Source: Liolophura sinensis
Taxonomy: Eukaryota > Mollusca > Polyplacophora > Chitonida > Chitonidae
Assembly: GCF_032854445.1 (NCBI RefSeq)
Contig: NC_088300.1
Location: forward strand, 81,892,101 to 81,956,100
Length of the DNA stretch: 64,000 nt
Direction: 5' to 3'
Both the position numbers and the translations under genes were made by a program. Numbering within the stretch: position 1 is the first letter of the stretch; each line of letters opens with the position of its first letter. Shown here piece after piece: positions 1 to 64,000 of this stretch. The notes under the pieces are model-generated. The model did not search any database. It was given only the letters and a program-made list of their open reading frames with translations, and was not told the DNA's origin.

Positions 1-1209
1 GCCCTCTCAATAAACATCGACCATAGCCTGTAAAACACAAAGCCATCCTCACGTAACTCTGTCAATCTCAGGCTCAATTTGCAGTGGCTGTGTAGATCAG
101 TACTGGTTAACGTCCAGCCAATTTTGTCTCGCAGAATGTGTCGCATGTACCCCGAATTCTTAGCAAGAACTTGACAAGCAGCAAGATTACGTGCCATTGT
201 TACGCTGTCGGTATCACAGCCTTGAGCAGACAAGTTCTAGTATTAGTCTTTCTAATTTCCATATCGGAAGATCACTGCAGTCTGAAAAATGTTCACGCCA
301 CCCACAGGAAAGACTGCTTTGTGGGTGGAAGCGAAGTTTTATACCATTTGTTTGCCTACAAGCCGTAACACATTGGTAGTTTAGTGTACTGCTTTGATAA
401 AGTGCACATTAGTTAAGGGGTCAGCACATACCACAGATGCTACATTGGCATTCCTAAATGCCAGGTCAGTCTCAACCACCCCATGTTCTCCTTAGTTAAA
501 TAGATTTGGCCAAAAACTGTAAATCTTCTTCACTCATCAGAGTAGCACCAGCAGTGGGTTTAAACATTACTTTTCATAATATCGGTACCGATATGTGAGT
601 TAGATTTTGATTTTTTTGATTGTACTGGAAAATTAAAGTATATGTTACTAACTTATTAGTATCACTCACAACTTTATCATTTCTTCTTGATCCATTCTAT
701 ATGAGTTATACGCTGTGATTAGGCAATAATCTTGCCTGTTCCTGAGTATTGTAGCTCCCATGTTATACTTCAAACTGCTTTGCAGTCGCAAAATTTAATA
801 TGAATGTCCGTGACAAGGCTTCTCTCTACATGCATGTGGATAATCATCTCAGCTCCCTCAATTCCCATAATCACCTTAAATCCTTCAAAACTGGGATGAC
901 CATGTCAAAAAATTGGGAATTAGTTGAGCTGGGGTTGCAGTCATCTCGTAGAGTGCCATCTGTTCATTGAAGAATTTTACGTTTGCTTTTTCATAGTTTC
1001 TAGTAGACTTCCCAATTTTCTACCCCCAAAAAATAAAACAGCAACCTGGCAAAGAATATGGCAGTAGATTGTGATCTTTTCTGTCTGTACAACAGAACTC
1101 TCTCATAAATTTAGCCAGGGTGAAGTATATTGGTGTAGTTGTGAGCTCTTTGTTAGCATTGTCTGAAAATGACACAGTATTTACTGTACTGTACAATTTC
1201 AGCATCAGG
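1..1209. other. No gene or array recognised
   Basis: AT-rich non-repetitive sequence with many stops in all frames. It is probably intron or flank upstream of the first visible TIF1 exon; no RING-coding exon was seen. Confidence 0.5.
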
Positions 1210-1965
1210 CTTCTACATCAAAAGTTTACACCCTCTGTACATATCTTCTGTGCTACACATATAACATGAACTGTTACCATCTTACATGCCTTACGTCATC
1301 ACATCACCAGTTTGACATCTCCTGTCCTACATGTATAACCTGAACTGTTACTATCTTACGTGCCTTACATCATCACATCACCAGTTTGACATCTCCTGGG
1401 CTACATGTGTTATCTGACCTGTTACCATCTTAACATGCCTTATGTCATCAAATCACCAGTTTGACATCTCCTGTGCTACACGCATAACATGAACTGTTAC
1501 TATCTTACATGCCTTATGTCATCACATCACCAGTTTGACATCTCCTGTATTATGCGTATAACCTGAACTGATACCATCTTACATGCCTTACGTCATCACA
1601 TCACCAGTTTGACATCTCCTGTCCTACATGTATAACCTGAACTGTTACTATCTTACGTGCCTTACATCATCACATCACCAGTTTGACATCTCCTGGGCTA
1701 CATGTATTGTCTGATCTGTTACCATCTTACATGCCTTATATCATCACATCACCAGTGCTACACGTATAACATGAACTGTTACCATCTTATATGCCTTATG
1801 TCCTCATATCACCAGTTTGACATCTCCTGTGCAACAGGTATAACCTGAACTGTTACCATGATACATGCCTTGCGTCATCACATCACCAGTTTGACATCTC
1901 CTGTGCTATACGTATAACCTGAACTGTTACTATCTTAGATCTTAAATGCCTTATGTCAGCATAAT
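1210..1965. repeat. Tandem array, about 74-bp unit, about 10 copies
   Basis: Each unit holds 'catcacatcaccagtttgac' and 'gaactgttac'. Some units are shortened. No match to an exon edge was seen. Confidence 0.9.
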
Positions 1966-2219
1966 ACCGGTTAGACACCTTCTGTGTAATTAATGTTTTT
2001 AACTCTTTACACATAAGTGCATATCAGCAGTTTTACACTAAGACGACAGATCATATTTTTACCCTTTTACTTATGTTACTTGCCTATGGGTATATTACTT
2101 TATTAGAGTAACCCACACAAGGTTGGCAGCCATCCTCAGCTACCACAAAACAGAAGTCGTGTTAATTGGTAGAGCTGCCGCTTCCCAGGTTGTTTAAATA
2201 TATGTCCATTGGGAAACAA

Positions 2220-2436
2220 CATAATGCTGGCCGCCCCCAGAATCTGCCCGGCTTCCTGCCACCATAATGCTTCCCGTCACGGGATCTGCCCGGTTTCCTC
2301 CCACCATAACGCTGGTCACCCCGCGGATCAGCTGGCTGCATCCAGGGATTTGGCCGGTTTCGTCCCACCCTAATGCTGACCACCGTCATATTAGTTTAAT
2401 ATTCTTGAGTACGACGTAAACATCAATCAAGTCTAT
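2220..2436 (+). mobile_element. SINE 3' part with inner triplication
   Basis: The 3' end (tattcttgagtacgacgtaaa) and 'ataatgctggccgcc' match the tRNA-derived SINE seen complete at 44,658. The segment with 'ctgcccggtttcctcccacc' occurs about three times in a row, so this copy grew internally. Confidence 0.6.
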
Positions 2437-2489
2437 CTCTTACTTTAAGGAAGTCACACAGTCTAGTCAGGACTGATAAATAATACATG

Positions 2490-3032
2490 TATGGTTGGGA
2501 TTTCTCATCTGCAGTCAGACGTTGCAATCGATGAAGGTATTGCCAATATTCGATACAAAGTAAACATTACAAATATTGTAATTCCATATCTCTGTGCAAC
2601 GTTGCGATATCTCATCTGCAGTCAGACGTTGCAATCAACGAAGGCATTGTCAATATGCGATAAAGTAAACATTACAAATGTTGTAATTCCATATCTCTGT
2701 GCAACGTTGCGATTTCTCATCTTCAGTCAGACGTTGCAATCAATGAAGGTATTGCCAGTATTCGATACAAAGTAAACATTACAAATATTGTAATTCCATA
2801 TCTCTGTGCAACGTTGTGATATCTCATCTGCAGTCAGACATTGCAATCAACGAAGGCATTGCCAATATGCGATAAAGTAAACATTACAAATGTTGTAATT
2901 CCATATCTCTGTGCAACGTTGCGATTTCTCATCTGCAGTCAGACGTTGCAATCAATGAAGGTATTGCCAATATTCGATACGAAGTAAACATTACAAATAT
3001 TGTAATTCCATATCTCTGTGCAACGTTACCTG
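2490..3032. repeat. Tandem array, about 106-bp unit, 5 copies
   Basis: Units share 'ctgcagtcagacgttgcaat' and 'ccatatctctgtgcaacgtt'. It lies in the intron before the first visible TIF1 exon. Confidence 0.92.
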
Positions 3033-3640
3033 AAATATAGCATCTAAACTTACACTGAATAATAAGCAATGCTTACAATTCAACATATCTGAATATCTTT
3101 TAAGAAATAAACAACACAATCGGCTACACTAACATTAGCAGGTAAGTGTTAGTATGCTTTTCACTGAATTTCAAGGGAAGTTAGTCTTGACACAGCATGA
3201 CTACAAAACAGCCTTACCAAGGGGAACAACTCTGACCATTACTGTTATGGTTATGCATAATTCGAGTAATCTTCACATTTTTAGTACTTTTGGACACAGT
3301 TTGCCGTAAAACTACATATCATCAAGATTCTAGGAGCATGTCTTTTGATGACATAACCCATAATACTCCCGTGCTCAAGTGGCCTAAAGAGGTCTGAAAT
3401 CTGATCATTGCTCATCTGCATAATGTTCATGTCTGGGCAACCTAATTCTTAAGCCACTTTTATAAAAATACAAAAAAACACATAAAGAAGAATGCTATGA
3501 CAATCTTAATACATTGTTCACTGACCAGTTTAGAACTTTATGCAAAAGAGATTCCAAGTAACAAAAGACATTTGAATGGCTGGTACAGTAATGCTTAAAC
3601 ACTTATGATTTTCTTTTCATTCTTGTTTTTTAAATAAAGT
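3033..3640. other. Intron sequence, nothing recognised
   Basis: Unique AT-rich sequence leading to the acceptor of the large TIF1 exon. Confidence 0.5.
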
Positions 3641-3673
3641 TCATGGTCCGTATAGCTGCTGTTGTATTTTCAG

Positions 3674-5326
3674 GGGAGAAGCTCAAGTGCCCAGAGTGTG
3701 GTGTCGTGTTTAACAGAAAGGATGTGATCAAACACTTGTTCATGATGGAGACCTTAAGCGAGGTGGGCAAGAGTGAAGAGCAGGCAGGCGTGGAAGAGAA
3801 GGCACACACGTGCACTGCCTGCGAGGAGAACCAGGATGCCACCTCCTTCTGCACTGAGTGCATGGAGTGGTTGTGTGAGCAGTGTGTGCAGGCTCATCGC
3901 CGCGTCCGTGTCACCAAAGACCATTTGATACAGGCCAAAGAGAAGGTGCAGGCGCAGGGCAATGGGCATAGCAGTCTGCAGGGCAAAGATCGCTTCATGG
4001 CATGTAAGCTGCACCAGCATGAGCCGTTAAAACTGTACTGTGAGACGTGTGACACGCTGACTTGCAGGGACTGCCAGCTTCTGGAGCATAAAGAGCACAA
4101 GTACCAGTTTGTGCATGAGGCATCAGAACTGTGTAAGCAACAGCTGCTTCAGTTTACAAACAAACTCCGCGAAAAGCGCAAGTGTATAGAGAACTTCAAA
4201 CAGCTGATCGCCAAACGACAAGAGGAGATAGTCTCTCGAGAAGAAGTAGTAGGTGAGGAAATAAAAAAGACAGTTGACAATCTGGTGGAAGAGTTCAAGA
4301 AACGTGCGCAGGCTATATTGACAGACCTGAACCTGGTGTGTACAGCGAAGAAAGCTCAGCTAAGTCAGAAGAACCAAGAGGTGACAGAGCTGGTTACCCG
4401 GCTAGACCACTGTGTGGACTTTGTCCAGTCTCTAGTGGACAGTGGCTCAAATCTCTCCATCCTTCACACTAAATCCATTATCATCAGACACATGCGCTCA
4501 ATGGCGCAGACTAGGTGTGAGGTGCCCAACCCCAGCCATATTGTTGACATCCGCTACAGCCAAGATTGTAATATATTCCTCAAAAACATGCACCACCTTG
4601 GTTTTCTCTACGTGGACGGTGTTCCATATCGACCCAGTATGAAACCTGGATCTTCCGCAGGCTCTAACCCAAATCTCCATCCTGAAGTGAATGGTTCTCA
4701 TCCTGGTAGGAACTACCTGCAGGAGCTGCAGAAGTTGAGTTCTGAGCAGCGCAATGCCGTGTTTGTGCGCATGATGCAGATGCAGCGTCGTCAGGCAGGC
4801 CAACAGAACCAGATAGGGAATCCCACAGGGAGCCCTCAAGTGCCAGGTTCTCTTAGCCAGCCACCCCCTAACAGAGTGGTCAGCGGTCACAACCAGGTAA
4901 ACTCTGCAATGAATCGCCCTCCGTACAGCCAGAACAGCTTTCCAGTCCGCTACAGTAACGGCCCCATGGACCAGATCCCTCCTGTGTGCTCCGCACCATC
5001 CGGGGGAGGAGCTGGCTACGGGCCAGCCTCAGTGAATCAGCTGTCTAATCAACCCCCGTTGATTTCTCTGTTCCAGTTACAGAACCAGCGTGGGAATGGC
5101 CATCCTGTACCTGCAGGACGGCCTATGCCGCCATTGATGCCTCGACCCACGAACAACAGTATTCCACAGCCAGGATCCATACAAGCCACACCTCTTCATC
5201 CGGGTCAGCCCCGGCCCTCAATGGGCAATCACCCAGTCCAACCATCACAGCAGCAGAGGGAACGACAGTGGCGCTGGAACTACGTAAACATGCAGAACAT
5301 GCAGTCCCACCCTCAGCCCACTTCAG
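3674..5326 (+). CDS. TRIM33/TRIM24-like: TIF1 exon: RING end, B-boxes, coiled coil, Q/P/N-rich linker
   Basis: A 1,653-bp exon between acceptor ttttcag and donor CAG|gtaagg. It enters in phase 1 and leaves in phase 1. The reading frame stays open through the intron on both sides (from an ATG at 3643 to a stop at 5346), but the splice signals and the frame fit with the next exon support these borders. It carries the closing CPEC of the RING, both B-boxes and the coiled coil. Vertebrate TRIM24/33 split this part over several exons. Its last 50 bases are the template of the tandem array that follows. Confidence 0.92.
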
Positions 5327-8300
5327 GTAAGGTCCTAACTAAATAATCATGCAGAACATGTGGGTCACTCTCTCAGGTAAGGTCTTAACTACATAAACAT
5401 GCAGAACATGTGGTCACACCTTCAGGTGAGACCTTCACCACATAAATGTGCAGAACATGTGCGTCAATTCCTCAGGTAAGGTCCTAACTACATAAACATG
5501 CAGAACATGTGGTCACACCTTCAGGTGAGGTCTTCACTACATAAACATGCGGAACATGTGGGTCACCCCATAAGGTAAGGCCCTAACCACAAAAACATGC
5601 AGAACATGTGGGTCACCCCCTAAGGTAAAGTCCTAACTACATAAACATGCAGAACATGTGGGTCACACCTTCAGGTGAGGTCTTCACTACATAAACATAC
5701 AGAACATGTGGTCACTCCCTCAGATAAGGTCCTGACTATATAAACATGCAGAACATGGTGTCACCCCCTCACAGACCCGTAGCTAGGATTTGTTGGAGGC
5801 ATGGGGGAAGAGCATTTCAGCCAAATGAGCCGGGCGTCCGGGGCTGCATCCACCGGAAAACTGGCATTGCTGGAAATGTTTTTGTCGCGTCAAAGCGTAA
5901 TTTTATATCTAACTTGAGGATAAGTTAAATGGCCTAAAATATTGTATTTTAGTAAGATTTGTATTCCTCATAGTCAAACGGGATCCTTAATGGCAGAGAC
6001 TTGCTGCTGTACCCGATTCAATAGATATGACATCTAACCATAATTACTCCCGCGGGTTGTAGTGCCAGACTTCCATGCCGGTGACCAGGGTTCGACCAGG
6101 GTCACCATGGCAGGGAATTTTCCCATTCCACCGCAGGCAATTTAGTGGTTAATTTAATGGGATTTGGTTATTCTTGAGTACGGCATAAAACACCAATCAA
6201 ATAAATAAATAAATCATGGGATTTGGTTGCGAGGTGGACGCCGCCGCTTGTAGAACTGTTCAAACGGGGCTGCTGTAAGGCAAGTGGGGAAGTAGTGAAG
6301 TAGATGATCAGTGGTTTACCCCGGTTTCTTCCAGGGGATACCTGCACCAACCTGACAATACTGAACCACTGTCATATGAGTAAAATACTCATGAGTATGG
6401 CATAAAACAACATTCAGTCAGTCAGTCAATCAAATATCTTACAGGATAATAAAATGTTAATTGAAACTGATTTTTGAAGCCCACCATTTGAGTAGTTGCT
6501 GTGACAACAAAATCTTTCATATATTATCATTCCAGCCTTAAAAAATGTATTTTAACTAACTTCTGTTTTCAACTTTCTTTAGTTCAAAAGAAACAGGATC
6601 TGTTACTTTTTAAAGTAAATCGGGTTCGCCATCCCTCCAAAGCAGCAAAAATTCCCGTAACAGAAAGCAGACTGTTTATCAGGGGTCATGCACTGTGGGT
6701 GGACTGAAAATAACTTCATACATCAAAATTGTGTAAGGTTTAATGGTAATCTGGGACTCAGTATTAAGCTGCAGTAAAAGTCAGTGCACCGGCATATTTG
6801 ACAAACTTTCACTTGAAAACACCCATTTTCAAAGCCAATTAAAAGGCTGAAATATTGCCTCTGGAGGTTAAACTGAAATTTTACATTGGGAAATCACTCT
6901 GCCTTCAAAACACTGTTCTAAGATGAACTGACGCTTCCTGGACAGAATATCTGAACTCAGCATGTTACTATGTCAAGTGCATCGCCATTCTAGGTGCTAC
7001 ATGCGTAATTTAAGATTTAATAGACCATAGACTGCCATTAATTTTTCATAAGAGACAGTGTAAGTTCAGCCCCAAACATGCTGGGGCCAATAAGTTTTGG
7101 TTCATACCTGGCCCAGCCTGTGAGAAAGAAGCCATAAAAATCTTGACATAGGTTGACCGTCAAACTCCGGACCTTTCTATGCCGGCAGCTGGGAGGGGTG
7201 CCTAGCAATGTCAAGGGGACGTCACTCGCAGCCTCGTCACATCCTTGTGTCTTCTCGCCTAGAATTTCAAACTTTCATCATTAAAACTCATACATGCCCA
7301 AAGCTTAGACAATTTCCATCATTTTGATACCAAGCATGAACCTGTACACCAAGAACGGCAGGCTGGCAGCAAAAAAAGACTTTCCACCCTGAAATGCACA
7401 GAATTACATTCCAGAAAAATGGAAGTTGCAATGGGGTCTGTGTCCAGTAAGCAATGGTTTGGCCAGGTCACAAAATTTGAGCGTTTGCACAGACATTTGT
7501 GCAGCCATTTGTGCAGCCAGCCTTTTTCTGGCACATCAGAAATCATGCATCAGGCATTCAAGATGTGTTAACTAACAGGTTTCCAATTTGAAAGTAATTC
7601 TCGGGAATTGGAAGCGAAAAATAACTGCACGTATGTACGAGATCATATTCCGATGGAATTATAGTGCATAGCATTGTTTTATTCGACAGAAAATTAAAAT
7701 ACGGAACAAAAAGTACTTTACAAAGGACATTTTTAGGCATGGCGCTAGGTACTGCGGATTCAAAGAGGCATGGCGGAGTGCCACTCAATAAAATGCTAGC
7801 TAGGGCTCTGCCTCAGGTAAAGTCCTAACTACAAAAACATGCAGAACATGGGGTCACTCCTTCAGGTAAGGTCTTACATACGTAAACGTGCTCAACATGT
7901 GGGTCACTCCCTCAGGTAAGGTCCTAACTACATGAACATGCAGAACAAGGGGTCACTCCTTCAGGTAAGGTCCTAACTATGTAAACATGCAGAACAAGGG
8001 GGCACTCCTTCAGGTGAGGTCCTAACTATGTAAACATGCAGAACATGTGAGTCACTCCTTTAGGTAAGGTCTTACATACGTAAACATGCAGAACAAGGGG
8101 TCACTCCTTCAGGTAAAGTCCTAACTATGTAAACATGCAGAACTTCGGGTCATCCCCTCAGGTAAAGTCCTAACTACAAAAAAATGCAGAACATGTGGGT
8201 CACTCCCTCAGGTAAGGTCTTCACTGCATAAACATGCAGAACAGGGGGTCACTCCTTCCGGTAAGGTCTTAACTACATAAACATGCAGAACATGGGGTCA

Positions 8301-11300
8301 CTTCCTGAAGTACTGTCTTATCTGCAAAAACGTGCAGAACATGGGCTCACACCTTCAGGTGAGGTCTTCACTACATAAACATGCAGAGCATGGCATCACT
8401 TCATCAGGTAAGGTCCCAACTACATAAATATGTAGAACATGTGGGTCACTGTCTCAGGTAAGGTCTTAACTACAAAAACATGCAGAACATGTGGTGGGTA
8501 ACTCCCTCAGGTTAGGTCTTAACTACATAAACATGCAGAACGTGGGGTCACTGTCTCAGGTAAGGTCTTAACTACGTAAACATGCAGAACATGGGCTCAC
8601 ACCTTCAGGTGAGGTCTTCACTACATAAACATGCAGAACATGGGGTCACACCTTCAGGTTAGGTCTTCACTACATAAACATGCAGAACATGTGGTCACAC
8701 CTTCAGGTGAGGTCTTTACTACATTAACATGCAGAACATGTGGTCACACCTTCAGGTAAGGTCTTAACTACATAAACGTGCAGAACATGTCACACCTTCA
8801 GGTGAGGTCTTTACTACATTAACATGCAGAACGTGGTCACACCTTCAGGTGAGGTCTTTACTACATTACCATGCAGAACATGTGGTCACACCTTCAGGTG
8901 AGGTCTTAACTACATAAACATGCACAGCATGGTGTCACTTCATCAGGTTAGGTTTCAGCTACATAAATATGTAGAACATGTGGGTCACTGTCTCAGGTAA
9001 GGTCTTAACTACAAAAACATCCATAACATGTGGTCACTTCCTCAGGATAGGTCTTAACAACATAAACATGTAGAACGTGGGTCACTGTCTCAGGTTAGGT
9101 CTTCACTACATGAACATGCAGAACAAGGGGGCACACCTTCAAGTTAGGTCTCAACTTCATAAACATACAGAAGATGGGGTCACTCCCTCAGGTAAGGTCC
9201 AAACTACAAAAACGTGCAGAACATGGGGTCACCTCCTCAGGTGAGGTCTTAACTACATTAACATGTGGAATATGTGGCCATCCCCACATGTCAGACTTTG
9301 AGGTCTTGGATTAGCTCCTCAGTATGGTGTTTTTGGCATTTCTGTTAGACATTTTACCTGCCATGAGGTTCAGTTTGCAGCACATTTTTAAATGTGATTT
9401 ATCTAAGATTGTGCCTTGATGAAAAGTGCTGGTTTTTGCACCGTCATCTTGTCTGTGTAATTAACAGGTCCTGCTGGCGCAGAGCAGCGACCAGGTTCTA
9501 CAAACTCTGCTCCTGACACCTGTAGAACATCCCCTGCAGGAAACACAGTCCGACCCTCAAGTGCCGACAGGTAAGGCCTCGTAGAAATAAGGTCACACAC
9601 AAAATACCATAATTTATTATGGATTGCCACAACTTGTCATGTAATGTCATGACATGTATTACATTATATTGTGTTGTGTAATGCCATATTTATTTATTTA
9701 TTTGTTTGATTGGTGTTTTACGCTGTACTCAAGAATATTTCACTTATACAACGACGGCCAGCATTATGGTGGTTGGAAACCAAGCAAAGCCCGGGGGGAA
9801 ACCGATGACCATCTGCTTACGGCCGGAGAGGAAGCCAGCATGAGCTGGACTTGAACTCACAGCGACCGCATTGGTGAGAGACACCTGGGTCATTATCCTG
9901 CGCTAGCGCGCTAACCAACTGAGCCACGGAGGCCCCTGTGTAGTGCCATTACTTGTTTTACCATATTGTGTTGTGTAAAACCACCACTTGTATTACCATA
10001 TTGTGTTGTGTAATGCCATACCTTACTGTGTATAATACCGTAAATAGTCCTACACATCCAGATATGTGAATTACCTACAATATTGTGCAGCAGTATCCAC
10101 TGTAAGGAATTACATGTGATGATATTCCAGGTTCTGTGCAAACCATGCATGCAACATTTGTCCAGCTTGTTTACTGTCCTATGTCTGTCTGTCCAGCCTG
10201 TTTACTATCCCCTGTCTGTTTGCCCAGCTTGTTTACTGTCCCATGTCTGTTTGTCCAGTGTGTTTACTGTCCCATGTCTGTTTGTCCAGCCTGTTTACTG
10301 TCCCATGTCTGTTTGTCCAGCGTGTTTACTGTCCCATGTCTGTTTGTCCAGCGTGTTTACTGTCCCATGTCTGTTTGTCCAGCCTGTTTACTGTCCCGTG
10401 TCCCAATTCTGTGTCCCAAAAGCAAAATCTAGCACATGGACATGTGGAAAACCAGCTGTATACACACTGTATGAGTTAAGTCTGAACCATTGCTGAACTA
10501 TGGATGAGCATAGTGAACACCAGCACCTCTACAAACTGACATCTTATTGATATAGACCTTGCCGCTTGGTACATTTCCATTTACAACCTATGTTGCTTTT
10601 ATTAAGTTACTTTTATTAAGATGGGAGTAATTTTTCCTTGGCGAGTATGAAACAAGTTCCTGTTACTATAAACAGCACTTGAGATGTGCTAGTGCTGCTA
10701 CGTCATACTCACCTGTCCACTGTCAAAGACAAATTAAATTTTATTTACCTTAAATTATTAATGACATTTGTACAACCTATACATGGAAGTGACTCTTGTT
10801 GATATTGTTGTTGCAGAGGAAGTCTTCCATAAACCCACATCTTGTCAAAAACGACATTTTCTCGTGATATTTAACATGGTCAGTTCACGCAAGTTTATTA
10901 CATTACACAGAACTCAGTGGGCTTACAATGGTTTTGTTTTACCTATCTCAATATGAACATGTAGTTTGCTGGTCATCTCTTCCGGGTGTAGGAGAAGTTT
11001 GCCACGTCATGTCAGCTACATGTAGGTGGAAATTACAATGAGCTGTAGCCAAGTCAGGCTTTCCAACTGCAGTGAATAGTTTTTCTTTGTCATCAAAAAG
11101 AATTTCTGCATGAGTTTTTCCTCAAAGGCTGGGGATCATTACGGTAATTTTTAGTTGATACCTGTATGTTGTTTTTTTTTTCTCCACAGTGTGCAGGTCA
11201 AAAAAGAGAAGGATACTGATTCTGATGGTTATGGGGCATTTCCCGCCTCCTGTAGTTTCGCAGAGAAACAGAATTCTGTGGTAAGACAGTCACGTATCTT

Positions 11301-12832
11301 GTAAAAATAATTTTATAATACTGGATTTCAGCTAAAGCTTGGTACATAAAAATGTGCTTTTGGAAACATGTAAGACCTTAAAATAATACTTTTGATACCA
11401 ACACTCAAGTTTTTCTAATAAGTAATTAATCAAACTTCATAAAGACCTTCTTAAGTGGCCCATACACATACAGTCAAACCTGTACCTACGGCCACATGTA
11501 ATCTGCCGCGACGAAACAATTTTCCATGTTCAACGACCTGTAATATGCAGGCACCTGTCCAACGCGTCCAGCGGCCAATATATTTCTATATCCAAATTCT
11601 ATATCAGCCTGTCCGGAGCGGCGAAGACTTTCAAAAGTAATGATGATTGCCGTATCGGACATTCAAAAATTTCAAAATGGCGACCACCCGATTTCAATAG
11701 TTTATGTAGTGATTAAAAGTTACAACCTGCCACTTTGTGATGACAAGTGAAGTGTGAACATTATTGGTCAGTAGCAGTGACTATTGTTCTTTAATCAGGT
11801 GTAGCTGGTTATTGTCCGGACACCCCTGCACTGTGGCAGTGGTTTAGCTCCATGCTGAGGTCCGCGCTATGAATGCCATAAACATCGGGCAGACTCCGAT
11901 ATAATCAGATATAATCTGACCTCCTGTGGCTCCTCCCATGAATGGTTTCTTTGACAAATTATCTGGCTTGCTTGTCCATTGTCTTTGCAGGCAAATGGTG
12001 CTGTGTTTTCATTTCGCGTGGCCAAAATATTGCCTGTACCGAACACATGGAGAAATTCTTCCTTCATTTGTACATGTTGTTGTTGTTGTTTCACTGATAA
12101 TGGCAGATATGATTGAACTTCTCAGCAGTCTGCCATTTACAACCCAAAACTTTGTTAGAATAGTCATCTATAGCTACGTAGGCCAAACTAGCACATGGTT
12201 TTTTAGAGCTTGACAATGATGGGAAGAAAGTTCTCCTGTCATGCGTTCCCTCACCTGAAACTCTTTCTGTAACTGGCTGTTAAATGCGTGAGATCCATAG
12301 GTCTGCCCCACAAAGCTTGAAATTATTGAGTTATTATTTTACTACAATTGTTGTATTTCTATGAAATTTATGTAGCTGACCAGATTAGTGCTTAACAATT
12401 ATGTATAAGATTATTATGTAGGCCTACATGTGTACATCTCCTGAAACTTAATTCAGTTGTGATTTGGCTTGGTCTTCACAACCTGTCTTATGTGGCCAAC
12501 TGTCATATGCGGCCACTTTTTACGTGTCCCTTCACTGGTCGCCTACAACAGGTTTGACCGTATATATATGGGTGTAAAAGTAAGATTTTCCTGCTGTGGA
12601 GAAATGATATAATAAAAAAACAAATAAACCTTCTCAACTTTCTATATCTTTGTATTCCGAGTGCTGATTTGAACATCTTGTTCTTATCAAGGATTGAAGC
12701 ATAACAGTTCGACAGGCTTTATATACGGAGATGTTTCCAGGGAGTAAATCGTCACTGGGACTAACAGTTAGACAGGCTTCATATATTCACATGTTTCCAG
12801 GGAGTAAATCGTCACATATATATATATATATG

Positions 12833-12875
<43 letters not shown>

Positions 12876-15800
12876 AGAGTTAATGTTCATTTTGGCTGTT
12901 GTGATGTGTATTGTGATCTTTTTCTGGGATCTTTACCGACAGTAGGCCTAAAATCTTGGGTTCGTTGGATACATTGAGTGTATCACACATCAAAACATGT
13001 CTGTTTTAGCCTTCAGAAACCTCCAGTCACAACTCGCATGGTGAATCTCAACCAAATGTCCCCTGGCGAGTAAACAATACCACTGACCACCTACCATCAG
13101 CTTTACTCCCTGAATCTGTAAGTTTCATATACTTCTGAATTTGATTTCCAGCTTTGAAAAAAACATAGAAAGTATATTATAAACCACCATGATTACTGGT
13201 ATAGCTCATGCTGTGTGAGGTAGATTTGTACTGGCATAGCTCATGCTGTGTGAGGTAGATTTGTACTGGCATAGCTCATGCTGTGTGAGGTAGATTTGTA
13301 CTGGCATAGCTCATGCTGTGTGAGGTAGATTTGTACTGGTATAGATCATGCTGTGTGAGATAGATTTGTACTGGCATAGCTCATGCTGTGTGAGATAGAT
13401 TTGTACTGGCATAGATCGTGCTGTGTGAGATAGATTTGTACTGGCATAGATCATGCTGTGTGAGATAGATTTGTACTGGTATAGCTCATGGTGTGTGAGA
13501 TAGATTTGTACTGGTATAGCTCATGCTGTGTGAGGTAGATTTGTACTGGTATGTGAGTTGATGCTGTGTGAGGTAGATTTGTACTGGTATATGAGATGAT
13601 GCTGTATGGGGTAGATTTGTACTGGAATGGATCGTGCTGTGTGGGGTAGATTTGGACATGTACTGGTATGTCATGAATATGATGTCATGCTGTGTGAGAT
13701 ATATTTGTACTGGTATAGCTCATGCTGTGTGAGATAGATTTGTACTGGTATAGCTCATGGTGTGTGAGATAGATTTGTACTGGTATAGCTCATGCTGTGT
13801 GAGATAGATTTGTACTGGTATAGCTCATGGTGTGTGAGATAGATTTGTACTGGTATAGCTCATGCTGTGTGAGGTAGATTTGTACTGGTATGTGAGTTGA
13901 TGCTGTGTGAGGTAGATTTGTACTGGTATATGAGATGATGCTGTATGGGGTAGATTTGTACTGGAATGGATCGTGCTGTGTGGGGTAGATTTGGACATGT
14001 ACTGGTATGTCATGAATATGATGTCATGCTGTGTGAGATATATTTGTACTGGTATAGCTCATGCTGTGTGAGGTAGATTTGTACTGGCATAGCTCATGCT
14101 GTGTGAGATAGATTTGTACTGGCATAGCTCATGCTGTGTGAGGTAGATTTGTACTGGTATATGAGTTGATGCTGTGTGAGGTAGATTTGTGCTGGTATAT
14201 GAGTTGATGCTGTGTGAGATAGATTTGTACTGGTATAGATGATGCTGTGTGAGGTAGATTTGTACTGGCATAGCTCATGCTGTGTGAGGTAGATTTGTAC
14301 TGGTATAGATCATGCTGTTTGAGATAGATTTTTACTGGCATAGATCATGCTGTGTGAGATAGATTTGTACTGGTATAGATCATGCTGTGTGAGGTAGATT
14401 TGTACTGGTATAGATCATGCTGTGTGAGGTAGATTTGCACAGGTACTGGTATGTCATGTATATGAGTTGATGCTGTGTGAGGTAGATTTGTACTGGTATA
14501 GATCATGCTGTGTGGTGTAGATTTGCACATGTACTGGTATGTCATGTATTCGAGTTGATGCTGTTTGTGGTAGATTTGTACTGGTATAGATCATGCTGTG
14601 TGGGGTGTGTATATGAGATGACTAGTATGTCATGTGTACGAGGTGATGCTGTATGAAGTAAAATCATTGTCGTAGATATTCTGTCAGATGGAGGCTTATA
14701 TTGGGATACTGTGTCCAGTTGTAGGAAATTTGCCTGGTTGTAATATTGTTAAGTACTGTGAAATCATTTTCCAGTATAGACTTTTCTTTTCTAGTCAATA
14801 AAGCTTCTATGAAGTATGTATTCAGTTTGGAAGTTCACTGGGAGGCAAGTGCTGGTAGAGTATGGGTAATATTAGCAATCTGCAGTGTTTACAACCAATA
14901 TCTATCCCATGCTTCGCATGTTTGTACAGATGTCGGAGGATAACCTAGAGGCAGCCTTGCGCTCCTTGTCTGAAGATGGGCTGTCATTCGGTATGGCAGG
15001 CCCTGGTGGTGGAGGGACCCAGGCCATGCCCCACCACCTGCCGGCCCCTTCCAAACACATGGACTCGCCAGACCCCAGTGAGGATTACTGTGCCTGCTGT
15101 CATAATGGGGGAGAGCTACTGTGTTGTGACTACTGCCCCAAGGTGTTCCACTTCCAGTGTCACATACCTGCTGTTACTGTGGCACCCAGGTAAATCAATC
15201 TCATTCCAGTGTCAAATACATGCTATTGCTGTAGCACCTAGGTAACTACATCATTCCAGTGTCACATACCTACTGTTACTGTGGCATCGAGGTGACTACA
15301 TGTACCTCATTCCAGTGTCACATACCTCCTGTTATTGTGGGGCCTAGGTAACTACATATACCTCATTCCAGTGTGACATGCATGCTGCTACTGTGCCATC
15401 CAGGTAATTACCGCATTCCAGTGTCATATACCTGGTGTTAATGTGGCACCCAAGTAACTACCTCATTCTAGTGTCACATACCTGCTGTTACTGTGACACC
15501 AAAGTAATTACCTCATTCCAATGTCACATACCTGCTGTTACTGTGGCACCTAAGTAATTACCTCATTCCAGTGTCACATACCTGCTGTTACTGTGACACC
15601 TAAGTAATTATCTCATTCCAGTGTCACATACCTGCTGTTACTGTGGCACCTAAGTAATTACCTCATTCCAGTGTCACATACCTGCTGTTACTGTGACACC
15701 TAAGTAATTACCTCATTCCAATGTCCTCAGTCGGTTAGCGCGGTAGCGCAGCGTAATGACCCAGGAGCCTCTCACCAATGCGGTCGCTGTGAGTCCAGCT

Positions 15801-18800
15801 CATGCTGGCTTCCTCTCCGGCCGTAGGTGGGAAGGTCTTCAGCAACCTGTGGATGGTTGTGGGTTTCCCCCGGGCTCTGCCCGGTTTCCACCCACCATAA
15901 TGCTGGCCGCTGTCGTATAAGTGAAATGTTCTTGAGTACGGCATAAAACACCAATCAAATAAATAAATCATTCCAATGTCACATACCTGCTCTTACTGTG
16001 GCACCTAAGTAATTACCTCATTTTAGTGTCACATACCTGCTGTTACTGTGACACCTAAGTAATTACCTCATTCCAGTGTTAAAAACCTGCTGTTACTGTG
16101 GCACCTAAGTAATTACCTCATTCCAGTGTTGAATACCTGCTGTTACTGTGGCACCTAAGTAATTACCTCATTCCAGTGTTAAATACCTGCTGTTACTGTG
16201 GCACCTAAGTAATTACCTCATTCCAGTGTTAAATACCTGCTGTTACTGTGGCACCTAAGTAATTACCTCATTCCAGTGTTAAATACCTGCTGTTACTGTG
16301 GCACCTAAGTAATTACCTCATTCCAGTGTTAAATATCTGCTGTTACTGTGGCACCCAAGTAACAACCTCATTCCATTGTCACATACTGGCTGTTACTGTG
16401 GGGCCTAGGTAACTACATATACCTCATTCCAGTGTCACATGCATGCTGTTACTGTGACACCTAAGTAATTACCTCATTCCAGTGTCATATACCTGCTGTT
16501 ACTGTGACACCTAAGTAATTACCTCATTCCAGTGTCACATACCTGCTGTTACTGTGACACCTAAGTAATTACCTCATTCCAGTGTTAAAAACCTGCTGTT
16601 ACTGTGGCACCTAAGTAATTACCTCATCCCAGTGTTAAATACCTGCTGTTACTGTGGCACCTAAGTAATTGCCTCATTCCAGTGTTAAATACCTGCTGTT
16701 ACTGTGGCACCTAAGTAATTACCTCATTCCAGTGTTAAATACCTGCTGTTACTGTGGCACCTAAGTAATTACCTCATTCCAGTGTTAAATACCTGCTGTT
16801 ACTGTGACACCTAAGTAATTACCTCATTCCAGTGTTAAATACCGGCTGTTACTGTGGCACCTAAGCAGTTACCTCATTGCAGTGTTAAATAATTACCTCA
16901 TTCCAGTGTTAATTACCTGCTGTTACTGTGGGACCCTGATAACACCTCTGATATGTAACCCAGACTGTCCCCTGATCATGCTTCTCTCCTTTGTTACAGT
17001 GGCAGCTGGCGATGCACCTTAAGTGTACCAGACTGATAACTCTTCTGATATGTAACCCAGACTGTCCCCTGATCATGCTTCTCTCCTTTGTTACAGTGGC
17101 AGCTGGTGATGCACCTTAAGTGTACCAGACTGATAACTCTTCTGATATGTAACCCAGACTGTCCCCGATCATGTTTCTCTCCTTTGTTACAGTGGCAGCT
17201 GGCGATGCACCTTAAGTGTACCAGACTGATAACTCTTTTGATATGTAACCCAGACTGTCCCCTTATCATACTTCTCTCCTTTGTTACAGTGGCAGCTGGC
17301 GATGCACCTTAAGTGTACCAGACTGATAACTCTTCTGATATGTAACCCAGACTGTCCCCTGATCATGCTTCTCTCCTTTGTTACGGTGGCAGCTGGCGAT
17401 GCACCTTAAGTGTACCAGACTGATAACTCTTCTGATATGTAACCCAGACTGTCCCCTGATCATGCTTCTCTCCTTTGTTACAGTGGCAGCTGGTGATGCA
17501 CCTTAAGTGTACCAGACTGATAACTCTTCTGATATGTAACCCAGACTGTCCCCGATCATGTTTCTCTCCTTTGTTACAGTGGCAGCTGGCGATGCACCTT
17601 AAGTGTACCAGGCTGATAACTCTTTTGATATGTAACCCAGACTGTCCCCTTATCATACTTCTCTCCTTTGTTACAGTGGCAGCTGGCGATGCACCTTAAG
17701 TGTACCAGACTGATAACTCTTCTGATATGTAACCCAGACTGTCCCCTGATCATGCTTCTCTCCTTTGTTACGGTGGCAGCTGGCGATGCACCTTAAGTGT
17801 ACCAGACTGATAACTCTTCTGATATGTAACCCACACTGTTGCCTGATCAAGCTTCTGTCCTGCATTACATTGACAGCTGGTGATGCACCTTCAGTGTACC
17901 AGACTGATAACTCTTTTGATATGTAACCCAGAATGTCCCTTGATCATGCTTTTTTCCTGTGTTACAGTGGCAGCTGGCGATGCACACTCAGTGTACCAGA
18001 CGATCAGGTCCGCATTGAGAAGGAAGAGTCCCGACAGATCATTAATGCAGGCAACAAGCGCAAGTCCCTTGTGGGGCTCACAGATAAGGAGCGTAGGGTG
18101 AGACTTTCACAACCTCACAATTGTGGGTAATTTGTGCAAATAGATATAACAAATTTGAAAAATACTATTTTTAAACTTTTATTTTTTGGGGTCTTCAAGT
18201 CATCTCCTTGAAGGGTAAAAAAAAATGAGATCCAGAAGGCTTTCTGTGAGCACAAACCACCACCGCAGCCAAGTAAAAAAATGTGTCAAGGGGACAATGT
18301 GGTGATACTGTCCATTACTGATGTGTCTGTCAGTGATGGGAGTGGTACTAAAAATTAAGACAGAGGAACAATACTCTCTGTTACTGTCTTGTCTGTCAGT
18401 GGTGAGGAATGGTGCTAAAAGTTAAGACAAAGGAACAATACTCTCTGTTACTGTCTTTGTCAGTGATGGGAGTGGTGCTAAAAATTAAGACAGAGGAAAA
18501 ATGCTCTCTGTTACTGTCTTGTCTGCCAGTGGTGAGGAATGGTACTAAAACTTAAGACAAAGGAACAATACTCTCCATTACTGTACTGTCTGTCAGTGGT
18601 GAGAAATGTTGTTAAAAATTAAGACAAAGGACAATACTCTCTGTCACTGTCTTGTCTGTCAGTGGTGAGGAGTGGTACTAAAACTTAAGACAAAGGAACA
18701 ATACTCTCCATTACTGTCCTGTTTGTCATTGGTGAGGAATGCTGTTAAAAATTAAGACAAAGGATCAACACTCTCCATTACTGTCAATGGTGGGGAGTGG

Positions 18801-21800
18801 TCTTAAAAATTAAGACAAAGGGACAGTACACTCCATTACTGTCCTGTCAATTGTGAGGAATGGTGCTTCAGACTTCTGGATCCCAGTCCAGATGACCCCC
18901 AAAATTGGATGGATTGGTCCTTAACCCAAGACTAACCTGTGCACAAAACTTCATCCAAATCTCTTCGTCATGTAAAGCAGACAGTGGTAGATACAGCATA
19001 CAGATTGATACACACAGACAGACAATGGCAAATACAGCATACAGATTGATACACGCAGACAGACAGTGGCAGAAACAGCATACAGATTAAAACACAGATA
19101 GTGACAGATACAGAATACCGATTCATACACACAGACAGACATTGGCAGATACAGCATACAGATTGATACACAGACAGACAGTGGCAGACACAGCATACAA
19201 ATTGATAGACACACAGACAGTGGCAGACAGCATACAGATTGATACACACAAACAGTGACAAATACAGCATACAGATTGATACACACAGACAAACAGTGGC
19301 ACATACAGCATACAGATTGATACACACAGACAGTGGCAGATACAGCATACAGATTGATACACACAAACAGTGGCAGATACAGCATACAGATTGATACACA
19401 CAAACAGTGGCAGATACAGCATACAGATTGATACACACAAACAGTGACAGATACAGCATACAGATTGATACACACAAACAGTGGCAGATACAGCATACAG
19501 ATTGATACACACAGACAGACAGTGGCACATACAGCATACAGATTGATACACACAGACAAACAGTGGCAGACACAGCATACAGATTGATACACACAGACAG
19601 ACAGTGGCAGATACAGCATACAGATTGATACACACAGACAGTGGCAGATACAGCATACAGATTGATACACACAGTGGCAGACACAGCATACAGATTGATA
19701 CACACAGACAGACAGTGGCAGATACAGCATACAGATTGATACACACAGACAGACAGTGGCAGACACAGCATACAGATTGATACACACAGACAGTGGCAGA
19801 TACAGCATACAGATTGATACACACAGACAGACAGTGGCAGACACAGCATACAGATTGATACACAAACAGTGGCAGATACAGCATACAGATTGATACACAC
19901 AGACAGCGGCAGATATAGCATACAGATTGATACACACAAACAGTGGCAGATACAGCATACAGATTGATACACACAGACAGACAGTGGCAGATACAGCATA
20001 CACATTGATACACACAGACAGACAGTGGCAGATACAGCATACAGATTGAAATACACTAACAGTGGCAGATACAGCATAGAGATTTAAACAGACAGACAGT
20101 GGCAGACACAGCATACAGATTGATACACACAGACAGACAGTGACAGACACAGCATACAGATTGATACACACAGACAGTGGCAGACACGGCATAGAGATTT
20201 AAACAGACAGACAGTGGCAGACACAGCATACAGATTGATACACACAGACAAACAGTGGCAGACACAGCATACAGATTGATACACAGACAGACAATGGCAG
20301 ACACAGCATACAGATTGATACACACAGACAGACAGTGGCAGACACAGCATACAGATTGATATGCACAGACAGACAGTAGCATATACAGCATACAGATTGA
20401 TACACACAGACAGACAATGGCAGATACAGCATACAGATTGGTGCATACAGAAAGTGTAAGACACAGCATACAGATTGATACACACAGACAGTGGCAGACA
20501 CAGCATACAGATTGATACACACAGACAGACATGAGCAGATACAGCATACAGATTGGCGCACACAGACAGTGTAAGACACAGCATACAGATTAATACACAC
20601 AGTGGCAGACACAGCATACAGATTGATATACACAGTGGCATTCACAGCATACAAATTGATACACAGACAGACGAGCAGATACAGCATACAGGTTGGCGCA
20701 CACAGACAGTGTAAGACAGCATACAGATTGATACACACAAACAGACAGTGACAGGCACAGCATACAGATTGATACACACAGACAGTGGCAGATACAGCAT
20801 ACAGATTGATACACACAGACAGACAATGGCAGACTCAACATACAGAATGATACAGTCAAACAGAAAATAACATACAGCATACAGATTGGTGCACACAGAC
20901 AGTGTAAGACACAGCATACAGATTGATACACACAGACAGACAGTGGCAGACACAGCATACAGATTGATACACACAGACAGTGGCAGATACAGCATACAGA
21001 TTGATGCACACAGGCAAGATGACGTAAAGCTGAGGGACAGACCCAAAGAGAGATAAATACAGAGACCCCCAGATGTAAAACTGAGGGACAGACCCAAAGA
21101 GGGTTAAAAAAAAGAGACCCCCAGACGTAAAGCTTAGGGACAGACAGCCAGAAAGATGGAGACACAGAAGAACCAGATGTAAAGCTTAGAGACAGGCCCA
21201 CAGAGACCCAGACCTATAGGAGAGGGACTGGCCCACAGAGAGATGAACCCATATGATGAGACACCAGACCTAAAGTTGAAAGACAGGCCCACAGAGAGAT
21301 GGGCACACAGAGACACCAGACATAAAACTGAGAGACAAACATACATGCACATACAGAGACAGCAAGTAACACATAACCTTGGCACCTTTGCAGCTTCTTG
21401 AGGCCAGTTCTGTTTCCACACGTCTGTGATCTCTGTGTACAATTAAAAAATGGTATGTAAAGCATATGCATATATTATATGTCTAAAGTTTACCAAAGGG
21501 CAAATAATGCCCTCCATGTACATGTACTGTCAGCTGAGCACTCAAGGATCTGAGTAATCCTCTGTTCCTAGGCCTGTGAGAGAATCCTGTTAGAGTTGTT
21601 TTCCCATGAAGCAAGTACACCCTTCCATGAGCCAGTCAGTAAATCGGTAAGTCATTCAATGGTGGATATTACAAGCTCTCAGCAAATCTAAATTTAACAT
21701 TTCTGTCCCATGTATTATTAGTGTGTAGTGCTCTGATCAGTCAGCTCACTGTTGATCATACATGCATTTGCGTTTTAATAAAGGAACATCATCATTCAGG

Positions 21801-23908
21801 AAGGCTTTGACTCGGGAATTACAATGTAAACTGTTTCACAAGCATATAAAAGCCTTGAAATCATACTTTTGAAACCAACATTTGTGTTTTTTTGATAAGA
21901 AATCAATCAGAATTCAAAAAAAATAAAAAGAAAGTGGTGGATGAATCCATCATAGTAAAGCAAAATGTGTCACTTAACTTCTCTAGCTGAAACTAGCTGA
22001 AACACATTATCTCAGTTATTTTCATTTTGCTTTGAGATGCAGTTCATGTAATGGGAAGTTAAGCCTCTCGGAATTATAAGACTGACATGAACTTGAGCCT
22101 ATCTGAGAAGATGCAAATCTCTGCAAAGTGTAATTTTGCCCAGCATGAATTTTACATCCTTGTCTGAACCTCCTTGTCAGCCTGTTCACCTGTGAGGGTT
22201 TTCTCTTGGCAGATCTCGGGTTGTTCACTTGTGAGAGTTCTCTCCTGGCATAGAACCAAAATGTCACTTGGTCACTCATGAGAGTTGTCTCCAGTCATAG
22301 AGCCAATATGTCAACCTGTTCACTTGTGAGAGTTCTGTCTTGGTATAGAGCCAAGATGTCATCTTGTTCACTTCTGAGGGCTCTCTCCTAACATAGAACC
22401 AAAATGTCACTTGGTCACTCATGAGACTTCTATCCTGGCATAGTGCCAAGATGTCAACCTGTTCACTTGTGGGAGTTCTGTCCTGGTATAGAGCTAAGAT
22501 GTCATCTTGTTCACTTCTGAGGGCTCTCTCTGACATACAGACAAGATGTCTGTGTGTTCACCTGTGAGAGTTCACTCCTGGTATAGAGCCAAGGTGTCAG
22601 CCTTAACAATCTGTGAGGGTTCTCTTGTGGCATAGAGCCAAGATGTCATTTGTTCATCTGTGAGAGTTCTCTCCTGGCAGAGGGCCAAGTTGTTGTTTGT
22701 TCACTTTTGATTTATTTATTTGATTGGTGTTTTACGCCGTACTCAAGAATATTTCACTTATACAACGGCGGCCAGCATTATGGTGGGAGGAAACCGGGCA
22801 GAGCCCCGGAGAAACCCACAACCATCCGCAGGTTGCTGGCAGACCTTTGTTCACTTTTGAGGGCTCTCTCTTGGCATAGAGCCAAGATGTCATTTGTTCA
22901 CTTTTGAGGGCTCTCTCATGGCATAGAGCCAATATGTCATTTGTTCACCTCTGAGGGTTCTCTTGTGGCATAAAGCCAAGTTGTCATTTGTTCACCTCTA
23001 AGAGGTCTCTTGTGGCATTGAGCCAAGGTGTTGCTTGTTCATTTGCAGAGTTTTGCAGTCTGTCTAACACATACATTTTACCTCTCCTTTGCAGGTTCCC
23101 AACTACTACAAAATCATCACAAACCCAATGGATTTCACCAACATCAAGTGTAAGCTCTCCCGTCAGCACTTCAATCATTACTCGACAGTGGGCGAATTCT
23201 TGTCCGATGTCAAACTAGTCTTCACCAACTGTGCTATTTACAACTCTGTAAGTATCTGTATGTGCTGTTGTATATTTATGTTGGCGGTAGATGCCTCCAG
23301 TTTATCCTGTGATAAACATAGGTGTCAGTTCAAGCTAGACAGGTGAGAGGGACTTCCCCAGCTCTGTTTGTGGGGCCTTGATGGTCGATGAGGCTTGTGT
23401 GGCTATTTCCACATTTTATGTTTGTTAAAGGCCATTTGTGCATACTTGAACATGTATATGTAGGTTACACATGGAGGAGTAACTTGCTAAAGGCTGGTCA
23501 TCTGTACTTAACACTCTTGCTATTACTGATCTTATGATGACCATTGACTGATCTTGTGATGGCTATTAACTGATCATGTGATGACTATTAACTGATCGTG
23601 TGTATTTGTAACTATTGTGTTTGGTTATGTGACAGGAACTGTCAGAGGTGGGACGTGCAGGGAAGACTGTGTTTGCATTCCTTGAGAAGCTGGTGGATCG
23701 GTTCCTACCTTACTATGTAACCATGTTGAAGAGTGACCAGATGTCAGAGCCCTCTGTACCTGCTCAACTATCAGCCACGCCCCTCTCCTCAGCCCCAGTT
23801 CTCGCCTCTGCACCGCCTTCCACACACACTCCGCAGGCAGAGAGCGACCAAGTCAAGGGGGCCAAGAGGCGCAAGATGGACAAGCAAAATGTCATTCATT
23901 ACCACTGA
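3674..23908 (+). CDS. TRIM33/TRIM24-like: TIF1-family transcription cofactor (TRIM24/TRIM33-like), nine exons, 5' end missing
   Basis: Nuclear chromatin reader and putative E3 ligase of the tripartite-motif TIF1 group (TRIM24, TRIM33, fly bonus). Exons join at 3674-5326, 9468-9570, 11190-11280, 13010-13117, 14930-15189, 17968-18097, 21572-21646, 23095-23247 and 23636-23908. All junctions are AG/GT and the phases (1,2,0,0,2,0,0,0) give one open frame of about 947 residues to a TGA. Domain order is: last RING cysteine pair (CPEC), B-box 1 at about 47-84, B-box 2 at about 107-147 ([21 protein letters not shown]), coiled coil to about 280, Pro/Gln/Asn-rich linker, a VKKE SUMO-type site, PHD at about 703-745, bromodomain at about 780-875 (NYYKIITNPMD; NCAIYN carries the acetyl-lysine-binding Asn), and a basic KRRK tail. 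PHD plus bromodomain after a TRIM is diagnostic of TIF1. The RING exon was not found in the window. TRIM24 and TRIM33 cannot be told apart here; invertebrates often have one ancestor gene. Confidence 0.93.
5327..5766 (+). repeat. Array copied from exon end plus 5' splice site, proximal part
   Basis: Units of about 50-60 bp repeat the last bases of the preceding TIF1 exon (tacataaacatgcagaacat), then 'ccctcag' and the donor gtaaggtcctaac. They begin directly at the true donor. The array resumes after the inserted element at 7,811. Confidence 0.93.
6170..6213 (+). mobile_element. Strongly 5'-truncated SINE
   Basis: Only the tail (attcttgagtacggcataaa to the aaataaat repeats) is present, flanked by the 13-bp duplication atgggatttggtt on both sides. 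It is nested in the hAT-like element. Confidence 0.7.
6214..6430 (+). mobile_element. Possible second SINE-type insertion inside the hAT-like element
   Basis: It ends with 'tactcatgagtatggcataa' and a cagtcagtcagtcaa tail, a variant of the SINE 3' end. A possible head with a B-box-like 'gggttcgacc' lies at about 6,109. Borders are not resolved. Confidence 0.4.
7811..9265 (+). repeat. Array copied from exon end plus 5' splice site, distal part
   Basis: About 30 units of about 47-60 bp with 'aaacatgcagaacatg', 'tcactccctcag' and gtaaggtc or gtgaggtc. Most units keep a perfect or near-perfect CAG|GTAAG or CAG|GTGAG donor in sense orientation. It is the same array as 5,327-5,766, separated by the transposon. 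Confidence 0.93.
9468..9570 (+). CDS. TRIM33/TRIM24-like: TIF1 linker exon
   Basis: 103 bp between acceptor attaacag and donor ACAG|gtaagg. In the frame set by the large exon it reads a Ser/Thr/Pro-rich linker (GPAGAEQRPGSTNSAPD...), like the low-complexity middle of TRIM24. It enters in phase 1 and exits in phase 2. The frame is fixed by both neighbours, although no known domain marks it. Confidence 0.8.
9645..10045. repeat. Short array, about 31-34-bp unit, split by a SINE
   Basis: Units with 'ccatattgtgttgtgtaatg' lie on both sides of the SINE at 9,689-9,935. Confidence 0.7.
9689..9935 (-). mobile_element. Full-length tRNA-derived SINE, minus orientation
   Basis: Reversed, it starts ggggcctccgtggctcagt (A-box region), has the B-box-like 'gagttcaagtcc' and ends gcgtaaaacaccaatcaaac plus aaat repeats. 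It is flanked by tgtgtaatgccat / tgtgtagtgccat. Confidence 0.85.
10145..10400. repeat. Tandem array, 31-bp unit, about 8 copies
   Basis: Unit 'tgtttactgtcccatgtctg' plus 'tttgtccagc'. 31 is not a multiple of three, so the same words recur in all three frames and give spurious ORFs. Confidence 0.9.
10401..11185. other. Intron sequence, nothing recognised
   Basis: Unique sequence leading to a T-rich tract and the acceptor at 11,189. Confidence 0.5.
11190..11280 (+). CDS. TRIM33/TRIM24-like: TIF1 linker exon with SUMO-type motif
   Basis: 91 bp after a strong polypyrimidine tract (T-run then tctccacag), ending GTG|gtaaga. It reads SVQVKKEKDTDSDGYGAF and onward. VKKE fits the psi-K-x-E SUMOylation consensus, and the stretch resembles the IKQE/VKQE segment before the TRIM24 PHD finger. 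TIF1 proteins are known SUMO substrates; use of this site is inference. Confidence 0.85.
11471..12560. mobile_element. TIR DNA element, 1.09 kb
   Basis: It starts cagtcaaacctgt and ends acaggtttgaccg, inverted ends with one mismatch. 'cggccac' words lie just inside both ends. It is flanked by ata/tata, so a TA-type duplication is possible but not certain. No transposase seen. Confidence 0.6.
12813..12876. repeat. TA microsatellite
   Basis: An almost pure (TA)n run with a short tgtatgta interruption. Confidence 0.95.
13010..13117 (+). CDS. TRIM33/TRIM24-like: TIF1 linker exon
   Basis: 108 bp, phase 0 to 0, acceptor ctgttttag and donor TCT|gtaagt. It reads PSETSSHNSHGESQPNVP... with no recognised domain. 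It is supported by splice sites, frame, and its place between the SUMO-motif exon and the PHD exon. Confidence 0.78.
13185..14660. repeat. Tandem array, 35-bp unit, about 40 copies, with higher-order duplication
   Basis: Unit 'catgctgtgtgaggtagatt' plus 'tgtactggtatagct'. Segments 13,486-13,674 and 13,825-14,013 give the same translation, so a block was duplicated with a 339-bp offset. It lies in the TIF1 intron before the PHD exon. Confidence 0.95.
14930..15189 (+). CDS. TRIM33/TRIM24-like: TIF1 exon with most of the PHD finger
   Basis: 260 bp, acceptor ttgtacag, donor CCCAG|gtaaat, leaving in phase 2. After a Gly/Pro-rich lead it reads DYCACCHNGGELLCCDYCPK and then VFHFQCHIPAV, i.e. zinc ligands 1-6 of the C4HC3 PHD finger. 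It is close to the TRIM24 segment with NGGELLCC and CPKVFH. The last 40 bases recur in the array immediately downstream. Confidence 0.93.
15190..16930 (+). repeat. Array copied from PHD exon end plus 5' splice site, 50-bp unit
   Basis: Each unit is 'ccagtgtcacatacctgctg' + 'ttactgtggcacc' + 'taagtaattacctcatt', i.e. the last 40 or so bases of the PHD exon and its donor. The first copies keep AG|gtaact; most later copies have AA|gtaatt. About 30 copies, starting at the true donor, cut by the SINE at 15,726-15,968. Confidence 0.95.
15726..15968 (+). mobile_element. tRNA-derived SINE, slightly 5'-truncated
   Basis: Runs from ctcagtcggttagcg to gcataaaacaccaatcaaat plus aaataaat. It is flanked by cattccaatgtc on both sides; because it sits in an array, the duplication is supportive rather than decisive. 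Confidence 0.85.
16931..17967 (+). repeat. Array copied from a 3' splice site plus next exon start, 97-bp unit
   Basis: About ten units, each with branch-point-like 'ctgataac', a pyrimidine tract 'ttctctcctttgttacag', then 'tggcagctggcgatgcacct' and 'taagtgtaccagac', i.e. the true acceptor and first 35 or so bases of the exon at 17,968. Bases 16,994-17,269 recur almost unchanged at 17,381-17,656 (offset 387 bp, four units). Reading on from any copied acceptor in the gene's frame meets TGA after VPD. Confidence 0.95.
17968..18097 (+). CDS. TRIM33/TRIM24-like: TIF1 exon: end of PHD and linker to bromodomain
   Basis: 130 bp after acceptor tgtgttacag, donor AGG|gtgaga, phase 2 to 0. It reads SGSWRCTLSVPDD, aligning with SGEWICTFCRD of TRIM24. 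The eighth zinc ligand (Cys in CTFC) is Ser here (CTLS). It then continues to GLTDKERR, which leads into the bromodomain. Multiple copies of its acceptor and first 35 bases lie directly upstream. Confidence 0.9.
18290..18875. repeat. Tandem array, about 73-bp unit, about 8 copies
   Basis: Units with 'aattaagacaaaggaacaat' and 'actctccattactgtc'. No exon match. Confidence 0.88.
18975..21012. repeat. Tandem array, 33-41-bp unit, about 50 copies
   Basis: Units of 'cagattgatacacacagaca' plus 'gacagtggcagatacagcata'. All three minus-strand frames stay open for hundreds of codons (for example 18,951-20,192), because the unit lacks stops on that strand and its length shifts the frame. These are not genes. 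Confidence 0.95.
21013..21365. repeat. Degenerate array, about 50-60-bp unit
   Basis: Units with 'aaagctgagggacagaccca' and 'agagaccccca', decaying towards 21,360. Confidence 0.75.
21572..21646 (+). CDS. TRIM33/TRIM24-like: TIF1 exon: bromodomain helix Z and ZA loop start
   Basis: 75 bp, phase 0 both sides, acceptor tgttcctag, donor TCG|gtaagt. It reads ACERILLELFSHEASTPFHE, matching the KCERLLLFLYCHE...AFQDPV start of the TRIM24 bromodomain. Confidence 0.93.
21647..22160. other. Intron sequence, nothing recognised
   Basis: Unique sequence just after the bromodomain exon at 21,572-21,646. Confidence 0.5.
22161..23045. repeat. Tandem array, about 45-bp unit, about 16 copies
   Basis: Units 'tgttcacttgtgagagttct' plus 'ctcctggcatagagccaagatgtca'. 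Broken by the SINE at 22,711-22,845. Confidence 0.92.
22711..22845 (-). mobile_element. 5'-truncated SINE, minus orientation
   Basis: The 3' half of the SINE (tttatttgattggtgtttta to gcaggttgctggcagacc), flanked by a perfect 15-bp duplication tttgttcacttttga. Confidence 0.9.
23095..23247 (+). CDS. TRIM33/TRIM24-like: TIF1 exon: bromodomain core
   Basis: 153 bp, phase 0, acceptor cctttgcag, donor TCT|gtaagt. It reads VPNYYKIITNPMDFTNIKCK through FTNCAIYNS. It holds the NPMD motif and the Asn of NCAIYN that contacts acetyl-lysine in bromodomains. Confidence 0.95.
23248..23635. other. Last TIF1 intron, nothing recognised but short repeats
   Basis: Contains three or four 'ctattaactgatc(a/g)tgtgat' words; otherwise unique. 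Confidence 0.5.
23636..23908 (+). CDS. TRIM33/TRIM24-like: TIF1 last coding exon
   Basis: 273 bp including TGA at 23906-23908, acceptor tatgtgacag. It begins ELSEVGRAGKTVFAFLEKLV, the final bromodomain helix, then a Ser/Pro/Ala-rich stretch and a basic KGAKRRKMDK segment near the C-terminus, like the KKRLK tail of TRIM24/33 and a likely nuclear localisation signal. Confidence 0.92.
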   Translation, partial: ELSEVGRAGKTVFAFLEKLVDRFLPYYVTMLKSDQMSEPSVPAQLSATPLSSAPVLASAPPSTHTPQAESDQVKGAKRRKMDKQNVIHYH

Positions 23909-23929
23909 TATAGGGTGCTGCTGTACACA

Positions 23930-25030
23930 GCCAGCTTCTTGTACAGAAGTTACTCTGACAGATCATCCACACTGCAATCATTCTGTCTGGTAGGTCATGC
24001 TAATCATTCAAACTGCAATCACTCTGTCTGGTAGGCCGTGCTAATCATTCACACTGCAATCATTCTGTCTGGTCAGCCATGCTAATCATTCATACTGCAA
24101 TCACTCTGTCTGGTAGGCCATGCTAATAAGTCACACTGCAATCATTCTGTCTGGTGGGCCTTGCTAATCAGTCACACTGCAATCATTGTCTGGTAGGCCA
24201 TGCTAATCATTCACACTGCAATCATTGTCTGATAGGCCATGCTAATCATTCACACTGCAATCATTCTGTCTGGTGGGCCATGCTAATCATTCACACTGCA
24301 ATCATTCTTTCAGGTAGACCATACTAATTACTCTGACAGATTATTCATGCTGCAGCCATTCTTACTGGTAGGCTATGCTAATCATTCACACTGCAATCAT
24401 TCTGTCTGGTCAGCCATGCTAATCATTCATACTGCAATCACTCTGTCTGGTAGGCCATGCTAATAAGTCACACTGCAATCATTCTGTCTGGTGGGCCTTG
24501 CTAATCAGTCACACTGCAATCATTGTCTGGTAGGCCAGGCTAATCATTCACACTGCAATCATTGTCTGATAGGCCATGCTAATCATTCACACTGCAATCA
24601 TTCTGTCTGGTGGGCCATGCTAATCATTCACACTGCAATCATTCTTTCAGGTAGACCATACTAATTACTCTGACAGATTATTCATGCTGCAGCCATTCTT
24701 ACTGGTAGGCTATGCTAATTATCTGACAGATCATTCACGCTACAATCATTCTGACTGGTAGGCTATGCTATTGACTGTGACAGATTTTTCACATTGCAGT
24801 CATTCTGAGTGGTAGGCCATGCTAATTCCTCTGACAGATCATTCACGCTGCAATCATTCTGTCTGGTAGACCATGCTAATTTCTCTGACAGGTCATTCAC
24901 GCTGCAATCATTCTGACTGGTAGGCCATGCTAATTACTCTGACAGATTATTCACGCTGCAATCATTCTGACTGGTAGACTATGCTAATTGCTCTGACGGA
25001 TCATTCACGCTGCAGTTATTCTGACTGATT
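23930..25030. repeat. Tandem array in TIF1 3' UTR, 41-bp unit, about 25 copies
   Basis: Units 'aatcattctgtctggtaggc' plus 'catgctaatcattcacactgc'. It starts about 20 bases after the stop codon. A block near 24,070 recurs near 24,408 (offset about 337 bp). Confidence 0.93.
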
Positions 25031-25129
25031 ATTGATACCTTCATTGGTGTGCTGGTATTTTATTTTTCTCCTACAGTTGACAGTGAATCCATTATTAGAG
25101 TTGATAGTTCATGCTTGTCACTGCGATGG

Positions 25130-25875
25130 ATGGACCATACATCTGTAATTTCCCAAATGGTCTATACATCTGTCGTTACCACTAATGGCCCATACATAAT
25201 CACTAGTGGATCCTACATCTGCCATTATCACTAATGGTTCATACATCTGTCGTTATCACTAATGGTTCATACATCTGTCATTATCACTAATGGGGGCCTC
25301 CGTGGCTCAGTCGGTTAGCGTGCTAGCGCAGCGTAATGACCCAGGAGCCTCTCACCAATGCGGTCGCTGTGAGTTCAAGTCCAGCTTATGCTGGCTCCGT
25401 CTCTGGCCGTAAGTGGGAAGGTCTGTCAGCAACCTGCGGATGGTCGTGGGTTTCCCCCGGGCTGTGCCCGGTTTCCACCCACCATAATGCTGGCCGCCGT
25501 CGTATAAGTGAAATATTCTTAAAACACCAATAAATAAATCAATATCGCTAATGGTCCATACATCTGTCATTATCACTAATGGTTCATACATCTGTCGTTA
25601 TCACTAATGGTCCTTACATCTGTCATTATCACTGATGTCCATACATCTGTCATTAGCACTAATGGTCCGTACATTATAACTTATGGTTCATATATCTGTC
25701 ATTATCACTTATGGTCCATACATCTGTTACTATCACTAATGGTCCACACATCTGTTATTATCACTAATGGTCCATACATCTGGCATTTATCTCTAATGGT
25801 CCATACATCTGTCATATCCACTGATGGTCCATACATCTGTCATTACCGCTAATGGTCCATACTTTATATCTGTCA
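25130..25875. repeat. Tandem array, about 28-bp unit, about 18 copies
   Basis: Units 'aatggtccatacatctgtca' plus 'ttatcact'; split by a SINE. Confidence 0.92.
25294..25539 (+). mobile_element. Full-length tRNA-derived SINE
   Basis: Starts gggcctccgtggctcagtcg, with B-box-like 'gagttcaagtcc', and ends aaaacaccaataaataaat. Flanks cattatcactaatgg / caatatcgctaatgg look like a diverged duplication. Confidence 0.88.
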
Positions 25876-26520
25876 TTACCCTAAGTATATTTACATATAT
25901 ATGCCCATTTTTTTGTTTCCTTTAAATTCCTCTAAAAAGAGTGGGAGTTGTTGTACGATGCAATTATGAATTATCTTGTAAATTTATACATTTAATTGGT
26001 ATCACAAAGAAAATGGATAAATTATGGCTTAGTTGATGTGTAAGAAGCCAATTGTACAGTGGTAAATCGGAGATGTCTGATGCTGCATTGAGCTGACAGT
26101 CTTTGTTTCGCCTTAGTTTACTCATCATTGACAAAGATGTACTGGTAGTTCTGTACAAAGTTATTTTCAGTTGTTTACTTCAGTTGCCTTCTTGTTATTA
26201 GTGAGTTGTGTTAAGGTTTCAGTTGAGAAGTCCCATCTGGCTATTGCCACAAACCTCGGTCTACAAATGTACATGTACTGTAACCGTCAGCAGAAACTCA
26301 TGGTCATGATCAGAAGTTGTATATTGTTACCTGTATGTATAGGTATGGCTGTCCTTTGTATGGTACTGGGGAGGGTTATGACTTCTATTGACTTATGGTG
26401 GCATCATTCTGAGGCAGGTACATGTACTTGAATTATGTGACCCAACAGTCTGCCCATCTAGCCACTCCCTCTCACCACCCACTCCTGCTGCCACCTATGG
26501 GCAGGCTATGTCTAACCTGA
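25876..26520. other. TIF1 3' UTR or flank, nothing recognised
   Basis: Unique sequence; short ORFs only. Confidence 0.45.
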
Positions 26521-26534
26521 ATAGGCAATAGGTC

Positions 26535-27185
26535 ACCAACCTCACCAGAATATTTCCTGTACCCAAGAGTGTAACTGCTGTAGTGTGACAGGGAGGTAAT
26601 TCAGTGAAGCCCTGTGGTCACTAACCCTATCAGAATATTTCCTGTATCTAGAGTGTAGGCTGTGGTGTGACAAGGAGGTAATTCAGTGGAGCCGTCTGGT
26701 TACTAACCCCATCAGAATATTTCCTGTATCTGAGTATGGTCTGTGGAGTGACAAGGAGGTAATTCGGTCAAGCCCTCTGGTCACTAACCCTATCAGAATA
26801 TTTCCTGTATCTAGAGTGTGGGCTGTGGTGTGACAAGGAGGTAATTCAGTGGAGCCCTCTGGTCACTAACCCCATCAGAATATTTCCTGTATCTAGAGTA
26901 TGGGCTGTGGTGTGACAAGGAGGTAATTCAGTGAAGCCCTCTGGTCACTAACCCTATCAGAATATTTCCTGTATCTAGAGTACGGGCTGTGGAGTGACAA
27001 GGAGGTAATTCAATGGAGCCCTCTGGTCACTAACCCCATCAGAATATTTCCTGTATCTAGAGTATGGGCTGTGGAGTGACAGGGGAGGTAATTCTGTGGG
27101 GCCCTCTTGTCACTGACCCCATCAGAATATTTCCTGTATCTAGAGTATGGGCTGTGGAGTGACAGGGGAGTTAATTCTGTGGGGG
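26535..27185. repeat. Tandem array, about 81-bp unit, 8 copies
   Basis: Units with 'tcagaatatttcctgtatct' and 'gtgacaaggaggtaattcag'. Confidence 0.93.
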
Positions 27186-27349
27186 ATTAAACACCAGTTA
27201 ACTCATTGGCTCATCTCTGTCTTGAGGGAAGTAAACTGCCAGTAAGCAGGACATGGTAAAGATGACTCGTTTATAATGCTTCCTTTCTTTCCTTTAGCAA
27301 TCTTTCAAAAATGACATCAGGAGAAACAGTATGCACAGGTATCATGAAC

Positions 27350-27355
27350 AATAAA
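27350..27355 (+). promoter_or_regulatory. Candidate poly(A) signal for TIF1
   Basis: AATAAA about 3.4 kb after the stop codon, followed by a GT-rich stretch (tttgtgtgaatatatgtata). It is one of two candidates; the other is at 28,634. Confidence 0.4.
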
Positions 27356-27622
27356 ACCACCTTTGTGTGAATATATGTATATACTTATGACTATATTTAA
27401 GCCATATATGATTATATATTTTTAAACCACAGTGTACCAGCATGTGTTTTTAGTATTTTATGTGTAATCCTTATGAGGTGAACCTTGTTGTATTTAAGTC
27501 TGCTGCAGTTAGTATTAGTATACATGTAGAACATCTTAATTGAGCAAGATTGTTTGACCCTTCATGTGTGCCTGGGTGTGTGTGCGTGCAGGTGTTTGCA
27601 GTTGTATGACCAGCTTCATATA

Positions 27623-27697
27623 TGTATTTATTTGATTGGTGTTTTGCGCCGTACTCAAAAATATTTCACTTATATGCCGCCGGCACATCCCAGGGGA
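27623..27697 (-). mobile_element. Very short SINE fragment
   Basis: 75 bases of the SINE 3' end with a perfect 14-bp duplication accagcttcatata on both sides. Confidence 0.8.
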
Positions 27698-27711
27698 ACC
27701 AGCTTCATATA

Positions 27712-28633
27712 AAAATTCCCTCCAGTGATAACTTAGACACTGTTAAGCTAACTTCAATGCATTCAGCCAGCGAAGTATGTCTGTTACGACCAGCAGAACC
27801 ATTTCCAAATTTGGTGAGGATCCAGAGGCCTGCCCTAGAAAAAAATGTGTTATATGGGACACTACATGTACATGTCCACATTGAGTTGTGCGACACAATG
27901 TATGTCCACGTCTAATTTTGAGATATCGGTACACAGAATCTGTATAATGCCATGCATGATTCAGGATGTTATAACCATTCAGAAAAGTAGGATATTAGTT
28001 TTGACCAAAAAGCCAAGGACTTCTCTAAACTAAATGTAATGTGCATATTAGAGTGAAATCTGTGTACACATGGCATTATGGGACAATGGGGCTAAGTGGT
28101 TCCATTTGACCACATCAACTTCAGATTTTTGAGCACATAAAAGACTCGTCTTCAAATATCATATAGTGTTGAGGTTTTCCAGAAAACCAGGCTGTAGATG
28201 ATAGACTGTCTGATTGACTGTTAAGATTTTGGATGTGTGACTTCAGTATGGGCGTGTTTTGTCTGTAAATCTCTCAACATCTGTAAGATGTTAATATTTG
28301 TGACTGCAGACCACTGGAGTGAGGGTGGGTAATAGACTGACTGTAGGAATGGAGTGTCCGTGCAGGCTGTGTAAGAGTATCGAGATAGGAGTAATTTCTC
28401 AGTCAGCAGGTTATGTTTGTACTAGAGCTACATTTGTCTGCTGTACACACACTTTGATCACTTAGATGTATAATCTATATTGTGGACTTACCAACAGCTT
28501 TGCTTTTATTAGCCATGAATATATATTTTGAAGCCCCCATTCCTCAAACACACACACAAATTCAAAACTGATATGATATTTTGTAAGGAACTGTGTATAT
28601 ACTTTTAATTGTACCGTATGCAGTTTGGTCACG
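27712..28633. other. Unique sequence, nothing recognised
   Basis: AT-rich; might be distal TIF1 3' UTR. Confidence 0.4.
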
Positions 28634-28639
28634 AATAAA
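28634..28639 (+). promoter_or_regulatory. Candidate poly(A) signal for TIF1, distal
   Basis: AATAAA followed by 'ttctctgtac' and 'gctatgttgtttt'; a second AATAAA lies at 28,674. It would give a 3' UTR of about 4.7 kb. Confidence 0.4.
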
Positions 28640-28874
28640 GTTTCACCTTCTCTGTACAAAGCTATGTTGTTTTAATAAAAAGATTGGGAGCCAGGCCTTA
28701 AGAGCTGTTGTTCTGTGGGTTTCATACCAGCTGGGCATAACCTAATTCTTCAACCTATTTCCACCGCCTCTGCAACCACTAGTCTGAAACATTATGAAAG
28801 AACATGGAACGTAGAGAAATAGTTTCATGAACCTTACATCTTTAGTGACACAAACAAATCATTTTAGACATGTC

Positions 28875-29560
28875 AGCTGTTCAAGCTAAGATAACACTTA
28901 ATGGACAGTCCATGACATTTCAGCTGTTCAAGCTAAGATAACACTGAATGGGCAGCCCATGACATGTCAGCTGTTCAAGCTAAGATAACACTGAATGGAC
29001 AGCCCAGGACATAAGCTGTTCAAACTAAGATAACACTGAATGGACAGTCCATGACATGTCAGCTGTTCAAGCTAAGATAACACTCAATGGACAGTCCAGG
29101 ACATCTGCTGTTTAAACTAAGATAACACTGAATGGACAGTCCAGGACATCAGCTGTTCAAACTAAGATAACACTGAATGGACACTCCAGGACATGTCAGC
29201 TGTTCAAGCTAAGATAATACTGAATGGACAGTCCATGACATGTGAACCATTCAAGCTAAGATAACACTTAATGGACAGTCCATGACATATCAGCTATTCA
29301 AGCGAACACTTAATGGACAGTCCATGACGTCAGCTGTTCAAGCTAAGATAACACTGAATGGACAGTCCATGACATTTCAGCTTTTCAAGCTAACACTCAA
29401 TGGACAGTCCATGACATGTCAGCTGTTCAAGCTAAGATAACACTCAATGGACAGTCCATGACATGTCAGCTGTTCATGCTAACACTCATGGACAGTCTAT
29501 GACATGTCAGTTGTTCAAGCCAACACTGAATGGACAGTCCAAGACATGTCAAGCTAAGAT
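28875..29560. repeat. Tandem array, about 48-bp unit, about 14 copies
   Basis: Units 'ctgttcaagctaagataaca' plus 'ctgaatggacagtccatgaca'; some units lack 'aagataac'. Confidence 0.92.
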
Positions 29561-29910
29561 AACAAGGAACTGACAGGCACAGCACTAGGCACCATAACCT
29601 AAATGAGGTCCTGACATCAAATGTGTTGACAAATCTGCACTGACATAAGCTGGTTTGCTGACTTATTTATTGATGTGAAGACATCACCCATAACACTGAC
29701 TGCCATCGTAAGAGTGAGACAGAGTAGGACTTTAAACAACCTAATAAATAAAAACTAGGAGACAGCAGGCTGGTCTTATTAGATTTAAGCTGTGTAAGAA
29801 TATCAAGAGGAGATTCATGTTCAACCTGGAATGTAAAGCTATATGTTTAACTGTGACAATAATAACATGTTTGTTATTTATCAGTGTTTCTGTCTTATGA
29901 AGACTTACAT
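29561..29910. other. Unique sequence, nothing recognised
   Basis: No gene or repeat seen. Confidence 0.45.
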
Positions 29911-29911
29911 G

Positions 29912-30060
29912 TACTCAGCTGTATTAAAAAGTGTATTTAAAACTTAATCCAGGCATTAACTTTAGTCCAGATTAAAGTACTATGTCTGTTTTGGATTGGT
30001 AGACCAGTATTAAGATTTAATTCTGGATTAACTTTAATACACTGCTGAACAACTGGCCCC
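29912..30060. mobile_element. Possible MITE with inverted ends
   Basis: The left side (aagtgtatttaaaacttaatccagg) is a rough inverse of the right side (ctggattaactttaatacact). The right end gaacaactggcccc resembles a common MITE end. Borders and target duplication are not clear. Confidence 0.35.
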
Positions 30061-30089
30061 AGGTCTATTCCATTAATATCTACATTCTT

Positions 30090-32290
30090 ACTTTTAGGCT
30101 TAGATTTGATGACTGATAGATTGCTACTGTTAGGCTTACTTTTGATGACTGATAGATCGTTACTGTTAGGCTTACTTTTGATGACTGATAGATCGTTACT
30201 GTTAGCCTTAGTTTTGATGATTGATAGATCGTTACTGTTAGGTTTAGTTTTGATGACTGATAGATCGTTACTGTTAGCCTTAGTTTTGATGATTGATAGA
30301 TCGTTACTGTTAGGTTTAGTTTTGATGACTGATGGATTGTTACTTTTAGGCTTAGTTTTGATGACTGATAGATAGTTACTGTTAGGCTTAGATTTGATGA
30401 CTGATAGATCGTTACTGTTAGGTTTAGATTTGATGACTGATAGATCGTTACTGTTAGGTTTAGTTTTGATGACTGATAGATCGTTACTGTTAGGTTTAGT
30501 TTTGATGACTGATAGATTGCTACTGTTAGGCTTAGTTTTGGTGACTGATAGATCGCTACTGTTAGGTTTAGTTTTGATGATTGATAGATCGTTACTGTTA
30601 GGTTTAGTTTTGATGACTGATAGATTGCTACTGTTAGGCTTAGTTTTGGTGACTGATAGATCGCTACTGTTAGGTTTAGTTTTGATGACTGATAGATCGT
30701 TACTGTTAGGTTTAGTTTTGATGACTGATAGATCATTACTGTTAGGTTTAGTTGTGATGACTGATAGATCGTTACTGTTAGGCTTAGTTTTGATGACTGA
30801 CAGATCGTTACTATTAGGCTTAGTTGTGATGACTGATAGATCGTTACTGTTTAGTTCTGATGACTGATAGATTGTTACTCTTTGGCTTAGTTTTGATGAC
30901 TTACAGATCATTACTGTTAGGCTTAGTTGTGATGACTTATAGATCGCTACTGTTAGGCTTAGTTTTGATGACTGATAGATTGTTACTGTTAGGCTTAGTT
31001 TTGATGACTGATAGATCGTTACTGTTAGGCTTACTTTTGATGACTGATAGATCGTTACTGTTAGGCTTAGTTGTGATGGCTGATAGATTGTTACTTTTAG
31101 GCTTAGTTTTGATGACTGATAGATCGTTACTGTTAGGCTTAGTTTTGATGACTTTTAGATCGTTACAGTTTGGTTTAGCTTTGATGATTGATAGATTGTT
31201 AATATTAGACTTAGTTTTGATGACTGATAAATTGTAATTGTTAGGCTTAGTTTTGATGACTGATAGATCGTTACTGTTAGGCTTAGTTTTGATGACTGAT
31301 AGATTGTTACTGTTAGGCTTAGTTTTGATGACTGATAGATCGTTACTGTTAGGCTTAGTTTTGATGACTTTTAGATCGTTACTGTTAGGTTTAGCTTTGA
31401 TGATTGATAGATTGTTAATATTAGACTTAGTTTTGATGACTGATAAATTGTAATTGTTAGGCTTAGTTTTGATGACTGATAGATCGTTACTGTTAGGCTT
31501 AGTTTTGATGACTGATAGATTGTTACTGTTAGGCTTAGTTTTGATGACTGATAGATCGTTACTGTTAGGCTTAGTTTTGATGACTTTTAGATCGTTACTG
31601 TTAGGCTTAGTTATAATGACTGATAGATCGTTACTGTTATGCTTAGTTTTGATGACTGATAGATTGTTACTGTTAGGCTTAGTTTTGATGACTGATAGAT
31701 TGTTACTGTTAGGCTTAGTTTTGATGACTGATAGATCGTTACTGTTAGGCTTAGTTTTGATGACTTTTAGATCGTTACTGTTAGGCTTAGTTTTGATGAC
31801 TGATAGATTGTTACTGTTAGGCTTAGTTTTGATGACTGATAGATCGTTACTGTTAGGCTTAGTTTTGATGACTTTTAGATCGTTACTGTTAGGTTTAGCT
31901 TTGATGATTGATAGATTGTTAATATTAGACTTAGTTTTGATGACTGATAAATTGTAATTGTTAGGCTTAGTTTTGATGACTGATAGATTGTTACTGTAAG
32001 GCTTAGTTTGATGACTGATAGATTGTTACTTTTAGGTTTAGTTTTGATGACTGATAGACAGATTGTTACTGTTAGGCTTAGTTTCAATGACTGATAGATC
32101 GTTACTGTTATGCTTACTTTTGATGACTGATAGATTGTTACTGTAAGGCTTAGTTTGATGACTGATAGATTGTTACTTTTAGGCTTAGTTTTGATGACTG
32201 ATAGACAGATTGTTACTGTTAGGCTTAGTTTTAATGACTGATAGATCGTTACTGTTATGCTTAGTTTTGATGACTGATAGATTGTTGATC
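30090..32290. repeat. Tandem array, 36-bp unit, about 60 copies
   Basis: Units 'ttactgttaggcttagtttt' plus 'gatgactgatagatcg'. 36 is a multiple of three, so long ORFs run on both strands (324 codons minus, 167 plus). A 216-bp block near 31,200-31,450 recurs at offset 216. These are not genes. Confidence 0.96.
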
Positions 32291-32499
32291 ATCTAGATCA
32301 CATTTGCCAGAAGATCATGACATTATTCTTATTTGCAGTCACTGTCTCTAGACCTGAATGGGTAGCTGTTGGCGCTACACTTACCCTGAGCACTTACACA
32401 ATTTGTACGTATCTGTGAAGATGGCCCAAAAGAGCCACTATAGTTCTGTGACCAAATTCGCTTGACTTGTCATGAAAAAGAAAGAATAGGAGTTCCTGG

Positions 32500-32965
32500 A
32501 GAGTCTTGTTCATCAAAACATCACACTGTCCAAAATCCTGACAGGAACCCAGAGGGTCAGACTGTCCAAAATCCTGACATGAATCTAAAACATCACACTG
32601 TCCACAATCATTGCATGAATCAAGAACATCATACTGTACACAATCCAGAACATCATATTGTACACTATCCAGGACATCATACTGTACACTATCCAGAACA
32701 TCATACTGCACACTATCCAGAACATCATACTGTACACAATCATTGCATGAATCAAGAACATCATACTGTACACAATCCAGAACATCATACTGTTCACTAT
32801 CCAGAACATCATACTGTACACTATCCAGAACATCATACTGCACACTATCCAGAACATCATACTGTACACAATCATTGCATGAATCAAGAACATCATACTG
32901 TACACAATCCAGAACATCATACTGTACACTATCCAGAACATCATACTGTACACAATCCTGACATA
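32500..32965. repeat. Tandem array, 24-bp unit in a 132-bp higher-order unit
   Basis: Units 'cagaacatcatactgtacac', with 'cattgcatgaatcaag' recurring at 32,609, 32,741 and 32,873. Open on both strands. It lies at the downstream end of the old KCTD partial copy. Confidence 0.94.
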
Positions 32966-33039
32966 AATGTAATCCTCCTAAACCATCAAGTTTCCGATTT
33001 TTGTCACTGTCTGTTGCCCCTGTTGCTGTGATCACTGAG

Positions 33040-33205
33040 AGTACAATGTGTAGCCAGTAGTCAATGGCACACTTTGTAACCAGGCTGCTTATCATGGCTG
33101 ACTGTTCTGTCATCGGACTTGCTCATCAAAGAGTTTGTGATTACCAGCCCAGCGATGACCTCTGTCACAGTGTGCGGCATGTTTTCTGATATGAACATAC
33201 ATGTT
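33040..33205 (-). pseudogene. Degenerate copy of the KCTD C-terminal coding region
   Basis: The stretch matches bases 36,600-36,680 of the KCTD exon at moderate identity. Shared features are gtcatcggacttgctcat / atcatcaggttgctcat and gtttgtgattaccagcc / ctttgtatcacagcc. It reads SLMSK in one frame and MTEQS in the next, against SLMSNLMIEQS in the gene, so one frame shift separates the two halves. It seems to be an old partial duplicate downstream of the gene. Confidence 0.5.
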
Positions 33206-33799
33206 TTTGTTTTTTTTTTCAGCTCTTTTCACATGAGGCTTACGCAATCCTTCCAGTTACATGAATACATGTATAGGATGTTAGTTAGATGTCACCTTCA
33301 TACAAATGTGACAAATGGCAAGACATGAGCGTTAAGGATCACGCAGAGGCACAATCACACAAGACCCCTATGTGCCAGTGTTGGGGCAAGGTCCTAGGCA
33401 GGAAGTGCACGCTACTGCACATGCTTTATTCACCAGAAGGTCGCATTGGTTTGTGAAACTTATGCAAAGATTTGGCCAGTTTACTATAAAATAACCATGT
33501 CGCATGGTTCTATATGGCATATTATACATGTACATCAAACTTGGTGTGCTGAACAGAGACTTTCATCAAAATATTTATTCCCTTAAATTGATGAACCGAT
33601 TTTGCTGTGCAGAGGTACAGAAGGTTCTATATTGCAAGACAAATTTTCCACTTTTCATGGCTAGTATATGTTCAAACAGCTGAAACACAGGGACTGCACC
33701 TTTGCTTGCAAACTAGGATAGGCCTATGTCCATAGACAGAAGTGTATGTATGTATTCACACCTTCCGACGATAAACCTGTGCGCCTCAGTGGGTCTCCA
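33206..33799. other. Unique sequence between KCTD-derived copies
   Basis: Contains a minus-strand AATAAA at 33,425-33,430; otherwise nothing recognised. Confidence 0.45.
33425..33430 (-). promoter_or_regulatory. Candidate poly(A) signal for the KCTD gene
   Basis: AATAAA on the minus strand about 3.1 kb beyond the KCTD stop. If used, the whole tail-derived array would sit in the 3' UTR. Confidence 0.3.
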
Positions 33800-33840
33800 A
33801 CACAGCTCAGTAAAGAGTTTGTCACACGCCAGTGGAACGT
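33800..33840 (-). pseudogene. Short third copy of KCTD C-terminal sequence
   Basis: cagctcagtaaagagtttg with cacacgccag resembles the SLMSN-coding stretch of the KCTD exon and the copy near 33.1 kb. It borders the distal end of the tail-derived array, as expected if a larger unit was first duplicated. Short, so uncertain. Confidence 0.3.
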
Positions 33841-33884
33841 TACTCAGAATCTCGCACAGCCTCGCACAGAGTGCACAGCCTGGT

Positions 33885-36580
33885 GACTACATGTACTCTG
33901 TCACAGTGACATTCTGCTGTGATAGTGTGCAAGCTTCAGCCCCATATTGTGCCTCCACGATCACTGTAATCAAAGAGTGTCCAGCCAGGTGACTACTCTG
34001 CCATAGTGTAACCTATTCTGCTGTGATAGTGTGCATGGTTCAGCCCCATATTATGTCTCCACGATCACTGTAATCAAAGAGTGTCCAGCCAGGTGACTAC
34101 TCTGGCATAGTGTAACCCATTCTGCTGTGACAGTGTGCATGGTTCAGCCCCATATTGTGCCTCCATGATCACTGTAATCAAAGAGTGCCCAGCCAGGTGA
34201 CTACTCTGCCATAGTGTAACCCATTCTGCTGTGACAGTATGCATGGTTCAGCCCCATATTATGTCTCCATGATCACTGTAATCAAAGAGTGCCCAGCCAG
34301 GTGACTACTCTGCCATAGTGTAACCCATTCTGCTGTGATAGTGTGCATGGTTCAGCCCCATATTATGTCTCCATGATCACTGTAATCAAAGAGTGCCCAG
34401 CCAGGTGACTACTCTGCCATAGTGTAACCCATTCTGCTGTGATAGTGTGCATGGTTCAGCCCCATATTGTGCCTCCATGATCACTGAATCAAAGAGTGCC
34501 CAGCCAGGTGACTACTCTGCCATAGTGTAACCCATTCTGCTGTGACAGTGTGCAGGGTTCAGCCCCATATTGTGCCTCCATGATCACTGAATCAAAGAGT
34601 GCCCAGCCAGGTGACTACTCTGCCATAGTGTAACCCATTCTGCTGTGATAGTGTGCATGGTTCAGCCCCATGTTATGTCTCCATGATCACTGTAATCAAA
34701 GAGTGCCCAGCCAGGTGACTACTCTGTCATAGTGTAACCCATTCTGCTGTGACAGTGTGCAGGGTTCAGCCCCATATTGTGCCTCCATGATCACTGAATC
34801 AAAGAGTGCCCAGCCAGGTGACTACTCTGCCATAGTGTAACCCATTCTGCTGTGACAGTGTGCAGGGTTCAGCCCCATATTGTGCCTCCATGATCACTGA
34901 ATCAAAGAGTGCCCAGCCAGGTGACTACTCTGCCATAGTGTAACCCATTCTGCTGTGATAGTGTGCATGGTTCAGCCCCATATTGTGCCTCCATGATCAC
35001 TGAATCAAAGAGTGCCCAGCCAGGTGACTACTCTGCCATAGTGTAACCCATTCTGCTGTGACAGTGTGCAGGGTTCAGCCCCATATTGTGCCTCCATGAT
35101 CACTGAATTAAAGAGTGCCCAGCCAGGTGACTACTCTGCCATAGTGTAACCCATTCTGCTGTGACAGTGTGCAGGGTTCAGCCCCATACTGTGCCTCCAT
35201 GATCACTGTAATCAAAGAGTGCCCAGCCAGGTGACTACTCTGCCATAGTGTAACTCATTCTGCTGTGACAGTGTACAGGGTTCAGCCCCATATTGTGCCT
35301 CCATGATCACTGTAATCAAAGAGTGCCCAGCCAGGTGACTACTCTGCCATAGTGTAACCCATTCTGCTGTGATAGTGTGCATGGTTCAGCCCCATATTGT
35401 GCCTCCATGATCACTGTAATCAAAGAGTGCCCAGCCAGTTGACTACTCTGCCATAGTGTAACCCATTCTGCTGTGATAGTGTACATGGTTCAGCCCCATA
35501 TTGTGCCTCCATGATCACTGTAATCAAAGAGTGCCCAGCCAGGTGACTACTCTGCCATAGTGTAACCCATTCTGCTGTGACAGTGTGCAGGGTTCAGCCC
35601 CATATTGTGCCTCCATGATCACTGAATCAAAGAGTGCCCAGCCAGGTGACTACTCTGCCATAGTGTAACCCATTCTGCTGTGATAGTGTGCATGGTTCAG
35701 CCCCATATTGTGCCTCCATGATCACTGTAATCAAAGAGTGCCCAGCCAGGTGACTACTCTGGCATAGTGTAACCCATTCTGCTGTGACAGTGTGCAGGGT
35801 TCAGCCCCATATTGTGCCTCCATGATCACTGAATCAAAGAGTGCCCAGCCAGGTGACTACTCTGCCATAGTGTAACCTATTCTGCTGTGATAGTGTGTAG
35901 GGTTCAGCCCCATATTTTGCCTCCACAATCTAGGGTTCAGTAGGGTTCAGCCCCCTGCTGTGCCTCCATGGTCACTGAGTGCACAGCCTGTTGACTCTTC
36001 TGTATCATAGTATAGCCCTTTCTTCTGAGACAGTGTGTAGGGCTCAGCCCCATGTTGTGCCTCCATGGTCATTCTGGTCATTGAGTGCACAGCTAGGTGA
36101 CCATTCTATGTCACAGTGCAGCCCATTCTGCTGTGAAAGTGCGTAGGGCTCAGCCCCATGCTGTGCCTCCATGGTCACAAAGTGAACAGCTTCGTGAACT
36201 CTCTCTGTCACTGAGTACACAGCCAGGTGACTATTCTATGTCACAGTGCAGCCCATTCTGCTGTGACAGTGCGTAGGGTTCAGCCCCATTCTGTGCCTCC
36301 ATGGTCACTGAGTGAACAGCTAGGTGACCTCTCTGTGTCACTGAGTACACAGCCAGGTGACTATTCTATGTCACAGTGCAGCCCATTCTGCTATGACAGT
36401 GCGTAGGGTTCAGCCCCATGCTGTGCCTCCATGGTCACTGAGTGAACAGCTAGGTGACCTCTCTGTGTCACTGAGTACACAGCCAGGTGACTATTCTATG
36501 TCACAGTGCAGCCCATTCTGCTGTGACAGTGCGTAGGGTTCAGCCCCATGCTGTGCCTCCATGGTCACTGTAGTCGCTGA
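33885..36580 (-). repeat. Array copied from the KCTD C-terminal coding tail, 102/104-bp unit
   Basis: About 20 units of 102 or 104 bp, then about four units of 130 bp next to the gene. Each unit, read on the minus strand, contains sequence matching the KCTD codons for TVTMEAQHGAE and LSQQN (for example 'gaggcacaatatggggctga'). 130-bp units carry an extra 26-bp inner duplication (gtgaacagctaggtgac). The KCTD stop lies in the first unit. Confidence 0.93.
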
Positions 36581-37270
36581 GTGCACAGCCAGGAACCAGC
36601 GGTCACGGTGACTCTGCTCTATCATCAGGTTGCTCATTAGAGACTTTGTATCACAGCCAGATGAAGACGACATTTTTGAGTTGTCCAGACTCCAGCCTGT
36701 GGCATGCAGATACTCGCCCAGCTGTAAGCGGGTGTTACAACCATTCAGCTCCAGCTCCATGAACTCTGTCCCACTCTTCTTCAGCAGTTTCTCCTTACCC
36801 TCCTCCCCGATAATCAATGTAGGCAAGGACAACAACACGCGGGCCTGGCCAGACACCACAGTCTTCACTCGTGCGTTCTTCGTGGGAATTGTGGCCATTG
36901 AGCCCACACGAACTTCAATCACCTCAATGAAATGTCCACACCTCAAGTATTTCCTGTCCTGCTCAGACTTGAGTCTCTTCACCTCTCTCAGCAGCGGTTG
37001 TATTTGGTAAAAGTCGGCCTCGGTCAGCAGCAGGTCAAGGTCCTTAAAATCAGCCGGCAGAGACAGACGTGAAGAACGCAGAAAGTTCAGAACGTACCTG
37101 AAAATACTACCATCTCTGTCAATGAAGTAGTTGCCATTGGAGTCCTTTGAGGTGGGGAAAGCTCCGCTGAACATGGCTCCTATCATGGAATCTGGATATC
37201 GTGTCAAGGTTAACTTTGTGGTCATGTAAATACATCCTCCCACATTCAGGTGGATTATATCCTGGGCCAT
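36491..37270 (-). CDS. KCTD-family BTB/T1-domain protein
   Basis: 259 codons in one exon; ATG at 37,270 in a good context (GCCATGG). Residues about 4-100 form a T1-type BTB domain: IHLNVGG, YPDSMIGAMFSG, NYFIDRDGSIFRYVLNFLR, EADFYQIQPLL. KCTD proteins use this domain to form pentamers, commonly as Cullin-3 adaptors or G-beta-gamma binders. The C-terminal part (EVRVG..., ELNGCN..., SLMSN) looks most like KCTD1/15 or KCTD6/21; I cannot settle which. The last 29 or so residues lie inside the first unit of the tandem array that follows, so the natural C-terminus may have been altered by array growth. A 5' untranslated exon upstream is possible. Length fits the family. Confidence 0.9.
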   Translation of the reverse strand: MAQDIIHLNVGGCIYMTTKLTLTRYPDSMIGAMFSGAFPTSKDSNGNYFIDRDGSIFRYVLNFLRSSRLSLPADFKDLDLLLTEADFYQIQPLLREVKRLKSEQDRKYLRCGHFIEVIEVRVGSMATIPTKNARVKTVVSGQARVLLSLPTLIIGEEGKEKLLKKSGTEFMELELNGCNTRLQLGEYLHATGWSLDNSKMSSSSGCDTKSLMSNLMIEQSHRDRWFLAVHSATTVTMEAQHGAEPYALSQQNGLHCDIE

Positions 37271-37489
37271 GGCACACTCTTCTCACACACACCTTGTCTT
37301 CAACAATCCACAGTCACAAAATTCATTTTTAAATGCTTTCATCTTTCAAACACATTATTAATGATGACTATTGTATGCACATGTTTGACCATTATTGTGA
37401 GAAACTTCCTGAACAGAGCAGACACAAGTAGTTCTGTACTTCCCATCATCCTCTGCCCTCTCCTGCAGCCATGCACTGCCTTGCCCTGA

Positions 37490-37925
37490 CCAGCTGTGTG
37501 ATCACCAGGTCCATGTGTCACGATGTGTCATCACCAGGTCCATGTGTCATGATGTGTCATCACCAGGTCCATGTGTCACGATGTGTCATCACCAGGTCCA
37601 TGTGTCACGATGTGTCATCACCAGGTCCATGTGTCACGATGTGTCATCACCAGCTGAGTGATCACCAGGTCCATGTGTCACGATGTGTCATCACCAGCTG
37701 TATCATCACCAGGTCCATGTGTCACGATGTGTCATCACCAGCTGTGTGATCACCAGGCCCATGTGTCACGATGTGTCATCACCAGCTGAGTGATCACCAC
37801 GTCCATGTGTCACAATGTGTCATCACCAGCTGTGTGGTCACCAGGTCCATGTGTCACGATGTGTCATCACCAGCTGTGTCATCACCAGGTCCATGTGTCA
37901 CGATGTGTCATCACCAGCTGTGTGT
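37490..37925. repeat. Tandem array, about 29-bp unit with inserts
   Basis: Units 'catcaccaggtccatgtgtc' plus 'acgatgtgt', alternating with 'catcaccagctgtg'. Confidence 0.92.
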
Positions 37926-37929
37926 GAAT

Positions 37930-38345
37930 CTAGCTGTGTATTTACCAGCTGTGTGATAGTCCAGCAGTGTAACCACAAGGAGTGTGACAGTCCAGCAATG
38001 TAATCACAAGGAGTGTGACAGTCCAGCAGTGTAATCACAGGATATGTGACAGTCCAGCAATGTAATCACAAGGAGTGTGACAGTCCAGCTATGTAATCAC
38101 AGGATATGTGACAGTCCAGTGGTGCAATCGCAAGGTGTGTGACAGTCCAACTGTGTAATCACAGGATATGTGACAGTTCAGCAATGTAATCACAAGGAGT
38201 GTGACAGTCCAGCCGTGTAAGCACAGGATATGTAACAATCCAGCAATGTAATCGCAAGGTGTGTGACAGTCCAGCTGTGTAACCACAGGATGTGTGACAG
38301 TCCACCGGTGCAATCGCAAGGTGTGTGACAGTCCAGCTGTGATCT
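37930..38345. repeat. Tandem array, 30-bp unit, about 13 copies
   Basis: Units 'gtgacagtccagcaatgtaa' plus 'tcacaaggat'. Confidence 0.92.
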
Positions 38346-38429
38346 ACAATTCAAATAATGTTATAAATATATTAAAGGAATACAGTAAGATGTAAATGTG
38401 GACTAACTTGTGACCTCTATCATTGTAAA

Positions 38430-40070
38430 GGGTGTCATATCAACAAATGGCATCCACCCACTCTCACTATACTAACACCAGTCCCATTCACTCTTAGTAT
38501 GCAAACACCAGACCTGAAGTCCCATTCACTCTTAGTATGCTATCACTAGACCTGATTGCCCATCCACTTTCAATATGCTAACACCAGACCAGAAGTCCCT
38601 CCCACTCTCAGTATGCTTACACCAGACATAATGATCCACCCACTCTCAGTATGCTATCACCAGACCTGAAGTCCCATTCACTTTCAGTATGCTATCACTA
38701 GACCTGATTGCCCATCCACTTTCAGTATGCTAACACCAGACATAATGTTCCACCCACTCTCAGTATGCTAACACCAGACCTTAAGTCCCATTCACTCTTA
38801 GTATGCAATCACTAGACCTGATTGCCCATCCACTTTCAGTATGCTAACACCAGACATAATGTTCCACTCACTCTCAGTATGGTAACACCAGACCTTAAGT
38901 CCCATTCACTCTTAGTATGCTATCACTAGACCTGATTGCCCATCCACTTTCAGTATGCTAACACCAGAGCAGAAGTCCCTCCCACTCTCAGTATGCTTAC
39001 ACCAGACATAATGTTCCACCCACTCTCAGTATGCTAACACCAGACCTGAAGTCCCATTCACTTTCAGTATGCTATCACTAGACCTGATTGCCCATCCACT
39101 TTCAGTATGCTAACACAAGACATAATGTTCCACCCACTCTCAGTATGCTAACACCAGACCTGAAGTCCCATTCACTCTTAGTATGCAATCACTAGACCTG
39201 ATTGCCCATCCACTTTCAGTATGCTAACACCAGACATAATGTTCCACCCACTCTCAGTATGGTAACACCAGACCTTAAGTCCCATTCACTCTTAGTATGC
39301 TATCACTAGACCTGATTGCCCATCCACTTTCAGTATGCTAACACCAGAGCAGAAGTCCCTCCCACTCTCAGTATGCTTACACCAGACATAATGTTCCACC
39401 CACCCTCAGTATGCTAACACCAGACCTCACACTGTCCCAGGTCTGAAGTCCCACTCAGTCCCGGTATGCTAACACCAGACCCAAAGCTCCATCCACTCTC
39501 AATATACTAACACCAGACCTGAAGTCCCATTCACTCTCGATATGCTAACACCAGACCAGAAGTCCCTCCCACTCTAAGTATGCTTACACCAGACATAATG
39601 TTCCACCCACTCTCAGTATGCTAATACCAGACCTCACACTGTCCCAGATCTGAAGTCCCACTCAGTCCCGGTATGCTAACACCAGACCCAAAGCTCCATC
39701 CATTCTCAATATACTAACACCAGACCTGAAATCCCATCCACCCTCAGTATGTTAACACCAGACCTGAAGTCCCATTCACCCCCAACATTCACTCTCAGTA
39801 TACTAACACCAGACCCAAAGTTCCATCCACACTCAGTATGCTAACACCAGACCTAAAGTCCCATTCATTTTCAGTATACGAACACCAGACCTGAAGTCCC
39901 ATTCAATCTCAATATGCTAACTCCAGACCCAAAGATCCAACCACACTCAGTATGACAACACCAGATCCAAAGTTCCATCCGCACTCAGTATGCTAACACC
40001 AGATCCAAAGTTCCTTCCACACTCAGTATGCAAACACCAGACCTGAAGTCCCATCCATTATCATAAACAG
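38430..40070. repeat. Tandem array, about 38-bp unit, about 42 copies
   Basis: Units 'agtatgctaacaccagacct' plus 'gaagtcccattcactctc'; larger blocks of several units recur. Confidence 0.94.
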
Positions 40071-40227
40071 CACTATACAATAAACATCAGACGTGAAATG
40101 GTCTGTTTTAAAACAACCATCTCTCCTGATCTCACTTCAAGTTTCAGCAGCTGGATTGATAATGCTGGATAACCTGGAACAGACTTTATCAATGCCAGTT
40201 GTCACAATTGTTTTAGAATTAGATAAC

Positions 40228-40290
40228 TTACTCCTTGATTGGTGTTTGACACCGTGCTCAACAATGTTTCACTGATGTGATGGTGCTCAG
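40228..40290 (-). mobile_element. SINE tail fragment
   Basis: 'gattggtgtttgacaccgtg' and 'ctcaacaatgtttcac' are a diverged SINE 3' end. Confidence 0.45.
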
Positions 40291-40429
40291 GTTTGTTCTT
40301 TACAGTGTAATCAGATAAATCAGACTGGAGAAACCAATGTTGTAACACAGGCAGTGATTCATTTGCACGACTACAGCCAATTAACAGCAACTTGCCATCA
40401 ATAATGGCACAAATCTATGGAAAAAACAA

Positions 40430-41170
40430 ATGGGCCTCAGATGTATGAGTGCAGCACAGAGCGGTAGGATCATTCAGATGTATGAATACAGCACAGAGTG
40501 GTAGGATCACTCAGATGTATGAGTGCGGCACAGAGTGGTAGGATCACTCAGATGTATGAATACAGCACAGAGTGGTAGGATCACTCAGATGTATGAGTGC
40601 GGCACAGAGTGGTAGGATCACTCAGATGTATGAATACAGCACAGACTGTGGTAGGGTCACTCAGATGTAAATATGCAGCACAGAGTGGTAGGATCGCTCA
40701 AATGTATGTGTGCAGCACAGAGTGGTAGGATCACTCACATGTATGTGTGCAGCACAGAGTGGTAGGGTCACTCAGATGTATATGTGCAGCACAGAGTGGT
40801 AGGATCACTCACATGTATGTGTGCAGCACAGAGTGGTAGGATCACTTAGATGTATATGTGCAGCACAGAGTGGTAGGATCGCTCAAATGTATGTGTGCAG
40901 CACAGAGTGGTAGGATCACTCACATGTATGTGTGCAGCACAGAGTGGTAGGATCACTCACATGTATATGTGCAGCACAGAGTGGTAGGGTCACTTAGATG
41001 TATATGTGCAGCACAGAGTGGTAGGATCACTCACATGTATGTGTGCAGCACAGAGTGGTAGGATCACTTAGATGTATATGTGCAGCACAGAGTGGTAGGA
41101 TCACTCACATGTATGTGTGCAGCACAGAGTGGTAGGATCACTCACATGTATGTGTGCAGCACAGAGTGGT
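40430..41170. repeat. Tandem array, 37-bp unit, copy 1
   Basis: Units 'gtgcagcacagagtggtagg' plus 'atcactcacatgtatgt'. Same family as 41,460-43,075. Confidence 0.95.
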
Positions 41171-41460
41171 AGAATCGTTCTTGTAGTAACAAACAAGAAA
41201 TTTCCATGAGACAGAAATTATACTGCTTGGGAAAACTGATCAGCATAAAACTAAAAAATATTATTTGTGATGAGGAAGATGGTTAGGGTTACTTTTTCGA
41301 TCACTGTTCAGCAACAGGATGCAAATGGTCATCTATTTGCAAAATTTGAGTATGAAGATTTCCACTGCACTTAGTTAAATTATCATATTCATTCTGGGAC
41401 TAATATAACTGTTACGTTAGTGGCAGACTCTTTGTATGCAAATGAGCTGACTGGCCAATA
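41171..41460. repeat. Segmental duplication, copy 1 (about 290 bp of unique sequence)
   Basis: Nearly identical to 43,072-43,361, differing at only a few bases. Contains ATGCAAAT octamers at 41,319 and 41,436, a reverse ATTTGCA at 41,335 and a terminal CCAAT. Confidence 0.93.
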
Positions 41461-43071
41461 TACAGAACACGGTGGTACCATCGCTCAGATGTATGACTAC
41501 AGAACAGGGTGGTACCATCACTCAGATGTATGAGTACAGCACAAAGTGATAGGATCACTCAGATGTATCAATACAGCACAAAGTGGTAGGATCACTCACA
41601 TGTATATATGCAGCACAGAGTGGTAGGATCGCTCAAATGTATGAGTACGGCGCAGAGTGGTAGGATCACTCAGGTGTATCAGTACAGCACAGAGTGACAG
41701 GATCACTCAGATGTGTGTGAGCAGCAAAGAGTGGTGGGATCACTCAGATGTATGAGTACAGAACAGGGTGGTGCCATCGCTCAGATGTATGAGTACAGCA
41801 CAGGGTGGTACCATCGCTCAGATGTATGAGTACAGCACAAAGTGGTAGGATCACTCAGATGTATCAATACAGCACAAAGTGGTAGGATCACTCACATGTA
41901 TGAGTACAGAACAGGGTGGTACCATCGCTCAGATGTATGAGTACAGAACAGGGTGGTACCATCGCTCAGATGTATGAGTACAGCACAGGGTGGTACCATC
42001 GCTCAGATGTATGAGTACAGAACAGGGTGGTACCATCGCTCAGATGTATGAGTACAGCACGGAGTGGTTGGATCACTCAAATGTATGGGTACAGAACAGG
42101 GTGGTACCATCGCTCAGATGTATGAGTACAGAACAGGGTGGTACCATCGCTCAGATGTATGAGTACAGCACAGAGTGGTAGGATCACTCAAATGTATGAA
42201 TACAGAACAGGGTGGTACCATCGCTCAGATGTATGAGTACAGAACAGGGTGGTACCATCGCTCAGATGTATGAGTACAGCACAAAGTGGTAGGATCACTC
42301 ACATGTATCAATACAGCACAGAGTGGTAGAATCACTCAGATGTAAATATGCAGCACAGAGTGGTAGGATCGCTCAAATGTATGAGTACAGCACAGAGTGG
42401 TTGGAGCTCTCAGGTGTATCAGAACAGCACAGAGTGGAACGATCACTCAGATGTAAACTGCAGCACAGAGCGGTAGGATCACTCACATTTATATGTGCAG
42501 CACAGAGTGGTAGGATCACTCACATGTATGTGTGCAGCACAGAGTGGTAGGATCACTCACATGTATGTGTGCGGCACAGAGTGGTAGGATCACTCACATG
42601 TATGTGTGCAGCACAGAGTGGTAAGATCACTCACATTTATGTGTGCAGCACAGAGTGGTAGGATCACTTAGATGTATGTGTGCAGCACAGAGTGGTAGGA
42701 TCACTCACATGTATGTGTGCAGCACAGAGTGGTAGGATCACTCACATGTATGTGTGCAGCACAGAGTAGTAAGATCACTCACATGTATGTGTGCAGCACA
42801 GAGTGGTAGGATCACTCACATGTATGTGTGCAGCACAGAGTGGTAGGATCACTCACATGTATGTGTGCAGCACAGAGTGGTAGGGTCACTCACATGTATG
42901 TGTGCAGCACAGAGTGGTAGGATCACTCACATGTATGTGTGCAGCACAGAGTGGTAGGGTCACTTAGATGTATATGTGCAGCACAGAGTGGTAGGATCAC
43001 TCACATGTATGTGTGCAGCACAGAGTAGTAGGATCACTCACATGTATGTGTGCAGCACAGAGTGGTAGAAT
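41461..43071. repeat. Tandem array, 37-bp unit, copy 2, mixed variants
   Basis: Variants alternate between 'agcacagagtggtaggatca' and 'agaacagggtggtaccatcg'. Confidence 0.95.
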
Positions 43072-43361
43072 CGTTCTTGTGGTAACAAACAAGAAATTTC
43101 CATGAGACAGAATTTATACCGCTTGGGAAAACTGATCAGCATAAAACTAAAAAATATTATTTGTGATGAGGAAGATGGTTAGGGTTACTTTTTCGATCAC
43201 TGTTCAGCAACAGGATGCAAATGGTCATCTATTTGCAAAATTTGAGTATGAAGATTTCCACTGCACTTAGTTAAATTATCATATTCATTCTGGGACTAAT
43301 ATAACTGTTACGTTAGTGGCAGACTCTTTGTATGCAAATGAGCTGACTGGCCAATATAGCC
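43072..43361. repeat. Segmental duplication, copy 2
   Basis: Second copy of the octamer-rich segment, about 1.9 kb from the first. It continues into unique sequence that might be the upstream region of the KCTD gene. Confidence 0.93.
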
Positions 43362-44101
43362 GCAAAAAAAGTCTACTGCCCAATTAAACCGTTCGGCCCT
43401 TGTCGGTGCGGAGTAGGCTGCCATATCCGATACAGAGAAGATGATCGTTCAGTGAACTACAGTGAATATTATTCATCTACATTCAGACTTCTCCAATAAT
43501 GGATGCTTAATTGTAGTAGCCATTTACCTCGCCACAGCAAGCAACATTTAACAATTTGTTTTATGCTGAAAAGCAACAAAAACAAAAAAATTTTGCTGAG
43601 CATTGTAGTTCCCGGCCATCTGAAGTGTACATCCTTGCCCTTGCTGATTTGTTATACTATATAAGCAGACCAGCTATGGTTGTAAGCCTCTGTAGAGTGC
43701 AGTGACAAGTGATGATGGCTAGCCATGTACTTCAGTTGGCTGCACACACTTCTGTCATGTGTTCATAATATACCGGTACCGGTACATGTAAATCGGTGCT
43801 GACTGCGAGGGGTGTCAAGTCAGGCATAAAAAACATTGACAGAGTCATAGGGCTACAAGATTACCAGCTGTAAAGTTTTACGCCTCAGCCGACTGGTGAC
43901 AAAACCTTTATCCAGTTTTTTGCAACTCTCCCCAAACTTACTGGACTTGCCATTCTCACTTTTACATGATCATTCGTCATACGGATCCCAAATTTCGTTA
44001 GGCCTATAAGGTCAAAAAATTAAAAGCAAAATAATAATCATTTTCTCGCGAACTTTGATATACATGTATTCAAAATAAGTTAATAGGTCATATTCTTACC
44101 A
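43362..44101. other. High-complexity block, possible KCTD 5' region
   Basis: No coding frame recognised. A plus-strand TATATAAG is at 43,658 and 'accggtaccggtac' near 43,775. The minus strand carries the consensus donor beside the 51-codon ORF. Confidence 0.4.
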
Positions 44102-44257
44102 TTAGTCTTTTCCAAAAACAGAGATTCTATCACCGACCACCGCTCCCACCGCTGTCGACACGGATACAAAAAACAACAACAACGAAATTCCAGCAGGACC
44201 AATAGCTCTTAATTGCTTCTTCTTAGCAGAGTAGCGTCCCTTCGACCACAATCCCAT
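44102..44257 (-). CDS. 51-codon ORF, basic N-terminus and one membrane-like helix, beside a splice donor
   Basis: I do not recognise this protein. It starts MGLWSKGRYSAKKKQLRAIG, then has a hydrophobic run (GISLLLFFVSVSTAVGAVVG), then DRISVFGKD and a stop. The ATG context is good (ATCATGG). The stop is followed two bases later by a consensus donor (ATG|gtaaga). The block of high-complexity sequence around it, between arrays, suggests a real transcribed exon. It may be a uORF in a 5' untranslated exon of the KCTD gene (same strand, about 7 kb upstream) or an independent microprotein; it could also be chance. Confidence 0.35.
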   Translation of the reverse strand: MGLWSKGRYSAKKKQLRAIGPAGISLLLFFVSVSTAVGAVVGDRISVFGKD

Positions 44258-44529
44258 GATGTAAGAACGTTTGTATCAACTTCTGATATGCAAACAGCTC
44301 GACGTACATTCTATCCCGTTTCATCAGTTTGTATGGATGGATAACTTCTGATTTAGGCCTACTGGTTTGCAAATTTTCACCGCTGTGCCTTTTGACATCG
44401 TTTTCTCACAAACCTTTTAAATTTAATTGGCTTTCAAGAAAACAGGACTGGTTGGTCCTGCGTCAATATAAGATTGCTTGGGGTGTCATGCCTGGTGTCT
44501 TCATCATGAAATCATCATGAGCCAAGTGT

Positions 44530-46010
44530 GGTAACTACTAGGTAGTGTATCCATGGAAGCCTGGGTGTGGAGTAGAATACCAGATCGCATGATGGCACCC
44601 ATGGAAGCCTGGGTGTGAAGTAGAATGCCTGATCTCATCATGGTACCCATGGAAGCGGGGCCTCCGTGGCTGAGTTGGTTAGCGCACTAGCGCAGCGTAA
44701 TGACCCAATAGTCTCCCACCAGTCGCTATGAGTTCAAGTCCAGCTCATGCTGGCTTCCTCTTCGGCCATAAGTGGAAAGGTCTGTCAGCAACCTGTGTAT
44801 GGTCGTGGGTTTCCCCCGGACTCTGCCCGGTTTCCACTCACCATAATGCTGGCCTCCGTCAAACAAGTGAAATATTCTTGAGTACGGCGTAAAACACCAA
44901 TCAAAAAAAAAAAAAACCCATGGAAACCTGGGTATGGATCAGAATACCAGATCACATGACAGCACCCATGGAAGCCTGGATGTGGATCAGAATGCCAGAT
45001 CACATGATGGCACCCATGGAAGCCTGGATGTGGATCAGAATACCAGATCACATGACGGCACCCATGGAAGCCTGGATGTGGATCAGAATGCCAGATCACA
45101 TGATGGAAGCCTGGATGTGGATCAGAATACCAGATCACATGATGGCACCCATGGAAGCCTGGATGTGGATCAGAATGCCAGATCACATGATGGCACCCAT
45201 GGAAGCCTGGATGTGGATCAGAATACCAGATCACATGACGGCACCCATGGAAGCCTGGATGTGGATCAGAATGCCAGATCACATGATGGAAGCCTGGATG
45301 TGGATCAGAATACCAAATCACATGATGGTACCCATGGAAGCCTGGATGTGGATCAGAATAACAGATCACATGATGGCACCCATGGAAGCCTGGATGTGGA
45401 TCAGAATGCCAGATCACATGATGGTACCCACAGAAGCCTGGGTTTGGATCAGAATACCAAATCACATGATGGTACCCATGGAAGCCTGGATGTGGATCAG
45501 AATAACAGATCACATGATGGCACCCATGGAAGCCTGGATGTGGATCAGAATGCCAGATCACATGATGGAAGCCTGGATGTGGATCAGAATACCAGATCAC
45601 ATGACGGCACCCATGGAAGCCTGGATGTGGATCAGAATACCAAATCACATGATGGTACCCATGGAAGCCTGGATGTGGATCAGAATAACAGATCACATGA
45701 TGGCACCCATGGAAGCCAGGGTGTGGATCAGAATACCCGATCACATGACTGCACCCATGGAAGCCTGGATGTGGATCAGAATGCCAGATCACATGATGGC
45801 ACCCATGGAAGCCTGGATGTGGATCAGAATACCCGATCACATGACTGCACCCATGGAAGCCTGGATGTGGATCAGAATGCCAGATCACATGATGGAAGCC
45901 AGGGTGTGGATCAGAATACCAGATCACATGATGGTACCCATGGAAGCCTGGATGTGGATCAGAATGCCAGATCATATGATGGCACCCATGGAAGCCTGGA
46001 GGCGGATCAG
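44530..46010. repeat. Tandem array, 48/36-bp unit, about 28 copies
   Basis: Units 'gatgtggatcagaataccag' plus 'atcacatgatggcacccatg' plus 'gaagcctg'; short units drop 12 bp. Both lengths are multiples of three, giving 396-codon ORFs on both strands that are not genes. Confidence 0.95.
44658..44916 (+). mobile_element. Full-length tRNA-derived SINE
   Basis: Starts gggcctccgtggctgagttg, has B-box-like 'gagttcaagtcc', and ends gagtacggcgtaaaacacca plus an A-run. Flanked by cccatggaag / cccatggaaa (these words also occur in the array). Confidence 0.88.
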
Positions 46011-46138
46011 TGAGCTATTTCTCAAAGGGATCGTAACGTTACACTGGTCACAAATGCCAAGGAGACGTATGCAATTGGCATGCGACGTCATGGTGATTAG
46101 GCCAGCGTAACGTTACAACCCCTTTAAGAAACAGCCCC
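46011..46138. mobile_element. MITE, 128 bp, 3-bp target duplication
   Basis: Left end tgagctatttctcaaaggg + cgtaacgttac mirrors the right end gtaacgttacaacccctttaag + aaacagcccc. CAG flanks both sides and removing the element restores the array word 'gatcagaataccag'. The 3-bp duplication would fit PIF/Harbinger, but the family is uncertain. Confidence 0.7.
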
Positions 46139-46165
46139 CAGAATACCAGGTCACATAATGGCAAT

Positions 46166-46297
46166 ATTTATTTGATTGATGTTTTACGACATACTCAGGA
46201 ATATTTCATACGATGGCGTCCAGCATTATTGTGGGAGGAAACTGAGCAGATTCTGGACGAAACCCATGACCATTCGCACGTTGCTGGCAGACCTTTC
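46166..46297 (-). mobile_element. 5'-truncated SINE, minus orientation
   Basis: 'tatttatttgattgatgttt' through 'gttgctggcagacctttcc', a diverged copy of the SINE 3' half. Confidence 0.75.
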
Positions 46298-47195
46298 CAC
46301 ATACCCATGATGGCATTAGAATTCTATCAACTATACAAGTGAACACATTTTCTGACTTCTGAGTGACATGTTTTATTTTGTTCTCTTCATATTAATCATA
46401 AAATCCCATAATCAGCACCAATGACATCATGCCTCCACTATCATTAAGTTCCTGGGTAGATAGGAAGAGTAGTACTTAAAGACTGATGGAAGGGTAAAAT
46501 CAATGTAAACCTCCAAACAAAATGCAGGAGACAGTTGTGACCGTGCATCAACCATAACCCATGTGTTTCACAACTGACAAATAACTACCGTCCCAACATC
46601 AGGTAACAAAGCACACTTTGCCAAGTTATAGACACAACCTGGGCAAAAATGTGGCCATAATCTGGGTTGTTCTATACCATATTATAAGACAAAGGTCAAC
46701 AAATTAGGCTGTACAAGAGTAAAGGAAAGCAATGAACGCGATGACAAACACAAACCACCTGTACTCACAGAGCGATACAACACGGCTTGCCTGCACACAT
46801 TTATGGATATATCAAAAATATATATAGTTGAATATTCAAAGGATAATGTAAACTCTAATACATATAATTGTGATCGCAAATTGATGAAAGTGACAACGAA
46901 CGCAAACTGCATAGCAGGTATAAAGGCCCAAAAACATGCATAGCTGATAACACACAGTGATGTACATGTAGGCCTACCAAAGAGATAATTCACACTGATA
47001 CACACTTGAGACCTCATACAATGACAAATTTGATACATACTTCCGTCATATATATCAACATTTAATAAATAATCACAGGTACAAATTATGTAAATTGAGT
47101 ACAATGTATCTTAAAGGTGAGATATAAGCAGAAATTATGTCGAGGCCTTGGAATCCCCATAAATGATACGGTATTCACCATGGCTGAATAACTTT
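46298..47195. other. Unique AT-rich sequence
   Basis: A 140-codon minus ORF (46,682-47,104) has no recognisable domain and a Cys/Ile/Tyr-rich make-up typical of AT-rich non-coding DNA. Confidence 0.45.
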
Positions 47196-47199
47196 AAAT

Positions 47200-48595
47200 A
47201 TCATGTATAAGCATGTCATACAACCAGCTCATGCTGAACAGATCAGTCATACATGGTAACAGAGCATTCATGATTCAGGATCACGTATCTTGGGCACATG
47301 GTAACAGGGATCACATCATGATTCAGGATCTGATATCACCAGAACATGGTAACTGAACACACACAATGATTTAGGGCCAAATATCACTGGTACATCATAA
47401 ATAGGAATTACATCCTGATTTAGGGCCTGAGACCACCAGTAAATGGCAAACAGGGAGTACATCATGATTCAGGTCCTGAGATCACCAGTACATAATAACA
47501 GAGACTACATCAGGTTTCATTGTCTGAGATCACCAGTAACCAGTAACAGGACATTCATGATTCAGGACTCGGATATCATGGGCACATGGTGACAGGGCAT
47601 TCATGATTCAGGACTTGGAATCACGGGCACATGCTAACAGAGATAATGATTCAGGACTCAGATATCATGGGCACATGGTGACAGGGCATTCATGATTTAA
47701 GACTTGGAATCACGGGCACATGGTGACAGGGATCATGATTCAGGACTCAGATATCACGGGCACATGGTGACAGGGCATTCATGATTCAGGACTTGGAATC
47801 ACGGGCACATGCTAACAGAGATAATGATTCAGGACTCGGATATCATGGGCACATGGTGACAGGGCATTCATGATTCAGGACTTGGAATCACGGGCACATG
47901 CTAACAGAGATCATGATTCAGGACTCAGATATCATGGGCACAAGGTGACAGGGCATTCATGATTCAGGACTTGGAATCACGGGCACATGATGACAGGGAT
48001 CATGATTCAGAACTCAGATATCATGGGCACATGGTAACAGGGCATTCATGATTCAGGACTTGGAATCACGGGCACATGATGACAGGGATCATGATTCAGG
48101 ACTCAGATATCATGGGCACATGGTGACAGGGCATTCATGATTCAGGACTTGGAATCACGGGCACATGATGACAGGGATCATGATTCAGGACTCAGATATC
48201 ACGGGCACATGGTGACAGGGCATTCATGATTCAGGACTTGGAATCACGGGCACATGCTAACAGAGATCATGATTCAGGACTCAGATATCATGGGCACATG
48301 GTGACAGGGCATTCATGATTCAGGACTTGGAATCACGGGCACATGATGACAGGGATCATGATTCAGGACTCAGATATCATGGGCACATGGTGACAGGGCA
48401 TTCATGATTCAGGACTTGGAATCACGGGCACATGATGACAGGGATCATGATTCAGAACTCAGATATCATGGGCACATGGTGACAGGGCATTCATGATTTA
48501 AGACTTGGAATCACGGGCACATGGTGACAGAGATCATGATTCAGGACTCAGATATCATGGGCACATGGTAACAGAGATCACATCATGATTCATGC
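47200..48595. repeat. Tandem array, about 45-bp unit in an 89-bp higher-order unit, about 15 copies
   Basis: Paired units: 'catgattcaggacttggaat' + 'cacgggcacatg' and 'catgattcaggactcagata' + 'tcatgggcacatgg'. Lies downstream of choline kinase. Confidence 0.94.
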
Positions 48596-49935
48596 CACAG
48601 CAAAGTTATTCTATGATACACTTCCTCAGGTATCAAAAATATACACCTAATTTCTTAACAGAAATATATACATAAATATATCCATATACATGTACATACA
48701 AATATACAACCGAGAAAAATGAAAACACTTCACTAACAAGCAACACTTTATGTGCCCCAAAACAGCATATGCATATCATCTTGTAATATTTATACATCAC
48801 AGTTTCCAGGCCGCCACCAGCTAAAGGTGACAGATTATGCTGAAGTTGGACTTACATGTACAATGTATGTAGATACATGTACATGGATCTCCAAGAGTAA
48901 CACTTCCCTCCTAGAGTAGCACACAATGGACAATAACCATCTGTGGAGACACAGATCTACACTTCTGCCAGAGTAACACACACACTGAACAAATCAAACC
49001 ATCTGGGGAGACACAGATGTACACTTCTCTCCCAGAGTAACACACACATTGGACAGCACAGTTACAGTTATTCTAGTGCATCAATAAAGCATTTGTTAGG
49101 ATATACCCTATAGAGAAAGCTGACCAATCCTGTTAAAAGGTTTCTTTATAAGACGGTGACCTGATGGCTACATGTAAATAGTACTACATGTAATAACGCC
49201 TATAACAACATCAACACAATTGTTCAAATGATGCTAATACACAGAGCAGGATACTTTAAAATATATACCAACCACCCAACAAGACTTATCCATCCTCAAC
49301 CAATATGCCATAATAGGTACATAATGATATGTACATGAAATGTTAACCAACAAAACAGTGCAGTGTTACCTGTATCATAAGGCCTGATACAGCACAAGGC
49401 CAGATACAGCACATGGCCTGATGCAGCACAAGTAGCCTCCCCTTGTACATGTAGTGAGAGAAGTAGGAAGCGATACGATGCCTCATGTACTTATCCATCC
49501 CTCAACACACCTGAAATGATCTACTGATGTTGGCCAAATCACAAATCAAGGCTCAGGCAGCCAAACATAATCCTACTGTAAGATAACAAGCAATTACTCT
49601 GACTCAAAATCACTTTCAACAGACTGATATAAAATACATTAACCAGCTTGTGCTGCCTTTACTTGTATCCCAAATGTTCACTTGACACATCCATGGCAGG
49701 CTACAAGGCACCCACTACTTTGTCCTGTCTACCGTCATCTGACTTGGCATACCATAAGGTATCCAATGCACTGTCTGCTTTCTAGTGACCCATCTGTAGT
49801 CAGCGTAATGGGAGGTAAAGAAGGCAAACACGGTCAGATGGTCGTCCACCAGGGTTTTCTTGTGGTCAAAGTCTGGTCCAAACACAGTCACATGGTCATC
49901 CACCAGGGTCCCTTCTGGTCAAAGTCAAGTGAAGA
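48596..49935. other. Choline kinase 3' UTR or flank
   Basis: Unique AT-rich sequence; no clear minus-strand AATAAA close to the stop codon. Confidence 0.4.
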
Positions 49936-50019
49936 TCAGTGGTTGAAAGTTTTGAAGACACACTTGTCAAGTTTTGACTTCCAGGAGAAGTAGTGGTCAA
50001 ATCTGCTTATGGAGTATTC
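49936..50019 (-). CDS. CHKA/CHKB-like: Choline kinase exon 9, C-terminus
   Basis: 84 bp including TGA, acceptor gttttaaacag. It reads EYSISRFDHYFSWKSKLDK, matching DYAQARFDAYFHQKRKLGV at the end of human CHKA, plus eight further residues. Confidence 0.92.
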   Translation of the reverse strand, partial: EYSISRFDHYFSWKSKLDKCVFKTFNH

Positions 50020-53000
50020 CTGTTTAAAACCAAATACAATAATTCAGGAGAACACAATATACAAGTATGCCCCAGAAAAATAGATTTGTTTGTAATGTAT
50101 GGGGTAAATGAATACCAGCTCAGCGTTGTGATGAGTATTATTAACTATGACGGAAAGTACTTCATGGGTTTTGATGATTGGTCTTCGTATAAATTGAAAT
50201 CGAAAAAGTATACATGAAACATCACATCAGTATCTATGTATCCACCAAAGTATAAAATAATTTAAGATATAGTCCGGACACAATTACAGTGAGATAAAAA
50301 CAGATAGAAAAAAATTACTAAAAAATTACCAAAATCTGCTTCGCCTGATGGCCATGGGTGTATAAAAATAGACCAATGTGAGGCGTGACACATTACATCT
50401 GTAAATACATTCATACATCAACCAAAAAACAAAACAGCTGGAGTAGTAGCCGGGACATCAAGTTCGAGCTCAAGCTTCTACAGAAGACATAACATGTGTA
50501 AAGTGCCGTGGAGACTAGCTATAGGAAAGTTGCATACTTCTAGATAATGGACTTCTGACAGAATATATAGGGAAACTGGTGATCTAGTAACCATGACAAT
50601 TGTGGAAATGAACAAATGCAAGTTGATATCAGAGGAGCAGCCCTGCACAAATGCCCAAGTTCCTCACCAGAGCTTATCCCCTCCCTTACCACATCATCAA
50701 AGTTGATATCAGAGGAGCAAGCCTCGACGAGTACCCGGGTTCTCCATCTGAGCTTATCCTATCCCTTACCACTTCATCATAGTTGACATCAGAGGAGCAG
50801 GCCTTCACGAGTGTCCAGGTTCTCCAACAGAGCTTATCCCCTCCCTGATTACATCATCAAGGTTTATATCAGAGAAGCAGGCCTTGATGAGTGTCCAGGT
50901 TCTCCAACAGAGCTTATCCCCTCCCTGATTACATCATCAAGGTTTATATCAGAGAAGCAGGCCTTGATGAGTGTCCAGGTTCTCCAACAGAGCTTATCCC
51001 CTCTCTTACCACATTGCTAAACTTGGTATCAGAGGAGCCCTGGTTCCCCAACAAACCTTATCCCCTCCCTGATTACATCATCAAGGTTTATATCAGAGAA
51101 GCAGGCCTTGATGAGTGCCCAGGTTCTCCAACAAACCTTATCCCCTCCCTGATTACATCATCAAGGTTTATATCAGAGAGGCAGGCCTTGATGAGTGTCC
51201 AGGTTCTCCAACAAACCTTATCCCCTCCCTGATTACATCATCAAGGTTTATATCAGAGGAGCAGGCCTTGATGAGTGTCCAGGTTCTCCAACAAACCTTA
51301 TCCCCTCCCTGATTACATCATCAAGGTTTATATCAGAGGAGCAGGCCTTGATGAGTGTCCAGGTTCTCCAACAAACCTTATCCCCTCCCTGATTACATCA
51401 TCAAGGTTTATATCAGAGAAGCAGGCCTTGATGAGTGTCCAGGTTCTCCAACAAACCTTATCCCCTCCCTGATTACATCATCAAGGTTTATATCAGAGAA
51501 GCAGGCCTTGATGAGTGTCCAGGTTCCCCAACAAACCTTATCCCCTCCCTGATTACATCATCAAGGTTTATATCAGAGAAGCAGGCCTTGATGAGTGTCC
51601 AGGTTCTCCAACAGAGCTTATCCCCTCTCTTACCACATTGCTAAACTTGGTATCAGAGGAGCCCTGGTTCCCCAACAAACCTTATCCCCTCCCTGATTAC
51701 ATCATCAAGGTTTATATCAGAGGAGCAGGCCTTGATGAGTGCCCCGGTTCTCCAACAAACCTTATCCCCTCCCTGATTACATCATCAAGGTTTATATCAG
51801 AGGAACAGGCCTTCACGAGTGCCCAGGTTCCCCAACAAACCTTATCCCCTCCCTGATTACATCATCAAGGTTTATATCAGAGGAGCAGGCCTTGATGAGT
51901 GTCCAGGTTCTCCAACAAACCTTATCCCCTCCCTGATTACATCATCAAGGTTTATATCAGAGAAGCAGGCCTTGATGAGTGTCCAGGTTCTCCAACAAAC
52001 CTTATCCCCTCCCTGATTACATCATCAAGGTTTATATCAGAGAGGCAAGCCTTGATGAGTGTCCAGGTTCTCCAACAAACCTTATCCCCTCCCTGATTAC
52101 ATCATCAAGGTTTATATCAGAGAAGCAGGCCTTGATGAGTGTCCAGGTTCTCCAACAGAGCTTATCCCCTCCCTGATTACATCATCAAGGTTTATATCAG
52201 AGAGGCAGGCCTTGATGAGTGTCCAGGTTCTCCAACAAACCTTATCCCCTCCCTGATTACATCATCAAGGTTTATATCAGAGGAGCAGGCCTTGATGAGT
52301 GTCCAGGTTCCCCAACAAACCTTATCCCCTCCCTGATTACATCATCAAGGTTTATATCAGAGAAGCAGGCCTTGATGAGTGTCCAGGTTCTCCAACAAAG
52401 CTTATCCCCTCTCTTACCACATTGCTAAACTTGGTATCAGAGGAGCCCTGGTTCCCCAACAAACCTTATCCCCTCCCTCACCATATCATCAAAGTTGGTA
52501 TCAGAGGAGCAGCCCTGCATGAGTGCCCTGGTTACCCACCAAAGCTTATTCCCTCCCTCATCACATTATCAAAGTTGGTATCAGAGGAGCAGGCCTTCAC
52601 GAGTGCCCAGGTTCACCAGTACAGCTTATCCCCTCCCTCACAAAATCATAAAAGTTTATATCACAGGAGCGGGCCTTGACAGGTGCTCAAGTTCCCCACC
52701 AGAGCTTATCCCCTCCCTAACCACATCATCAAAGTTGGTATCAAAGGAGCAGGCCTCCACGAGTGCCCAGTAACCCAATCAGAGCTTATCCCCTCCCTTA
52801 CCACATAATCAAAGTTGATATCAGAGGAGCAGGCCTGGACAAGTGCCCAGGTTCCCCACCAGAAACTGGAAGCAAGAGCGAACATGTCCGTCTCCTGATT
52901 CATCTGGGCCAGTTCCTCCGTCTTCACCTCTGAGCTGCCATCCCGTGTCTGGATGTACTCACAGAAGAAAACATACTGTAAATAAAACACAGTAAGGTTG

Positions 53001-56000
53001 GTAAGTAAAGTGTCTGACAGGATGTGTGTGTGTGTGACTCAAACCCTGTTCAGATAACACATCATCATGCCATGTTTGAAGACACTCAAGCACAAGAATA
53101 ATCAGAAAAACTGGTCAACAAACCATGTAGAAAGTAGCAAAAAGAGGAATTTTGACAGGTGAAAGCATGTTTCACACCATCGCTATGTGAATATCAAGTA
53201 ACAAGTGTCCAAAAACATGCATAAAGAAGTGCCATGCACAAAACTTGTAAAACACCAGTAAACCATGTGAGAAAACAGAAACATGTATCCTTCAGTTGGG
53301 GATAGCTCACGGCCAATGACCGGTGCTTAGAAGCACTGTTGACATTTCTAGGCCAAAGCCAAATGCATGATCAAAATTCAAGTTGTCTTGTGAAGAGAGA
53401 CCACATTATTCTTTTTTGGTTTGTTTTACTTGCAAGTCAAATGACACTAAAAAATCAAAAAATGGAATAAATCATAAAATTAAAAATACACCTTTCCATT
53501 TTGTGCAGTCTTAAGTTTAATGATTTTCCTACTGTCTTCAACAAGAAAAATTGCTGAGGCAGTACACTTTTCTCATAAATAGGTGAATTTTCACTTTTAC
53601 TTCTATACCCTCCTCCAACATTTGAAAGAAAAATTCATTCTGCCAATAAAACAACAATTTTTAATTGGTGTGGCCATATAATGTGTTGGTCACATGACCT
53701 GTATTTTTCTCATGGTTTATGTGGTGGGCTGTGATCAGGTTGGTCACATCAGACAGCGATGAAAGTGGACAGTGGATAAGGCCATGATGACTGGTCCTAA
53801 CATTCCCCCAGCATCCAGTGTTAAGAATCCACCATTCTGTTCACAGTTAGCCCAGGTATGTCCAAACACAAAACCAACAAAGCATGAAATGTTAAAAGAA
53901 ATCATATGGAACGCATGTAATTTTCAAATACATGAAAATAAGTGCAGCCTACAGGATACCATGCTTTACAGCCATCCACTGTCAACTCTCTCAAACATGA
54001 CCTTAACGGCACCCTATTCCTGGAGGACCCTGGAGCCAGCATCCTAATTCTCCTTAGGCTGGAATCCCAGGCGAGCTGAGGACATCTGGGACCGGCTGAG
54101 AAAAAAAAAGGTGTCAGTGATGGGTGCCTTCCGTCCATGTGTCTGGCTGAAGTGGCGGTTGTTGAAGTGGCAGACCTACCTTCTCCTCGAGGCTGGGGTA
54201 ACTACACGGAGTGTATTTGAAATAAGGAGGTTGATCAACCGTGTAGTCATAGCACCACTCCATCATGTGATTGGCAAAATCAAAGCCCCTGTGGTAGAGG
54301 GAGAGAAATCAGAGATGGGCTGATCAGTGAAAGATTACTCTAAGTCAGGTCCTGATGCTTTTCCCAGTCCTACACCTCTCTGTCACACCATGCACATAGC
54401 TAACAAACACTTCTGTCTGCAGGTCATGCCCTTATGCCTTGCACTAGTCCTACACCTCTCTGTCACATCCTGCACAAAGCTAACATACATTTCTGTCTGC
54501 AAGTCATGTTCTGATGCCTTACTCAGTCCTACACCTCTGTCACATCCTGCACAAAGCTAACATACATTTCTGTCTGCAAGTCATGTTCTGATGCCTTACT
54601 CAGTCCTACACCTCTCTGTCACACCCTGCACATAGCTTACGTACACTTCTGTCTACAAGCCAGCATACATGTACACTTCTGTCTGCAGGTCATGCCCTTA
54701 TGCCTTCCACTAGTCCTACACCTCTCTGTCACACCCTGCACATAGCTAACATACACTTCTGTCTTGTATATGCACACAATACTTACACTCTTGTCCATTC
54801 ACACAATACTAACACTCTTGTCCATTCACACAATACTTACACTCTTGTCCATTCACACTATACTTACACTCTTGTCCATTCACACAATACTAACACTCTT
54901 GTCCATTCACACAATACTTACACTCTTGTCCATTCACACTATACTTACACTCTTGTCCATTCACACAATACTTACACTCTTGTCCATTCACACAATACTT
55001 ACATTCTTGTCCATTCACACAATACTTACTCTTGTCCACTCACACTATACTTACTCTTGTCCATTCACACAATACTTACACTCCTGTACTCTTGTACACT
55101 CGCACAATATTTACACTTTTAATTGTATTACACAATACTTACACTCCTGTAGTATACAGTAGTCAGAAATTGATTTGAAGCCTTTCAGATACACTTGTAC
55201 GTGTATCCTCAAACACATACTGTTTTTCAAGAACACATGAACAAGTGTAAGATAACACACAAGATGATTTTAAATTCCCAGACTTGTAAGCAATACATGT
55301 AAATCAAGCAATATATCATACATGTCTATTTACACCTGAGTAATGATATACAACATAACACAACCTACTTCATTAGTACACGTAATGTGTTAACAAAATA
55401 GATACTCCATTTACTACATAAAGTTTGTACAATCTCAAAAACTGCTGATGGACAAAGAACATTGTAACAGGTATATCTATGCTCTTATTGAAAAGAATCT
55501 GTTTGCTATCAGAGAATGTTTGCTTGATACCAAGCAGTAAATCTCATTGAAAGACTTTCAACACACAGATTAGTGATTAGTGTCTTACAAAGTACATGTA
55601 GTCCATTAGCAATTTTAGTCTTTAATCAATTATCCCACCACCCCAACCTCAGTCTGTAAGAGCTACCTGTAATTGTAGTTACAATAGTCCAAGTCAATGA
55701 AGGTCAACACAGGTTCCTCGTCATCTTCCTTCTTTTCAAGCAGGATATTACCTGAAACAATTATTACAGTCATGGTAAATTGGCCATACCTACACACCAT
55801 GGTACAGTCACATGACCAGCACATTACTGCATGACATGTCAAAGACAAGTACTGTATGAGATGCTAAGAGTTGTTATGGGAGGGCAGGGAACAGATATCA
55901 ACAGAGAAGAAGGTTCCCCATAGCTAGTACGGCATCAAATCATTAGGCACTGACAAGACAGGAAGACTTTGGACTTCCTGTGAGAGATTGCTCAGCTACA

Positions 56001-59000
56001 CCAGCACACCAGCAGACTTGAGCTGTTTGCTGGTGTGTTTGGTATCACTGCTGACACACAACTGACACTTGGCTCATTGTCTACAGACTGATGTGAGAGA
56101 TTGCTCAGCTATATCAGCACACCAGCAGACTTGAGCTGTTTGCTGCTGTGTTTGGTATCACTGCTGACACACAACTGACACTTGGCTCATGATCTACAGA
56201 CTGATGTGAGAGATTGCTCAGCTATATCAGCACACCAGCAGACTTGTGCTGTTTGCTGCTGTGTTTGGTATCACTGCTGACACACAACTGACACTTGGCT
56301 CATGGTCTACAGACTGATGTGAGAGATTGCTCAGCTACACCAGCACACCAGCAGACTTGTGCTGTTTGCTGCTGTGTTTGGTATCACTGCTGACACACAA
56401 CTGACACTTGGCTCATGGTCTACAGACTGATGTGAGAGATTGCTCAGCTACACCAGCACACCAGCAGACTTGAGCTGTTTGCTGGTGTGTTTGGTATCAC
56501 TGCTGACACACTACTGACACTTGGCTCATTGTCTACAGACTGATGTGAGAGATTGCTCAGCTACATCAGCACACCAGCAGACTTGAGCTGTTTGCTGGTG
56601 TGGGAGGTATCTGTGAGGTGAACTACTGACACTTGGCTCATTGTCTACAGACTGATGTGAGAGATTGCTCAGCTTTATCAGCACACCAGCAGACTTGAGC
56701 TGTTTGCTGGTGTGGGAGGTATCTGTGAGGTGAACTACTGACACTTGGCTCATTGTCTACAGACTGATGTGAGAGATTGCTCAGCTATATCAGCACACCA
56801 CCAGACTTGTGCGGTTTGCTGGTGTGGGAGGTATCTGTGAGGTGAACTACTGACACTTGGCTCATTGTCTACAGACTGATGTGAGAGATTGCTCAGCTAT
56901 ATCAGCACACCAGCAGACTTGTGCGGTTTGCTGGTGTGGGAGGTATCTGTGAGGTGAACTACTGACACTTGGCTCATTGTCTACAGACTGATGTGAGAGA
57001 TTGCTCAGCTATATCAGCACACCAGCAGACTTGTGGGGTTTGCTGGTGTGGGAGGTGTCTGTGAGGTGAACTACTGACACTTGGCTCATTGTCTACAGAC
57101 TGATGTGAGTGAGTGAGTGAGTGCTCGGGGTTTAACGTCGTACTCAACAATTTTTCAGTCATATGACAACGAAGGAATCATTAGGGTGCATGTACGTATA
57201 ATGTGCCTCCTTGTTGCAGGACGGATTTCCACCACTCTTTTATTTAGTGCTGCTTCACTGAGATGACTTACCGAAGGCAAGTAAGCCGCCCTGCCCGAGC
57301 CATTATACTGATACGGGTCAACCAGTCGTTGCACTATCCCCTTCATGCTGAACGCCAAGCAAGGAAGTTACAACTTCCTCTTTTAAAGTCTTAGGTGTGA
57401 CTCGATCAAGGATTGATCCTGGATCTACCGGTCCCGATTGATGTGAGAGATTGCTCAGCTATATCAGCACACCAGCAGACTTGAGCTGTTTGCTGGTGTG
57501 GGAGGTATCTGTGAGGTGAACTACTGACACTTGGCTCACTGTCTACAGACTGATGTGAGAGATTGCTCAGCTATATCAGCACACCAGCAGACTTGAGCTG
57601 TTTGCTGGTGTGTTTGGTATCACTGCTGACACACTACTGACACTTGGCTCATTGTCTACAGACTGATGTGAGAGATTGCTCAGCAATATCAGCACACCAG
57701 CAGACTTGAGCTGTTTGCTGGTGTGGGAGGTATTCGTGAGGTGAACTACTGACTCTTGGCTCATGGTCTACAGGCTTCAAGCTTTCAGTGCATATAGAGG
57801 GGAAATTTACATCTTTCAGTATAAATCTGCACAAGGTCACAAATATGTAAACGATTTGTCACAGCAAAATGTTGCCATGGTGTTATACATGGATGCTTTG
57901 TGTTCTGAAGGTTCTGTGTATGTAAGTTATACAGGAACACACAAGTACCACAGGTCAGTCAGCTACATCCACCACTACATATACATGTATACAGGTACTT
58001 ATAGTTTTGAAAAAGTGATCGGTTGGTTTTGGAACAGGTTATAAGTGAAAATTGAAGTACACACTTAATTATCAGCCTACAATATGTGGATACAAGACAC
58101 ACGTCTCACACTTAATTATCTGCCTACACTGTGTGGATACAAGACACATGTCTCACACTTAATTATCTGTCTACACTATGTGGATACAAGACACATGTCT
58201 CACACTTATCTGCCAACTCTATGTGGATACAAGACACATGTCTCACACTTAATTATCTGTCTACACTGTGGATACAAGACACATGTCTCACACTTAATTA
58301 TCTGCCTACACTATGTGGATACAAGACACAAGTCTCACACTTAATTATCTGCCTACACTATGTGGAAACAAGACACATGTCTCACACTTAATTATCTGCC
58401 TAAACTATGTGGATACAAGACACATGTCTCACACTTATCTGCCAACTCTATGTGGATACAAGACACATGTCTCACACTTAATTATCTGTCTACACTGTGG
58501 ATACAAGACACATGTCTCACACTTAATTATCTGCCTACACTATGTGGATACAAGACACATGTCTCACACTTAATTATCTGCCAACTCTATGTGGATACAA
58601 GACACATGTTTCACACTTAATTATCTGCCTACACTATGTGGATACAAGACACATGTCCCACACTTAATAATCTGCCAACTCTATGTGGATACAAGACAGA
58701 TGTCTTACACAGCACAGATGATTTACAAGCCACACAGGTGAAACCTGTTCTAACGTGTACTCAACAACAGGTACTTGCTATCATACACATCTCTGTCTCG
58801 TCTCAAAGATCTTATGAGACATCTGCATCTCTAATAGAACTGTAGAATGTCCAATCCATAAGACTTTAAGCTGGCTGAAATACGTCAGTGACAGACTTAC
58901 AGGTGGATGTCATGGAAGTTCATCACAACAACTGCCAATAAGTCTTACCTTCCTGTAAATCATTATGACAGAAGAGCACAGGTGAGTTCTCATTCAAAAG

Positions 59001-61142
59001 TCTCTGCCTGTAAACAGAGAAACATTGAGTAAGGTACATGTAAGTTTATGACAGAAGAAAAACACGACAAATAGTGTTATCTCTGCAAAAACTAGTAATA
59101 CACACAAAAAAATATCACATCTGAACAGGGCATACATGGATTTCAACCCAAAGAAAATAAACACCAACAGTTTGACAAAGAGGATGACTTACTTCAGTTC
59201 TCTAAACTCCATAAGCAGGTCAAAGGAGAGGTACTTGTGGAGTCTGTCATTGAGAGCCAGTTTGTTGTCATACCTCATGTTATCCACAGCCTGGTCCACC
59301 CACCTACCAAAAAGGCCAAACCAAGCCCTATATAGACTGTCAGACACTGCAGCTTACAAACATAGAAGTATTACACTCACACCACCTTTCTCCATCATTT
59401 GAACATGGCAAGTCACTTACACATCTCTCTTTTATTCTTCAAATATTGAGCTATGCTTCATTTTATGTTAGATCTGTCGCAGTACTGAACTGTCACAGTA
59501 GTTAGAACTGGTGAAATGTAGTACAGGCTATATCAAAGTACCTCTCTAGATTTGCGAAGAACCATGAGGGTTGTTTACATAGCGGCACGCTCAGGCTATG
59601 GAACATGGCCAGCTTTCTGGCAATCTGTCGCGAGATCTCTGGTTTGGCCAGCTCTTTGGTCAGGAGAGGGCGGGCCTGTACATAAAAACACACGTTCATA
59701 ACTACAATAATTACATGGAATGCTTACACGTATATCAGGTATTATGTCTGTATGAAGGTGAACACAAAAACTCTCACCCATGTTCCCATAAATTTGACTG
59801 ACCCTGTATGAGTTAAATATTAATGACATTAAAGACCACAGCATTAACCCTCATTAGACATGTGATAAGACACTATATTCTGGTGTAATCCATCCATAAG
59901 CTACATGTACTCACTGGCTGGGGGACGATTTGGTGTTTCTATAGGAGCCATATACACTGTAGGTGACATTTGGAGATGAAGAGGCTGACTGTCTACTTAC
60001 CGGCAGGAACTCTTCAACCCTGCCCCTAGGAAAGACACCGAAGAGTTTGGGTCCTAGTTTGCGCTCTGCCAGGATGGAGAAGAGGACGGAGCTGTTGAGA
60101 ACAAAGGCCATGGACTTCGAGAGTTCTCCGTACACACGGACCAGCAGCCTTCGTGGCTCGCTGCCCTGAAGCTTGCAGTGACTGGGTAGCGTGCAAATGT
60201 ACATCATGTTTGTCAGGCCACCACTGAAAGAGTAACAGGGTTCATGCACTGACTCCTCAATAAGTCAGTCAGATGTACATGTAAATACGAAAAGATGGGT
60301 CTTCAGAATCTGGTGCGAATTTGTGTGCAATAATTAAACTAAAGTGTCAATCCTAAGCTAATTTGCACAGAGTGAAGTCCCTTTGTGCCATGACATAGTC
60401 GCTTTACAGCACAGTACGGCCTAACTGGCTTATGTTTGAATTATGTTCTTGGTGGATTTGGGTTCTCAGTACCGGTATTTGACAATAACTGATATTCTGC
60501 CTGAAGTCTGATCTATACGACTCGGAAACTAGGATGTTGAAAGATGTTCCAAGTAGTCCTATCCTGTTGTTAAATACCAACGTCACTCAGTTGTCATATA
60601 GTGATGTAACTCGAAAACAGCATACTTCAAATTTTGGGCACAACAAAGATTGAGTAAGCTGTATTTGTGCGACATTACTAATCTCAGGCAGGGCCTCCTT
60701 GGCTCAGTTGGCTAGCGCAGCGTTAAGACCCAGGAGCCTCTCACTAATGCAGATGCAGTGAGTTAAAGTCCAGCTCATGCTGGCTTCCTCTCCGGCCTGT
60801 GGGTTCCCCTGGTTTCCTCCCACCATAATGCTGGCCGCCATCGTATAAGTGAAATATAAGTGCATACGGATTAACACAACAATTAAATAAATAAATTAAT
60901 TAATCCCAGGCTGGTTAAGGCTTTTCTGAAAAGAACAGAGAATCATTTTAACGCCTCTATGTGCTTCAGATGGTTCCTTGTTTGCTACTAAAAAAAAAAA
61001 ACAAAAAAAACCCTGTGGTACGTTACCTGAGAGGTGATATTTGGAAGTCTTCCTCTGGCAGATTCGCCCAGGCTCCTCCCACACATGATGTACACCAGTC
61101 AAACACCATTTCCCTGATCAGCTTTGGTACCTGGTTAGCCAT
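49936..61142 (-). CDS. CHKA/CHKB-like: Choline kinase, complete, nine exons
   Basis: Cytosolic enzyme that phosphorylates choline with ATP, the first step of the Kennedy pathway to phosphatidylcholine. Exons (minus strand): 61027-61142, 60001-60223, 59542-59675, 59193-59303, 58949-59007, 55667-55751, 54180-54288, 52802-52975 and 49936-50019. They total 1,095 bp, one frame, 364 residues, all GT-AG. Marks: PLSGGLTNM (nucleotide loop, about 37-45), SILAERKLGPKLFGVFP (about 87-104), Brenner motif CHNDLQEGN with Asp211, FIDLDYCNYNYRGFDFANH with Mg-binding Asp234, and FWWGTW, whose Trp319 and Trp322 match the choline-pocket tryptophans. YNYRGFD and HNDxQEGN favour choline kinase over ethanolamine kinase (HNDLLxxN). 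It is shorter at the N-terminus than human CHKA (457 aa) and closer to CHKB (395 aa). Start ATG has G at -3 and +4. Confidence 0.95.
50020..50600. other. Last choline kinase intron, unique part
   Basis: Nothing recognised before the array begins. Confidence 0.5.
50601..52801 (-). repeat. Array copied from choline kinase exon 8 end plus 5' splice site, 80-bp unit
   Basis: About 27 units. Read on the minus strand, each carries a relative of the exon end (GCCTGC..TCTGATATCAAC), the GT region and the first intron bases 'agggaggggataagctct'. Units nearest the exon keep working-looking donors (for example ATG|gtgagg); central units are homogenised to GATGTAATCAGGG and have lost the consensus. The 80-bp units yield many identical overlapping 65-codon ORFs that are not genes. 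Confidence 0.95.
52802..52975 (-). CDS. CHKA/CHKB-like: Choline kinase exon 8
   Basis: 174 bp, phase 0, acceptor atttacag, donor GTG|gtaagg. It reads YVFFCEYIQTRDG..., then MFALASSFWWGTWALVQA and SSDINFDYV, matching FALASHFLWGLWSIVQA and SSIEFGYM. The last 40 or so bases and the donor are the template of the 80-bp array that fills the next intron. Confidence 0.95.
52976..54179. other. Choline kinase intron, nothing recognised
   Basis: Unique sequence of 1.2 kb between exons 7 and 8; a short GT run at 53,026-53,036. Confidence 0.5.
54180..54288 (-). CDS. CHKA/CHKB-like: Choline kinase exon 7
   Basis: 109 bp, acceptor tctaccacag, donor GAAG|gtaggt. It reads GFDFANHMMEWCYDY then TVDQPPYFKY, matching GFDIGNHFCEWMYDY of human CHKA. 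It is recognised by translating across the intron frames. Confidence 0.93.
54335..54765. repeat. Tandem array, about 90-bp unit, about 5 copies
   Basis: Units with 'agtcctacacctctctgtca' and 'catacatttctgtctgcaag'. Confidence 0.9.
54770..55150. repeat. Tandem array, 27-bp unit, about 14 copies
   Basis: Units 'cacacaatacttacactctt' plus 'gtccatt'. Confidence 0.94.
55155..55660. other. Choline kinase intron, nothing recognised
   Basis: AT-rich unique sequence. Confidence 0.5.
55667..55751 (-). CDS. CHKA/CHKB-like: Choline kinase exon 6
   Basis: 85 bp, acceptor ttgtttcag, donor ACAG|gtagct. It reads GNILLEKKEDDEEPVLTFID then LDYCNYNY; the Asp of FID is the metal-binding residue of the choline-kinase motif. 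Confidence 0.95.
55965..57780. repeat. Tandem array, about 113-118-bp unit, about 13 copies
   Basis: Units with 'gactgatgtgagagattgct', 'cagcacaccagcagacttg' and 'tgacacttggctcattgtct'. Two sub-types differ in the middle (tttggtatcactgctgacac versus ggaggtatctgtgaggtgaa). Confidence 0.94.
57110..57438. mobile_element. Second SINE type (mollusc-like), 329 bp
   Basis: Begins with a tgagtgagtgagtgc run and 'ggggtttaacgtcgtactca', and ends 'ggatctaccggtcccgat'. Flanked by tgatgtgag on both sides. The pattern is familiar from mollusc genomes (recall, not searched). Confidence 0.75.
58080..58735. repeat. Tandem array, 47-bp unit, about 14 copies
   Basis: Units 'cacacttaattatctgccta' plus 'cactatgtggatacaagacac' and 'atgtct'; a block of five units recurs at offset 229 bp. 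Confidence 0.95.
58949..59007 (-). CDS. CHKA/CHKB-like: Choline kinase exon 5 (Brenner motif)
   Basis: A 59-bp exon, acceptor gtttacag, donor GAAG|gtaaga. It reads QRLLNENSPVLFCHNDLQE and carries the catalytic His-Asn-Asp of the phosphotransferase signature. The Gly of QEG is split by the intron. Confidence 0.95.
59193..59303 (-). CDS. CHKA/CHKB-like: Choline kinase exon 4
   Basis: 111 bp, acceptor ttttggtag, donor GAA|gtaagt, phase 2 on both sides. It reads WVDQAVDNMRYDNKL... with LMEFRELK at the end, the variable helical stretch before the catalytic loop. Confidence 0.88.
59542..59675 (-). CDS. CHKA/CHKB-like: Choline kinase exon 3
   Basis: 134 bp, acceptor atgtacag, donor GAGAG|gtactt (a weaker donor). 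It reads ARPLLTKELAKPEISRQIAR then KLAMFHSL, matching 'SRPLKTQELREPVLSAAIA...MAQFHGM' of CHKB. Confidence 0.93.
60001..60223 (-). CDS. CHKA/CHKB-like: Choline kinase exon 2
   Basis: 223 bp, acceptor ctctttcag, donor CCG|gtaagt. It encodes SGGLTNM, LLVRVYGEL and SILAERKLGPKLFGVFPRG, the N-lobe nucleotide-binding part of the kinase fold. Confidence 0.95.
60691..60900 (+). mobile_element. tRNA-derived SINE, internally deleted
   Basis: Starts gggcctccttggctcagttg and ends with aaataaataaattaat. Flanked by taatctcaggc / taatcccaggc. Lies in choline kinase intron 1. Confidence 0.85.
61027..61142 (-). CDS. CHKA/CHKB-like: Choline kinase exon 1
   Basis: 116 bp from ATG to donor TCAG|gtaacg, ending in phase 2. 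It reads MANQVPKLIREMVFDWCTSC and then VGGAWANLPEEDFQISPL, matching the 'WCREYLGGAWRR...' opening of vertebrate choline kinases. Confidence 0.9.
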
Positions 61143-61156
61143 AGCCCGTGTGGATT

Positions 61157-61197
61157 GGGGCGGGGCCGGTGAGGGGGATAAGGGCGGAAGAGGGGGG
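61157..61197 (+). promoter_or_regulatory. G-quadruplex-type G-run cluster upstream of the choline kinase ATG
   Basis: Five runs of three to six G within about 40 bases on the plus strand (template strand for choline kinase), starting about 15 bases upstream of its ATG, so in the likely 5' UTR. Confidence 0.5.
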
Positions 61198-61204
61198 CTT
61201 GGTA

Positions 61205-62730
61205 GAGCTCAGAGAGACTAGGGAGGGGACAGGGTATCTGTCACAGAGATATAACCTAACAACTTTCGTGTATTCTGTGTAGAACCCCTCACAAATGCTC
61301 CGAGCAGATGACCTGCGATTTGGCGTGGGTTAGACGACGTGAATGTCAAGCCTCCGTCACCACTAGCGGTACGATTCAAGGCTCAAAATTAGGAACTCTT
61401 GGAGTCAATTTGTAGCCTTGAATTTGTTGCTTTTGATCTCTGTGTCTATTACATGTACAGCCGAGGTGAAATCTGTCAGATAACTACAATCTATGGCAAT
61501 GGTATGTAGCCGAGTTTTCTCCTTGAGCGTTTGTCAGCCTCCCGTAAATCGGCGCGTCTGACAGAATCAATGCCGTGATGATGAGTAGAGCCACCAACAG
61601 CGCCACGCGCTACAACTCGGTAGATGCTCGCTGCGTATTAGGCTACACGCTGGCAAAGAATAGGTCAATAAAATAGGATCTAAAAACACGTGTTAATGAC
61701 GGGTGATAGGAAACAACGCTTAAGACCAGGGTCTAGGGACGAACGGGATCTGCTAATAGCAAACAGTTGGAGTGACTCGCTTCTTGTTGACAAGAGTGAT
61801 GAACTATTTCAGAAATTATTTATATAGGCTAGTGTGATAGCCAGGCGATAACCGCATTTGGCTGAGTTGTATATAGGCCTACGGAGCGCCGTTTGGTACA
61901 AATTTATTTATTATGTATAGCAGTTAACCATTTAATGTGCACAGATGGCATCATTTCCGGCCATTGGCGAAAAATATCCATAAAACAGACAGGTTGTTCA
62001 ACAATATAACGTGCCTCCAAAATGAAAAAAAAAAATAGTTTTTTTTTTGGCAAAAATGTCTCTCTCTTAAGGATGTTAGAATCCCTCAGGTGTGAAATTT
62101 GAATTCACATTTTGATTTTCCATTATCTTGACTTTCCTCTGACTTAAGATGAAAACCTAGTTCGAATCATAGCCTAAATACCTAACTAATTGTTCTGAAC
62201 CAAAACAGTCAATGGACGATGTTTGCGGAGTTCGGGGATTAACTCAGTGACGTTGTGAACTGACAACCTCTGGTAAATGTTCACACGCCTCCTACTATTT
62301 GTCTGTAAACTGTGCTGCTTGTATGGGCTTTATATGCATGTTAACAAAATGAACAGGCTTTACAGTTGTGCCATCGGTGCCATCGGTGAAATCGGGAGAG
62401 GGGTTTATCAACACATTCCGACAGGTCTTGATCACCAGTTTAATTGCGCTTCCACGGAGCACCATAATTTTTAGAATTCTACTTAAGCAGGTTGATCTAT
62501 TAAAAATCTGTGACACGGTTTTTTTGTTTTTGTTTTGTTTTGTTTTTTTAGTTTAAAGGGTAGACTGTGCCCTTTGACATGTAATACCGGTAACGTTTTG
62601 CTTTTTTTTAAATTGGTGTAAAAAAGCATGTTGATTAAAATTCATTTCTTTATTTTCACTAATATGAAAGTTAGCAGTAATTTTGACAGCAGCAGGCTTT
62701 CAGCTTTCGTAATAGCGACTCACAGGCTAT
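61205..62730. other. Upstream flank of choline kinase
   Basis: Unique sequence likely holding the promoter; I see no TATA box at a fitting place. AT- and T-rich runs near 62,025 and 62,520. Confidence 0.4.
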
Positions 62731-62734
62731 TCGG

Positions 62735-63935
62735 TTACTGTTTTAGGCTACACAACATGCTTTGTGTACAGCACAACTATAGCTATTACTGTTTTGGCTA
62801 CATAACATGCCTTGTATACAGCACAACTATATGTATTACTGTTTTGGGCTACACAACATGTCTTGTGTACAGCACAACTAGCTATTACTGTTTTGGCTAC
62901 ACAACATGCCTTGTGTATAGCACAACTATAGCTATTACTGTTTTGGCTACACAACATGCCTTGTGTATAGCACAGCTAGCTTTTACTATTTTGGGCTACA
63001 CAACATGCTTTGTGTACAGCACAACTATAGCTATTACTGTTTTGGCTACACAACATGCCTTGTGTATAGCACAGCTAGCTTTTACTGTTTTGGGCTACAC
63101 AACATGCTTTGTGTACAGCACAACTATAGCTATTACTGTTTTGGCTACACAGCATGCCTTGTATACAGCACAACTATATGTATTACTGTTTTGGGCTGCA
63201 CAACATGCCTTGTGTACAGCACAAATATAGCTATTACTGTTTTGGCTACACAGGTGCCTTGTGTACAGCACAACTAGCTTTTACTGTTTTGGCTACACTA
63301 CGTGCCTTGTGTACAGCACAACTATAGTTATTACTGGTTTGGGCTACACAACATGCCTTGTGTACAGCACAACTATAGCTATTACTGTTTTGGGCTACAC
63401 AACATGCCTTGTGTACAGCACAACTAGCTATTACTGTTTTAGCTACACAACATGCCTTGTGTACAGCACAACTATAGCTATTACTGTTTTGGGCTGCACA
63501 ACATGCCTTGTATACAGCACAACTATATGTATTACTGTTTTGGGCTACACAACATGCCTTGTGTACAGCACAAATATAGCTATTACTGTTTTGGCTACAC
63601 TAGGTGCCTTGTGTACAGCACAACTAGCTATTACTGTTTTGGGTACACAACATGCCTTGTGTACAGCACAACTAGCTCTTATTGTTTGGGCTAAACAACA
63701 AGCCTTGTGTACAGCATAACTATAGCTACTACTGTTTCGGGTTACACAACATGCCTTGTGTACATCACAAGTAGCTATTACTGTTTTGACTACACAACAT
63801 GCCTGGTGCTCAGCACAACTAACTATTTCTGTTTTTGTCTACACTACGTGCCTTGTGCTCAGCACAAGTAGTTATTACTGTTTTGAGCTATACAACATGC
63901 TTTGTGTATAGCACAACTAGCTATTCTGTTGTCCT
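62735..63935. repeat. Tandem array, about 50-bp unit, about 25 copies
   Basis: Units 'tacacaacatgccttgtgta' plus 'cagcacaactatagctattac' and 'tgttttggc'; shorter units lack 'tatag'. Open reading frames here (for example 62,628-63,230) are array artefacts. Confidence 0.94.
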
Positions 63936-64000
63936 TCAAAAAATAATCATTTAGGATTCCTTTCCATGTGTCCTTTCTGCAAATTAATTGAGTTTCAGCC

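Follow-up and report, generated by a model that had tools for sequence, protein, structure and literature searches.

Mirage-like minisatellites spanning exon borders in two genes of the chiton Liolophura sinensis

Minisatellite-like tandem duplications that run across an intron/exon border, on either the donor or the acceptor side, have been described in amphioxus under the name "mirages", with examples in Adh3, the globins BflGb6 and BflGb9, troponin C and PGBD5 (PMC3087553, PMC3902484). According to the accessible portions of these reports, unit length is 10-72 bp in Adh3, as against 150-160 bp in the globins; AG/GT signals are present in many of the copies, the units at the boundary escape homogenisation, and splicing is regular. 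Other systems share parts of this architecture. Human IFI6 (6-16) contains a minisatellite whose units offer splice donor sites (Turri et al. 1995, cited in PMC4526556), and excerpts of two further articles describe a tandem duplication across an intron-exon border that supplies splice signals in a potato RdRp case (PMC4974935) and internal tandem repeats at exon-intron boundaries within human segmental duplications (PMC2812944); both articles treat border duplications as a source of introns.

A first-pass annotation of a stretch of chiton DNA had reported arrays copied from exon edges and knew of no named process for such capture of splice junctions; boundary-spanning arrays are, however, a known and named kind, the mirages of lancelets. 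What is new here is the taxon. In the literature collection searched, the matches listed included no report of tandem repeats or minisatellites in chitons and none of mirages in organisms other than lancelets. The arrays extend the range of boundary-spanning minisatellites to a mollusc, where as many as 39 copies could be aligned, and they offer a countable test case both for intron lengthening and for a splicing machinery that passes dozens of near-perfect decoy sites.

The window, by which we mean the whole stretch of 64,000 bases that was analysed, covers positions 81,892,101-81,956,100 of NC_088300.1 (GCF_032854445.1) from Liolophura sinensis. Exons were mapped with two proteins of this species, P0002 (TRIM33-like) and P0242 (choline kinase alpha-like). 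The 17 introns placed with them all have GT-AG ends (17/17), and the residues flanking the junctions show no mismatch. P0002 maps to the window except for its first 51 residues, which are located outside it; position 3673 is the start of the protein match rather than a mapped border. P0242 and the KCTD-like protein P0122 show 0 mismatches to the window within their exons; because P0122 is listed as encoded by the window itself, it provides no independent evidence. The gene and exon maps are as follows.

3673-23908, plus strand: TRIM33-like gene, from P0002 mapping, stop codon TGA
3673-4896, 5077-5326, 9468-9570, 11190-11280, 13010-13117, plus strand: TRIM33-like exons 1-5 in the window
14930-15189, 17968-18097, 21572-21646, 23095-23247, 23636-23908, plus strand: later TRIM33-like exons
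36491-37270, minus strand: KCTD6/21-like gene, a single coding exon, stop codon TAG
49936-61142, minus strand: choline kinase alpha-like gene, from P0242 mapping, stop codon TGA
61142-61027, 60223-60001, 59675-59542, 59303-59193, 59007-58949, minus strand: first five choline kinase exons
55751-55667, 54288-54180, 52975-52802, 50019-49936, minus strand: last four choline kinase exons

The TRIM33-like intron at 4,897-5,076 is spliced in the P0002 isoform, and reading through it is also possible.

The region is rich in tandem repeats. Tandem Repeats Finder returned 129 rows in the window; merging those with a period of at least 20 and a score of at least 140, and dropping rows below these limits, left 36 arrays that occupy 33,573 of the 64,000 bases. 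This share, 52%, is high against the 9.21% that the same program marks in the genome of another chiton, Acanthochiton rubrolineatus, in the available part of its description (PMC11545220), the thresholds of the two figures being different. Local alignment of each of the 36 arrays with 45 bases of exon from every one of 34 splice edges gave 36 x 34 = 1,224 comparisons. At the top stand five scores, 70, 56, 53, 45 and 40, each of which belongs to an array and its own adjacent edge, two of the five being halves of one array (D1). The next-best score is 24 and the 99th percentile of the 1,224 comparisons is 21; because the top five stand so far above the next score, the identity between these arrays and their own edges is far above chance. 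In each of the four arrays concerned the genuine splice border forms the end unit, at three donors (D1, D2 and D4) and one acceptor (A3), and the unit holds both exon and intron sequence of that border (4/4). The arrays needed for what follows are these.

5279-5771 (5,323-5,771 in Tandem Repeats Finder), plus strand: first part of D1, at the TRIM33-like donor 5,326/5,327
5772-7810, no strand assigned: insertion of about 2 kb that splits D1, with imperfect terminal inverted repeats CAGACCCGTAGCTAGGATTT / CAGAGCCCTAGCTAGCATTT
7813-9265, plus strand: second part of D1, with the same unit as the first
15152-16935 (15,152-16,885 in Tandem Repeats Finder), plus strand: D2, at donor 15189/15190
15726-15967, plus strand: SINE-like element inside D2, with the target duplication TCATTCCAATGTC at both flanks
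16936-18001, plus strand: A3, at the authentic acceptor 17967/17968
33910-36599, minus strand: KCTD array, units of about 104 bp
50620-52861, minus strand: D4, at the authentic choline kinase donor 52802/52801

These results bear out what the first-pass annotation had read directly from the letters: arrays built on neighbouring exon borders, which it assigned to four introns, three with donors and one with an acceptor; two host genes on opposite strands, the TRIM33-like gene (plus) with D1, D2 and A3 and the choline kinase gene (minus) with D4; and arrays that touch the true border. Its coordinates agree with the mapped ones to about 60 bases. It had also remarked on many other arrays that lack an exon match, and 31 of the 36, the KCTD array included, score at most 24 against every splice edge.

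The unit of D1 is about 50 bp long and joins about 40 exon-derived bases to 10 intron bases, so that it comprises the end of a TRIM33 exon and its 5′ splice site, CAG|GTAAGG. Beyond the authentic copy, 39 copies could be aligned in the two parts combined, and 36 of them carry GT at the donor position. Such retention is not required by neutral decay and so counts against the copies being mere intronic filler, although the other columns of the D1 unit are preserved just as well. The insertion between the two parts is flanked by a 5-bp target duplication, CCTCA, and looks like a DNA transposon, a class suggested by its ends only.

D2 and A3 share a single intron. D2 has a 50-bp unit made of 38 bases of exon and 12 of intron that flank the donor, with 29 copies aligned beyond the authentic one; GT is present in 27 of these, in a site that is mostly weakened. 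The A3 unit (97 bp) consists of 64 intron bases, including the polypyrimidine tract and TTACAG, followed by the start of the exon, and AG is kept in 7 of its 10 copies beyond the authentic one. The 50 bases between the two arrays, skipped by Tandem Repeats Finder, are D2-like as well. The intron at 15,190-17,967 (2,778 bases) thus consists of two arrays that meet, plus the SINE-like element.

In the choline kinase gene, D4 has an 80-bp unit and spans 60 exon bases plus the donor. It contains 28 copies beyond the authentic one, some of them partial, and GT is found in 8 of the 28.

A fifth array had been described as a copy of the coding tail of the KCTD gene, and this holds. The end unit of the KCTD array contains the last codons of the gene and its stop, and 26 further copies, whole or partial, follow. 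We tested the tail separately in two pieces, which score 47 (36,491-36,535) and 74 (36,536-36,600) against their own array and at most 22 and at most 18, respectively, against the other 35. The 31 residues that come after WFLA, close to where the conserved part of the protein stops, are encoded by this end unit, and in the ten homologues aligned the ends are shorter or different.

To ask which sequence came first, we used the exon at D1. Its border retains a 10-base piece, CCCACTTCAG, that codes for PTSG and is seen in none of the 39 aligned copies. P0001, an open reading frame of a near relative (86% identity), presumably another chiton, has an exon that likewise ends in PQPTSG. Because this piece is present in the exon and in P0001 and absent from the 39 copies, the exon edge is the source of the array. 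The part of the earlier interpretation that took the exon edge as the seed therefore stands; the part that proposed a mechanism favouring exon borders is not shown, the simulations described below giving P 0.14-0.42 with array-free intron lengths.

The P0001 frame continues past the exon into the intron. Its back-translation fits the window at 25 of 28 informative positions in the exon and at 8 of 9 positions from intron +1 to +10, but from +11 on at only 2 of 12, where random stretches of the window average 3.85 of 12; the comparison draws on few positions, from the back-translation of eight codons past the border. The first extra D1 copy in Liolophura begins at intron +11 or +12. The drop in agreement from +11 suggests that the array is missing in P0001, at least beside the exon. 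P0001 has its exon end and the start of its intron in common with the window, which suggests that the D1 intron is an older one rather than a product of the duplication; early intron bases are constrained anyway, and this bears on the agreement at +1 to +10.

The chiton arrays resemble amphioxus mirages in that a border-spanning tandem duplication abuts the authentic border and many copies carry AG/GT. Despite this likeness, several features set them apart from the mirages as these are presented in the accessible portions of the lancelet reports. The hosts are a mollusc and a cephalochordate; the chiton arrays have 10-39 aligned copies, versus 3 and 6 in the two haplotypes of BflGb6; one chiton intron has duplications of both its borders, and the arrays meet; and splicing in the chiton is read from protein models, whereas for amphioxus mirages regular splicing is reported. 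The remaining systems are likewise known to us from excerpts. The IFI6 minisatellite also offers splice donor sites in tandem units, but its downstream units are donors in mRNA, a use of which the chiton sequence gives no sign (PMC4526556). The potato RdRp duplication spans a border as well, whereas the chiton arrays lengthen introns that already exist and give no evidence of a new one (PMC4974935). In the human segmental duplications, minisatellites lie at borders and alter introns as they do here, but they sit in recent primate-specific paralogues and change transcripts, while the chiton genes are conserved and their models use the authentic borders (PMC2812944).

We consider it likely that these are mirage-type minisatellites, produced by accidental local tandem duplication and tolerated where the copies fall into an intron. 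In favour of this are the match of each border array to its own border and no other, the many arrays in the window that match no splice edge (31 of 36), the four border crossings against 2.0-3.3 expected without preference, the drop in agreement with P0001 about where the first extra copy starts, and the like anatomy reported, with normal splicing, in amphioxus. Specifically, a short tract (50-97 bp) straddling a splice border would by chance have been duplicated in tandem, like other tracts of this minisatellite-rich region, with the extra copy landing on the intron side. The message would be unchanged provided that the border beside the intact exon continued to be spliced. Slippage or unequal exchange may then have multiplied and partly homogenised the copies. 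Array now makes up 1.9 to 2.7 kb of these introns, and its copies would serve as intronic filler rather than as working splice sites. The KCTD array would reflect the same process at a coding end; the C-terminal codons and the stop are still provided there by the end unit. We infer both the chemistry of the duplication and, beyond what the protein models imply, correct splicing in vivo.

If units at the ends of an array escape homogenisation, they should differ from the rest. In at least 13 of 16 cases, one of the two outermost units at an array end resembles the remaining units less closely than central units do, which favours this reading. The divergence is clearest in D4 (0.76-0.82 versus 0.889 for central units), slight in D2 and mixed in D1 and A3: two of the four D1 end units equal the central mean of 0.84, and one A3 end unit exceeds it (0.96 versus 0.949). 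The non-uniform pattern in D1 and A3 counts against accidental duplication followed by homogenisation.

A process linked to transcription or splicing, for example R-loops or RNA-templated repair, might instead direct duplication to exon-intron borders. We regard this as unlikely. In its favour, border crossing is seen in 4 of 15 intronic arrays (17 merged arrays, reduced to 15 by joining two pairs with the same unit, each pair within one intron), one intron has both ends duplicated, and similar structures recur in amphioxus. We compared the four crossings with a null in which tracts of equal lengths are placed at random on introns, simulated with three sets of intron lengths. With present-day lengths, 0.71 and 1.01 crossings are expected (P=0.004 and 0.015), which speaks for border preference; this null is too strict because it takes as pre-existing target the length that the arrays themselves have added. 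With array-free lengths, the expectation is 2.99 or 3.32 when tracts are placed within their own introns (2-kb insertion kept or removed; P(>=4)=0.323 and 0.423) and 2.05 or 2.39 with all introns (kept or removed; P(>=4)=0.137 and 0.205), so that the excess within the window is not significant and chance is rejected only by the strictest set. An ancestral intron that was short would make a crossing likely for any tract, and in the double intron the same placement formula, worked by hand, gives the two arrays crossing chances of 0.56 and 0.87. In addition, no coding exon wholly contains any of the 36 merged arrays, which fits selection acting on random seeds.

The observed four crossings are somewhat above every expectation, and this excess counts against a reading without any border preference. 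One window alone cannot decide the matter. It is similarly improbable that in minisatellite-rich molluscan genomes borders are preferred seeds and introns grow inwards from their exon edges; if this were true, introns would lengthen until the whole of an intron was made of copies of its own two borders, as at 15,190-17,967.

Alternatively, the copies could be functional, as a ladder of alternative donors or acceptors comparable to human IFI6 or as ratchet points for recursive splicing. D1 units do carry AG|GT, and by a weight matrix 24 of the 39 D1 copies are strong donor-like sites, scoring at least 11 against 11.9 for the true donor; in the excerpts on IFI6, downstream repeat units act as splice donors (PMC4526556). 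GT/AG signals are kept by many, although not all, units in the four border arrays. By the same matrix, however, most D2 copies score 2.8 against 8.5 for the true donor, and in D4 the site is gone from most copies, with GT left in only 8 of 28. Moreover, among the copies of each array, the splice-motif columns are conserved equally to or less than the rest of the unit (D1 0.898/0.897, D2 0.921/0.934, A3 0.957/0.972, D4 0.872/0.925; 4/4 arrays). Use of a GT-bearing donor copy in place of the true border would introduce an in-frame stop in 36/36 copies of D1, 27/27 of D2 and 7/8 of D4 (70/71 together), and the remaining D4 copy shifts the frame into a later stop; each of the seven A3 copies with AG would add a stop as well (7/7). 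Plain alternative use thus leads to stops in 78/78 copies examined; recursive splicing, in which the added stretch is removed, lies outside this test. With motif columns that are no better kept and stops that their use would bring, the copies have the look of passengers. In the protein models of Liolophura, it is the authentic sites that are joined. A functional role is therefore very unlikely, and correct splicing, judging by these sequences, must rely on exon context.

Finally, that the repeats were inflated or misplaced in assembly, as happened to one amphioxus mirage in a genome draft in the portion of that account available (PMC3087553), is very unlikely, as substitutions distinguish many of the units, two arrays are interrupted by mobile elements with duplicated array sequence at their flanks, and the identity at the authentic border is independent of copy number. 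Stretches related to one of these elements, the SINE-like insertion in D2, occur elsewhere in the window.

Minisatellite sequence makes up 52% of the window and falls into 36 merged arrays (merged Tandem Repeats Finder rows), 31 of which match no splice edge within the window. In the KCTD-like protein, the C-terminal 31 residues of the predicted translation are themselves minisatellite unit sequence (36491-36597), and this tail is absent from all 10 homologues that were aligned; the array may have furnished the coding tail of the predicted protein.

In the TRIM33-like gene, the intron of isoform X2 (4897-5076) is open in frame throughout, and the ORF of a relative, presumably another chiton (P0001), continues across the equivalent stretch with conserved residues. 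Because of these two features, the intron is probably optional (retained).

Two of the arrays that cross exon borders in this gene, D1 and D2, are interrupted:

5772-7810, insertion in D1 with imperfect terminal inverted repeats and a 5-bp target duplication, CCTCA
15726-15967, SINE-like copy inside D2 with a 13-bp target duplication
25314-25520, 44678-44908, 9702-9915, 22716-22847, 46168-46304 and more, stretches related to the SINE-like copy

Judged by its ends, the D1 insertion looks like a DNA transposon. The SINE-like family is multi-copy within the 64-kb window, and one member interrupts D2.
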